In this document: positions 1 through 64,000 of the stretch, in pieces
How the letters are laid out: each line of letters begins with the position of its first letter
Numbering within the stretch: the first letter of the stretch is position 1
Assembly: GCF_051622035.1 (NCBI RefSeq)
Contig: NC_135357.1
Span: forward strand, 35,013,691-35,077,690
Source of the DNA: Arctopsyche grandis
Lineage: Eukaryota; Arthropoda; Insecta; Trichoptera; Hydropsychidae
Direction of reading: 5' to 3'
Length of the DNA: 64,000 bases
Made by a program: the position numbers and the translations under genes
The notes under the pieces: model-generated
Databases searched by the model: none
What the model saw: only the letters and a program-made list of their open reading frames with translations
What the model was told of the DNA's origin: nothing

Positions 1-537
1 ATAAGTTCGACAACTTCCGCCCAGCATATCAGAATAAGTAAGTGTTATTTCAATCATACCAAACATTTTCATTCCCATGTAGATCCACAGTGAGAGGGAG
101 CAGAAGAAAATGGCCCAGCCAAGAGAGTGTTTCCAATCGCTGTCGGGTGCGTTGAACTCGGCAAACGTTTGACAAAAGCTGGCCCTGTACAAGGTTTTCT
201 TTTCTTCGACGGTCAACTTTCTCCAGTCACCCTTTTCCTTCTCGCGCAGAGCCTGAAATTTAAACGTTCGCGATTAACTAACAGTTCGCATTAATCGAAC
301 GAATGTTTTTTCGTCGTATCGAGCAGACGGAACCTTGACATCAGCGGTGTCCTCCCTGAACCTTATGGATGGCATCGGATAGTCGATACGGTCTTGATAA
401 TTGGCCTGTCCGTTCATTCCATGACCGACGATCTCCCGGGATCCGATGCGGGACCGGCCGTGGAAAGCGGCAGTTTGAAAGCCAATCGGCACTCGGATCG
501 AATCCAAGATAGACTTAGTCAAAATTCTTCCAGCCAT
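1..537 (-). CDS. COX4: Cytochrome c oxidase subunit 4, mitochondrial (5' two exons, partial)
   Basis: Nuclear-encoded subunit of respiratory complex IV in the inner mitochondrial membrane. Exon 1 runs 537 to 334 (68 codons) and ends at a GT donor after the residues TADVK. Exon 2 runs 252 to 60 after a TTTCAG acceptor, and the frame continues without a break. The joined protein reads as a basic presequence, then REIVGHGMNGQANYQDRIDY, PMPSIRFRE, ALREKEKGDWRKLT, YRASFCQTFAEF, and then the start of the single membrane helix. This order matches insect COX4. I chose the second ATG (537) because MAGR fits the usual presequence start; an in-frame ATG also lies at 552. The exon 2 donor (G then GTATGA) leaves the last exon beyond the left edge of the window. 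Confidence 0.93.
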
Positions 538-552
538 TTTTCCTATAAACAA

Positions 553-1440
553 TACAGCGTTACGTATGAAGCATTTAACAACACTAATACAGACAAAATA
601 CTTCCAAAGATATAACTGAAGTCATAGTGTATCTTATTTAAACTTAAATCAAATCAATAAATCATACGAATTAAACAAGGGTATATTAACTGCAACTAAC
701 ACTATCGATCCCTGAAATCTCGTAATAACCCAGGTAATCTATAATCAACTTCGATTAAGTCAATATATCGATTATACTACACACATCAAAATACTTTAAA
801 AGTATGAAACTCAACTATGGCCATTATGTCAGATCGTATAGGCACTATGCATATGTAGGTGCACGTTATGTAATCGTGACTGAAACCGAAGGGATACTAT
901 CGTGCATTAGATATAGCGGGGTATAGATGAATGGTAGAAAATATGGGGCGCAGTCGCCATCGGAGGGGCTCCAAAGACATCGGGGGGGGGGCCCCAAAGT
1001 ATTAGGTTATGTATTACTTGAAGTGGGGGGCGGGTGGATGACAGCTTTGATATATTCCTCGTGTCCGTCGGGGCGAAGGAGTAGAAACGGGGGCGGAGCC
1101 CTAAAGGGGGGAGGGCATGAAAAGAGGTCTGACAGCTCACCTGTGAGGGGCCCACAAAGGCTACAACGATCAGACAAGACGACCGGCCGACTGAAGATGT
1201 AGCAGGCCGACACTACACGAATGTCGTGTCACTCGTGCGAATTTGTGTTGGTGCATCTGTGTAGACTTTATTGATTTTTTTATTCATTTTGGAATTAATC
1301 AACTGCTTTTGGTTGTTTTTGTTCATCTGCGATGGTTAATTTTGGTTGTTTATTTTCATGCATCATTTTTTATGTAATTTGAGTGTGTGAAAATATTCTT
1401 ATATGAAGTTGTAAATATGTGTTCACACTTAAGTTCTAAT
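553..1440. other. Intergenic, no gene recognised
   Basis: AT-rich flank upstream of COX4. A G-rich patch at about 940-1200 holds runs of G and short overlapping open frames on both strands that look like composition artefacts. No family was recognised. Confidence 0.5.
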
Positions 1441-1444
1441 GTAT

Positions 1445-1770
1445 TGTAACGTAGAGATTAGGTGAGTGGCGCTCGTGGACTGATGGTTCACGACCGCGGA
1501 TCACCTGATCTCTCGTTCCCGCCAAAAAGGCCTCCACGAATGAATCAGCCCTATGCAACGGCCAAAGGCATCGTCTGACTCATCGACCAATGATTGTTGA
1601 TATATGTATGTATGTGTACTGTGTCCAGCGAGTATAAATATGGGGCGTTCTCGGCATGGAATTCATTCCAGCCCGGACCGCCGCCAAGAGAACACGAATA
1701 AACCGCTACTACCCATCTTCCTGCGTCTTTCTCCGATTCTGGAAACCCCCCCCTTCACGTCCACGCAACA
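1445..1770 (+). mobile_element. Solo LTR (LTR retrotransposon, Gypsy-like), fossil
   Basis: A 326-bp sequence begins TGTAACG and ends CGCAACA. It is flanked on both sides by the 4-bp duplication GTAT (1441-1444 and 1771-1774). A TATA-like GTATAAATA near 1632 and an AATAAA near 1697 are in the order expected of an LTR. No internal coding region is present, so only the LTR remains. The 4-bp duplication favours the Gypsy group. It differs in sequence from the LTRs at 42302 and 37525. Confidence 0.72.
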
Positions 1771-1927
1771 GTATTTACTTTTGATCCATATTTGCTTATA
1801 AGTATTCACTAGTATCTCTGGTTTGATCTAGTTCCATGGAAATTTTCATTCAAAAATTTGCACGTCCCTGAAGTATTTTATTCAATTCGTCGAAATGCTG
1901 AGTGATAAGAATATTAAATCATTTAAC

Positions 1928-2286
1928 CATAGATGTATAATACATAGATCCACCCTCACGGCTTATACTGGTCTCCCTTTTGGTGCATGCAAAATACATG
2001 GCGCATGCACACTTTTCTCTCAGTAGGTTAGTAGCTTCTAAGTAGGAAAGGTCGATTGCGGAGATCTTGTCGATAGATATGCGGAGATCTTTTCATCTTT
2101 TCGTCACTAACTGAGGGGTGCGGGGGGAAGTGAAAAAAACGCCGACCGCTGCGTCGTAGGGAAAAAAACCTTTTTCTTCCCCAACTTCCCACCACTAGTT
2201 AAACCCCCCGCACCCCTCAGTTAGTGGCGACAAGATCTCTAACGAAATATCTAGTAATGCCATATCTAGTATATTCTAGATCTATG
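1928..2286 (+). mobile_element. hAT-type MITE, copy 1
   Basis: Imperfect terminal inverted repeats (CATAGATGTATAATA at the left, its inverted counterpart ending TCTAGATCTATG at the right) are bounded by a perfect 8-bp duplication, CATTTAAC (1920-1927 and 2287-2294), the size hAT transposases make. The interior carries a long inverted repeat: CACTAACTGAGGGGTGCGGG near 2105 and its complement near 2207. A second copy in opposite orientation is at 26245-26495. No coding capacity. Confidence 0.78.
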
Positions 2287-2299
2287 CATTTAACCAATT

Positions 2300-2820
2300 T
2301 TTTTTGTTCAAAAGGAGCTTTATTTCTTCTAATAAATTGACAAACCGATCGAAAACTTGACCGCAGCTGAGCCATCATACATTGTTGTACGTCAAAATCT
2401 CCGAATATTAGTACCCGATTTCTTACAATAATTGTGCAAATTCTCGTTTATTAAGACCTCTTGCATTTATGAAGTTGATGACGTTTAATACAAGTGGCAT
2501 TACATTGGAAAATGTTTTAAGCCTTGCTTCGCAAATAGAACTTACAATATATTATACAATGCAATTCAATCAGAGAATGTCTAATAGTTTGCTTAAGCTG
2601 CTGAATAAAACCAATATTTTTTCCCACCTTATTGGGAGCACCGTCTGTTGTTACAGAAACAATTTTCTGTAAGTTGATAACTACTTCTTTAAATGTATTA
2701 TTAAAATCTTTAAAAATGTCAAGATCGGCACTCTTCCCTTTCAACGTTATTAGTAATTTTTTAAATCTTCACGCGTCAACACGTGGGTCATTCAAAAAGC
2801 CAGCTTGGGTCAGTGTCTGA
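2300..2820 (-). pseudogene. hAT transposase fragment (ZBED/SCAND3-like group), decayed
   Basis: The minus strand encodes DLDIFKDFNNTFKEVVINL, then VSVTTDGAPNKVGKNIGFI and LIELHCIIYCK, which resemble the catalytic region of hAT transposases of the ZBED/SCAND3/GTF2IRD2-like group. Past 2517 the homology continues in another frame (NARGLNKREFAQLL, then WLSCGQVFDRFVNLLEEIK), with stops and a frame change, so it is dead. No terminal repeats were identified for it. Confidence 0.7.
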
Positions 2821-3190
2821 CCCACGGGTCATAAGTTCGCCATCACCTACCTAGATCGAACGACAATTTGCGGTCCACACTTTATTGGAAAATTATTATT
2901 TACGCGCGTTTCTTTTTTAATGCTTATTTTAAGGCTTAATAACACTCGTCTAAAACAATAATAAATATCATATTATATATCATTTTCTACCCCTCAAAGT
3001 ATGCCACCCTTAGACGTTGTCTTGCTCGCCTATGCACACGGGAAGTCCCTGATTTTACCCCTAGTGGCCAACAACTATAAAATGGTCAAATCAATTTTGA
3101 CATAATCTTCGCTGTCAATAAAATGACGTTTGTTATTGCGAGATATGGCAACACTAAATTCAGCTGTCACTCTATCTGCTATCACCTGTA
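2821..3190. other. Upstream region of the first ZAD zinc-finger gene
   Basis: No open frame of interest. The 3' part contains TGGCAACACT at 3146-3155, about 40 bp before the start codon (see the promoter entry). Confidence 0.4.
3146..3155 (+). promoter_or_regulatory. Possible core-promoter motif TGGCAACACT
   Basis: The same or nearly the same motif (AGCAACACT at 9547-9556) lies upstream of the second zinc-finger gene, again shortly before the ATG, and once at 57936. It resembles the Drosophila Motif 1/M1BP-type element. That it acts here is inference from position. Confidence 0.35.
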
Positions 3191-5986
3191 ATGGAGTGTC
3201 GTCTCTGTTTGAGCACTTCAGCTCCAGTAGCAATATTCATAGAAACTGAAGGCTTAGCAGAGAGAATATGGACGTGCTGCCACCTACAGGTAAATTAGAC
3301 AAACTTCACAAATACAAAATCTACATAGTACTAGTTTAAATGTTTTATTCTGTTTATTTTGCACCATTGCAGTTCAATCTATCATTCCTTCCAGGTTGAA
3401 AGAGACGATGGTTTACCAGACAAAATTTGCTTCGAATGCGAATCCAAACTGGACTCATACACACAATTCCGGGACACTTGCGAGCAGACCGATAGAATCC
3501 TTCGGCAACGTTTCATCAACGACTTGAATATCAAAAAGGAAGAGAACCACGAATACGCCAATTGCTACGAAGAAAGCATAAGCGATATCATAAACCAAGA
3601 TAAATACTCAACGAAAGACAATACCCAATCAGCACCATTCAACACACCATGGTCTAAACCCACCGACGAACCAAACCAAGTCTACAATGATAACATGTAC
3701 ATTAAACGAGAGACGGAATGTCTGGAGAGCAACGGCTTAATATTCCCAATCAAAAAACACAAATGTATAACCTGTGGCAAGGCTCTATCATCCAAGAAGT
3801 CTCTGAAAAGACACGCTTTGATACACTTGAGGAGTAAAGTTCGCAAGTGCAAAATTTGCTTGAAGCTGTATGCGACTAGGGACGATACCCCGCACGATTG
3901 CGAACGTATCAAAATCGAATACGAAAAAGATCCCGACGATTATGCTGAGACTCTTAACACCGATGATGTTCAGATCAAGAGGGACGTCGACGAGGATTCG
4001 GACGATTCAAAATTCGTCATTGCCAAAACGCATCCGGCGAGGAAGAGAAGCGCTTGCGGCACCTGCGGCAAGATGGTCACGACTAAGCACTTGAAGAGGC
4101 ACACCTCCACGCACTCCAAAGCCAGGAAGTTCAAATGCGGAGTGTGCAAGGACACGATCACCGATAAGGATCAGCACAAGTTGTTGCATTTGAATGATAA
4201 GAATTTCAAGTGCGACGTGTGCGACAAGTGGTTCTTTTACAAACACCAATTGAACGCACATCAACGCAGCCATGTAGGGATGAAGAAGTTCTCTTGTGAT
4301 ATGTGCGGAAGGAAGTGTGAAAGTGCCAGCAAAGTCAGAAAGCACATCAGAGCTGTTCATTTGAAAATCAAAACGCACCAGTGCAGTGCGTGTGGGAAAC
4401 TGCTCACCGATCAACAATCATATAAGGTACTAGTGTTGTGCCCGATGAAATATCATCCCATGGTGTTGGCATATTAAGTTATTAAATAAAATTAAATTAA
4501 AAGAAATGTGTCGGTCCTGTGTTCGATCCGCATGCAGTCGTATTTTTTTCGAATACCTTTTGAATATATTTATATTTAATTGTTTGATATGAAAAAAAAA
4601 TGGTAAAAATACCTAACTACATATAAACAATATAAAACACCAAATAGAAAAATTAATTAATTAATTAATTAATTAAAAAAAATTCAATAAATGCTCAGAA
4701 ACTCATTTCCATAGAGGAAACCTTGGTAGCCAACAGTATATATAGAAGTTTTTGTTGATCTGTTTTTATGTTATATCGAATCGAAACGACTATTATAGTA
4801 CAGTGAGCGTTATCTTACACAGACACACAGAATAGCGCTATTATATATTACTAGTGTTGTACCCGATGAAATATCATCGCATGGTGTTGGCATATTAAGT
4901 TATTAAATAAAAAAAAAATAAACGAAATGTGTCGGTCCTGTGCTCGATCCGCACGCGGTCGTATTTTTCAAATACCTTTTAAATATATTTTTATTTAATT
5001 GTTTAATATGAAAAAAATGGTAAAAACTACCGGTCTCCGTGACGAGCCAGAATGTTAAATTACAGAAAACACAAATATCGGAAGGCAAAGATCGAAAATC
5101 GAAAGATCTTAAGTCGAAAGATCAAAAAAAAGGGTGCATGGTAAACGGTACATACTCACTTAATTTGCGCGAGCAGGATACAACAGGAACAAGAGGAACA
5201 GGCTTTTCCTCCCGTATTAATGTGCGCGCGCAGAATAGCTTTTTTTTTATCTTTCGACTTAAGATCTTTCGATTTTCGATCTTTGCCTTCCGATATTTGT
5301 GTTTTCTGTAATTTAACATTCTGGCTCGTCACATAGACCCAAAAACTACCTACCTACTTATATATAAACAATATAAAACACCAATAGAAAAATTTATTAA
5401 TTAATTAATTAAATTTTCAATAAACGCTCAAAGACTTAGCATCGTCTATTTGCCTTGAGGAAACATTGGTAGCAAACAGTATATATAGAAGATTTTTTCT
5501 TTTGTTATTATATTCGTATACGTTTTGTCATTGGTTTAGCTGTAACGTACATATGTATGTCGAATCGAAACGACTATTATAGTACAGCGAGCGTTATCTC
5601 AGACAGACGCACAGAATAGCGATATACAGACAGACGTACAGAATAGAAAAAGAACAAAAGCTCAACTGAAAAATATTAACATCTATTTTTTTCTCTTCTA
5701 GGACCATATGAAGATTCACTCAGACTATTGTCCGTACATATGCGATTATTGCAGCAGGGGATTCAAACACAGAAACAGCATAATCGGTCACATAAGAACG
5801 CACACGGGCGAGAAACCGTACAAGTGCGAGATCTGTGCAAGAGCTTTCATCTCCACTGGCATCTTGAAAAGTCATATTCTGCAACACACCGGTGAAAATC
5901 CATTCAAGTGTGAACTGTGCTTCAAAGGATTCAAGCAACGGTGTAATCTTAAAAGTCACATGAGACATTTTCATAAAAAGTTTTAG
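3191..5986 (+). CDS. ZAD C2H2 zinc-finger protein 1 (three exons, about 471 aa)
   Basis: Likely nuclear DNA-binding regulator. Exons: 3191-3289, 3395-4426 and 5702-5986, all joined in phase 0 at GT/AG sites. Residues 1-80 form a ZAD: MECRLC, IWTCCHLQ, then DDGLPDKICFECESKLDSY and CEQTDRILRQRF, with the four metal-binding cysteines in two CxxC pairs. An acidic, lysine-rich linker follows. There are about nine C2H2 fingers, the first at CITCGKALSSKKSLKRH, plus one degenerate finger (CKICLKLYATRDD). The finger CSACGKLLTDQQSYK is completed by DHMKIH from exon 3, which confirms the splice. The last three fingers have the usual HTGEKP/HTGENP linkers. Exon structure matches the loci at 9649, 16846 and 19301. 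The target gene cannot be told from the sequence. Confidence 0.88.
4427..5660 (+). repeat. Two tandem copies of a SINE-like repeat in intron 2 of zinc-finger gene 1
   Basis: Unit 1 (about 4428-4850) and unit 2 (about 4851-5660) both start ACTAGTGTTGT(G/A)CCCGATG, share TGTGTCGGTCCTGTG with (G/T)(T/C)TCGATCC, and end near ACAGAATAGCG. The TTCGATCC box resembles a tRNA B box, so a tRNA-derived SINE is possible. The second unit is longer because a foldback element is inserted at 5039-5332. The first 30 bases resemble the start of the composite repeat at 7688. Confidence 0.5.
5039..5332. mobile_element. Foldback MITE with arms of about 90 bp
   Basis: The left arm starts GTGACGAGCCAGAATG and the right arm ends CATTCTGGCTCGTCAC. 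The arms are nearly perfect inverted copies for about 90 bases, including CGAAAGATCTTAAGTCG. The roughly 100-bp centre contains GCGCGAGCAGGATACAA, which recurs near 49135 and 55850, so these elements are related. Class not determined. Confidence 0.65.
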
Positions 5987-6022
5987 AATTAACTGTTGCA
6001 ATCGATGATACATTTATTGACG

Positions 6023-6202
6023 TGTTCGGTGATTATTCCGCAAAAAGCGCCCTCGCGCAAGTCACTAAAATCTCGATCGCGGAACATCTGGCACCCAAAA
6101 ACTCCATCAATTGTACTAACGAGAACTCGAGTGCTAGATGTTTCGTGATCGAGATTTTGGTGAATTGCGCGAGATCGCTTTTTGCGGAATAATATTTTTA
6201 CC
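6023..6202. mobile_element. Mutator-like MITE, diverged palindromic copy
   Basis: Shares TTCGGTGATTATTCCGC, CACTAAAATCTC and GGAACATCTGGCA with the family at 9049, 16509 and 17079. Its two halves are inverted (GCAAAAAGCG near 6039, CGCTTTTTGC near 6176). Flanks TTATTGACG and TTGTTGATG match at 7 of 9 positions, consistent with a worn 9-bp duplication. Confidence 0.55.
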
Positions 6203-6839
6203 TTGTTGATGTTACGTTGTTATGTTATATTTTAAAATAAATATTTATTTAATAAATTAAGAATTTCATTTACTTGCTTGGTTCAATTTATTTTAGTTAA
6301 TGGATAAGTAATATAAATGAGATGAAATAAAGTGATACAGTTATTGGCCACTTGAAAATAATATATTAACGCCAATTGACAACAAAATTACATGTTATTT
6401 TGTAATGAACGAAATAACTTTCAATTAGTAAGAAACGAGAGCGACATAGAGGGCACAAAAGATTCTCGGTAATGTCACAGGGTTATTATTTTTTGACATC
6501 AAATCCAAATGGCTGATAACTATAGTGTAGTTATCAGCCTTGTTCGTTAAATGTTGATCACAAAATCAAATGTAAGAAAAAGTGTAAAGCTGATGGTTGA
6601 TAAGAGATAAAAGATATAAAAAAGACGCCTTAATGTGAAACGTAAAGGAGGTTTGTAATAAAAATGAAGACGATCGCGATAGGTTTGGCGCCCAATTTTT
6701 GCAGTTCCTTTAGGATCAATGGATCAGCTTAAATATTGCATAAAAGTTTTTAGCACAATAGACTTTTTAATTTTTCAAATCGAATTAAAACTCACTAATG
6801 ATTATCTTATGTCCACGTAACAATACATGTTTAGAAAGA
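6203..6839. other. Intergenic, AT-rich
   Basis: No gene seen. A perfect 12-bp inverted repeat, GGCTGATAACTA / TAGTTATCAGCC, with a 5-base loop lies at 6511-6539. Its role is unknown. Confidence 0.4.
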
Positions 6840-7115
6840 TTTATGTTTCGACCGTTTCCCCGCCTATAGAAACTCGGATAAGTTTTTTAAGATGATGTTC
6901 AACATACATATATTATTGTATGTACGGCAAAAGAGGTAGATGCTCGACTTAGGAGGAGTGGGCTGGCCGAACTCCAAAGGATCACTGGCGTTGGGCTGGG
7001 ACACTAGTTTATACCTTCTTCGGTTATGCAACGCGTAACTTGTTATGCAACGTGTAACGTGAGATCATGCTCTCGGGGATTCCTGTCGATTTATTTTGGA
7101 CGAGTCGATTTCTTT
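6840..7115. repeat. Dispersed repeat, copy 1 (second copy at about 14215-14560)
   Basis: The two stretches share CCTATAGAAAC, ATTATTGTATGTA(C/T)GGC, TCACTGGCGT and GAGATCAT in the same order. On the minus strand the second copy has a TATA-like box followed by AATAAA, so an LTR is possible, but no clean ends or target duplication were found. Confidence 0.4.
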
Positions 7116-7194
7116 TTTTGGATTCAAATCAATTTAATAAAAAAAAATATATATTTACTATTAGATTCGCCATGTTTAAACTTTTTTCGCAGCG

Positions 7195-7690
7195 CTGGAG
7201 GTGGGGAATTTTCGGAAGACAACCTACAGTCCGAACTGCAGGGTAGTGCCGGATATTTACCGGCTAAACCCCACCCCCGACCTCCACTCTCTGGGATTTC
7301 TGTGTATTACTTCAAAGAGTGGGGGTCCATTGATTCATCGTCGTTCTTTCTTTCTTCCATTCATCTTGCATGCAATCTTCTCTCTCGTTCGTGCGCCTCC
7401 TTCTTGCGCATCACCGTTGACGCGAACGTGTCGATGAATACCCAAGCTTCCATCTTCTCTATTAGCTTCTTGCCCAGGTTTTCGGGTGAGGTCACTCCGA
7501 TTTCTTCCATTCTTTCTCTTTCTTCTGCCCAAGCTGGGCACCCGAAAAGGGTATTCTCTGCGTCGTCCACTTCGGCTTCGCAGTGGTATCATTTTGTTTC
7601 GGCCTTCTTTTTGATCCTGTGGAGGTACTTGCCAAAGCAGCCGTGGTCTGTCAGCAACTCCATGTTTAAGCTGTTTATATTATAAACTAG
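7195..7690 (-). pseudogene. R1-like LINE, 3' end fragment
   Basis: The minus strand encodes NMELLTDHGCFGKYLHRIKK, then YHCEAEVDDAENTLFGCPAW and LGKKLIEKMEAW. This is the C-terminal region of R1-clade reverse transcriptases, with the remains of the CxxC-H-C zinc motif. A stop precedes the YHCEAE segment. The downstream strand (7200-7330) is the G-rich 3' region such elements carry. The fragment is 5' truncated at about 7690. Confidence 0.65.
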
Positions 7691-7844
7691 TGTTGGACCC
7701 GTTGATTTCAACGGGTGGTTTCGAAAAGGAATTGAAACTCGAATAAAAATAAAGTTAAAGATATTGAATCGACTGGTTTCGGAAAGAAATTGATGCACGA
7801 ATTACGAAGTGATTACGAATTACGAACTACGTTTTGTGCATCGC

Positions 7845-8342
7845 CGACCTCCTGACGCCTTTGCCCCCGATGCCTCCGTCGCTCCGGGGCCTTCGGCCCC
7901 AGCGCCGCCGACGCCTCCGGCGCCCCCGACGCCTTCGGCACCCCGGGGGCTTCGCCCCCAGCGCCGCCGACGCCTCCGGCGCCCCCAGCACCCCCGATGC
8001 CTTCGGCACCCCGGGGGCTTCGCCCCCAGCGCCGCCGACGCCTCCGGCGCCCCCAGCCCCCCCGATGCCTTCGGCACCCCGGGGGCTTCGCCCCCAGCGT
8101 CCCCGATGCCTTCGGCATCCCGTCGCCCCCAGCCCCCCCGATGCCTTCGGCACCCCGGGGGCTTCGCCCCCAGCCCCCCCGATGCCTTCGGCACCCCGGG
8201 GGCTTCGCCCCCAGCGTCCCCGATGCCTTCGGCATCCCGTGGGCTTCGCCCCCAGCGCCGCCGACGCCTCCGGCGCCCCCAGCGCCCCGATGCCTTTGGC
8301 ACCCCGGGGGCTTCGCCCCCAGCGCCGCCAGCGCCCCCGGCA
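7845..8342. repeat. GC-rich minisatellite
   Basis: Tandem, shuffled units built from CCCCGATGCCTTCGGCA, CCCCGGGGGCTTCGCCCC and AGCGCCGCCGACGCCTCCGG. Each unit is itself a short palindrome (for example GGGGGCTTCGCCCCC), so one strand can fold into many hairpins. Composition is far above the surrounding AT-rich DNA. Confidence 0.85.
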
Positions 8343-8752
8343 ATGAAAAAACTGAAAAAATGAAAAAAATGAAAAAAATGAAAAACTGAAAAAATGAAAA
8401 AAATGAAAAAACTGAAAAAATGAAAAAAATGAAAAAAATGAAAAAACTGAAAAAATGAAAAAAATGAAAAAACTGAAAAAATGAAAAAAATGAAAAAACT
8501 GAAAAAATGAAAAAAATGAAAAAAATGAAAAAACTGAAAAAATGAAAAAAATGAAAAAACTGAAAAAATGAAAAAAATGAAAAAAATGAAAAAACTGAAA
8601 AAATGAAAAAAATGAAAAAACTGAAAAAATGAAAAAAATGAAAAAAATGAAAAAACTGAAAAAATGAAAAAAATGAAAAAACTGAAAAAATGAAAAAAAT
8701 GAAAAAACTGAAAAAATGAAAAAAATTAAAAAACTGAAAAATATGAAAAAAA
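8343..8752. repeat. A-rich minisatellite (TGAAAAAA/CTGAAAAA units)
   Basis: About 400 bp of near-regular units, ATGAAAAA alternating with CTGAAAAA. Almost all purine on this strand. It abuts the GC-rich array directly. Confidence 0.9.
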
Positions 8753-8799
8753 AAAAAAATTTGTTCCCCATACTGGTTGATGGTTGATCGTCCGTCACA

Positions 8800-8851
8800 T
8801 ACAAATATACAAATATACAAATATACAAATATACAAATATACAAATATATT
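8800..8851. repeat. Octamer microsatellite (ACAAATAT)n
   Basis: About six copies of ACAAATAT within the 3' part of the composite element. Confidence 0.8.
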
Positions 8852-8964
8852 TAGCGACAGTCCGTTTTTATATATAGTATACTGAGCGAAGCGGGGTAAA
8901 ACAACTAGTATATATATATTCAAAATATGGAAACCCGTTGTTCCGAAATTGGGGTGACACCACT

Positions 8965-9048
8965 GGGTAGATCGCATACTAAAGTAGATATGTGAAGGTA
9001 AACCGCATAATAAAGTAGATATGTGAAGGTAGACCGCATACTAAAGTA
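8965..9048. repeat. Short tandem repeat, about 35-bp unit
   Basis: Units of the type ACCGCATACTAAAGTAGATA followed by TGTGAAGGTAG, about two and a half copies. The last ACTAAAGTA was used as the target of the MITE that follows. Confidence 0.6.
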
Positions 9049-9520
9049 GGTTCGGTGATCATTAGTCACAAAGCGCTCCCCCAAAAGTCACTAAAATCTC
9101 TATAACGGAACATCTGGCAGCCGAAAAGTCCATCATACTAACGATAACTATCATACTAACGAAAACTCGAGTGCCAAATATTCCGCATTCGCGGTTTTCA
9201 TAGCAAAAATTTTCTTTGTGACCATCGCAATGTGACTAATAATCCAATTACGGTAAACGGACTACTAGTCATATGTGAACCAGTCACAGGACAACCGGTC
9301 GCTCTAGATCGGTCACACGTGATCACCCGTCACACTAAAACTGGTCACACCCAAAAATTCGACCAATTTTTAATTTTTGGGTGTGACCGGTTTTTCCTGA
9401 CCAATTTTCGCGTGTGACCAGTTTTAGTGTGACGGGTGATGATGTGTGACCAATCTAGAGCGACCGGTTGTCCTGTGACCGGTTCACATTTGACTAGTAA
9501 TCACCGAACCTCCTATTACC
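9049..9520. mobile_element. Mutator-like MITE (outer copy), with a related element nested inside
   Basis: Starts GGTTCGGTGATCATTAG and ends TATTACC. It is flanked by the perfect 9-bp duplication ACTAAAGTA (9040-9048 and 9521-9529). The 9-bp size points to Mutator-like (MULE) transposition. The element is interrupted by the hairpin element at 9252-9510. Confidence 0.75.
9252..9510. mobile_element. Hairpin MITE nested in the outer copy
   Basis: A near-complete palindrome: GACTACTAGTCATATGTGAACC and onward is mirrored by GGTTCACATTTGACTAGTAATC. It ends CACCGAACC, the family terminus. Flanks TCCAATTAC (9243-9251) and TCCTATTAC (9511-9519) match at 8 of 9 bases, a 9-bp duplication made by insertion into its relative. 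Confidence 0.72.
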
Positions 9521-9648
9521 ACTAAAGTAGCACCGAATTTGTAGAGTAGCAACACTGGTTACAACTGTCAATATATTTATTCATTTATTGGTTGACATTT
9601 GTCATTAGGGGTTTCTACTAGCGCGGGAGCGCGCGTATAACCTCAATT

Positions 9649-11617
9649 ATGGAGTGTCGTCTGTGTTTACAACAATGGGCTCAAATACCCATCTTCACGG
9701 AGACAGAAAACTTAACTATGCGAATCTGGAGCTGCTGCAGCCTTCAGGTATCAGATATAATTCCTCACTCACTATATCAACTTACATATAAGTCCATTTC
9801 AGCAGCAATTTTTTTATATTCATTTTCTTAATTGTATAAATTTTTCATATATATTTAAAGAAACTAAATCAATCTTTACTACTGATTAGGATCCGTGCCT
9901 GTAATATTTTAAAACCGTTTTTATATTAGCGATTACATGTAATTTTTTGACACAGGACAAAAAGATGTTTTTTTTATAAAGATGTTTTGATACTCATTGA
10001 CGACTGTTTGATTATTAAGTAGTATGTTAATTGTATTGGCTTGAAATTTAAATTTTATGTGTATATGTAATTATTAGAGATCAAATTTTACTTGTAGCAA
10101 GAATTAAAATATCGCGAAGTAGGCTTTATATTTTTATGGAAGAAAAGTCCCCCTCTGACTTTTTTAAGAAAAATAGTGCAAAAGACGTATCCAGTTTGGC
10201 ATTGAAGAAAAGTATTGTGCAGTCCATTAGCAAGTTGCCCCGTCGCAAGTTGATCTTGCCCCAAATGCACTTATATCCTTAATAATTATATGTGTCTGAG
10301 ATATAAACGGTAATTTTCAGGTGAACAAAAATGACGGCCTGCCAGAAAAAATTTGCACCGCCTGCGATACAAAGTTAGAGTCATTCACACAATTCAGAGA
10401 GGCGTGCGCACAAACCGATGAAATCTTACGTGAAAGATTAAACGAGGAGGCAAAAATCAAAATAGAAAAATTCGAAATGGAATTCGAAGACAGCTCGGAC
10501 GACGCCGCACTATTCCCTTTAGATTTCATAGATCAAAATAGTGACTCTAATGATAGCACAAGCACGGCTTATGAAAACAATCTGCAACGCCTATACGACG
10601 ATTGTACATTTGAAAATATGGAAAGCTCTTTAGTGAAGAAATACGAAAAGGTAGTAAAAAAAGAAGAACAAAAAGAACCGTCGGAGGATAAGATTGTCAA
10701 GAAGAAAGTAAAGTTGGATAAGATATATAATTGCGGAACGTGCAGCAAGTTATTCGCCAGAAAGCACTCGCTCAAACGACACGAGTTGACGCATTTCAAG
10801 AATAAAATCGTCGATTGCAACGGAAAGTCTGACGAATACACACCTAGCCCACAAATCAATACAACGGATGCTAATGAGCGTGTGAGCAGTATCAAAAATG
10901 AAGACTCGGAACTCACTGCCAATGAGCGTGTGAGCAGTATAAAAAACGAAGGCTCGGAACTCATTGCACCTGCCAAGGAAGACTTTGCAACGACGAAGCC
11001 ACGGAAGAGAAAGAAAAAACCTAATCAATGTAAGGAGTGTGGAAAATTCCTAGCTTCGGCTGGCGGCCTCAAAAGACACATATTCCGACACTTGAACTTA
11101 AAACCACACCCGTGTGAACTCTGCGGCAGAAAGTTCGCAGAAACGGGAGACGTTAAAAAACACATACGGCTATTCCACCTAAAATTGCAAAAGAAATTTC
11201 AATGCAACATCTGCGGTAAAGTACTCGGCGATAGTGGCTCTCACAAGGTAATTAAAATTATATATTTAGTATGCATAAACCACGCATATATGTATGTATA
11301 TCATATTAATGTATTGATTTACGTTTTTTTAGACGCATTTGAAAATTCATTCCGACAATATAGAATACCAGTGCGACTACTGTGGCAAAGGCTATAAGCA
11401 CAAGACCAGTATTATCATTCACTTGCAGACTCATTCGGGTGTAAGACCGTTCAAGTGTGAAATATGTTCGAAAACATTCGCACTGAACAGCACTCTGACA
11501 TATCATATCCGACAGCACACAGGAGAGAATCCATTCAAGTGCGAGCTATGCCCCAAAGTGTTCAAACAGAGATGCAACTTGAAAAGTCATTTGAAACACT
11601 TTCATAAACTAGTATAA
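9649..11617 (+). CDS. ZAD C2H2 zinc-finger protein 2 (three exons, 436 aa)
   Basis: Probable nuclear DNA-binding regulator and tandem paralogue of the gene at 3191. Exons 9649-9747, 10321-11247 and 11333-11617 join in phase 0. The ZAD reads MECRLC, IWSCCSLQ, NDGLPEKICTACDTKLES and CAQTDEILRERL. Seven C2H2 fingers follow: CGTC, CKEC, CELC, CNIC (completed across the intron by THLKIH), CDYC, CEIC and CELC. The linker holds a perfect-phase tandem duplication of 16 residues (ANERVSSIKNEDSELT then ANERVSSIKNEGSELI, at 10870-10965). The C-terminus KQRCNLKSHLKHFHK is nearly the same as in gene 1. A promoter-like AGCAACACT is at 9547-9556. Intron 1 holds nothing recognised. Confidence 0.9.
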
Positions 11618-11705
11618 GATTCGTTGTGTTGCATAGATTATTGTGTACCAAAAATAAATAAGATATTTTTATAATTGATTGTACCTACTCCTTTTTTAAA
11701 CTAAA

Positions 11706-12455
11706 TTAGTACCATCATCTACAGCCGCTCACCATTCACTGCTGGATGAAGGCCTCTCCAGTACGCTTCTACTCGTCTCTGTTTTGCGCAACTCTCATCC
11801 ATCTCACTCTACACATTTTTCTTATTTCGTATACCCATCTTCCTTGTCCTCTTCCTTTTACCTTTTTGCATTCTCTCGGGTATCATTCTAGTACTTCTTT
11901 TGTCCATTATTTTAACCACGTGGCCCGCTCATTGTCGTTTCAATCTCTTCACTCTATCCACTACTCTTGTAATTTATTTATTTATTTAATTTATTATTAT
12001 TTCAAAATAATAACAACAATAAAATGACCAGTGTGACCTGACAGGTTGCCCCAAAGCGTCACACCGGTCTTACAAAAAAAAGAAAATAACAAAGAAAAAG
12101 CAATAAAAATTCCAATCATTCATCTCATTCAAATAGTCTCGTATTGAATCTCAAGAAACTAACCAGCTCATCAACATGACAGTTGAACAGGATACTTCTC
12201 ACTCACGTATTCCGTTTCCTATATTTCCTCGTTATGCAAAGCATACAGCGTTCCATACTTCTTTGAGTGCATTGGACTTTATGTAGCATCTTGACGTTCA
12301 ATGTCCAAGTTTTGCATCCATTCGACATCACTGGCAAAACGCATTGATCGAAAATCTTTTTCTTCAGGCAGAGTGGCATTTTTGATTTAAAAGCAACATT
12401 CATTCGTCCAAATGCACTCCATCCTAGTTTCATGCGTCTCTTTATCTTCAATTAT
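11706..12455 (-). pseudogene. RTE LINE, 3' fragment (copy A), interrupted
   Basis: Reverse complement of the 3' end of the copy at 12520-14141, ending in the TCATCA (RTE-type TGA repeat) tail near 11712. Its coding part (KIKRRMKLGWSAFGRMN and onward) is broken by an insertion at about 11972-12199. Copies A and B are head to head, 65 bp apart. Confidence 0.75.
11972..12199 (-). mobile_element. 3' end of a CR1/Jockey-like LINE inserted in RTE copy A
   Basis: Matches the 48390-48620 region in order: ATTTATTT-rich tail, AATGACC(A/G)(G/C)TGTGACCT, then the shared CCGGTCTTAC, then CAATCATTCAT and CTCATGAAAC-like segments. On the minus strand this is a retroelement 3' end with a TAAA-type tail. Confidence 0.5.
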
Positions 12456-12519
12456 GCGTTATCGAATGATGTATATAAAACCGAGAATAACTTAAAAGCA
12501 GACCATTATATATAAATAA

Positions 12520-14141
12520 AGGAATAGAGAAGAAATCATAGACAGAGTTTACACGTTCTATGCAAAACTATACGAGAACGACAACGGTCAATTCCCCACT
12601 CTGGAATCGACACACGGCCAAAGGGTTCCTGCAGTATTGCCTAGCGAAGTAGAGGCCGCGCTAAAAACTGCAAAGAATGGTAAAACCCCAGGGGAAGATA
12701 ATATTCCCATCGACTTACTAAAATGTGGCGGCCCCCCCCTAATTAATATCTTAGCTAGGCTTTTCAGCAAATGCATCCAGAACCAAGCTATACCAGAAGG
12801 ATGGAATAACGCAACTATCATTTTAATACACAAAAAAGGCGACAAAAGCGATATCAAGAACTACCGACCCATTAGTCTACTTTCAGCGGTCTACAAGCTC
12901 TTCACGAAGGTTATTACAGAAAGGCTGAAGAATATCCTCGACGAGAACCAACCTATAGAGCAGGCAGGGTTTAGGGCAAATTTCAGCACAATGGACCACC
13001 TCCAAGTAGTTGGCGAACTAATCGAGCGCGCCAACGAATATCAACGGCCACTGTGCCTAGGTTTCGTCGATTATGAGAAAGCCTTCGATACAGTTAGTCA
13101 TAATGCAGTACTTAACGCTCTAAAAACACAGGGAGTGCCGGAACCCTATGTGGGACTGTTAGCTACAATATATAAGAATGCCACAGCTTCAGTTAAAATT
13201 TTTTCAGGTACAGATAGATTTAGCATAGGAAAAGGAGTAAGACAAGGAGATACAATCTCGCCCAAGTTATTCAATGCGGTGCTTGAGGGAGTTTTCAGGA
13301 AATTGGATTGGGATACAGCCGGAGTAAGCATCAATGGTCGCTTTTTGAGTCACCTTCGGTTCGCAGACGATATAGTTTTAGTAGCTCGTGATTCAGCTGA
13401 CCTACTTATCAGACTAACACAGCTGGACAGGGAAAGTAGAAAAGTAGGATTAAAAATTAACGTAGATAAGACTAAACTAATGTTCAATAGTTATTGCATG
13501 CCTGATAGCATCCCCTTAGATGATAAACCAGTAGAAGTAGTAAATAATTATTTATATTTAGGTCAAATAATTGACATGTCTGGTAGTAAAAATGAAGAGA
13601 TAAAGAGACGTATGAAATTGGGGTGGAGTGCATTTGGACGGATGAATGCTGTTTTTAAATCAAAAATGCCACTCTGCCTGAAGAAAAGGATCTTTGATCA
13701 ATGCGTTTTGCCAGTGATGACGTATGGATGTGAAACTTGGACACTGAACGCCAAGATGCAAAATAAAATCCAATGCACTCAAAGAAGTATGGAACGCTGT
13801 ATGCTTGGCATAACGAGGAAAGACAGGAAGCGGAACACGTGGGTGAGAAATATGACAAGGGTAGTGGACATAGTGGATAGAGTGAAGAGATTGAAATGGC
13901 AATGGGCGGGTCACGTAGCTAGGAGGATGGACGAAAGGTGGACAAAAGAAGTGCTTGAATGGTACCCGAGAGAAGGCAAAAGAGTAAAAGGAAGACCGCA
14001 AGGAAGATGGGTGAACGAAATTAGGAAAATGTGCGGAATGAGATGGATGAGTGTTGCGCAAAACAGAGACGAGTGGAAGCGTGTTGGAGAGGCCTTCATC
14101 CAGCAGTGGATGGCGAATGGCTGTAAATGATGATGATGATA
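12520..14141 (+). mobile_element. RTE-clade LINE (copy B), 5' truncated, reverse transcriptase open
   Basis: A single frame is open from 12520 to 14130. It has PISLLSAVYKLFTK, QAGFRANFSTMDHL, FVDYEKAFDTVSH, GVRQGDTISPKLFN and the catalytic FADDIVLVA box, then the C-terminal GWSAFGRMNAVFKSK, YGCETWTLNAK and WQWAGHVARR. These are RTE-type reverse transcriptase motifs. The endonuclease domain is absent because of 5' truncation. The element ends in an ATGATGATGATGAT repeat just after the stop, the usual RTE tail. The long open frame suggests a fairly recent insertion. Confidence 0.85.
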
Positions 14142-14214
14142 TATAAATAAAAGGGAAACTTTCATATAGTTCCATATATGTATTTTTTAACAGAAATGTA
14201 CATAACGTAGCATT

Positions 14215-14560
14215 TAGACTTTGGCTGGGAGGTGTGTTGACCAGTGACCGGCCTATAGAAACACGTCTGTTTGGACGAAGATCTTTATTGTTCAGTATAC
14301 AGGTATTATTGTATGTATGGCGAAGAAGATAGTTGCTAGACTTTTGAGGAGTAGGCAGCCTGAATTTCAAAAGCTCACTGGCGTCTAGGACTAGTGCTCT
14401 GGTTTATATCCTGGTTGTTGTACAATGTGTAGTTTCTTGGTGAGATCATATTTTCGAAGATTCTCACAGGCTCGAGGTGATGTGGTGCTTAGCTGTATGA
14501 TTAGATCATGCTATTGGGGGTTTTTTTTAGGCTCGTGGTTGTTTTATGTACAACAAGTCG
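14215..14560 (-). repeat. Dispersed LTR-like repeat, copy 2
   Basis: Partner of 6840-7115. On the minus strand AGGATATAAACC precedes AATAAAGATC by about 110 bp, the order found in LTRs. Homology between the copies runs past the possible TG...CA ends, so the boundaries are uncertain. Confidence 0.4.
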
Positions 14561-15401
14561 AATTGTGTCTTTGCCCTTGTGTTATTTATTTATTTATATA
14601 TATTTTATCTATCAAGCTAATTTAAAAATACATCTTAACTATTATACTTAACTCTAAAATTTATAATTAACTTATATGTACTGTGTGGGCGAAAATATTT
14701 CGAGCAAGGTCAGCTTGCTTGCTCGTACAGAAAGGCAATGATGCAATCATGTGACTTGGGTTTTGGAGAAAAATATGAGATCATCATCCTCGATTCGGAA
14801 TAGTACAAATTATGCTATACTCCTACGACAACAAAGTTTGCCTAAAAATAAATAGGCCTTTTCATTTCATCAAAGACGATTTCAGGCACTAGGCTTAAGG
14901 ACTGGGTTATGTTCTTAGAATGTGTGGCAAAAGTTTATCGACAGCAATTCTCTATGCGATATCAGCCAGTAAAAAATTGATAAGATTACAAGTAAGAATC
15001 TGGAATTCATAAATAAGCTCAATCTAAAAAGTTCCTAGGTGGAAGCACGTTCAGAAGATGAGATATAAATTCAAAGAGAGGGTCGTTCATGAAAGATTAT
15101 GATGTGGTAGAAGCAGAGAAATGTTATAATAATAGAAAGGCCCTAACGAATAAATAATTGTTGTCAATATTACGCGGTACGTCTCTATAAATACGCTACA
15201 ACGCACGAAATACAATCGGATCAATTTACTTATAAAAATGTATCCCATGTTGTTTATTGTGTGTGTTTTTGAATGCATTGTACAATTTTTAACGATGTTT
15301 GCCCATCTTGCGAGTAATATAAACAAATAGAGAAGTTTTTATCGGACATACGTGGAGCACCAAGCATCAAATACGACTGATGCTAAAATTATTTAGGATA
15401 T
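14561..15401. other. Intergenic, nothing recognised
   Basis: AT-rich with a (TTTA)n patch near 14581. No open frame or repeat family was identified. Confidence 0.4.
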
Positions 15402-16223
15402 AGGTCTGTTCATACTTAACAGCACTGCACGGCTTCAGCACTGCATGACTCCGTTTCAAATATGTCATTTTATTACATTTCTATTCATATCTACCTACAC
15501 GTCGCGGTCACGTTACGTTCACAGCACCTTGGCCGAGTGCAAGGCAAAATCGGCTTACTTATACATTACAGGCCATGACGATACGGCGCAATATTGCTTA
15601 CGTCGTATTGTCGAGTACTTGCAATATGAATGTATACACGTGCATTCGTAGCTACGCGTCAGAATACAAGTCAGCAAAAATGTTTCGACGTTTATCGAAC
15701 GAAAAATTATGTATAATCGCGCTGTTGTTGGAAGAAGACGCTCAAGAAGGCAATAAAAAAGCACAGAGGCGTTTTGATGTGCATCCCATGTTAAAAAATA
15801 GAAAAACCGAAGGAGAGTTTTGGACACTGTATAAGGAGCTCGTGGATGATGGACAAAATTTTTTTAAATATTTCCGTAAAAAATTTAAAATATTTTTTAA
15901 ATATTTGCGCCAAAACCATGTCGAAAGATTGAACAGCTGTCAACTGTCACTATCTGATAATTGATCCAAAACAGCAAAGCGGCAGACTCGTGGCACGTAA
16001 TTCGCGTGTATATTTCCACGATGGCCAAAAAAACGGATACGATATGTTGACGGATGTTGCTGTAAGGTATGAACAGGATATGTCGGGTACTGCTGTAAGC
16101 CTGCCGAGGCGTAAACGTGACGGTTGGTATGAATATACCCATACAAAATGTACCAAAGAATACTTTTCGTACGGCTGGATACCTGCTGAAGTCGGTACGT
16201 GCTGACTAGGTATGAACAGACCT
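15402..16223 (+). mobile_element. PIF/Harbinger-derived non-autonomous element
   Basis: Terminal inverted repeats AGGTCTGTTCATAC and GTATGAACAGACCT, extending imperfectly for about 35 bp (CTTCAGCA / TGCTGAAG). The interior keeps the N-terminus of a HARBI1-like transposase. The catalytic part is missing, so this is an internally deleted derivative. No clear 3-bp target duplication was seen. Confidence 0.7.
15680..15964 (+). pseudogene. Harbinger transposase N-terminal fragment (94 aa)
   Basis: MFRRLSNEKLCIIALLLEED, then RRFDVHPMLKNRKTEGEFW and TLYKELVDDGQNFFKYFR match the N-terminal region of HARBI1-like Harbinger transposases. The frame then runs into unrelated sequence and stops. The DDE nuclease domain is absent, so no activity is expected. 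Confidence 0.7.
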
Positions 16224-16344
16224 TTATGTGAACAATCGTCACTTGACAACAATATGACGCCTAAACCCACTTCTATTATTATAACCTTTCTCTGGGTAGA
16301 TTTGTCAAATTTTCCAAAACCATGTGATGTTACATATGAACAAC

Positions 16345-16480
16345 GGTTCAGTGATTATTCCGCACAAAGCGGCTAGGAAACGTCACTAAAATCAATCAAA
16401 GAACATCTGGCATCTGAAAATTCCATCCATCGAGAATTACCCACGCGAACTATCATACAAATGAGATATTCCGTCTACCA
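16345..16480. mobile_element. Mutator-like MITE, truncated copy
   Basis: Starts GGTTCAGTGATTATTCCGC and keeps GTCACTAAAATC and GAACATCTGGCA. The right end is not clear and no target duplication was found. Confidence 0.5.
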
Positions 16481-16508
16481 TGGATGAAATTTGCGTATGT
16501 TACTTATG

Positions 16509-16711
16509 GTTCGGTGATTACTGGTCACAAATTACTCGTCACAAAGTCACTAAGATCTCTATAACGGAACATCTGGCAGCCGAAAAGTCCATCATACTAA
16601 CGATAACTATCACAGTAACGAGAACTTGAGTGCCAAATATTGTGTATTCGCGATTTTCATGGAAAAAATTGTCTTTGTGACCACCCCAATGTGACGAATA
16701 GTCCATTTACC
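16509..16711. mobile_element. Mutator-like MITE, complete copy
   Basis: 203 bp from GGTTCGGTGATTACTGG to GTCCATTTACC, with the perfect 9-bp duplication GTTACTTAT (16500-16508 and 16712-16720). Confidence 0.85.
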
Positions 16712-16845
16712 GTTACTTATGATTGAATTATTATTTCAAAAATATGTTGAGATTTAAATATTAGACTATGGCCATAATGTTTTCTACTTAAGGTCAAATT
16801 GACGTTTGACAATTATTGAGAGTTGATTGTTTATATTCATTCGGT

Positions 16846-17980
16846 GTGAGCTGTCAGTTCCAGCTGTTTTGTATGGGGGCGGAGGCGCCGGTGGCCATCT
16901 TTGGCCCCCAGAAACTGCTCGTCGATCTCATTTGGACCTGTTGCAACATACAGGCACATTCACCATTACAATCAATGCTTATTTTATGTTATTGATAATC
17001 GCAAATGACAGTTGTGTCAGCCTTAACACAGCGCTTAGCGGCCATATGCGCGCGTTTAAATTTACACAACTAAATAACGGTTCGGTGATTACTGGTCACA
17101 AATTACTCGTCACAAATTCACTAAAATCTCTATAACGGAATATCTGGCAGCCGAAAAGTCCATCATACTAACGATAACTATCATAGTAACGAGAACTTGA
17201 GTGCCAAATATTGTGTATTCGCGATTTTCATGGCAAAAATTGTCTTTGTGACCACCCCAATGTGACGAATAGTCCAATTACCCTAAATAACATTTCCTAT
17301 TATTTTTTTAGATAGAAAAAGAGGATGGACTGCCTAATCAAATATGCTTTCCATGCGAAATTAAATTAGAATCTTTCGCACACTTCAGATTTGCTTGCGC
17401 TCAAACTGATATGGCCTTGAAACGAAAAATCGACAAAAATTTTAAATTTAAAAAAGAGTTACCTGATATCGACGAGAACTCAAATTTCAGTCTACATAAT
17501 TTATTTGAAACTAAGTCAGACGAAAGCCACGATAAAAGCAAACAAAACCGTTAAATTGAACCGGTGAAAGATTGCGCAATAAACATCAAAAAGGAGGATT
17601 TAACACCAGAAAAACAATATTCCAATACAGATAAGTATGGTATATGGGTAAGGGTTATATAATTCGTTTATCTTTTATTCAAATTGATACAGTTTCGAAA
17701 TGTGAATGGTTTTCAGAGTCCTCAGAAAGTGCATCAGGACTATTATGGATTCGAGTGCGACCTTTGTGGCAAAACATTCAAATACAAAACGACGATCATC
17801 TCCCATCTGAAATCGCACGCAGACATTCGTCCTTATAAATGTGAAATGTGCTCGAATAGGTTCAGAACACTCGGCGTATTGAAATCTCATCGGCTACAAC
17901 ACACTGGAGAAAATCCATTCAATTGTGACCTCTGTTTCAAACGCTTCAAACAGATTTCAAGTTTTCACAAAAGAAGATAG
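16846..17980 (+). pseudogene. ZAD zinc-finger locus 3, decayed
   Basis: Exon 1 (about 16846-16953) reads APVAIFGPQKLLVDLIWTCC, close to gene 1 (APVAIF, IWTCC), but the ATG is replaced by GTG, the first CxxC is disturbed and the donor is GC instead of GT. Exon 2 starts at 17312 after TTTTTTTAG (IEKEDGLPNQICFPCEIK, CAQTDMALKRK). It has a stop at KSKQNR, stays open to a GTAAGG donor at 17648, and lacks the central fingers of the paralogues. Exon 3 (17717-17980) keeps three fingers: CDLCGKTFKYKTTIISHL, CEMC and CDLC. Its end, KQISSFHKRR, replaces the usual final histidines. A MITE sits in intron 1. I call it a host pseudogene; a short expressed product cannot be excluded. Confidence 0.75.
17079..17282. 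mobile_element. Mutator-like MITE, complete copy in intron 1 of zinc-finger locus 3
   Basis: 204 bp, GGTTCGGTGATTACTGG to GTCCAATTACC, with the perfect 9-bp duplication CTAAATAAC (17070-17078 and 17283-17291). Very close in sequence to the copy at 16509. Confidence 0.87.
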
Positions 17981-18424
17981 GGTGATGAATTATTCGTGTA
18001 ATTTACGATATGCTATTTATTTTTGAAAATATAAAACACGAATCGTTTACTTTTTGTTTGATTATAATAAAAAACAAATTTTCACATTTTTTTATACGCT
18101 TCCAATAAATAATAATAATTACAATTTTTATTCCAGATGATAAGAAGAATAGTGCAATCCCTATTTTCCATATAAATAAATACACATATACATATATAAT
18201 ATGTAGATAATATAAATAATAATAATAAATTGAATAATAATGACAAATTGAAATTATAAAAAAAATGCACGGGAGAATATTAGTGTAAAAATTGATAGAA
18301 ATAACATTACATGCGAATTTTGAAATTCCTTATACAGACTCCAAATGTTTACTTTAACAAATTAAGTCATATTCACGTAAGTATTTAACATGGAGGTCAA
18401 TAACTGTATATTTTCAATATTTTA

Positions 18425-18840
18425 GACCAGTTGCTAGCCACGCCAAAAACGGGTCTACCTCGTTCCACCAACTTGCAATATCTCAAGACTCATTTTCCCA
18501 ACTTTTTCGGTGTATTTCGTCCTCGAGTTTGTATATACATATATAAATATACGAAGATGGTTTACATATTGAAATTCGTAAATTAAATTAAAATAAATAT
18601 TAAGGTAAATACTTATTTTACGAGATAAAAATATTGTAGGAATTGATTTTTAAATTTTTTTTAATATCCAAAGGCTAATAAAAGTCTGAATAATCTCAAT
18701 CTGTCTCGTATATTAAATATATCACATACATTTTTTTTATACAATATACAAACTTCTGTTTAAGCAGCCGAAAAGTTGAGCAAACGAGTCTCGAAATATT
18801 GAAAGTTGGTAGAACGTAGCGCACCGGCCAAAAACCTGAT
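18425..18840. mobile_element. Element with long imperfect inverted repeats
   Basis: The left 90 bp (GTTCCACCAACTTGCAATAT, CTCAAGACTC, CAACTTTTTCGG) recurs inverted at the right (CCGAAAAGTTGAG, GAGTCTCGAAATATTG, AAAGTTGGTAGAAC). The centre is AT-rich and non-coding. Class and target duplication unknown. The flanks at 17981-18424 and 18841-19300 hold nothing recognised. Confidence 0.6.
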
Positions 18841-19300
18841 ATTATATTTAGAACAAGTACAATTTACAACAAGAAACATAAAATAATAATCTTTTTATTG
18901 ATTTGTCCTGCAAACTACATATTTCTTATTTAGTAAAAATTCGAAAATAAACCAACTTACCAAAAATATTGTATAAAGTTTGTTGAAAATGCACATATTT
19001 TTCGTCAAATTGCTATTGCTAACCTAAAGCAATATTCTACCGTCAATTTTGCTACTGCTAGCAATTAGTTTTGAACTAGAGCACCATCAAGGACACAAAA
19101 TATTGTTTACTTTTTAGAAGCTTTTTATTAGCTTCACTCTATTATTATATTTAGAATCCGAATAACCTATAGCCAATACTTCTACATCATTAAAATTTTT
19201 ACACAATCGTATATGTAGCTGTTATGAGCTGTTAGGTATGTATTGCAGTCAAGTACTCCCCATTTAAAAACTTTTTTACTGGACGTCATCGTCTAACCAA

Positions 19301-22232
19301 ATGGAGTGTCGCTTATGTCTTCGAGAGCTCACCGACGAGCTGATCAACATTTTTGGCAGGCCAGACTCTCTAGTGTTGAAGGTTTGGAAATGCTGTCAGC
19401 TACAGGTGAGATAACAACACGGTTTCCTCGCCGAATATTGTCACCATTTGCACATTGTTGACAAACATGGCAACGCGTGTACCACACACGTTTGTATATA
19501 TTCATATGAAATCAATTTGATATATCTTATTCAGTATGTCGTACTTGCCTTAGGTGGAAGCCAACGATGGACTACCGGACAGAATATGCACTCTGTGCAT
19601 CTCCAAGTTGGATTCATTTTCAGAATTCAAAGATACTTGCGAAAGGAATGATGAAATTTTAAGGCAAAGAATAAATAATGATTTTGATATTAAAGTTGAG
19701 GAAGTAATGCTTGACGATGAAGACTTTACCTGTGAAAACTTTTCTGATAATGACTCCACTGGGACTATATGTGAAGGTGTAAAAGAAGAGATGGTTAATG
19801 TAACTGATGATTCAACGGTATTTACTTTGAATTTGATTTTTGATTTTTAAATCCTTTTTATTATCACAAAATTATGTTCACAATACATCTTATATCTAAT
19901 TTAATAGCTACTGATCTACTGATCATTTTCTATTTTACAATTTAATTTAATTTGGTTAGTGATCATAGTATATTATTCTAATATTAATCTACAGCATAAT
20001 AGGAAAAAGAGCTCAAAAACCTATTTACAATCCTTATAAATGCTCATTATACATAATATTAATTAAAAACTTTCTAAAGTCGATGACCTAAAACTTTGAA
20101 TTTAAGATACATATATACATACATATAGCATTGACAGGATATTTAATGGTATAAAATGAATCATACGTATATACATACCTTACATTATATAATAAATGGA
20201 TTAACATATTCAATTCAATACATATTATTGTTTACTAATTTGATAATGGACCATGCACATTTATTTATTATTTTGGCTTAACAACTATCAGACGTGACTG
20301 TTGTTACTTAAATCCAAAATTAATTATTCCTATCCCTTTGCCCATTTATTATGTGAAGAAATTGAGGGGATAAAACAGAGCTTGCAGTTTACCATAGACG
20401 GTGTTTTTCCTGTCGAAACCAAGCAACTGCTTTTGTCTACTACTGTAAACAAAAGAAGAAAGTTGGAGCTGTGTATCCTGCTGTGTTGGCTGCTCAAAAA
20501 AGCGTCTTAAAACTAGACTCACACTCAAGACTAAATGAGACAAATCTATTCCTCCGAACATTGAGTAAACTATTCAATCCATCTGTGGCAGGTTCAAAAT
20601 ATAATATTAATGTTCAAGAAACAGTTTTGTATTTTAGAAACCTGCCATTGTTTAATGTATTAACAGAGGCTCAATGTTTGGAAGGATATCAGCACTTTTT
20701 AGACAATTAATAGAGAATATAAAAAGTGAATCCACGCCGGATATATTGCTATTATTGATGGCAACAAAAATTAAATATGAAGAGTTTGGTTGTGCAGCTC
20801 TAAAATCTATTTGGTGTCCCGTCAATAGTGTGGATGCTGAAAGGTATTTTAGTAAATACAAACTAATTCTTACCGATCGTCGCACGAATCTCAAAAAATA
20901 ATCTGTAGAAATATGCTCCATGTTAAATTTTAATTGGTATTATATTTTTATATTCATATTTTTGGTCTTTGTATTTTTATATTCATGTTTTTTTCATTGT
21001 AATTTTAATTTCAAAACATTTTTGAATTTTTCTATTATTTTTTAATGGTTGTGTTGTATTTAAATTGTATATATGTATATAAATTTTATTAAAATTCATC
21101 GAAATTTTTTATTATTTAAAATTAAACTTCATAAAAATCGATGCTAAATTGAACATTTTTAATGCCCCAAAACGCTAAAATGCAAAATGAAAATGCTAAA
21201 ATTGACAAAAATAGATGCCCAAAATACGGGTCTCTAGTTATTATTAAAAAGGAATATAAAAAAAATATGTATACTGACATATGTTTTTTTATTTATTTTC
21301 AGAACCTACCACAAACAGATTCAATGAGCTTAAAAAATTGCAATGAAGAAAATTCAAATGAAAGTGATTCAGATATAAACGACGATGACAAAGTTCAGTT
21401 GAACCCAAAGCCTCAACAAAAAGAAAAATATTGTACAGAAACCTTCAATCAACTTAAAAATTTAAAGACACTCGTGATTCTTCCCCCTAAAACCAATCTA
21501 AACCCTCGTATATACACGTGCAATTACTGCATGAAAGATTTCCAGTACAGAGGAAATTTAATTCGCCACATAAAACTGCACGCCGGAAACAAACCGTACT
21601 CGTGCCGCATTTGTTCCAAACGATTCACATACAGCCACTATTTAAAATCCCACGTAAAGCACATTCACGATTCACCTTCACACCCTAAACTAAATACTAA
21701 CATATGCAACTATTGCAACAAAGAATTCTTCAAAAAGAGCAACTTATCCCGTCACATAATGACGGTACATCCCAACAAAGTATCAGAGTGTAACAGTGCG
21801 ATCAATTTCACATGCTCGATCTGTTCCCAAACCTTGAAATCCCAATACTATCTGAAGAAGCACATGGCTTCAGCCCATCACTGCAGTTATGGCAACATAT
21901 GCGAATATTGTGGAAAAGGATTTCACTCGAATACAGATCTGATGCGTCACGTGACGACACACACGGGCAAGCGGTTATACAAATGCAAGACATGTCCCAA
22001 AACTTACAATAAGAAGCACGCTTTCTTCAAGCACACTAAAGTCCACTCCAAAAAACTCCACTTCATATGTAACTGTTGTGGAAAAGGATACCAACTTATG
22101 AAAGATCTGAGAGATCATGTTAAAGCATCGCATTTATTTCCATTTAAGTTTCAATGTGATTATTGTGAGAAAGTATATTATGTTCGCAAATCTTTAGTGT
22201 CCCATATGAAGTTGCATTCCTCTTGCTATTGA
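19301..22232 (+). CDS. ZAD C2H2 zinc-finger protein 4 (three exons, 432 aa)
   Basis: Probable nuclear DNA-binding regulator. Exons 19301-19405, 19554-19817 and 21303-22232 join in frame with GT/AG sites. The ZAD reads MECRLCLRELTDELINIFG, VWKCCQLQ, NDGLPDRICTLCISKLDS and CERNDEILRQRI. An acidic linker (SDSDINDDDK) leads to eight C2H2 fingers, from CNYCMKDFQYRGNLIRH to CDYCEKVYYVRKSLVSHMKLH. The ZAD intron sits at the same place and phase as in the other loci, but the second intron lies before the fingers instead of inside one, and the fingers are not close to those of genes 1 and 2, so this is the most divergent member. Intron 2 carries a dead hAT transposase. Confidence 0.87.
20300..20930 (+). 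pseudogene. hAT transposase C-terminal fragment in intron 2 of zinc-finger gene 4
   Basis: Frames 20471-20710 and 20674-20904 read SVLKLDSHSRLNETNLFLR, then FGCAALKSIWCPVNSVDAE and RYFSKYKLILTDRRTNLKK. The last segment is the C-terminal dimerisation region of hAT transposases. Split over several frames, so inactive. Confidence 0.7.
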
Positions 22233-22786
22233 CTTACAGTGAGAATACATTAAGTAATATATTTTGTAAAATGTAAAACTGTTTGTATCGCATGAAGACG
22301 TATTTTATATAAGGATTTGCATTAGTAACAGGACTTATTCAAAAAAAGTCACAATTGCTCTCAATATTTAAAATTATTCAATTTAAGATACTTACAATTA
22401 TTAGTCACTAATACAGTACCACAATTTGATACTGATTTCCTATACATTTAAAATTCACTCAATATAATTTTTAAAATACGCTTCAGCCAGATGAAAAGAC
22501 TAGAAATATGTACGTATGTATAATATATACATATTTTCTTCTAATGCAGTTTTTAATTGAGAATCACCAAATTTTGTTCACGATGGTAATTTTACCATAG
22601 AAAAATTTTCAGGTTGTTTTTTGTTGAAATTTTTAAATATAATATATTTTACTCTAGAAATTAAATAAATTTTGTTAAACGCTTATAATATTAAATTAAA
22701 TATTATACTCAAAGTTGTTGACTAAAGAAATGTATTAAAATTAATGCGTCAGAGATGATGTTAAAGTGTGCTCAGTGAATAGTTAT

Positions 22787-23366
22787 CAGGGCTGTAAATT
22801 TGGAGTCAGAGTCGTATTTATCGTTGGACAAAGTGAAATAAGTAAAACCTTGTAAAAAATCAACCGACTCTGACTCCTTTTTATTATTTTTTTTAGTTAA
22901 TAGTATTATGGTAGGTGTCAACAATTCTATTGAAGTTAATCTCCAATGTTGAAGTAGAGTCTCCAGTTTTATTGAAGTAAATTCACTAATAAATTTAAAT
23001 TTTATAATTCTTTATTAAAATATGATAATATAATTATAAATAAAATCCTTGAGTAGCACATATTTTGATGGGTTTAATAGCACATATTTTGATGGGCCAA
23101 AACCGATTGTTTCCTCCGTCTCTCATTTTTCTCATTGATTTATTTGTGTTTGAAATTCATACACAAATACTTACTTTTTATTTATACCTATTTAATTACT
23201 TACTAATAATTCAATAAATTGGGTTTCATGTCAATTTTTAGTGATTTTTTTAATTACTTTTTATATTTTGAAAATCGCTATTATTTTTATTACTAACAAT
23301 TTTATACATTGGCAAGAAAAGTTGATCTTACTAAAATCGTTCAAGTTTTCAAATCACACAGCCCTG
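22787..23366. mobile_element. hAT non-autonomous element (CAGGGCTGT...CAGCCCTG)
   Basis: Starts CAGGGCTGTAAATTTGGAG and ends CACACAGCCCTG, the widespread hAT terminus type. The 8-bp flanks ATAGTTAT and GTAGTTAT match at 7 of 8. Related to the copy at 59273-59775. Non-coding. The intervals 22233-22786 and 24273-24640 show nothing else. Confidence 0.78.
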
Positions 23367-23478
23367 GTAGTTATGTAAATTAGACTAAATAAATAAATAT
23401 GTGGGATATTTGTGCATATAATATATATATTTTTTAGTTTACTCCTTATTATGTTTTTTATTTTTTTTTAGTCTAACG

Positions 23479-24264
23479 CAGCGTTTTTCAACCTGGGTCC
23501 ACACGGCCCCCTTGGGAGGCCCAGACCCTCAAGGAAGGCACAAACCAAAATTCTACTTTTGTTGGAGGCATAACAAACTCTAGGGAGAGGCACAGTCAAT
23601 AAAATTATAACATTTTTATATTTAAATAATATCGAAAGAAGAGTTTAGATGTTTTATTTGTCATCAAACTGAATATAAGTTTGCATTTCGGAAAATATAC
23701 TAACTTATGCAACCGATAGAGGTGCTTCAATGGTTGGCAAATATCGAGGACGTGAGCTAACAAAATATCATTGGCTACTATTTCTAATGAAATACAAGAT
23801 GATGGTCTTTACATATGTATATATTGAACATTTGAAGAAGCTTCATGACGATATGCAAGTTAGATGTAATGATATTATAAATCTAAATATTCCAGTTTGG
23901 GTGATTGATCCATTTAGTGGGACTGCAATTTATATTGATATTGAATTTCAAGAAAGTCTGATACATCTGCAAAGTAATATGAATGCACAGGTAAGATTAG
24001 ACTAAATAAAGATAATTTTTGTATATTTATATAGTATATTTCCACAGCTTTGGGAAAAGGCAAGTTTATATTTCACTGCATTTCCTACATCTATCTCGTA
24101 GAGTCTGTATTTAGTCGTGTTGTGCATCTCCTCTCAAAAGCTCACAACCGTCTTGATGTAAAAAGAGGCGATCTCCGTATGTCACTAATAACATTTTTAA
24201 AGAATAAGAACAGAAAAATAGTAAACGCAAAAGGGGGTGGCCCAAAAAAGGTTAAGAAACGCTA
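23479..24264 (+). mobile_element. hAT element with ZBED5-like transposase remains
   Basis: Ends CAGCGTTTTTCAACCTGGG and AAAGGTTAAGAAACGCTA form hAT inverted repeats. Flanks GTCTAACG and TTCTAACG match at 7 of 8. Inside, 23730-24005 reads EHLKKLHDDMQVRCNDIINL and WVIDPFS, and 24050-24286 reads VFSRVVHLLSKAHNRLDV and RGDLRMSL, both typical of the C-terminal half of ZBED5-like transposases. The N-terminal and most catalytic parts are gone, so it is internally deleted and inactive. Confidence 0.8.
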
Positions 24265-24640
24265 TTCTAACGTAAAGTATAAATAAAGTATTTTATTTAC
24301 ATACATACATATATCATCACCTATGTACTTCTAAATTGATATGGATTGAAATCACTATCTGTTGTTTTAAAAATTGTATTTTATTAAATATAAAATTGAA
24401 AAATTTAGCAGACATAAAATATTTACATTATTCATACATTAAGTTATTATACATACATTATTGATAACAAATTATCCGTTTATACATGTTCTATTTATGA
24501 ATAAGGTCGTTTAGTATTTTTGCAAAAATTTTCCTTTTCTTGTCGTAAAATTATAGATATGTATTTCATATGTTCTGAGTAATACATTTGCAGTACATAA
24601 CAGTTCAATATATAGTAATGAAATGAAAATTATAATAAAA

Positions 24641-26028
24641 TCATAACCTCGAATTTCCACTTCGACGAATCACACTTAAAAGCTTCACATTCGGCGATTG
24701 ATCTGCGAAGATATCGCTTTGCGGGTCATTTGATACTTTGCTACTAAAATTAACTGAGCTATCGGCTAACTCGGTGAATTCTGTGATACTATTTGAGTTA
24801 TTTTCATTTTTGAAATTACATTTAATCTTTCTCGTCCACATTCCTCTCGTTTTGTCATTGGCGAAGACGAAAAATACGCACAGGACAATACCTTGCGTCG
24901 TCGACGTAATGCAAAACAGGTAATTAAAAATCAAGTATTTGGAGAGTAGTCCAAAAATCCACGTCAATCCGAACAAAAAGAACAGCAGCAAGCTTATAGA
25001 AATGGTCCTGTGCACTTCCCGGGAGTCATTTCGTCGTGTCATGGCAGATTTTCCGAAAACTTTGTAAAATATGAAACAAAATAGCACGAAATTGACACCA
25101 ACGATCAACACAACTGGCAAGAACACCGCAAACCAAAATCCCTGACCGCTTGGGTAACAGAACAAAATGCCTTGCTCCACAGAATCAAGTCGACTGTAAT
25201 TTGTATGATCGACGCACAAAAGGATCACCACTGGCATCAGTGGAATAATCCAACCGCAGATGCATGCCTTGAGCAATCTGTGAGAGGACCCATCGTTGAA
25301 AACCTTCACCAACTTCTTGTAAGCGAACACTGCCACGATGAGCATCCAGCAGAAGTTGGCCAGCAAGCTGTAGTGGAGCAGAGCGCCTAAAATGGTGCAG
25401 TTTAATTTGTCGAGACGACTCTCCAGAATATCGCTGGTCATGAATGTGATCATGAGGAATGCTATGGTTATAGAGAGGTTCAAGTACACCTTGTTAGAGA
25501 ACTCTGCCCTCCACTGCTTGAACAATATTGCAGTCAGTACTATTAAAAATAAGCCGATCAGCGATGCTGTGCACCCACAATAAGAGATGATCTTCAGTGG
25601 CAATCTGTGATTATAAATCTCTTCTGCCGATACAGTTGGATTGATCAAGGCGAAATATGTCAAATGGTTACACCGACACGAACGGAAATCATCCGATTTA
25701 CTTTTTATCATCTCACACCCTTCCGTCGACCAGTTTTCCAGTTTCGTATCCCAAAAGACACACGTTGCAGGCGATAAGCTATCGTCGAAAGATCTAAAGT
25801 GAATGATCACAAATTCACCTTCTACGAATGGGTTTGTAAGGTTTGTTGAAATTCCTATAATTTTACTTTTCATCTCATTGGCCATTTTACCATTTTTTGT
25901 TTGGAATAGTATCTCATTATGCCACACCACTATCGCCAAATTGCTAGTAAGATTTTCTTTATTGAATTCGTGTAATTCGACGATGATTTCAGCAACTTCC
26001 GGATTTTCTAATGTTTCATTTAATTTCT
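24641..26028 (-). CDS. Terminal exon of the receptor: GPS 2, seven-helix domain and tail
   Basis: After the phase-1 acceptor the exon encodes the end of the GAIN domain and a full GPS: CVFWDTKLENWSTEGCEM, then CRCNHLTYFALI, with the HLT cleavage triplet intact. Seven hydrophobic segments follow, beginning LPLKIISYCGCTASLIGLFL and VYLNLSITIAFLMITFM and ending YLFCITSTTQGIVLCVFFVF. A cytoplasmic tail of about 70 residues is rich in Ser and Asn. The cysteines before TM3 (LNCTILGALLHY) and in extracellular loop 2 (GILFCYPSGQGFW) are in the class B2 positions. This is the only 7TM in the locus. Confidence 0.9.
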
Positions 26029-29000
26029 CTAAAATTAAAAAAAACGGTTATTATTATTTTTTTAATTTCAACTATGTTACTTTTAAGTCCATTCGAGACT
26101 ATTGCGAATATTCAATACCATATCTGATTGTATTTATATGAAAAATAACAAATAAACGTTGCAGCTTTTATAGAGGTCCATTTATAAAGGCCCACCCCCT
26201 CTCCATGAAAAAATCCGCACGCTAGGATAATGTTCTGGTCTTTGCATTGATGTATAATACACTAGATGGGCCCTGACGTGTGATTTTGGTCGGAGATCTT
26301 GTCTTCACTAACTGATGGGTGCGGGGGGTTTAACTAGCGGGGAAGTTGAGAAAAAAAAAGGTTTTTTTCCCTACGACGCAGCGGTACCTACCTACCTACT
26401 GAGAGAAACTATGCATGCGCCATTTATTTTGCATGCGCCAAAAGGGAGACCAGTATAAAACGTGAGGGCGGATCTATGTGTATTATATATCTATGGGTCT
26501 TTGCCTTTGCGCACACTTTAAATTAAGTGGGATGGGGTCTTTATTAAATAGAAATACATCTACATCCCTAATGACTAGACTTATTGGGAATTTCCCCGAT
26601 TATTAGGATAGTCGTCGGGGAAATTCCCTATAACGTTCCATCAGTGTTCAAAGCAAGAGAACAAATAAGCTTGTAAAAAATGTTTTTTCTAAACAATTAA
26701 AAATAGTTCCCCGGATCCTTAGCCCAACTCTAGTCATAAGTCTCAATGTATGTACATATAATATGCATAATTTCGCCGGACATATCTAGTAATGAGGCTT
26801 GTTTTCTGCTAATACTCAATCGCAACGGTCTCAATGTACTGCAAAACTATTCAGAACGAAAACACACTGAGTGGTATGGGACGTCATGTGTCCTTTGCTT
26901 TCCGCTGTGACCGTAGACCGTAGATGTTCCCCAAACCGAATTCGGGTGTACTTGCACGTGCAGAATGCATATGTTTGGGAAGTCGGACGTGTATGCATAT
27001 CCATATGTAAGCGACAAGTTTCTCCTACATTTCATCAAATGTGGGATTCACCGTTATCGATCACTGTCAAGCTAGGATAAAATATCACCAAAAACACTCC
27101 AGGGGGTAATTTTTGGGACTGTGTACCATGTACAGGGGTGCTGCGTTTTTTTTCGCATTTTTAAAAGTATCTAATAAAAAAAGCACGTGCCACGTCCCAC
27201 TCAGTGTGTTTTCGCCTGTTTCGTTGTTTTATGTAACTTTTCATGTACTCCTGTGTCGTTATTTATTTTTACTTACCTTCATTCAAAAATGAGATTCCGC
27301 TACTAGTCATATCGATAGCTCGATTTTTACTTAACATAGCACCAACAACAGAATCCAATCCATCAGATCCAATTGAAATTATTCCCACTACTAAATTATG
27401 CGCGCTAATGTGTATTTCTTCATCAAGAACATTCACGCTATTTAAAATGATGTCGACGTCTTCTAAAACTTTCACTTTTTCTGGCTTCTTTTGGACACTG
27501 TTTAATTTATCGACCAAAAGTTGAATGTCATCTTTGATAATATCGTCCTTACTCATAATATATTCAAGTGTTTCATTCAAAGTTTCATAAATTTTAACGA
27601 ACTAAAACGTCAATACATAAGTTGAGGAGAAATTTAAAAATTTTCAATGAAATTTGAATAAAAAAAATATACATTACTTCATAAAATAAAAAGTTTGACT
27701 TATTGTGACACTCAAAATGTCTGCAAATCGATTCACCAAAAGTTGTACAAAACAGAGTACGGTTACCTTCTCGACTGACGCTGCTATTATCTGAAATAAA
27801 AATTATTTTTAATTATATTTTTTTTTGCATTGTTGCACAAAATAGACTTTTCAATTTTGAAACTCTATCTACTGAAAATGATATCGCTGAAAATCTTGAT
27901 TTTTCAGCTTTAATTAAAGATTTTGCTGAAAGAAAGGCTCGGAAAGTTCACTTCTGAAATATTATTCAACCACTTTGCTGCCGGTTCCAAGTCTGGAAAA
28001 AGGAGGATGGTAACCAATTTTTTTTTAATTCTAGGGGCGCTTAGATGAGGGCGCCATGGGTGTAAGGCCTGCACTGGATGTAGAAACACAAAATTTGGGA
28101 ACAAGAAAATTCTCAAACAATACAATGAATCAACTTAAGAGACAGTAAGTGACTGTGTTGATGGCTGTTCAGACTAATTGTCTGAGGTCGGCTTTTGTGG
28201 TGTCAGAACCAAAACACGAAAGTCAGCCATCCATCTTGTTTTACTGGGCATTTCGAACGCTAAATGAAAACATGTCATATATAGAACTCTAATACTAGCT
28301 GATGCTATGGCCTGATCATAGAAAAGTGACAAATATGTACGTCTGCATATATACATATGTATTGCAAAGCTTTTTTATTGAGCCCTTGAATTGGCCATCG
28401 CAAATTGAACTCTTCGACCTCCTACTTTAAAACTATCAGACGCATTCCTCTAAAATAGACTCAACCTACCTGCTGCAATAATTTTTCTTAAATTTTGTTG
28501 ACACAGCAAACTTTCAATCTTAACAATTTCGCCAAGGTCTGATTTAGATCTTAGAATTTTATTCATAACACTTTTGGATACATCAACACGAAACACAACA
28601 CTCGAATTGGTGTAGACATGTTTGAGTCTATATGCATTTGAATTCGTTTCCATTAAATAAGACTTGAAGAAACTGCAAATAAATGTCAAATATTTCAATC
28701 TTTATATGCAATCTTGCGACTGATTAGTCATGGAAATGTTACATACCTGGAATTTTCAAATTTCTCTAGATAGTGTTGTTTGATGTCAAAGGCATCGGAG
28801 GATTTCTCAAACTCAAATTGGATATCATAAGTGTTTAGCCAATTATATTCGCTCTTGACGAATGATAACTTGGTAGTCTCGTTGTATTGGAATTTTTCAG
28901 TGTTGCTGGTAACACACCAATAGTCCCCGCATCCCTCAGTTTCCAATTCAAAGGTTGATGATTTTAAAGTTGTCATGAGACCAACATTTGTCGGATAAAA

Positions 29001-32000
29001 ATCCACGGAATCAGTGAAACACATAATGTCTTGCACCGATACGGAGGTGTTACTCTCAACGGAAATATATATTCCCTTGCTAATACAAAATTAGTCAAAA
29101 GAGATATTAAAATATAAACAACAAAAAAATACATACATACATATACATATTAACTTAATTGAAATTTAGAATAATACGGAAGAGTGCATGGTTTTTGATT
29201 TGAGGAACAGTTAAATACTTACGAGACTCTCTGAATTGTCATTTCAACTTTTTTTGCACGGTCGCACATCACCTTGTCTGTCATTTGATATTCATGAAAC
29301 AGTCCCGCATCCTGATATAAGATGATGTAAAATTAGATCATTCAAGTGATCGATGAAAATTTATCATTTTAAAGAGAAAATGTGTAAATAGAAGTCAGAT
29401 GAACCAGTGAATGTACATATACGCAGTTTAAGACGCAGACACACAGAATCGTACGGTACAGCATGCCTAGGTAGATTCTAGCTGCGAATGGGCGCGTCTA
29501 ATTTCTAGAAACCGGCGGACACGTCCACCAATTTTTTTTGGTCTCCTGCTTCCTCTGACAATAGAGAGGTCTATTGTTATTTTAAGTTCTCACCACCTAA
29601 GTCTGCTTATGTCATTGTTAATTCATAAGATCTTATTATTTCGACAAGTTTCTCCCACAGGTCTTCAAATATGGGAATCCCGTTATCGATCATTGTTAAA
29701 CCTATGTCAATAAAAGGAAAATATATCACCAAGGGGTGAGTTTTGGTATAGCATATATCAGGCGTGCTAGCGTTTTTTTTGCATGTGTAAAACTACATAT
29801 CTATAAAACCTGGTACCGTGCCACTCTGTGTGTCTGTGCTCTTAGAGTATTTTATACAGCAATTGGCGAGTAGCTAGCCTGTGTAAGCGCGTCTTATTAA
29901 CCATCCTAGCTAGTAACTCGCATCTGTACTTCCATTATACACTTGCTGTCATAAAAATTTGACTCACGGCTGATTCATTTCTCATAAATATAAAGCTTTG
30001 GCTTTCCTTGTTCACGTAGCAATATACACCATCTTCTAATGTTATTTTTGCATTTAGACCTTGTCTATTTAGTCTTTGGCATTTTCTTTTTTCATCATCA
30101 TTGGATACAAATAATTTGTTTACATTTCGAAAAGTTAGACACGATTCTAGACTACTTTTGTAGTCGATCTGCTTACATGACCAATTTCTGAAATGTGCAT
30201 ACCTAACGATCGCACGAATTACATACAATCTGGGGAGTTCATCTGTGCAACTTTTAACTGTGAAATTTTGAGTTTCAACATCGATTGCTAGACATCTGAA
30301 ACTACTGTTGTCTTTAGATAAACCATTGACTATATCCAACAGCAAAGGCTTCCCCATAGTTTGACGATCGTGATTCCAATTGAAGTAAACTCCTCCATCA
30401 TTAGCACGTTTGTAATCGGTCCAGAATAACCCTCTCAAATTTTTATTATTCTGGTCGACCAATGTAGAAAAATTCAATGGATTCAGATGTATACTGCTTT
30501 CAGTATATCTATCCTCTTGTTTTCCAATTTTTATATCCACACAAACATTGACCCCGTTGTGCACCATTAGTTTAAATTTGTCCGGACAGACATATGTATA
30601 TTCAAAATTGTAATAACTCATACAGTAATCGTTTGTTTCATAAAAACCAGTCCTATTTGCTAGTAATGAATTATTCGATTCAGCTATAATAATTTCAGGA
30701 CCTGTCTCTATTATTTTGACATGTTCGTTTGAATTGGTCAAGGAATAATATGTTAAGTAGTAACATCGACACGAATAGAAATTATCAATTTTTTTTATCA
30801 TCTCGCATCCTTCCGTTGACCAGTCTTCCAAATTGGTATCCCAATTGATGCACACTTTAGGAATGGAGTCTTTGATGGAAGATCTAAAGTGAATATCTAC
30901 ATATTGACCTTCGACTAATGGATTTGACAAGTTAATTGGAATTCCGATTATTCTATTTTCAATTCTACGATCCATCTCAAGCTCATTTGTCTGGAATAGT
31001 CTCTCGTTATGAAACACCACTACTGCTAAATTATTACTGATGGTTTCTTTATTCAAATTGTGCAACTCAACGATGATCTCAGCATCTGACGGGTTTTCTA
31101 TTGTTTTAATTAATTGCTCTATAAATAAAAAAGAAAGCTCGTCATTTTTCGATACATACATAGTTTTATTTATTACTAGCTGAACCTGGCGTGCGTTCCC
31201 GTTCCCGTTTCCGTTTCCGTTCCCGTAACCGTTCCCGTAACCGTTCCCGTAACCGTTCCCGTTCCCGTTTCTCGATGTGTTTCGATAAGTGAATGTTTCA
31301 GTTTCAAATTAATACTTAATAATCAAATTAAATTACAGTAATGCTAATTTGTTGGAAAAACGCAGGTGGCGAATAGCCGTGTCGTCAGGCGGTGAAAGCC
31401 GTGTCGTCATAAACCAACAGGTAACGTGGTTACCAACGAACACATTTCCTTGACTTCACAATGGCGCTTCAAATTTTCGCGTCGGTAAAATCGTAATTAC
31501 GAATATTATTATTAAGAGATTTTCCCCCGTTTTTTTTTTCACAGTAAGCTTCCCGAACATGGATACAACAAATCCTGAAAGTTCCATCGTAATCGATTAA
31601 GTGGTTTAGTAGCCTATACGAGACAGACAGACAAACAGACAAACAGACATTCATTTTTATGGTTCGGTGATTATTGGTCACAAAGCGCTCGCCCAAAAAT
31701 CGCTAAAATCTCTATAACGGAACATCTGGCAGCCGAAAAGTCCATCGTACTAATGATAACTATCATACTAACGAGAACTCGAGTTCCAAATATTCCGTAT
31801 TCGTGATTTTCATGGCAAAAATTTACTTTTGGGCGATGTGACTAATAATGCAATAGATGCAAAGGATATCGCCTTTTTGAAAAACCTATATCGGAACCAA
31901 TCTGCTGTCGTGAAGGTTGAAGACTTGAAAACTGAAAAAGTAGAAATTAGTCGAGGGGTACGGCAGGGATGTGTATTGTCGCCCATGCTTTTCAATCTGT

Positions 32001-35000
32001 ATTCGGAAATGGTGTTCAACCAGGCAGTCGATAGTCGAATAGGAGTAAAAATAGGCGCCGAAATTATAAATAATATCCGTTTCGCTGATGATACGGCAAT
32101 ATTGACTGAGAGTGCCGAAGACCTGCAATCGTTATTGACCGCAATTGATCATTAATGCAAAAAATGGGGTCTGTCTATTAATATCAACAAGACAAAATCA
32201 ATGTAAGTGTAACGTACGCCCCCGCAGCCGAAGGAGTGGGGGGAAAACTACCCCCGCCCTCGGATGCTGGGGAGTGGGAGAAAGTACCGCTACTTTCTCA
32301 GCTATAAAAGGAGCGCCCTTCTCTTCGGAAGTCGAGGGAGTCCGCGCCCAGCGCCCGCAGTGCACGGACGTACCCCAAACCGCCTCGGCGTCAGCCGCGC
32401 TGTAGTTGTCGTTTCCCGCGTTACACACAGCTGTGTCGTTAACAGCTGCATCGCCGAAACCGCGATGTAACTACGACTCGATACTTCGAACGTGTCCCTC
32501 TGGGAACGAGATGCTGTCCTAACAACAGTAACAAAAAAAAAACACAGTGATAGTGACAGTGACAAGTGACAAGTGACAGTGACACCCACCCACCCACAAA
32601 CCCACCCACAAGATGGGTAACCCACCACAACGTGATAGTCGTAGTGACAAGGACACTAATACACAAACACAAAAACAAAAAAAAACAATCACTAGAGACG
32701 ACTTCAGTGAACTATTGGAGGCGTTTCGAACCGTGAAGGAAGAAAACGCTTCCCTCAAAAAGACCATCGAGTCGATTCTCGCGACTCACGCAGCCCAACG
32801 AGCTGCTGACCAAGCAGCCCACTCCGCCCAACTGGGAAACCTTGCGTCAAACATGACGCAGTCCCAGTCGATGATGACCACGAAGAACATGGCCACATCC
32901 CCCCAGACGTCACCTAAAAAAAAAAACGGTAAGCGTAGAATGGTAAGCCCGCCCAACACCACACGCACACAACCACAGTCGCCCCCACACAATAGCAACA
33001 GATACGCGCCACTCGCGGAACTCGACTCCGACCCCGATTTCGATTCCGAATCCAACTCCAACAAAATGGAGGTTACCGCCACTGCCAAGTCCCCACCTGC
33101 ATCAGCAGCTGTACCCGCACTTACAAAAACCCCGGCACCACAACCGGAAGACTACTTATTCCCGGTTGGCATAATCCGTAACAGGAATGTTACACAAAAG
33201 CGTCCAACTCGCGACGTGCCCACCCAACAAGCGGCCCCCAGCGCCCCGTCGGCAAATACGCCCCAAACCCCTCGCACAGCACAAATTCGTGCACCCCCTC
33301 AAACCACAAGCCCCGCTCACCCATCTGGAAACACCGTCTCTGACACTCCTTCACAAAATGTCCAAAGAGCAAAGGTTGCTCCAATCTTCCTTAGGTTGCC
33401 ATCGGACTACAAGGCAGTTCAAAGGAAACTCAACCAACATAACTACAAGTTCACGGCCGTCTACTCTGAAAACAGAGTAAAAATCTCCCCTCTCACCATC
33501 GATGATTACCGTAAAATCACGAAATTGCTCCAAGAGCAACAATTTCAGTTTTATGCCCACCCTCTAACGGAAGACAAACCGCTCAAAGTAGTCATTAGAG
33601 GCATTAACCCCAACTACTCCGAATCGGAAGTCCTCGCCGAGCTGGCCAAACTTGGCTATAAAGCCAGTAAAGCCACCGTCATGAAATCACGACGTGACAA
33701 GCGCAACATGCCCATGTTCACAGTCGAGACCACACGCGACGAAGAGGGGAAGAAATTATTCAACCTCTCCAGCATTTTCGGCCAACTGGTTCGCATCGAA
33801 TCACTTCGTCGTGGTGACACTGTACCGCAGTGCCACCGCTGCCAAGGCTTTGGACATGGCTCCTACAACTGCAATGTCGCCCCCTTATGCATCAAATGTG
33901 CAGGACCCCATTTGACCACTGACTGTGCGTCAACAGCCTCCACCCCAACCTGCACCAGCTGCAGAGGCCCTCACGTTTCCAGCTACAGAGGCTGCCCTTC
34001 AAATCCCAACAACAAAAGCAGGAAGAACTCCAGTCAACCCCGAAACCCCAACCCCTCCCACCCCCAACCAAAGAAGACCAACGTACCGCAATACAGACAC
34101 GTAGACACAAATTTTCCTCCCCTAACCCCACCCACCCAACAAACCAACATCAACACCAGCTGGAACCCAAATCAAAACCAAGACCTTTCAAATCGGATGA
34201 GCAAAATCGAACAGTCCATTGAGTCGATAAATGCCATCCTGATCATGCTCACCCGACAGAAAAAATGACTTGTTACCTCAAGATCGTTTACTGGAACGCT
34301 TGCAGCATACTCTGCAAGCGTGTCGAATTCGAGCAATTCCTGCTCCAACACTCCATTGATATCGCACTAGTAAACGAAACTTGGCTCAAACCCGGTAATA
34401 GACTACACTTCTCAAACTACACTACATACAGAAACGACAGAATAGGCAAAGCCGCCGGCGGCACAGCCATATTCATCAAACACACGATCCAACACAACTT
34501 GGCCCCGCGGCCGATCACCACAGGAATAGAACTGACGTCGGTAGAAGTTTGGACCGACACCGGCACCCCACTCATCCTCCACGCAGTCTACAACCCTCCA
34601 AATCAACACTTACTCACCACCGACTTAGACAACATATTCAACACCAACAAAGCCACCATTGCCGCAGGCGACCTTAACGCCAAACATTCCAGATGGAACA
34701 GTCGAGCCACTAACAATAATGGGAAAATTCTCCTTAGTTATTCCCAACTCTCAAACCCAAAAGTCTCCGTCACGGCCCCAGATGAACCCACAAGAATCCC
34801 CATTAACTTCAAAGGTAGACCTGATATCTTAGACATCGTTCTTACTCAAAATTTTCCAGGTGCGCAGTCCTTGACTGTAGTAAATGATCTCTCTTCCGAC
34901 CATCACCCGGTCATACTAGAACTCACCAACACCCCTGTAACTATAAACCCCATCCTCCGAAGTACCATATCTTGGGAGAAATTCTCAACTCTCCTTCATC

Positions 35001-38000
35001 ACACCGTCACTTACCCCCACTCGATTCACACCACCCAAGAGATAGACTCGGCTATTAACGTACTCACTGACGAAATACAGTCAGCCCTAGAAGCCAGCAC
35101 CACCACCACTCCCCACTCTCCCCTGCACCCGCAAGCTTTACCACCCGACATTCGCGATCTTATTCGCCTTAAGAATAGAGCTAGGAAAGCATTCCAAAGA
35201 AACAAGGACCCAATCCTCAAACAGCGAATGAACAGACTTCAACAAGACGTTAAAAACGCCTTGTGGCAACTACGAAACGACAACTGGGATACCAAACTCA
35301 GAGCGCTAGAAGACGGACATAACGGTTTCTGGAAACTGTCAAAAATCTTCGGAAGCAACGGCAATAGGATCGACAGGATCAAAGTTGGAGATAATTTTGT
35401 CTACTCCACCGCCGATAAAGCGGAAGCCCTAGCTGACAGTCTCCAGGACCAATTCTCGCTCTCAAACTCTAATCTGCAAAGCGACTTTTGCCAAATGGTT
35501 GAAAGCTCCGTCAATAGCTACCTCGAAAACCCAGCCCCAGTACCCATTGTCGCCACTTCGCCGCTTGAAGTCCAAAATATTATCAAAAGCATCGCCGCCA
35601 AAAAGGCCTCCAACAAAGCTCTAAAAGAACTCCCTCAAAAAGCCATCGCTGCACTCACAGCTATACTAAATGCCACCAACAGAATCTGCTATTTTCCGAG
35701 TCAATGGAAACTCGCTAATGTCATTCTCATCAGAAAACCCTACTCGAACCCCTCCCTCGCAACAAGTTACCGACCAATCAGCTTGCTATCCTCACTGAGT
35801 AAGATCCTGGAACGGATCCTAATCTCAAATCTCAACAGCGAAATCGCAAAAATTGACCTTCTTCCCAAAACACAATTTGGTTTTAGACCCCAACATTCTG
35901 CCGTTCACCAGATTCACAGAGTTGTTGAAACCGTTATAGACGGCTTCGACCACAACATGTCTACTGGAGCAATCTTCCTAGACATTTCCAAAGCTTTCGA
36001 TAAAGTCTGGCACTCTGGCCTCCTTTACAAAATGATTGCTGCCAACATCACCCCCCACTCAATACGATCCATCGCATCCTTCCTAAGAGAAAGGAGATTT
36101 CAGGTCAAACTCAAGGACCGCATTTCAACTCAGCGAGGCATCTCCGATGGCGTACCCCAAGGCTCCATCCTCGGCCCCACGCTATTCAACCTTTACACAC
36201 ACGACATACCCACTCCTACACATAGGTACACAAACATCGCACAGTACGCCGATGACACGGCCATCTTAGCGAGCTCCGTCGGCCCCAAGGGAGTCTCACT
36301 CGCCCTCCAGAAGTACTCGGACCAACTGGTAGCGTGGTACGATAAATGGCTGATGAAAATCAACCCGGATAAAAGTCAGGCAATATTCTTCTCCAGACGC
36401 AAAAAACGGTGCAAACCAGCCAAGCCAGTCATTATAAACGACCAACCAGTCAACTGGACCACGTCTACCCGCTACCTGGGGGTAATAATCGACCGCAAAT
36501 TAACCTGGAGACCCCACATCACTAACGCGGTGCGCAGAGCTAGGGCAGTTGCGTCAAAGCTTTACCCACTATGCAAACCCAACAGCAAGCTCTCGCTTAA
36601 AAACAAGTGCTTGCTGTATAAATCTATCATCCGCCCACAAATCACGTACGCGAGCCCCGTGTGGGCTCACACTACCATCTCCAATACATCCATACTCAAA
36701 CTACAGACAGTTCAAAACAAATTCTTGCGTGCCGCGGGCAACTACGACTGGTACACAAGAAACACTATAATTCACAATGACCTAAACATTGACCACCTTG
36801 ACAAACACGTACACAAACTTGCCGTGAACTACTTCAAGTCTCTCGGCAAGATAGACAACCCTCTTATAAATTCCCTCGGTGAGACCAAACTCACGATCAA
36901 TCAAAGGCCCATCGACATCTTGAAGATGGGTATAGGCTAAACTAGGATAGATAGAATTAATCTGTAAATATATATTATGACAACAGTAACCATAAGTTAA
37001 GTTAACCAAACCACTAACATAATACTATAGCCTCTAAATATAAAACTAACCATACTAACCGTAACAGTATCCCATAGTTAATGCACTAACCTATGCTTAG
37101 TGTTCTAGCCATCCAAATCAGCAATGCGAGCAGCCGCCAGCCCGCACCACAACATCACCGCGAATCGGATCCCAGATAATTCGCTAGATCGATAGGCATG
37201 GAGTAAACTCCATGGAACTATCTATAAAATATTACCCACTACTACTACTACTACTCGGAAGTCGAGTCGGACCACAGCTTTCTCTGAGAACTGTCGTTTC
37301 CTTTAGACTCCCATCTCTACTGGTCTTTCCCTGTTCAGTCAAAGCCACCCACTTCACCCCACGTTACATAAGGAAAAAACGGATCCATTAAACCTGAGTG
37401 TGCGCGGACAAATGATTGAACAGGTCGAACAATACAAATACCTAGGACCAATGATCAATACGGACGTCAGTTCCGAAATGGAGATAAGAAGAAGGATCGA
37501 AATAGCAAGAAATGCCTTCAGCAGTGTTCCGACCAAGTCTTCATGGTCAGCTTTCGTGGCGTTACGACCAAAGGAGCCGTTTTGGAGGGAGATCGGCGCC
37601 GAGCGCGCGTCCCCGCCTTCTATTCGTTTTCCGCTTCGGTCGAGTGAACATCTCTGTTCGCTACCGAGTTTGTTCCCACCACCGAGTCCCGATCAGCTCA
37701 GCCTGGATCGGCAGACGATACTGGAAGTACAGCTTCAGTATACGTCCGGTGAGAAGTGAGGAAATCCTGGTCTTTCTTCGTCGAAGTCAGATCACGTAGT
37801 CACGTGAGGAGTGAAGTTATCATAACCTCTCGAACACGTGCGCGCTAATTTCACGACGGACTCCCCCCCCCCCCCTGCTTATTCTCTGTATTTATACATA
37901 TATAAAATACAGTCACCATACAAACAGAATTACAACCTGTTTTTATTATTATACAATTTCCTCCCTTTTTCCACATCACGCATCCCACGCACATTACGAA

Positions 38001-41000
38001 GGAGAAAGGGACATAGCAGAGCAGCCGACATCAGCAGAGACCAGACCACCGACGACGAAGGAAGGCACCTTGAGGAAACCAGCCCCGCCCAAGCTTACCA
38101 CTAGCTATCTCAGAAAACCGACTTCCGGGGTGCTCTCGAGTTGAACATCCCTGGAGTCTGTACATTTGGTCCTTCGATTCCGTATGTCTTCAGAGCTGGT
38201 CTTCCAACGTCGTCGAATCCAGGTTGGTCGTAATTAGCATTTTTCTGTTGTTGTTGCTATTTTTTTGGTCGTCAACGTCCATTTTGTTTTTTCCCGCGTC
38301 CATTTTTTCCTTTGTTTGATTTCGTCGCATTTCAATAATGGCGTCTTTGAGTACGCTTAAAAATACGCGGAAAAGAATTCGCGCTCGGTTAACGAGAAAC
38401 GCGAATCAATTGGGGGACGATCTGAGCATCTTCGAGCTCAGAATCAGGCTCGAAACAATCAGACCATTACTGTCTGAATTCGAAGCGATCCAAGCTCAGA
38501 TAAACGAGCTGGACCAAGAAGAGGCGCAGGCCTCCGAATCCGTCGTGGACCTATTTGATAGGGAGCATATGGCCGCCTTCGTGCGATGCACCGAAGCAAT
38601 CAATTTGCGTGAGCCGCAATTGAGCGCTTCACCGTTAGATGGCGCTAACCTCACAATGTCACCTGTACCGCAATCAAATTCGGCAATAAAATTGCCCCGT
38701 TTGGAGTTGCCCACCTTCGAAGGCAACGTCCAAAATTGGCCGCTTTTTTCACAACGCTTCTTGGCCGCTATGGCCGGCGAGAGTTCGCAAATCGCCCGGT
38801 TCCAATACTTACTAGGAAGCCTAAAAGGAGAGCCCCAACGTTTAGTTGACGGCCTGGAATTAGCTTCAAATGCATTTACGAGCGCGTGGTCCATTTTGGA
38901 TCAACGCTATAACAACAAAAAAATTGTTGTTCAGTATCACCTTCAGGCATTGCTTGAAGCCGAGCCAGTCGTGAGCAACAATCACGTCAGTCTGCGTCGT
39001 CTCATAGATGATGCCAACATGCATGTACGTGCGCTCGTTAACTTGGGCGTCCGGGTCGAGACCTGGAACGAGATTCTGGTGATGTTTATCACCAGAAAAC
39101 TCGACCGGAGTACACTTCTGCAATGGGAGCTTCAGACTCCCAAGTATGAAGACTGCACGTTTAGCAAAGTAATGCATTTTCTAACGTGCCAGTGCCAATC
39201 GATGGCAAATGCCGACTTCGTCTTAAAAGGCGAGTCGAATCCTCGACCAAGAACCATTACGAATCCGAAGGCAGCAGTTCTGCATGTGAGGAGGGAACGC
39301 CCCTCCTGCATCAGTTGCAGCGGAAGTCATTCTCTGCTAGCCTGTCCATCATTCCGCCAAATGAGCGGTGATGAGCGTAGGTCGAACGCCATAAAACGTC
39401 GACTATGTCTCAACTGCTTGAGGCCAGGGCACATAGTTCACGCGTGCCAAACAAAGCAGAGATGCTTCAAATGCGGTCATGCCCATCACACCATGTTACA
39501 TGACTCAACTCCATACCAAACTTCGCCTTCAAATAAGGCCAAACATTATCGGAGCCCCAAGAAATCAGAGAACGCCAAACCCGTAAAATCATCGTTGGTT
39601 TTACACTCGGTGAGACGCGTATCGCCTTCTCACGCCCGAACTGTCCTGTTATCCACCGTGGAAGTACAAGTTCGCGGCGGAGATGGGCGTTCGCACAAGG
39701 TTCGAGCATTGTTAGATAACGGCTCCGAACTCAACCTCATCTCTGAAGACTTAAGAAGGCGACTCGCCTTAAAGTCGAAAAGGATGGACGTCAACCTGGT
39801 AGGAATAGGTTCAAATAGGACGTCCATTACTAGTGGCGCGGTAATTCGAATTCTACCGCGCATCCCCAATCAGGGCTCCAGTGTTGATCTCGATTGCGCA
39901 ATCATGCCCGAGATCGCGAATCAACTTCCATCGCGCAACGTGTCCGAGATTCGGAGCCATTTGCCGCTTCATCTCCCCCTTGCCGATCCGTCATTCGATA
40001 TTCCCGGTACAGTGGATATGGTGATAGGCAGCGACGCCTATCATGCGATGTTACGCAATGGCAAACGTACCATTTTAGTTCCCTCCAAGTCACGCGGTGA
40101 CAGAGGAGGACGCATCGCGATGATGAATACAGCTTTCGGCTGGATATTGGGCGGCTCTCTAGAAGCGCCCACAGTTTCAAGCGATTCTCGGAATTGCCAT
40201 CACACAACGGGTCGTGATCCGTTATCTTGTTTTGGCGCGAGACGTCCAGTCAAGACAGTTACGCGTCCCCTGGACGAATCGCGTATTTACGCGGAACGAA
40301 GATTCCGCTTGCCGAAGCGCAATGTACCCGCGCCCTTTAACCCTCACATCTTTCGACCTTCCCAACCCAGCTCCCATAACTCCTGGCCAGTTCCTAGTTG
40401 GCGCACCACTAGTTGCGCAACAGCAGGAGGATCTGGTCGATCAACCCGGAGCGAGGGTGCTACCACACCAGCACATGCAGCAGCGGCCCCTGGCAGACAG
40501 GGGCACAGGAGTAGGTCCTACTACTCCTCCATCAGCAACACCAAGCGAGCAGTCCGGCGAGTAGCTCGACTGCCAGTCGAGCAGCACTCAGTGAATTTGT
40601 GCAACGGTGTGGCGAACGTTCATAACGTCCCACATTAAAGTTGGCGCGTTGTTTGTATCTGTGTTGTGGATTCAGTTTATGTGTTTTAACTTAAGTTTTT
40701 GAGTTGCTTTTCTTTTATGCTTCTCTTGTTGGTTTGATTGGTGCTTTGTAATAGAGCTATCAGGATAGATTGGGACATATAACGATTGAACAATATTGTT
40801 ACCTAGCATTGGTGTTGGTTATTTGTTGGTTTTTTGGTTGTTTGTTTGTCTATTTTTTGTTTGTTTCTTGCCGGCTTAGTCAGCTGCTTATGTAGGATGG
40901 GAAATTGACGATGGACTAATGTTATTTTGTTTGCTGACTGGGTTATTTGTTGTGTTGTTTTTTGTTTTTTTGTTATTTTTTTGCTTATTTGCTTGGTTTT

Positions 41001-44000
41001 TGTATATTTCATTAGTCGCTTGTGCACCATTAATTCTTATTTGTTTTGGAATTCGATCCTCTGACTTCCAACGGGGGGAGTATGTTCCGACCAAGTCTTC
41101 ATGGTCAGCTTTCGTGGCGTTACGACCAAAGGAGCCGTTTTGGAGGGAGATCGGCGCCGAGCGCGCGTCCCCGCCTTCTATTCGTTTTCCGCTTCGGTCG
41201 AGTGAACATCTCTGTTCGCTACCGAGTTTGTTCCCACCACCGAGTCCCGATCAGCTCAGCCTGGATCGGCAGACGATACTGGAAGTACAGCTTCAGTATA
41301 CGTCCGGTGAGAAGTGAGGAAATCCTGGTCTTTCTTCGTCGAAGTCAGATCACGTAGTCACGTGAGGAGTGAAGTTATCATAACCTCTCGAACACGTGCG
41401 CGCTAATTTCACGACGGACTCCCCCCCCCCCCCTGCTTATTCTCTGTATTTATACATATATAAAATACAGTCACCATACAAACAGAATTACAACCTGTTT
41501 TTATTATTATACAATTTCCTCCCTTTTTCCACATCACGCATCCCACGCACATTACGAAGGAGAAAGGGACATAGCAGAGCAGCCGACATCAGCAGAGACC
41601 AGACCACCGACGACGAAGGAAGGCACCTTGAGGAAACCAGCCCCGCCCAAGCTTACCACTAGCTATCTCAGAAAACCGACTTCCGGGGTGCTCTCGAGTT
41701 GAACATCCCTGGAGTCTGTACAAGCAGCATGAAAAAAGTTTTGTGTTGTCGAAGTTGTCTATGAAATTGCGCTCAAGAGTCCTGCACTCCTATGTTTGGT
41801 CGGTTTTGCTGTACGGATGCGAAACGTGAACGCTGTTAGTGGCATCTATGAACAGGATAGAGTCCTTTGAACTGTGGTGTTACCGGAGGATGCTAAAGAT
41901 CTCGTGGAAGGAGCATGTAAGAAACGAAACAGTCCTCCAGCTTCTTCATAAAAAGAGAGAGCTTCTTGACACGGTGAAGCGCCGTAAGATGGAATACTTT
42001 GGCCACATTATTCGCGGCCCCAAATATCGAATTCTACAAACAATCATAGAAGGGAAAATAGAAGGCAAACGGTGGCTTGGGAGAAAAAAAGCTCTCTTGG
42101 CTCTGGAACATCAGGTCATGGATGGGACTCGGTCTCGAAAAGTTATTTCGGCTTGCCCATGATAGGGAAGAATTCGCACGGGCCATAAACGATGTCTGCC
42201 CATGGTAGTCGCCTACGTCCGAATACGGATTCGGCATTAGAAGAAGAAGAAGACTAATAATCCAACTATGTATATACTCATTTTTATATATATATATATA
42301 TTGTAGCGTTGCATAGGGAGACGCCCCGTGGACCGGTGACGTCATGGTGACGCCGACCAATGGTGGAGTCGGGCGTTGTGGCCAATGGCTACACCCGACT
42401 CCTTGACCAATGACTGTACTTGTTGACGTGTCATAAACGTGTATGCGCTGAGCGCTCTATGATATAAGAACGGTACGCTCTCGATCGGTGGCATTCGGAT
42501 CCTGACCTCCACCGGACGAGCAGCAATAAAGAACTGGAACCTGCCTGCGTGTTTTCTTGTACCTCGACCTGACTCCACTTACCTTTGAATACTCTTCACT
42601 GGTGTCAGAAGTGGGATCTACATGGTTGAGACAAGGAGCCACAAAGGTGCGGATTCGGGGTCTTCATCGCTGCCGGAAGAAATGGAGCCGAATCGAGAAC
42701 AAAGCCCTGGGGAGCCGAGCAACGGAGGACGGAGACGGGAGGAGCAGAGGAGCCGGGTGTCGAGGAGCCGGGTGCCAAGGACACCGGAACCGAGCTACAA
42801 GGAGCTAAGCCAGGGAATGGCGAGCTGCCAAGAGCAGGTCCAGTCCCTGCAAAACACCTTCGCCACGTTTTTGCAGTCCTGGGAGAAGTCTGCGACACCA
42901 ACGCAGCCGAAAGCCGACGTACATCCAGAACCACCGAGGAGATCAGAGGTATGTTACGAGGACAGGCGGACCACACAGCGAGACACGTACGGGGTGCGGC
43001 AACATTCCCACCGGTACGAATACACCACGTTCGACGGTACTGAACGGTGGAAGGACTTCCTCAACCACTTCGAGTTTGCTGCACGGCTGAACAAGGAGAC
43101 GACGAACCTGGAGGACCGACTGTGCTGCCAACTCCGAGGTGCGGCCGCCATTTTCGCCAGTCAGCTGCCATCGACGCTGAGCTACGACGAATTGACGGAA
43201 GAGCTGGCACAACGTTTCAGAAGACAGGGCACACCGATTGCATGCCATGCGGCAGCGGAACAGAGAAGATGGAGTGCGGAAGAACCAGCCGCGGACCACG
43301 TAGACGCGATACGAGCCCTCTGCGAAGACATGCTGGAGGGCGTCCACACGAACGCCGAAGCAGTCGAACGCATGACCGTGTGCATAGCGGCGAACTCCTT
43401 CACGTACCCCAGTCTACGGGCCAAACTTGGCGCGCTCCGGATCACCCCGACTACAGCGGACGTGATAACCAGAGCCGACGCAACACGACAAGCCGTCATC
43501 TTCGAAGCGAAGGAACAACGGTCGGCACAACCAACGTCGAGAACAGTACGTCCCGACGCGGGAGCGTTCAGACCATCTCGACCGGCCGTGCGACCCCCAC
43601 GATGGGTGTCATCGGACCAGACAGCGCGACCAGCCACTACCACTCCAACGTGTTGGAACTGCGGACAAACGGGACACATTAGCCGGTTGTGCCGCAAGAA
43701 GAGGGTCCGGAAGCTAGAGCCAACGAACGACGAGGATGAAGACGACGAGGAGGAGGCGGCTTCGGGAAACGAGCAGTGATCGGCCTGTTACGGGTCAGAC
43801 CGATCACCGGTGCACGCAAAACACCCGGAGTGAAAAAACTGGACGGCAGCGGCACGGCCGGCTCGTTTGTCGTGAAAGGAGAGATCGGAGGCGTGCCGTG
43901 TCGAATGGTGGGGGACACCGGGGCGTGCATCACGGTGATCAACCCGGAACTGTTCGCGAAGATCTCTCCTAAAGATTACACCGTCGTGAAGGGCCATTAC

Positions 44001-47000
44001 AGCAGAGCGCGGCAAGCGGCGGGCCAAACCATCAAGATCCACCGATGGATACGGGTGACCCTTAATCTGCAGGGCGAAAAGTTTCCGTGGAACGTAGCGG
44101 TGGCGGATATCCAGGATCCCATATTGTTGGGACTGGACGCACTGAGACATGTCCGAGCTACGTTCGAGTTGGGCGGAGAGGAGAAGTGTATCATCAGGGG
44201 CGTGCAACGCGAGAAAGGCAAGAAAAACGCACCTGCTGTCAAGAGCATCCGCGGGGAAGTACCCCACCCGAAGATCACGGCGTTACTCGAGAGGGCCGAT
44301 ATTCTGCCAGAAGAGAAACGGCGCCTCGAGACCATGATTCGGGAAAATCGGAAAGCGTTCGCCCGGGACGAGAAGGACCAAGGAAGGACCACCAAGGCGG
44401 TCCACACCATCGACGTGGGAGACGCGAAGCCGATGAAACAGCCGCCGAGAAGGATACCGCTAGCACGGAAAGAGGAAGTACGCGCTATGATCGACGACTT
44501 ACTGAAGCAGGGCGCGATAGAACCGGGGCACGGGCCGTGGGCGTCACCGGTAGTTCCGGTCGCCAAAAAGGACGGGTCGCTAAGGATGTGCGTGGACTAC
44601 CGGAAACTGAACACCGTCACCAAAATAGATTCACACCCCATCCCGAGGATCGACGACACTTTCGACCAGTTGAACGGAGCGAGCTATTTCAGCACACTGG
44701 ATCTGCAGAGCGGATTCTGGCAGGTACCGGTCGCCCCGGAAGACCGCGAGAAGACAGCGTTCGTAACAGAGTTCGGTCTGTTTCAGTTCAAAGTGATGCC
44801 ATTCGGGTTGTGTAACGCGCCAGCGACGTTCGTACGGTTAATGACAAAAGTGGTCGGTGACATAAGCAATGTCCTCGTGTATCTAGACGACATTATCGTG
44901 CACAGCAAAACTTACGACGAACACTTGGTGCATTTAAACAATGTGTTCGAACGGATACAGGCAGCCGGCCTTAAATTGAATGCAGACAAGTGTCGATTGT
45001 GCTGCCGCGAGGTCGAATTTCTGGGACACCGAGTGTCAGCCGAAGGAATTTCGACAGATCCGAAGAAAGTCCAAACCGTGCGGGACTGGACGACTCCGAA
45101 AACACAAACCCAAATGCGCAGCTTCCTGGGACTGGCCACGTACTACCGAAAATTTGTGCGCAATTTCGCCGAGATCGCGAAACCACTCCATCAGCTAACG
45201 GAAAAAGGGCGCGAGTTCAAGTGGACACCGACGTGCGAACAAGCGTTCGAAAAGTTGAAAGAAGCGCTGACTACCACGCCAATTATGTCGTATCCCCAGC
45301 CGGGAGAGCGATATGTGTTGGACACCGACGCCAGTCAACATAGCATCGGTGCAGTTTTGTCTCAAGTTCAAGGGGGGGTGGAGAAAGTGATCGGGTATTT
45401 CAGCCGGACAATGAACAAACCCGAACAAAACTATTGCGTGACCCGAAAAGAACTATTGGCGGCAATTAAAGCCATTCAACACTTCCACCACTACCTATCG
45501 GGCTCGAAGTTCACGTTACGAACCGACCACTCAGCGTTAACGTGGCTGAAGAACTTCAAAAGACCGGAGGGCCAGTTGGCGAGGTGGCTGGAAATTCTGG
45601 GCCAGTACAACGTGACCATCATTCATCGACCGGGGATAAAGCACGGGAACGCGGACGCACTATCGCGAAGGCCGTGTACGGAAGAGTGTCCCAAATGCTC
45701 ACGCGCAGAGACAACCGATCAAGAAAACGACTCGGCCCGAACGGAACCAGTAGAACCCGCAGAACCGGAAGCACGAGTAGCCCTCGTAGGGATCTTGCCC
45801 AACGAGATGACAAACTCGACGATCGACAAAATCGTCGAGTGGAAGAACGCCGGAACGAGACCACCGTGGGAAACAGTATCTGCTGAGGAGCAGGAACTGA
45901 AAATACTGTGGACCCAATGGGACGCATTGGAGGTGGAAGGCGGTAAGCTGTACCGGAGATGGGAGAACACCGCGGGAACACGTCACACAAAGCAGCTGGT
46001 GGTGCCGACTGAGAAGATACCCGAAATCATGTGGGAGATGCACAACGCGCCCACGGGGGGCCACTTCGGTATCAATAAAACGTACCGAAACGTGCGCCAA
46101 AAATATTACTGGCCGACGTGTCGAATCGACGTCACCCAGTGGTGCGAACGATGCGCACAGTGCGGGGCCCACAACGGACCACACCGAAGGAATCGCGGGG
46201 CACTTCAACCGTACCTTTCGGGGACGCCACTACAACGAATGGCAGTCGACATTCTGGGTCCACTCCCGGCCACCGAACGAGGAAACCGATACATACTGGT
46301 GGCCATGGACTACTTCACGAAGTGGCCGGAAGCGATTCCACTACCGAACCAGGAGGCAGAGACCGTAGCAGACGCCCTGGTAGAACAAGTGTTCACGCGG
46401 CTAGGCGTCCCGAACGAGCTGCACTCTGACCAGGGACGAAACTTCGAGTCGAAGTTGTTCCGTCAGGCACTGGACCGGCTGGGCGTACACAAAACGAGAA
46501 CAACACCATACCGACCTCAGTCCGATGGAATGGTCGAGCGACTCAATCGAACCATGCGGGCGCACTTGACGAAGTTCGTCAACGACGAGCAGGACGACTG
46601 GGACACGCTGGTTCCGCACTTCCTCATGGCATATAGAGCGGCCCAACACGATGCGACAGGAGCATCACCAGCAGCCATGATGTACGGACGAGAACTGCGC
46701 ATGCCGGCGGACCTACTATATGGGGGCCCTCCACCAGACAGCGAACCTCAAGATCCACACCGATATACCACGAAGTTGACCGAAGGCATGGCCAAGGTAC
46801 ATCGGTTCGCCAGAGCCCACCTCCGGATGCAGAATAGCCGTATGAAGACGCGATACGACGTCCGCAGAACCGAACCGGCGTACGAAACAGGTGACCGAGT
46901 ATGGCTGTACAACCCTGCCAAGACTCCAGGGCTTTCACCAAAGCTGCAATCGTTGTGGGAAGGACCGTACACCATAGTGACTAAACTTAGTGACGTAGTA

Positions 47001-50000
47001 TATAGGATACGCAGGGAATTCGACGGCTCAAACCGATTAATGGTGGTGCACCTGGATAGACTCGCAAGGTATAAGGCCGTCGAATATTGACTGTAATTGT
47101 ATGTAGCTGTTTTGTAATTGTAAATTAATGTGTAAATTAATGTGTAAATTAATGTGTAAATTAATGTGTAAATTAAGGTGTAAATTGGTGGGTCGATCGG
47201 GACGATCTCTCTTAAGAGGGGGGTTGTGTAGCGTTGCATAGGGAGACGCCCCGTGGACCGGTGACGTCATGGTGACGCCGACCAATGGTGGAGTCGGGCG
47301 TTGTGGCCAATGGCTACACCCGACTCCTTGACCAATGACTGTACTTGTTGACGTGTCATAAACGTGTATGCGCTGAGCGCTCTATGATATAAGAACGGTA
47401 CGCTCTCGATCGGTGGCATTCGGATCCTGACCTCCACCGGACGAGCAGCAATAAAGAACTGGAACCTGCCTGCGTGTTTTCTTGTACCTCGACCTGACTC
47501 CACTTACCTTTGAATACTCTTCAATATTATAAAATCTTATAACCAATTTTTGAGTCACATCTAACAAACCGATTTTATTTAAAATTTGCACTGATCTATG
47601 ACAATACAACATTCTATCAAAATTTGAATTGCCAGTCGAAAAAAAAAGTTTAATATCTCTATCTCTCTGGTACTTCGCTGTTCATTGTTACTTACCGTTA
47701 TTCAAAAATGAGATGAAATCGTTGTTCACGTCAGTTGTTTGATTTTTACTCAACATCACACCAACAATGGGATCTGGTCCTTCAAATCCAATTCCGGTCA
47801 CTCCTACTACTAAATTTTGTGCGCTGGCATGTATTCCACCTTCAGAAACATTAACTTTATTCAAGATAGTATTATCAACTTCTAAAATAAAAATTTTCGG
47901 CCTCTTTTCAACGCCATTTAATTCGTCGACCAAAAGTTGAACGTCATCTTTGGTGATATCGTCCTTATTGAAAATATATTCTACTGTCTCCTTAAACGTA
48001 TTAGGATTTCTAACAAACTAAAACAGAATAACGCTAGTTAAGGGAAATTATATAAAAATATAAATGCCAAATGAATAAACAAATTCCACATTACTTCATA
48101 ACAATTGTTTTTTGATTCATTGTGACATTCAAAAGGTCTACACAAACCGAAGTCACCAGAATATTTGCAAAATAAAAAGCGATTACCATCTTTGATGACG
48201 CTGCTATTATCTGAAATAAATAAAAGTATATATCTTGAATACATTTCTTAATTTAGCCGTGAACTGAAGCGGGAAAAGAATATACAGGAACACATGAAAA
48301 CATGTGTGATCAAATTAAAAGATAGAAAGACAGTTCAACTATAATATGTTGTGATCTCAATCCAGTGCCAGCTCCGCAGATTTTTTTATATAAATTTTAT
48401 TTTAAAAAATATGTACATTAAAATGGATAAAAAAATAATGACCGCTGTGACCTATGTATGTTACCTTAATGCATCACGCCGACGCCGGTCTTACGTAAAA
48501 GCAACAACAAAAACTAAATTAATTATCAATCATTCATGTTAAATCTCATGAAACTGACAAGTTCATCAACGCGATAATCAAACAAGTCAAAATACTCCCT
48601 TATCACGTTAAGGAACCGGAAAGCCTCTACAAGAGATGAAATACCAAAAGTAGACGTTCTCGCACAATAGGTTGAAAAAGTCGACTTTCAAGAGCCCAAA
48701 ATTTAAGCTCCGATAAAATCAAAGGGTTGTCATTACTTCCCTTTAATATTCCAAAGAAGGAATTTGCATATGGCAAGAATCCTTCTCGAAGATAGTGAGT
48801 CGAAACCTAAGATATCGTGCAAAAAAATGTGAGAAATAAATACAGGATCGAGGAAACTTATTTTGTACTCTGTCAATCAAGGGAAAGAATTTCGTTTCAC
48901 TGGAACTGATAAACCCAAACTCTAAAATGCTCCAAACAAGAAAACAATAAATCAACCCGATAATGTTTGGGTCTGGTTCACTGCATCGAAAGTCGAAAGA
49001 TTGAAAAGCAAATATTGGAAAGCAAAGATCGAAAATCGAAAGATCTTAAGTCGAAAGATCGAAAAGAATGTATGCATGGTAAACGGTACTATGTATATAT
49101 GTATAGGTATAATATGGAACAGCTTGTTCCTCTTGTATCCTGCCCGCGCAAATTAAGTAAGGCTGTACGACAAAAAGAGAGATAATTTGTCCGCACGCCA
49201 CTGATATATTTATTTATTTATTTAATAGTTTTATAAACTACCCGCTCTTCATATGAACATCGTCATAAATATTTTGATTTTTCGACTTTCGATGCGGTAA
49301 CAGCCACCGATAATATTTGCATCTTGATAGTAGTGAGCTTTACGCAAAAAAATCCAAGCATTTTGGTAGCCTTACGGCACATATTTGTAATACATATAAG
49401 TCGACAATTTGAAGTCACTCCTAAATATAATAGTATGCCAAGATCCACAGATGAGTCAGCTCTCGGTAACTGATAGTTCTGAAAGCTATAAAAAAACTTA
49501 ATAGAGGATAGTGGCCTTGAATAAGAAGTAATATGACACTTTGTCAAACTGAACGGTAGACGATTATTAATAGACCATTCACAACAATTCTAGGTCATTA
49601 TAGTTGGAATGCCTACTGACTGTTCTAAAAATCTTCAAGTCATCAGCAAAAAGGAAAATTCAGAGTGATTAATCGACATACCAATATCATTAACTATCGT
49701 ATATAATAATTGTCTAATGCGTGTGTGTGAAGTGCTGCCCGTTAACCCTGCTCCGTCTTTCTTTCTCCCCTTGGAATCGTATATTGTGGAAAGAGACGCG
49801 GCATAGTGTGGGCACAAAAGTGGGCTTTGCGCATGCCCGATGCTCTTACACTTGGGCAGTGGATATCGTATATAATAATTATTTGGTTTATGTTGGCCTC
49901 ATTTGCTGCCAACATCACCCCCACTCAATACGATCCATCGCATCTTTCCTAAGAGAAAGGAAATTTCAGGTCAAACTCAAGGACCACATATCAACTCAGC

Positions 50001-53000
50001 GAGGCATCTCCGCTGGGGTTCCCCAAGGCTCCATCCTCGGCCCCACACTATTCTACCTGTACACACACGACATACCCACTCCTACACATAGGTACACAAA
50101 CATAGCACAGCATGCCGATGACACCATCTTAGCGAGCTCCGTCGGCCCCAAGGGAATCTCGCTCGCCCTCCAGAAGTACTCGGACCAACTGGTAGCGTGG
50201 TACGACAAATGGCTGATGAAAATCAACCCGGACAAAAGTCAGGCAATATTCTTCTCCAGACGTAAAAAAAACGGTGTAAACCAGCCAAGCCAGTCATTAT
50301 AAATGACCAACCAGTCAACTGGACCACGTCTACCCGCTACCTGGGGGTAATAATCGACCGCAAATTAACCTGGAGACCCCACATCACTAACGCTGTGCGT
50401 AGAGCTAGGGCAGTTGTGTCAAAGCTTTACCCACTATGCAAACCAAACAGCAAGCTCTCGCTTAAAAACAAGTGCTTGCTGTATAAATCCATCATCCGCC
50501 CACAAATCACGTACGCGAGCCCCGTGTGGGCTCACACTACCATCTCCACAGATCCATACTCACACTACAGACAGTTCAAAACAAATTCTTGCATGCCGCG
50601 GGCAACTACGACTGGTACACAAAAAACAACATAATTCACAATGACCTAAACATTGACTACCTTGAAAAACACGTACACAAACTTGTCGTGAACTATTTCA
50701 AGTCTCTCGGCAAGATAGACAACCCCCTGATCAATTCCCTCAGTGAGACCAAACTCACGTTCAATCAAAGACCCATCGACATTTTGAAGATGGGTATAGG
50801 CTAAAACTAGTATTTAGTCAAATTTAATCAGAAAACCACCACCCAACGGTCTCAAACCTGTTAACCACCCACTAACACACTAACCCAGACAATATCCCAC
50901 AGATGATGCACTAATTTCGCTTAGTGTTGCAGACTAAAAAAAAAACATACCATAAGCGAACAGCTGCCAGCCCGCACTACAACATCAACGCGAACTAGAT
51001 CAGATACAATACGATAGATCGATAGTCATGGAGTGAACTCCAAGGAACTATCTTTAAAATATTAACCACTACCTGTCGGCCGATCAAATGGCGGCTTCCG
51101 TTGATTCGAATTGTGATTTCTTGCCGAGTACACAACTGTGTACATGCAGGCCACTAGTAAATAATAATTGACCGAGGTTAGACCCTTGTAGTACACCAGA
51201 TGAAGCGTGATAATCATTCGATCCATAAATACCGCAAGAAACATACAGATTTTTGTTAAAAAAAGCGGACTAAATTACCAGGCAAGTCAAATTTAGAAGG
51301 CTTTCGAATAAGAATGCCATAAAAGCTTTTCAATGGGCCGAACGGGGCCGTTTAAAATGTGTAGGACTGACACCAGACGAAAACATATACATATTATATG
51401 GGGCTTAAATACCGGTTGCTGCTACGGCTGTTAAAAGATAAGAATCGAATATGTACATATGTATACTCCAATCAGATGGGACACGTGGCGAGGGTGACGA
51501 AATGTACATAATGCCTAACTACACCACACCACGTCTATATGGATTGGTCATCAATAATTATCATTATTGAATTCTTCGATTTCCTATTGATTCAAACTAT
51601 CAAACGCACTCCTCACAAGCTCAATAGATGCAACCTACCTGCTGCAATAGTTTCCCTTAAAATTTGTTGACAAAGCAAACTTTCAATCTTAACAATTTCG
51701 CCAAGGTCCGATTCAGAAATTTTAATTCTATCCATTACACTTTTGGATATATCAATACGAAACACAACACTCGAATTGGTGTAGATGTGTTTCAGTCTAT
51801 ATGCATTTGAATTCGTTTCCATTAAATAAGACTTGAAGAAACTGCAAATAAATGTCAAATATTCAATCTTTATATGCAATCTTACGCTGATTAGTCATGA
51901 AAATTTTACATACCTGGAATTTTTAAATTTTTCCAGATAATGTTGTTTAATGTCGAAAACATCGGAGGGTTTTTCAAATTCAAATTGGATGTCATAAGTG
52001 TTTAGCCAATTATATTCGCTCTTGACAAATGATAACTTGTTAGTTTCAATGTATTTATCACCGTTGTCAGTGACACACCAATAGTCACCACATCCGTCTG
52101 TTTCCACTTCAAAAGTTGATGAATTTGAAATTTTCAAGCCGACATTTGTCGGATGGAACTCCATAGAATCAGTAAAACATATGATGTCATGTATTGATAC
52201 AGCGCTCCTGTTTTCAACGGAAACAGATATCCCATTTCTAGGATAAGAGAAATTATTGAACCGGTTTTTAATATTAATAATATACATACAATTTTAATTT
52301 TAATTTAAATATAATCAATATCATTTTCGATACATTATTATTTAATTTCTAATGAATTTAACAGTTATTATTATAATACAGCTATATTTTTTTTAATCAT
52401 TTTTAGACAAGATGTTTCGCACATGTTACTAAAAGTGTTTCGCAACCCCAAAAGGGCTAAGAACCACTAATATAGAGTCCAATACTTCCAGACCGATGTT
52501 TCCAGGGGCGTCAGTTGGGGGGGGGGGGGTGCTGGGTTGACGCCCCTGGATGCTTCATATAATCATTTAAAAATGTATCAATACTTACGAATTTCTCCAA
52601 ATTTCCAGTGGCATTTCTGTTTTTTTAACCAAAAGTTCACATTTCACCTTGTCCGTCATTCGATATCCACGAAACAGTCCCGCATCCTTAAATTAGATCA
52701 TGTCAAAATTAGAACATTCAAAGTAATCAATGTGAATTTTTCATTTTAAAGAGAAAATGTGTAGGATCGAAGTTAGATAAACTAGTGCATGTAGATACAA
52801 ACGTATACGCAGATTAGAGTATTTCAGACAGCACCTGGCAAGTAGCTTGCTTATGTAACCATCATAGCTAGTATCTCGCATCTGTACTTCCATTATACAC
52901 TTGCTCTCATAAAAATTCGACTCACGGCTGATACATTTCTCGTTAATAAAATGCTTCGGCTTTCCTTGTTCACGTAGCAATATACACCATCTTCTAATGT

Positions 53001-53723
53001 TATTTTTGCATTTAGACCTTGCTTACTTAGTATTTGGCATTTTCTTTTTTCATCATCATTGGATACAAATAATTTGTTTTCATTTATAAAAGTTAGACAC
53101 GATTCTAGACTGTTTGAGTATTTGATCCGCTTACACGACCAATTTCTGAAAGGTGCATACCTGATGATCGCACGAATTACATATAATCTGGGGAGTTCAT
53201 CTGTGCAACTTTTAACTGTGAAATTTTGAGTTTCAACATCGATTGCTAGACATCTGAAACTACTGTTGTTTTCAGATAAACCGTTGACTATATCCAACAA
53301 CAAAGGCTTCCCCATAGTTTGACGTTCATGATTCCAATTGAAGAAAATGCCTCCATCATAAGCACGTTTGTAATCGGTCCAGAACAATCCTCTCAAATTT
53401 TTATTATTCTGGTCGACCAATGTAGAAAAATTCAATGGATTTAGATTTATACTACGTTCAATATATCTATCGTCTTGTTTTCCAATTTTTATATATACAC
53501 AAACGTTTTCACCATTTTGCACCATTAATTTAAATTTTTCCGGACAGACGTGCATATAATCAAAAATAAATTCGTTCATACAGTATTTGTTCTCTCCATA
53601 GCCACCACTTTTTTTGGCATATATTGAATCATTCTGTGCAATTAGTTCAATTTTTTGGGCTTCTACCATTATTTTGATGTGATGTGAACACAAAATGAAG
53701 ATTGAAAACCACACAACTTCCAT
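24641..53723 (-). CDS. Double-module adhesion GPCR: ectodomain-GPS-ectodomain-GPS-7TM (13 exons, 1820 aa predicted)
   Basis: Exons, 5' to 3': 53723-52926, 52686-52589, 52237-51914, 51841-51639, 48210-48095, 48017-47696, 31118-29968, 29311-29223, 29079-28747, 28672-28470, 27790-27678, 27601-27277, 26028-24641. All have GT/AG sites and sum to 5463 nt with no internal stop. Exon 1 starts with a signal peptide (MEVVWFSIFILCSHHIKIMV) and a cysteine-containing ectodomain. The next five exons lead to a GAIN/GPS in exon 7. That exon continues straight into a second, closely similar ectodomain, whose own exons lead to a second GAIN/GPS and the class B2 seven-helix domain. Intron phases repeat exactly in the two modules. 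Family: adhesion GPCRs, plasma membrane, ligand unknown. The alternative is two genes, one without 7TM and one without signal peptide; the in-frame bridge favours one product. Confidence 0.72.
26245..26495 (-). mobile_element. hAT-type MITE, copy 2 (receptor intron)
   Basis: 251 bp, inverted relative to the copy at 1928. It shares CTACGACGCAGCGG, CACTAACTGATGGGTGCGGG and GCATGCGCCAAAAGGGAGAC. Bounded by the perfect 8-bp duplication GGTCTTTG (26237-26244 and 26496-26503). It lacks about 100 bp of interior present in copy 1. Confidence 0.82.
26857..27214. mobile_element. TIR element, family CGAAAACACACTGAGTGG, copy 1
   Basis: CGAAAACACACTGAGTGG at the left and its exact inverse CCACTCAGTGTGTTTTCG at the right. 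The interior has ACAAGTTTCTCC and CCGTTATCGATCA, shared with the element at 29434. Non-coding; target duplication not clear. Confidence 0.7.
27791..28469. other. Receptor intron, no further feature recognised
   Basis: An AT-rich intron between 27790 and 28470 with no repeat family I can name. Confidence 0.4.
29434..29842. mobile_element. TIR element, same family, diverged copy 2
   Basis: Inverted ends GCAGACACACAGAATCGTAC and GGCACGGTACC... in reverse (right side GTGCCACTCTGTGTGTCTGTGC). It shares CGACAAGTTTCTCC(C/T)ACA, CCGTTATCGATCA(T/C)TGT and AATATATCACCAA with copy 1. Lies in a receptor intron. Confidence 0.6.
29968..31118 (-). CDS. Bridge exon: GPS 1 fused in frame to the second ectodomain
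   Basis: 383 codons plus a 2-base split codon. The first part (AEIIVELHNLNKETISNNLA, CINWDTNLEDWSTEGCEM, CRCYYLTYYSLTNSN) is the counterpart of the GPS in the last exon. Where that exon goes on to TM1, this one passes into EHVKIIETGPEIIIAES and DYCMSYYNFEYTYVCPDKF, the counterpart of HHIKIM... and KYCMNEFIFDYMHVCPEKF in exon 1. So a breakpoint lies at about LTNSN/EHVKI. The donor GCC|GTGAGT is the same as that of exon 1. GPS 1 has Tyr where the cleavage His should be. Confidence 0.82.
31171..31660 (+). mobile_element. Retroposon (RTE-tail SINE-like), outermost layer of the nest
   Basis: Begins ACTAGCTGAACCTGGCGTGC, carries a (CCGTTC)n array at 31191-31271, and ends CCTATACGAGACAGACAGAC, then CATTCATTTTTAT. 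The AT-rich tail resumes at 42287-42301 after all nested insertions. This 3' end type (flushed with ACAGACAGACATTCATTTTTAT) is common on short retroposons of arthropods; the exact family is not certain. Confidence 0.5.
31191..31271. repeat. Hexamer minisatellite (CCGTTC/CCGTAA)n
   Basis: About thirteen hexamers of CCGTTC, CCGTTT and CCGTAA in the 5' part of the retroposon. Confidence 0.8.
32613..34268 (+). CDS. Jockey LINE ORF1 protein (551 aa, nucleic-acid-binding)
   Basis: A Pro/Thr/Gln-rich N-terminal half is followed at about residues 255-400 by a PRE_C2HC-like domain (IFLRLPSDYKAVQRKLNQ, VVIRGINPNYSESEVLAEL, FGQLVRIESLRRGDTVPQCH). Three zinc knuckles come next (CHRCQGFGHGSYNC, CIKCAGPHLTTDC, CTSCRGPHVSSYRGC). 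Such proteins coat the element RNA and help carry it to its target. The stop overlaps the ORF2 start as ATGA, suggesting stop-restart translation. Confidence 0.88.
   Translation: MGNPPQRDSRSDKDTNTQTQKQKKTITRDDFSELLEAFRTVKEENASLKKTIESILATHAAQRAADQAAHSAQLGNLASNMTQSQSMMTTKNMATSPQTSPKKKNGKRRMVSPPNTTRTQPQSPPHNSNRYAPLAELDSDPDFDSESNSNKMEVTATAKSPPASAAVPALTKTPAPQPEDYLFPVGIIRNRNVTQKRPTRDVPTQQAAPSAPSANTPQTPRTAQIRAPPQTTSPAHPSGNTVSDTPSQNVQRAKVAPIFLRLPSDYKAVQRKLNQHNYKFTAVYSENRVKISPLTIDDYRKITKLLQEQQFQFYAHPLTEDKPLKVVIRGINPNYSESEVLAELAKLGYKASKATVMKSRRDKRNMPMFTVETTRDEEGKKLFNLSSIFGQLVRIESLRRGDTVPQCHRCQGFGHGSYNCNVAPLCIKCAGPHLTTDCASTASTPTCTSCRGPHVSSYRGCPSNPNNKSRKNSSQPRNPNPSHPQPKKTNVPQYRHVDTNFPPLTPPTQQTNINTSWNPNQNQDLSNRMSKIEQSIESINAILIMLTRQKK
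34265..36940 (+). CDS. Jockey LINE ORF2: APE endonuclease and reverse transcriptase (891 aa)
   Basis: The APE-type endonuclease at residues 5-235 has the motifs YWNACS, NETWLKPG, AAGDLNAKHSRWNS and SSDHHPV. The reverse transcriptase at about 440-760 has SYRPISLLSSLSKILERI, FGFRPQHSAVHQIH, LDISKAFDKVWH, GVPQGSILGPTLFNLY and the catalytic YADDTAILA. The C-terminal LYKSIIRPQITYASPVW region follows. The segment AAKKASNKALKELPQKA is shorter than the KKAPGPDGI... motif usual just before the RT core, so a small internal deletion is likely and may cripple this copy. The frame is otherwise intact. Confidence 0.9.
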   Translation: MTCYLKIVYWNACSILCKRVEFEQFLLQHSIDIALVNETWLKPGNRLHFSNYTTYRNDRIGKAAGGTAIFIKHTIQHNLAPRPITTGIELTSVEVWTDTGTPLILHAVYNPPNQHLLTTDLDNIFNTNKATIAAGDLNAKHSRWNSRATNNNGKILLSYSQLSNPKVSVTAPDEPTRIPINFKGRPDILDIVLTQNFPGAQSLTVVNDLSSDHHPVILELTNTPVTINPILRSTISWEKFSTLLHHTVTYPHSIHTTQEIDSAINVLTDEIQSALEASTTTTPHSPLHPQALPPDIRDLIRLKNRARKAFQRNKDPILKQRMNRLQQDVKNALWQLRNDNWDTKLRALEDGHNGFWKLSKIFGSNGNRIDRIKVGDNFVYSTADKAEALADSLQDQFSLSNSNLQSDFCQMVESSVNSYLENPAPVPIVATSPLEVQNIIKSIAAKKASNKALKELPQKAIAALTAILNATNRICYFPSQWKLANVILIRKPYSNPSLATSYRPISLLSSLSKILERILISNLNSEIAKIDLLPKTQFGFRPQHSAVHQIHRVVETVIDGFDHNMSTGAIFLDISKAFDKVWHSGLLYKMIAANITPHSIRSIASFLRERRFQVKLKDRISTQRGISDGVPQGSILGPTLFNLYTHDIPTPTHRYTNIAQYADDTAILASSVGPKGVSLALQKYSDQLVAWYDKWLMKINPDKSQAIFFSRRKKRCKPAKPVIINDQPVNWTTSTRYLGVIIDRKLTWRPHITNAVRRARAVASKLYPLCKPNSKLSLKNKCLLYKSIIRPQITYASPVWAHTTISNTSILKLQTVQNKFLRAAGNYDWYTRNTIIHNDLNIDHLDKHVHKLAVNYFKSLGKIDNPLINSLGETKLTINQRPIDILKMGIG
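37525..41722 (+). mobile_element. BEL/Pao LTR retrotransposon, fossil, broken (gag-protease only), young
   Basis: Two 640-bp LTRs (37525-38164 and 41083-41722, TGTTCCGACC to GTCTGTACA) look the same by eye and are flanked by the 5-bp duplication AGCAG (37520-37524 and 41723-41727), the size Pao elements make. One frame, 38338-40638, encodes a Pao-type gag, zinc knuckles and an aspartic protease region. No reverse transcriptase, RNase H or integrase core was recognised, so it is broken and could only move with help. Matching LTRs imply a recent insertion. It sits inside the RTE LINE. Confidence 0.85.
42302..47523 (+). mobile_element. Gypsy LTR retrotransposon, 5.2 kb, looks whole, young
   Basis: LTRs of 297 bp (42302-42598 and 47227-47523, TGTAGCG to CTCTTCA) look identical by eye. 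The 5-bp duplication ATATT flanks them (42297-42301 and 47524-47528). A primer-binding-like site follows LTR 1 (TGGTGTCAGAAGTGGGAT) and a purine tract precedes LTR 2. Parts: gag frame 42622-43779 with a CCHC knuckle; pol frame 43776-47090 with protease, reverse transcriptase, RNase H and integrase in the Gypsy order. The frames overlap by a few bases, as in family members that use ribosomal frameshifting. No envelope gene. I saw no obvious break. It landed in the AT tail of the retroposon. Confidence 0.9.
47117..47187. repeat. 12-bp tandem repeat (GTAAATTAATGT)n in the Gypsy 3' region
   Basis: About five and a half copies between the end of pol and the purine tract. Confidence 0.8.
47696..53723 (-). 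CDS. Receptor module 1: signal peptide, ectodomain and GAIN exons 1-6
   Basis: Six exons with the same phases as 27277-29968. Exon 1 has conserved cysteines and the stretch NLRGLFWTDYKRAYDGG, FFNWN, SSFRCLAIDVETQNF and TVKSCTDELPRLYVIRA, which recalls the C-type-lectin-like pattern (W..., WN, C...C); this reading is tentative. Exon 3 carries CGDYWCVTDNGDKY, exon 4 NSNAYRLKHIYTNSSVVFRI, exon 5 the cysteine-rich CRPFECHNES, and exon 6 GAIN sequence KDDVQLLVDELN. Exon 6 ends in phase 1 (G then GTAAGT), matching the acceptor at 31118. The intron after exon 6 is 16.6 kb; the one after exon 4 is 3.4 kb. Both are filled with transposons. Confidence 0.82.
48983..49295. mobile_element. MITE related to the intron foldback and to the 54-kb element
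   Basis: Ends GCATCGAAAGTCGAAA and TTTCGACTTTCGATGC are inverted. The interior holds CGAAAGATCTTAAGTCGAAAG and GCATGGTAAACGGTAC (as at 5120-5150), then CCTCTTGTATCCTGC, TTAAGTAAGGCTGTACGAC and CCGCACGCCACTG (as at 55840-55913). Confidence 0.6.
49713..49866. other. Insert of about 154 bp between two copies of ATCGTATATAATAATT
   Basis: The 16-bp sequence ATCGTATATAATAATT occurs at 49697-49712 and again just after the insert at about 49867-49882. A long duplication like this is typical of LINE-driven insertion. The insert (GTGCTGCCCGTTAACCC to CACTTGGGCAGTGG) is GC-richer than the surroundings and has no poly-A. Origin unknown. Confidence 0.45.
49911..51074 (+). pseudogene. Jockey LINE 3' fragment
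   Basis: Equivalent to 36035-37250 of the Jockey element: HSIRSIASFLRERKFQVKLK, GVPQGSILGPTLFYLYTHDI, then a damaged ADDT box. A single-base gain in an A run near 50265-50272 shifts the frame. ORF tail KSLGKIDNPLINSL ends at 50804. 5' truncated; ends CCACTAC at the 3' side. Confidence 0.85.
52503..52548. mobile_element. 46-bp hAT mini-element
   Basis: CAGGGGCGTCA at the left and TGACGCCCCTG at the right enclose a G run. Flanks GATGTTTC and GATGCTTC match at 7 of 8, an 8-bp hAT-type duplication. One of the shortest element remnants here. Lies in the receptor intron between exons 2 and 3. Confidence 0.55.
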
Positions 53724-54033
53724 TTTTCACCTTTTTGTGGAACAGCTTAATTCTGTAATAAAAAAATAATAAATAATAAGACAGCTGTACAGCGGTATCT
53801 GACTGGTACGTCAGACTCGTTCCTCGAAAGCAAACAGAATGATGCGAATTAAAATAATGTAAAAATATACAATAATATGTACGTGAAATTGTCAATGATC
53901 ACATTCCTTACTGTTGAGAATTCTAAATGGAAGTGATGGATTTCCTATCAAATGAGTTATATCAACGGATGAGGGAAAATGAATCATTTAAGTGACCAAA
54001 AAGTGATCGGAATACATTACATACATACATATA
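53724..54033. other. Upstream region of the receptor gene
   Basis: AT-rich, presumed 5' UTR and promoter. No TATA box or known motif could be assigned with confidence. Confidence 0.35.
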
Positions 54034-55913
54034 TAGTGGCGTGCGGTGAAATTCTCTTTCTTTTTGTCGTACTGATAAGGATTGCAAAAATACCTGGAAT
54101 TTCCGATACCGGTATTATCGAAATAAAAAAAAATATAAATACTGGTATTACTGGTACTTTTGGTATTTTTTTTTTTTAATTAATTAATTTTCTATAAAAA
54201 ACAATATTGCTTCCGATATTCCGAACACCGCTTGCATGTTTCAACATGTTTATTGAAAAATACGCCAAACCCAAACATTCAAATACAGGATATTCGGGTA
54301 TAAAACTGTAGAGTAGGCACGTCCCAGGTATAAAGAATTATAATATTTCGTAGAAAGTAGTGTTTTTTGTGTTATTTTTGGTTTTTTTTTCTTTGCACTT
54401 TCAACTTATGTTTATATATTTTATTATTAATAATATTACATTTAAAACATTTAATAATATAGTGTGGCGTAGGCAAAAAGGAGCCGCCGTTTTAATTTGA
54501 TTCGAGGATTATCTCCCGCCTTAAGAGCAGTCGGGGGCTAACAATGAAGACCCCCGAATCAACTTAGTTGTCGGTAAGTGGTCGGTAACGCCACTCAGTC
54601 ACTTCCCGCTAGAGTTCTCAGAAATGGAAAACTCATTAATGATGTGATATGATTTTTGATGTTTCGTCGGTTTCTTCTTTTTTTTACAATATTGTTACGT
54701 ACGCCGTGGATTGAGCGAATTGTACTTAGACCAACGGATATCTGTTATCGGATTAACTAAATGCATGCACTTACTTCTAAAGATTATATCTGGACTCTAA
54801 GTGCATTTAGGCTAAACAATTACCGATATTAGTTATTTCTCAGAATCGCTACGGGAAGACCCAATGTCTTGGAAATACATATCCGAATACGTGACTATAC
54901 AACAGGTAAACAGATTAGGCGTCCTGAGAGATCTACCCTTTATAGGGCGGTACGTAGGCGATATAATTCATTCTGGACTGAGCAGTGACAATACGTGTAT
55001 CTCCTGAATCATCAACAAATGCTGTGAAACGACTGTTGGCCTTTTGACTTGGATCCTCCACCCACCCCTACGCAACAATATGTATTTAAAAAAGTTATAA
55101 ATTAATCACTCGAAGCTGGACAGAAAACCGAAATAACCGCTATTTTTTCCGGAATCGAAATTATGTAAACATACATATGTATGTGGGTATATGATTGCGT
55201 ATTTAACTTAATACCATTAAATAAAAAAATCCAAGGCGAGTATTCTGAGATCTATCGATCCAAAGCTGAACGTTCAATAATTTACACAAGCCACCGCTAT
55301 TTAGTCAATCGTTTTTGGATAATTTGCAACAAAAAAACAATCACACAAAATCACCACCAAACCTAGTTTGCAAGCGACCTGAATGCAACTAAATAAAATA
55401 TCATTTTTTTCGAAAAATTAGTTAAATGATATTTTCATCGGACCTCTATACCTTTCACTCTCTAAAAATTAAGTATTAATATTTAGTGAAATGGCGATAT
55501 ATGTAGTAACATTTCATATTCACTCCCATATTAAAAAAAAATCTTATATATATATAAATCTTAAAAATCTTGTATATACAAGACCATACGCAAGGGCAAA
55601 CCGCGTTCCATGCATTTAGCGTGTGGAGTGATAAATTAAAGATCGAAAACAATTAAAAAATGTACGAATTTGAAAAAAATCGATACTATCGGTATTTACT
55701 TTCTAATACCGGTTTTCGCAAGGGCTTATTTTCCTTCAAATACCGCTACTACCGATTTCGGTACTCTCGGTATTGCAATCCCTCACTCGTTCAGCCTTAC
55801 TTAATATGCGTGAGCAGGTTACAAGGGGAACAGCCTGTTCCTCTTGTATCCTGCTCGCGCACATTAAGTAAGGCTGTACGACAAAAAGAGAGAGAATTTA
55901 CCGCACGCCACTG
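54034..55913. mobile_element. 1.9-kb element with inverted ends (AGTGGCGTGCGG...CCGCACGCCACT)
   Basis: Left AGTGGCGTGCGGTGAAATTC and TTTTTGTCGTAC, right GTACGACAAAAAGAGAGAG and CCGCACGCCACTG. Inner inverted stretches continue with GGATTGCAAAAATACC and CCGATACCGG. No transposase seen. Non-coding centre with a solo LTR at 54693-55077. Class unresolved; flanks are microsatellite, so the target duplication cannot be read. Confidence 0.6.
54693..55077 (+). mobile_element. Solo LTR, fossil, inside the 1.9-kb element
   Basis: 385 bp from TGTTACGTACGCC to CCTACGCAACA, with the 4-bp duplication ATAT on both sides (54689-54692 and 55078-55081) and a TTTATAGGG box near 54940. No internal region. Confidence 0.68.
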
Positions 55914-56117
55914 GTTATATATGTATATGTATGTTCATATAAAAAAATTGAATGTGTCCACTCCTTTACATTTGAGGAACCCAAGAAGTATCAAAAAATC
56001 ACTTAATAACATACACATACACATGTTCAATGTACATGCATATATTTTACACACATATTGGCTGTAATATGAGGGAATCTAAATTCCATTATTAATGTAT
56101 GTATGTATGTATATCAC

Positions 56118-56357
56118 GGATCGGTGATTACATCCCAAATATGAATCACTACCAGGATAACCGCCGCTACGAAAATCGCGTGCGCGATTTCACTTCGCAC
56201 GAAAATTCGTCGCACAGGAAAATTGCCGTACAGAAAACTGCCCAAATATGCTCGGCAATTGCTTTTTTTACGGGATTTTTTTTATTATTATTTATTATTG
56301 AATTATTGGTGTAGTTATTCTGTAAGCGATTCACATTTGGGATGTAATCACCGAACC
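56118..56357. mobile_element. Hairpin MITE with the GG(T/A)TCGGTGATTAC terminus
   Basis: Left GGATCGGTGATTACATCCC and right GGGATGTAATCACCGAACC are inverted copies of about 19 bp. The termini match the Mutator-like family. The flanks are (GTAT)n-like, with ATGTATATC and ATGTATGTC matching at 8 of 9 if the start is shifted two bases. Confidence 0.65.
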
Positions 56358-56689
56358 ATGTATGTCACATGGAATGAATACACTCACATTACTTTTTAAT
56401 CATCGTATATTTTTTTTTGTACATTTATTACAATGTACTCCTGGTATTTGTAACGGGATAGATAACAATTAATCTTGTTTATTATTGCTGTATATAATAT
56501 TCAGATGTATGTACATGAACATAATGTCACACTAGATTAAAATTTATCATTCCTGAAATATTCATATACAATGTTGCTATTTAGCATACTAGTTTTTTTA
56601 TTATTATTTTCGTGGAAATTTTATAATCTTAATTAACAAATAAAAATATATTTTTGTACTAGGAATAACACACCTCCATAGTTGCTGAA

Positions 56690-57402
56690 CATGCGATAAT
56701 CTTTAGCATGCTCACCAACTATAATTTAGAATTAGCTAGATGTTTTAATAATTACGTAGCTAGAAATAGGTATATGCATAATCATAAAATAAGAAATAGA
56801 AATAAATTAATTATAGGTAAAGCTAAGAAAACAAGAACTCCAGAAGGTGCTTTTAACGGGGGTGTTCAAATCTATAATGCCCTTCCTGAAAACATTAGAG
56901 GTTCTAATGACATTAGTGCTTTCTTGAAGGGTGTTAATTAATGGATGTGGAAGATGTAACTGTGTACATTAGTTAAAATGCATATGTACGATATATTATA
57001 TTAGTCAGGGCTACCCTAAGAGGCGATTTGAGGGTGCAGAACACCCTGTCGCCGAAGCCCCAAAGGGCGCCAAGCTCCACGAAAAAAAATTATATATGTT
57101 CATTTTATATGTCAAAAATTATATACATATGTCAAAAAGAATATGTTCCATAGTCATTTGGTACAATTATTTTTAAGTAGAATTAATGTACATAGTAAGT
57201 CATATGTTGCAAAAAGCTGATATAGTGATGCCTACAATATTAGAAATGCTTTGTTTGATTTTTTCATTTTATTATTTTTAATTTTTTTGCGGGGGGGGTG
57301 CAAATTTTGGATGTGCACCTAGGCGCCAACTACTCTTAGAGTGGCCCTTATTATAGTTTGTTATGTTGGTTGTATGTTTTTACTATCAATTTCTATTAAA
57401 TA
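56690..57402 (+). pseudogene. LINE 3' tail fragment
   Basis: 56708-56941 reads NYNLELARCFNNYVARNRYM, then FNGGVQIYNALPENI and SAFLKGVN, the C-terminal end of a CR1-like LINE ORF2 protein (the Y/W-N-x-LP-x-x-I motif is typical). The 3' UTR continues to about 57402 with an A-rich end and is interrupted by the element at 57008. Confidence 0.6.
57008..57347. mobile_element. hAT-like MITE in the LINE tail
   Basis: CAGGGCTACCCTAAGAGGCG at the left and an inverted counterpart CTCTTAGAGTGGCCCTT at the right; second-tier match GTGCA...GGCGCC. Flanks ATATTAGT and ATTATAGT match at 6 of 8. Assignment to hAT is tentative. Confidence 0.5.
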
Positions 57403-57550
57403 AAAAAATAATAATACATCAATGTTAATTGACGGTAAATAAATAGGGGAAACGGCATAGTCGTTAGCCGCTTAAACTATTTCAATGAAATAAGTACATT
57501 CAAAAGTATAATTTTTAACAATAATTGAAACATCTATAGCAAAAACCCAT

Positions 57551-57862
57551 TTAAAAATATAAAAAAAATAATCTGAATTCAATTACTTCACTATTTAATT
57601 CACTCGCCGTTAATGATGATTCATTTGCAAAATCACGAGTAAAGGTATATCGATTAAGAAAAATAAAATCACCCATTTTCCCGATCTGCGAAGAATTTTT
57701 AGATGATTTATATTTATTTTTAATGAGTTGATACCCAAATAAATGTATTTCATTAATATTTTTGATATTTTTACCTAAATATATACACTTGATGTGATGA
57801 CTATTTAATGTGTGACAACTAACACTATGATGATTATTTAATATATGTAATAAAGGAAGCAC
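57551..57862 (-). other. Unassigned open frame (103 aa)
   Basis: MLPLLHILNNHHSVSCHTLN and onward, with no domain I recognise and low-complexity His/Asn content. A GGCAACACT motif lies upstream at 57936. An ATG at about 57889 opens a short frame (MRAISSSLALCFLYYIY) that stops before this one. I do not call it a gene. Confidence 0.2.
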
Positions 57863-57935
57863 AGAGCTAAAGACGATGAAATCGCTCGCATTTATTGTGA
57901 GAGGCGCGTAGAGCTTACGGCCAAATATTGAGTAC

Positions 57936-57945
57936 TGGCAACACT
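57936..57945. promoter_or_regulatory. Promoter-like TGGCAACACT without an assigned gene
   Basis: Same 10-mer as upstream of zinc-finger gene 1. It could mark the start of an unrecognised or lost gene, possibly linked to the zinc-finger relic at 58372. Confidence 0.25.
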
Positions 57946-58371
57946 AGCACTTTGACAGCCAGTATTTGAAAATTCGGTTGTATCTCTCGGCTGATTTGCA
58001 ACAAATTACCGGTAAACTCTGCAAAATACTATTCTATTCCTTAAATTTTAATCGATCCATCCATTTTTAAATCACTATTATAATCTAAATACAACATAAA
58101 TGTATTTCCCCAGAAACTTGCTAAAAAAAAAAATTTGCATCTTCATATTTGCCCCTCAATGCATGTAAGTCATTCACCTGTAGAAGACTACTCGATAATC
58201 ATCATCAAACAAGGAAAAGTCCAATTCACATCAAAACTGTTACAAAATGAAACATATTTCTCATACTAATATTACAAATTTTACTTTACTTTATACAAAG
58301 TATTAATATGTTAACTATTGTTTCCAGTTCTTTTCCTTATTGGAGCTATTTGGATTTGTTTGAAGCTATAA

Positions 58372-58470
58372 AGAATTCGAATGCAAGAGAAGTTCCATCC
58401 GTTGTATAATCTCAGGTCTCACATGGAAGAAACCCATACAAGTGCTGCATTTCAAAGGTTTCAAAGGTAT
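58372..58470 (+). pseudogene. Possible C2H2 zinc-finger relic
   Basis: The frame reads EKFHPLYNLRSHMEETHTSA, which fits the second half of a C2H2 finger (F-x5-L-x2-H-x4-H). The preceding FEC is in another frame. The splice-like TTTCCAG at about 58320 is upstream. Weak. Confidence 0.3.
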
Positions 58471-59272
58471 ATTTTGTTTGGATCAATTTTTTTATATATA
58501 TAGAATGTCACTTTATACTGTATTATCAGTACTGAATCCTATTTATTATTAATATTTAGTATTATTCCAGTGGTTGATTGAAAATTCTGCATAATGGCTA
58601 ACGTTGACTATCAATTGATTTCTCCGTAGCTATTTTAAGAGTAATTTACTGATTAACAGTTCCTCCTTCGATAAACTTACAGTCGGAATCTGTTTGTTTA
58701 AGATAAACAGATTCCGACAAAATTTAGATATATTCTATGTTATATTTCCAGATAACTAATTAAAAAGGAAGTGGAAACATTGATTTCTTTGTAGAAATGT
58801 CATCGTCATCTTCCAATTCTTCATAGCATAGTTGATTATTCATAAGTGATTAAGATTCCGGAGATCAGAGAATGTTGATGCACCCAAAAGTCACTCGAAT
58901 ACAGTTACTGTTCCTCATTGTGCCATTTAGCTGATTCTTACACTGTCAATTTCGAAGATTCGCCTCTTATCTTACGTTTTGGACTCGTTACAGTTCTAGT
59001 AAGACCCTATTGCTCCTCTGATCCGTGCCGTGTTGCTCCACGTATCTGATAATCATAATCACGACACCGAGGAACAACGCGTCATCATTTTAAATCTTAC
59101 ATATTTAGTATAATTCTTTTGGGTTACTTTTTATTTATGTATTTAAAAATACTTGGGAGAGCCGATAGAAGCTATTTGTCAATTATAATAACAATAAATA
59201 ATGACTAGAGGAAGTCTAAATTAAAATACAATAAGAATAAACTACAAAAACATATTAATTTTTAGTTTATTT
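58471..59272. other. Intergenic with one perfect hairpin
   Basis: Arms GTCGGAATCTGTTT (58682-58695) and AAACAGATTCCGAC (58705-58718) with a 9-base loop. No gene or repeat family was recognised in the rest. Confidence 0.4.
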
Positions 59273-59775
59273 CAGGGCTGTTGAGTCCGCAGTCATATAA
59301 AATCTCCCGACTCTGTCTCCTTTTCATTATTTTCTTAAATGAATAGTATTACGGTATGTGTCGACTGACTATAATCTCCCATTTTATTGAAGTAAATCCA
59401 CCAATGAATTCAAATTTAATAATCTCTCTATGAAAGTATTGAATTTCAATTACATTATAATGAAAATTGTTGAATGGAACGTACATATTATGTTGTGGCC
59501 AAAATCTATTGATTCCTCCGACTTACTTATTTTTATTCTCATTTTTTGTATGAAATTCATAAACATACGTACAGTATGAATATATGTATTTATTTACTTG
59601 TTATTTATACCCATTTGATTAGCAATAATTCAATTTTTATTGAATTTTTTATATTTTGAAAATCGCCATTTTTATTACTAGCAATATTTATACATTGGCA
59701 AGAAAAGTCTATCTTACTGAAATCGTTCAAGTTGGAGTCAGAGTCGGTCAATTTTGATCTGACTCCACAGCCCTG
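59273..59775. mobile_element. hAT non-autonomous element, copy 2
   Basis: CAGGGCTGTTGAGTCCG to GACTCCACAGCCCTG, with body sequence collinear with 22787-23366 (TATTGAAGTAAAT, GATTCCTCCG, TACATTGGCAAGAAAAG, AAATCGTTCAAGTT). Flanks are only partly matched. Confidence 0.72.
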
Positions 59776-60644
59776 GTTTTTACAAGGTTTTTCTTAGTTT
59801 AATTTCATATATTAGGTTTATGTTACTCATTTATTTGAGGAAATTAAAAAATAATAATTTTCTATTTATTTATTTATTGTAAGAAATATATCTTTGTAGT
59901 GTTACAGGGACGAATAGAGATGGTATAAAAATAGCAGTAAATATAAACGAGATTAATTTACAAGTCTCGAAGTGCTATCACAAGTAAAGTTCAATATAAC
60001 TGACACGAGTATACAATAAGAGTGATAAGTTTAACCAATCACAGAAGTTTGATGAAACAATTAAGATACAAAGCAGCATCTGTGTGTAAGACAGTTTTAT
60101 TATTTGATTTATGTATAGCCCTTGAGAGTTATCGAGACATTGTTGAGTAGATACACATAATGATAATAATATTTGAGGGTTACACATGTCGTGAGACAAA
60201 GTGCAGCTCTAGAAAGAAAAGATTATTAAAAATAACACTGGATTTCAACGGGTCATGACTGTATCGTCTTATATAACAATCGTATTAGAAACTCATATAA
60301 ATTATAGTAGCTCAGAAGTTGATAGAATTGAACAGAATATGTGAAGCAATAAAGATATTGAAAATCTAATAAATAATGAGAAATAACTTTAAGAGATACA
60401 CATCATAAGTAGTTGAAAATGAAACGGATGTTCAAACTTGAGGTTAAAGAGTATTATACATAAATATGTACATACATATGTAGGTTGTAAGATCATACCA
60501 CATAACAGTAGTTTTGAGTTTGACAGCTCAGGTGAATCATAGGTGATTTATAATTTTGTAAACTTATGAGATTGATTAGATGTCTCTTCAATGTGGAGAT
60601 TTATTATTTTCAATCTCGTATAATATGAAAGCATTTTTGAAACC
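59776..60644. other. Intergenic, nothing recognised
   Basis: AT-rich DNA without a convincing frame or repeat. Confidence 0.4.
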
Positions 60645-61025
60645 TTTCGACACATATTAGCCAGCTCGGTGGTTTATTTATGTTTAGCACTGAGAGATTA
60701 TCGGGTTCGATCCCGGGCTAATCTTTAATATACTGCTGGCTAGATTTGGCTGTTTCTGAGTCCAAATCGATCGTGTCTTATCAGAGTTTGCCAATTTTTG
60801 AAACGGTCCCTTAAAAATTGGTAATAATTATCCTACCCGCTGTCACAAATTTTCTGTATTATTGTATGTACAATCTGTAACAAGTCTAAAAATCCATAGA
60901 TGTCTCAATGGATTATTTCATTAATTAATTGTTAATATCGTGCTCTTCAGCTTTTCGAAACACAGTGATTTATGTAATAGAAATGCTGCATTGTTTGTAA
61001 TTGTAATGTGTAAAAATAAATTCTG
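60645..61025 (+). mobile_element. tRNA-derived SINE
   Basis: An A-box-like TAGCCAGCTCGGTGG at 60658-60672 and a near-perfect B box GGTTCGATCCC at 60704-60714 give a tRNA-like head of about 75 bp. A non-tRNA body follows (CAAATCGATCGTGTC, TGTATGTACAATCTGTAAC), with an AT-rich end at about 61025 (GTAAAAATAAATTC). The end is approximate. Transcription would be by RNA polymerase III if active. Confidence 0.65.
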
Positions 61026-61520
61026 AACGAAATTTCGCACGTTATTTACATTTATTACAATTGTCTGTAAATAAATGACCGAATCTATTTTTCAAATTGG
61101 TGACCCCAAGTAATAGGAAACCTTTCATTTTACTGCATCTACATGCAAATGTATCATATTCCATGATTCATATCCAACACAACACATTCATAGACAATGT
61201 AATTGGAACGGCTGCATATTGATTTTGTAGATAGAATATCCTATCTCTTCTAATGACGCATTATTTACAACAAAAACGATGAGAATGAGAGCGCATAACG
61301 GAGGGGCAATGTCCCCTTTTACCTCTCGCTCTTACACTTAGAGCGCATTATAACTAGAAAGAGAGGCAAACATATACGATTCAATGCATACCTACAAAAC
61401 CGCAACGATTGCTTTCTTTTAATTTATTACATTGAATCCGATACTATACGTGCTGCTTTTCATCCAAATACACATTGCAGTATGAGCGTGCGTCAAAAAT
61501 ACGACCGAAAACATAGAAAA
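61026..61520. other. Intergenic, 3' flank of H2A
   Basis: No gene or clear repeat seen. Confidence 0.4.
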
Positions 61521-61527
61521 TAGTGGT

Positions 61528-61543
61528 GGCCCTGAAAAGGGCC
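61528..61543 (-). terminator. Histone 3' stem-loop of H2A
   Basis: On the minus strand the sequence is GGCCCTTTTCAGGGCC, the animal histone stem-loop (6-bp stem, TTTC-type loop), 80 bp past the H2A stop. It binds SLBP and marks the non-polyadenylated 3' end. Confidence 0.9.
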
Positions 61544-61622
61544 TTTTTTTAATCAGATGGGCGGTTAAAAATCGATCGGTTCGACAATCCAAAGACGCCG
61601 AGCGTCTTTTTCGTTGATGTAT

Positions 61623-62255
<633 letters not shown>

Positions 62256-62636
62256 ATGCCGCCCAAGACGAGTGGTAAGGCCGCTAAGAAATCTGGAGGC
62301 AAAGCCCAGAAGAACATCTCCAAGGGGGATGGAAAGAAGAAGAACAAGCGCAGGAGGAAGGAGAGCTACGCCATCTACATCTACAAGGTGTTGAAGCAGG
62401 TGCACCCCGACACCGGCATCTCGTCGAAGGCGATGAGCATCATGAACAGCTTCGTCAACGACATCTTCGAGCGCATCGCAGCCGAGGCTTCTCGTCTCGC
62501 CCACTACAACAAACGCTCCACCATCACTTCTCGGGAAATCCAGACTGCAGTCCGTCTCTTGCTTCCGGGAGAGTTGGCCAAGCACGCTGTCTCTGAAGGC
62601 ACCAAAGCCGTCACCAAATACACCAGCTCCAAATAA
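62256..62636 (+). CDS. H2B: Histone H2B (126 aa)
   Basis: Core histone, nucleus. Intronless. Lysine-rich tail [20 protein letters not shown], then [60 protein letters not shown] and the ubiquitin-site end AVTKYTSSK. Full length and with no odd residues; codon use is GC-rich at third positions, as for strongly expressed genes and unlike the flanks. A histone stem-loop lies 30 bp past the stop. Confidence 0.98.
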
Positions 62637-62665
62637 ACAATGACGCCTCGCACCATCATTCAAAA

Positions 62666-62681
62666 GGCCCTTTTCAGGGCC
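62666..62681 (+). terminator. Histone 3' stem-loop of H2B
   Basis: GGCCCTTTTCAGGGCC, identical to the one of H2A. An AATAAA lies about 18 bp further (62698-62703), which might allow backup polyadenylation. Confidence 0.92.
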
Positions 62682-62860
62682 ATCAATATTCTTTACAAAT
62701 AAAATTTTGGTTGAAAATGAACAATTTCATCACTTGCATATTAATATTTTTTTATAGCACTTGTCCTTACAAGCGTATTCTGCCTTCCTCAATTATGGCA
62801 CTGGAGATTTTTTTTAATATGCTATGGATATCCACCATAGGCGTGGTTCTATTATTTTGA

Positions 62861-63453
62861 AATCCATCATCCGCCCACAAATCACGTACGCGAGCCCCGT
62901 GTGGGCTCACACTACCATCTCCAACAGATCCATACTCAGACTGCAGACAGTACAAAACAAATTCTTGCGTGCCGCGGGCAACTACGACTGGTACACAAGA
63001 AACACTATAATTCACAATGACCTAAACATTGACTACCTTGACAAACACGTACACAAACTTGCCGTAAACTACTTCAAGTCTCTCGGCAAGGTAGACAATC
63101 CCTTAATAAATTCCCTCAGCAAAACCAAACTAATAATTAACCAAAGGCCCATCGACATTCTGAAGATGGGTATAGGCTAAAATTAGCATCCATTTAACTA
63201 ACCAGACTCAACCACCTCCAAACGGTCCATACCCGTTAACCACCCACTAACACACTAACCCCGACAGTATCCCACAGATGTTGCACTAATTTTGCTTAGT
63301 GTTCCAGATCGACAAACACTCCACAAGCGAGCAGCCGCCAGCCCGCACCACAAACATCACCGAGAGTCCGATCCCATACAACTCGTTCGATAGATAGGTT
63401 AAGGGAGTGTCACTACCCTATAAACTATCGTTAAAACGCAGCCACAAAGAAGT
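62861..63453 (+). pseudogene. Jockey LINE 3' fragment next to H2B
   Basis: SIIRPQITYASPVWAHTTIS to KMGIG, the last 105 codons of ORF2 without stops, then the family 3' UTR. The 10-bp duplication ATTATTTTGA (62851-62860 and 63454-63463) flanks it. Severely 5' truncated, hence non-functional, but the open tail points to recent insertion. Confidence 0.88.
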
Positions 63454-63560
63454 ATTATTTTGAGATTTGAAACAAAAATGCACAGAAAAAAAATAGTTGT
63501 GGGTCAGTATAAACCTTTGTGCTTCAAATAGTTTTAATTTTTCGTAGTGGTATAAATTAC

Positions 63561-63716
63561 GGTAATTGGATTATTATTAGTCACAAAGACAATTTTTGCC
63601 ATGAAAATCGCGAATACGCAATATTTGGCACTCGTTCCCGTTTATTATGATGAACTTTTCGGCTGACAGGTGTTCCGTTATAGAGATTTTAGTGACTGAC
63701 CAGTGATCACCGAACC
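63561..63716 (-). mobile_element. Mutator-like MITE, short copy
   Basis: 156 bp from GGTAATTGGATTATTATTAG to GATCACCGAACC, reverse orientation, with the perfect 9-bp duplication ATAAATTAC (63552-63560 and 63717-63725). Confidence 0.86.
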
Positions 63717-63725
63717 ATAAATTAC

Positions 63726-64000
63726 ATCCCACCATGCAGCACGAGATAATTAAAAAGATGGGCCATTTTTGATACCGCTATGCTTCAAAGGGTTGATTGA
63801 TTTTTTGATTAATCAAAAAAATATATAAACCATGCATATGGTGGATATAAATGGCATATTAAAAAATAATTTCTCTAGTGCCTTAATTAAGGAAGGGAGA
63901 AGTCTAATACGTTTGTATGGATGAGACGCTGGGTTCCAGCCCTTTTAATGGTGTAATTATCTTTTCATTCTAAGTGATTAACAACTAGCGATTAGCAGTC
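63726..64000. other. Right edge, nothing recognised
   Basis: AT-rich with no open frame or repeat I can name. Confidence 0.4.

Follow-up and report, generated by a model that had tools for sequence, protein, structure and literature searches.

Tandem ectodomain-GAIN/GPS units ahead of a lone 7TM domain in the open frame of the caddisfly locus LOC143909227

Gene structure of LOC143909227

The LOC143909227 locus of the caddisfly Arctopsyche grandis (Hydropsychidae) encodes one open chain in which two ectodomain-GAIN/GPS units precede a single 7TM domain. It lies on the minus strand (53723 to 24641) of the window, by which we mean the whole 64-kb stretch of DNA that was analysed. We consider it probable that this is one adhesion-GPCR gene in which the ectodomain-GAIN unit was duplicated, the distal GAIN being an uncleaved spacer and the proximal GAIN being cleaved and providing the agonist. 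Judged by its sequence, this layout is present, unusual and not unique, and may be regarded as a variant of the adhesion GPCR layout.

The gene model was rebuilt from splice signals and module-to-module homology and comprises 13 exons (Table 1) separated by 12 introns, all of them GT-AG. The joined coding sequence is 5463 bases long including the stop, corresponding to 1820 codons with no internal stop, and its translation is letter for letter the NCBI/UniRef protein P0001 (A. grandis LOC143909227, 1820 aa); the locus is already known publicly, as an uncharacterized protein. An earlier note, made from the letters of this DNA, had described thirteen minus-strand exons joining into 1820 codons without a stop, and both the rebuilt model and the identical public protein bear this out. 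The intron phases 0, 2, 2, 1, 0, 1 that it had read in both modules and the divisibility of the total length by three were likewise recovered, the same series being found in module A (residues 1-748) and in module B (residues 749-1820). The two junctions it had proposed for checking, 47696-31118 and 29968-29311, match at the genomic level the positions in our model. An open frame arising by chance was rejected: when the 748 codons of module A were subjected to random unconstrained substitution (300 runs per rate), the mean gain in stop codons was 10, 21 and 28 at 0.1, 0.25 and 0.45 per site, with minima of 3, 9 and 15, whereas the real module A contains none.

Table 1. Features of the LOC143909227 locus and of other elements in the window.
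Feature	Positions	Strand	Basis or remarks
Exon A1: signal peptide and first part of ectodomain 1	52926..53723	-	ATG at 53723, donor GTGAGT; signal peptide by eye
Exon A2	52589..52686	-	rebuilt model
Exon A3	51914..52237	-	rebuilt model
Exon A4	51639..51841	-	rebuilt model
Exon A5	48095..48210	-	rebuilt model
Exon A6, part of GAIN 1	47696..48017	-	rebuilt model
Intron 6, 16577 bases, several retrotransposons	31119..47695	-	
Fused exon F7: GAIN 1 end, GPS 1, linker, first part of ectodomain 2	29968..31118	-	
GPS 1, residues 705-749; Tyr741 at catalytic His position, Thr743 kept	30733..30867	-	Pfam and GPS profile
Fusion point, GPS 1 / post-signal-peptide start of ectodomain 2	30721..30735	-	
Exon B2	29223..29311	-	rebuilt model
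Exon B3	28747..29079	-	rebuilt model
Exon B4	28470..28672	-	rebuilt model
Exon B5	27678..27790	-	rebuilt model
Exon B6, part of GAIN 2	27277..27601	-	rebuilt model
Exon B7: GAIN 2 end, GPS 2, 7TM, tail, stop	24641..26028	-	rebuilt model and Pfam
GPS 2, residues 1444-1490; HLT intact at 1480-1482	25634..25774	-	Pfam and GPS profile
7tm_2 domain (PF00002), residues 1502-1740	24884..25600	-	Pfam, E 1.2e-28
LTR retrotransposon, intron 6	42302-47523		two 297-base end repeats, 100 percent identical
Second LTR-like element, intron 6	37525-41722		640-base end repeats, 100 percent identical; DUF1759 frame between
Non-LTR retrotransposon	32583-36940		frames with PRE_C2HC, endonuclease, reverse transcriptase
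C2H2 zinc-finger frames	3335-4477, 10300-11397, 21153-22232	+	Pfam for third; first two by eye

Could the chain be a product of assembly? Collapse of two haplotypes was rejected, as the DNA divergence between the alignable stretches of the two modules, 9 to 27 percent, is too high. A wrong joining of two genes appears very improbable to us: such a divergence exceeds what two haplotypes of a single copy would show, the join in the fused exon F7 has by eye a few shared bases at most, the window holds no N, and the public protein, which may derive from the same assembly, contains the same join.

It is also conceivable, though unlikely in our judgement, that the modules are read separately, module A giving a secreted or truncated protein and module B a receptor that starts from an alternative exon, with the fused chain rare or absent. 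Such a reading could draw on the 16.6 kb of intron 6 and its several retrotransposons, elements that could bring promoters or polyadenylation sites. However, F7 has no signal-like start (none of its six Met codons begins a hydrophobic, signal-like segment), its acceptor and frame are preserved, and the public model unites all 13 exons. We infer that the locus is expressed as one chain.

Domains and receptor class

Pfam reported GPS in two stretches of P0001 (family E 2.6e-21) and 7tm_2 once, while the Pfam GAIN model had no match on this protein. The protein has the secretin-type 7TM (PF00002) expected of an adhesion GPCR (class B2), and GPS 2 (residues 1447-1486 in the Pfam match) lies immediately N-terminal of it and carries the H-X-S/T motif with an agonist-like sequence (HLTYFALI). 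The distal GPS 1 reads YLTYYS in place of such a motif, and is an extra site that class membership does not need. Thus, of the two full modules and single 7TM that the earlier note had described, the two GPS stretches and the one 7TM stand, but GPS 1 is incomplete since its His is missing.

Two paralogues in the same genome, LOC143910542 (P0002, 1103 aa) and LOC143913416 (P0003, 1160 aa), share the ectodomain type, the GPS and the 7TM with P0001 but consist of one module each; they are 47 and 38 percent identical to module B, respectively. The AlphaFold model of the fused exon had a pLDDT of 31.1 (alignment of 3 rows), and that of P0002 a mean pLDDT of 59.6 and a pTM of 0.34 (17 rows). In a Foldseek search of the PDB with the P0002 model, the first match was 8ikj (CD97), with a TM-score of 0.50 by target and a large rmsd of 9.7, and the second 6v55 (the Gpr126 extracellular region), with a TM-score of 0.23 by target and a large rmsd of 25.8. 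Chains of ADGRF1 weakly matched the GPS of module A (E 0.014). These vertebrate receptors, CD97/ADGRE5, GPR126/ADGRG6 and ADGRF1, have a single GAIN adjoining the 7TM, and their N-terminal domains differ from those of P0001.

By eye, the FWTDxxRA motif and paired Cys of the first ectodomain region recall a C-type lectin. We do not claim this assignment, as the sequence tests gave no support for it: hhalign against one lectin domain of P0026 returned a probability of 0.1, a PDB profile search yielded no credible match (best E 0.066, a T-cell receptor chain), and a lectin domain was absent from the Pfam matches of P0001 and P0002. P0026 itself (1734 aa, source lgn) is a related receptor in which Pfam finds Lectin_C in three stretches and GPS in one.

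The distal GPS lacks the catalytic histidine

The two sites, CRCYYLTYYSLTN in GPS 1 and CRCNHLTYFALINP in GPS 2, differ at the catalytic position. GPS 2 has HLT followed by the agonist-like TYFALI, whereas in GPS 1 the motif is YLT, Tyr741 (bases 30759-30757) having replaced the His; the GPS Cys and Trp are retained. Following the site, GPS 1 continues as TYYSLTNS, unlike the TxFA pattern seen at GPS 2 and in the paralogues, a pattern given as the agonist consensus in excerpts of PMC12716839. As both P0002 and P0003 have the His (CRCYHLT), its loss is placed on the module A side. GPS 1 (T743) sits 739 residues N-terminal of GPS 2 (T1482).

To place these sites among relatives we used a GPS profile built from 29 of the 44 proteins found by the public search, with P0001 and P0034 left out and a seed pattern that demanded His. 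With the per-domain E limited to values below 0.1, one GPS was found in 41 of the 44 proteins, none in P0044, and two each in P0001 and P0034. The earlier note had held that one GAIN/GPS precedes the 7TM in known adhesion GPCRs and that a tandem pair would be unusual; it is indeed unusual, but with 2 of 44 proteins carrying two GPS there is no strict rule and P0001 is not unique. The P2 His was present in 43 of 43 membrane-proximal GPS and in neither of the two distal ones (45 GPS in 43 proteins), where the residue is Tyr in the caddisfly P0001 and Val in the damselfly P0034. For the two sites lacking His to be exactly the two distal ones, the chance is 1 in 990 over all 45 sites. When the seed is left aside, 16 sites remain (14 proximal, every one with His, and 2 distal), and the chance becomes 1 in 120. 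Both estimates were made post hoc, take no account of relatedness and come from a profile that leans to His.

The loss of the His and of the TxFA pattern from GPS 1 might also mean that module A is turning into a pseudogene, with GPS 1 as the first casualty. The first residues past the fusion are unconstrained (pS 0.41, pN 0.41), which would agree with such decay. Against it, module A has no stop or frame shift, its splice sites are intact, and GAIN 1 was not detectably faster than GAIN 2 in relative-rate counts, with 26 A-specific and 24 B-specific changes when P0002 served as outgroup and 24 and 19 with P0003. No speed-up was seen in ectodomain 1 either (A vs B, 18 vs 26 and 12 vs 15), and the GPS alone had 4 changes of its own on each side with outgroup P0002 and 6 vs 2 with P0003 (p 0.29). 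All these counts run over the whole period since duplication and are not proof of constraint since the fusion. A decaying gene is quite improbable in our estimate. Most likely the receptor is real, its distal GAIN uncleaved and its proximal GAIN cleaved.

Origin and divergence of the two modules

The left part of F7 aligns with exon B7 through LTYxxLxN, and its right part matches exon A1 starting where the signal peptide ends (HHIKI vs EHVKI); the change-over from the post-GPS to the post-signal-peptide position takes no more than about 12 bases. Searching the window by tblastn with P0001, P0002 and P0003 revealed no second 7TM, nor a relic of one between the modules. In a hydropathy scan the linker showed no hydrophobic segment, its best 19-residue mean being 0.63, and across residues 30-1490 the 19-residue mean never reached 1.6 (maximum 1.51).

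Sequence comparison indicates that modules A and B arose by tandem duplication. In a GAIN tree of 21 regions from 19 of the 44 proteins, with six rows on long branches, the damselfly distal region included, the caddisfly pair were sisters (100/99), nested with P0002 (98/92) and P0003 (94/96). The origin proposed in the earlier note, a tandem duplication followed by loss of the first 7TM and the second signal peptide, is retained in its first step, while the losses may be unnecessary. A single internal duplication, beginning past the signal peptide in exon 1 and ending past the GPS in exon 7, would yield F7 directly; whole-gene duplication with deletion would need more steps to reach an identical sequence. 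Given the change-over of about 12 bases, the lack of a 7TM relic and the lack of a hydrophobic segment, the internal duplication needs fewer steps, and we prefer it by parsimony only.

The alternative, which concerns the origin and leaves the receptor the same, is a tandem duplication of the whole gene and subsequent deletion of the first 7TM, the spacer, the second promoter and the second signal peptide. The genome does contain paralogous receptors, P0002 and P0003 (which speaks for their existence and not for a tandem position), and the modules are old, with a synonymous divergence of 0.69 to 1.05 outside the low-divergence exons. Yet this course requires an in-frame deletion with its ends just past GPS 1 and just past the signal peptide, and the tblastn search showed no relic of a 7TM; we hold it rather less probable than the internal duplication.

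Between the modules dN/dS was 0.367 over 731 codons, a value that covers the whole time since duplication and is not proof of constraint since the fusion. The synonymous divergence is a mosaic: dS was 0.255 in exon 1 and 0.174 in exon 4, and within the range given above in the other segments. Sliding windows placed the low-divergence tracts at about residues 59-283 and 407-480, and in the DNA, introns included, they pair 53565-52850 with 30607-29893 and 51913-51639 with 28746-28470. Intron 3 is 93 percent identical between the modules, and intron 1 is 79 and 83 percent identical in two blocks. Gene conversion between modules A and B is a likely cause of these tracts, as far as their pattern tells.

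A similar layout in a damselfly and searches for further cases

The uncharacterized protein P0034 of Hetaerina americana (1494 aa) has, like P0001, two ectodomain-GPS units and one 7TM, and its distal GPS, like GPS 1, is without His. Its two halves match each other (27 percent over 489 columns, E 1e-52), and the profile detects its distal GPS weakly (score 10.9, E 0.0011). In the GAIN tree its regions pair with each other (97/99) and not with the caddisfly regions, which argues that the damselfly duplication was separate from the caddisfly one. The two-GPS, one-7TM layout would then have arisen at least twice, if the gene model of P0034, known here as a protein, is right.

A second caddisfly with this layout was not found when residues 1-1500 of P0001 were searched against 5091 candidates, which gave P0001 only; the search was insensitive, missing P0002 and P0003, which were within its length limits. 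The F7 search gave no match among the 7995 candidates scored, under length limits that excluded P0001, P0002 and P0003. In the open-licence literature of PubMed Central we found no mention of a tandem, multiple or second GAIN, of GAIN duplication, or of a GPS-GPS-7TM or two-GPS GPCR. Excerpts of PMC13197933 contain no mention of two GAIN, two GPS, multiple GAIN or tandem, and those of PMC12716839 none of two GAIN, multiple GAIN, multiple GPS or tandem.

Proposed mechanism and significance

The receptor would be ordered as signal peptide, ectodomain 1, GAIN 1, ectodomain 2, GAIN 2 and 7TM. At the L1481-T1482 bond GAIN 2 is predicted to cleave itself; the tethered agonist that it holds, TYFALINP, would activate the 7TM, GPS 2 being the only site that could free an agonist. 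GAIN 1, without the His base and about 740 residues further from the membrane, would stay uncleaved. It may form a covalent adhesion or force-bearing spacer in the extracellular arm, doubling the binding surface, so that a pull on either ectodomain would be released at GPS 2.

ADGRB1 and ADGRB3, like GPS 1, have a GPS without the P2 His (RLS), and in these two receptors the GAIN that lacks it precedes the 7TM. According to passages of PMC13062082, the nucleophile is activated by the His of H-X-S/T, which acts as the base, and ADGRB3 (RLS) was obtained uncleaved; CTF-size fragments of ADGRB1 and B3 (RLS) are also described there in mouse brain, and therefore absence of the His need not abolish cleavage everywhere. 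Parts of PMC12488864 report that GAIN cleavage drops with distance from the ER membrane: an E2 ectodomain without a membrane tether was cleaved poorly, and a spacer cut cleavage from 45 to 10 percent, with a reduction also in the other receptors tested. From the role of the His base and this effect of membrane distance, as described in these portions of the two papers, we infer that GAIN 1 is uncleaved. Loss of the distal site would fit the distance effect, and the distribution of the His over proximal and distal sites agrees with a membrane-proximity dependence of cleavage as presented in the same excerpts (PMC12488864).

The standard view of adhesion GPCRs couples one GAIN to one 7TM. When a chain has two of them, the GAIN as a fold is set apart from the GAIN as a protease and holder of the agonist. 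We tentatively suggest, while leaning somewhat to the doubtful side, that tandem-GAIN adhesion GPCRs arise repeatedly in insects. Each distal GAIN, no longer tied to the 7TM and lying too distant from the membrane for cleavage, would lose its catalytic His but retain the fold, serving as a mechanical or ligand-binding module that is not cleaved. This repeated loss of cleavage from distal GAINs whose fold is kept is the bolder claim, and two cases underlie it. If true, tandem-GAIN receptors would offer natural proteins in which the membrane-proximity rule of GAIN cleavage can be put to the test.

Intron 6 and other features of the window

The LTR retrotransposon at 42302-47523, which we take to be of the Ty3/gypsy type, is a very recent insertion and contains a zinc-knuckle frame and a protease/reverse transcriptase/RNase H/integrase frame. 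The non-LTR element has two partial copies in the window, one at 49903-50810 with 94 percent identity and one at 62860-63181 with 93 percent. Just upstream of F7, at 31272-31193, there is an imperfect GGGAACGGTTAC repeat that is intronic yet lies in the open frame of F7. Outside the locus, self-comparison of the window also revealed tandem-repeat blocks at 7863-8760.
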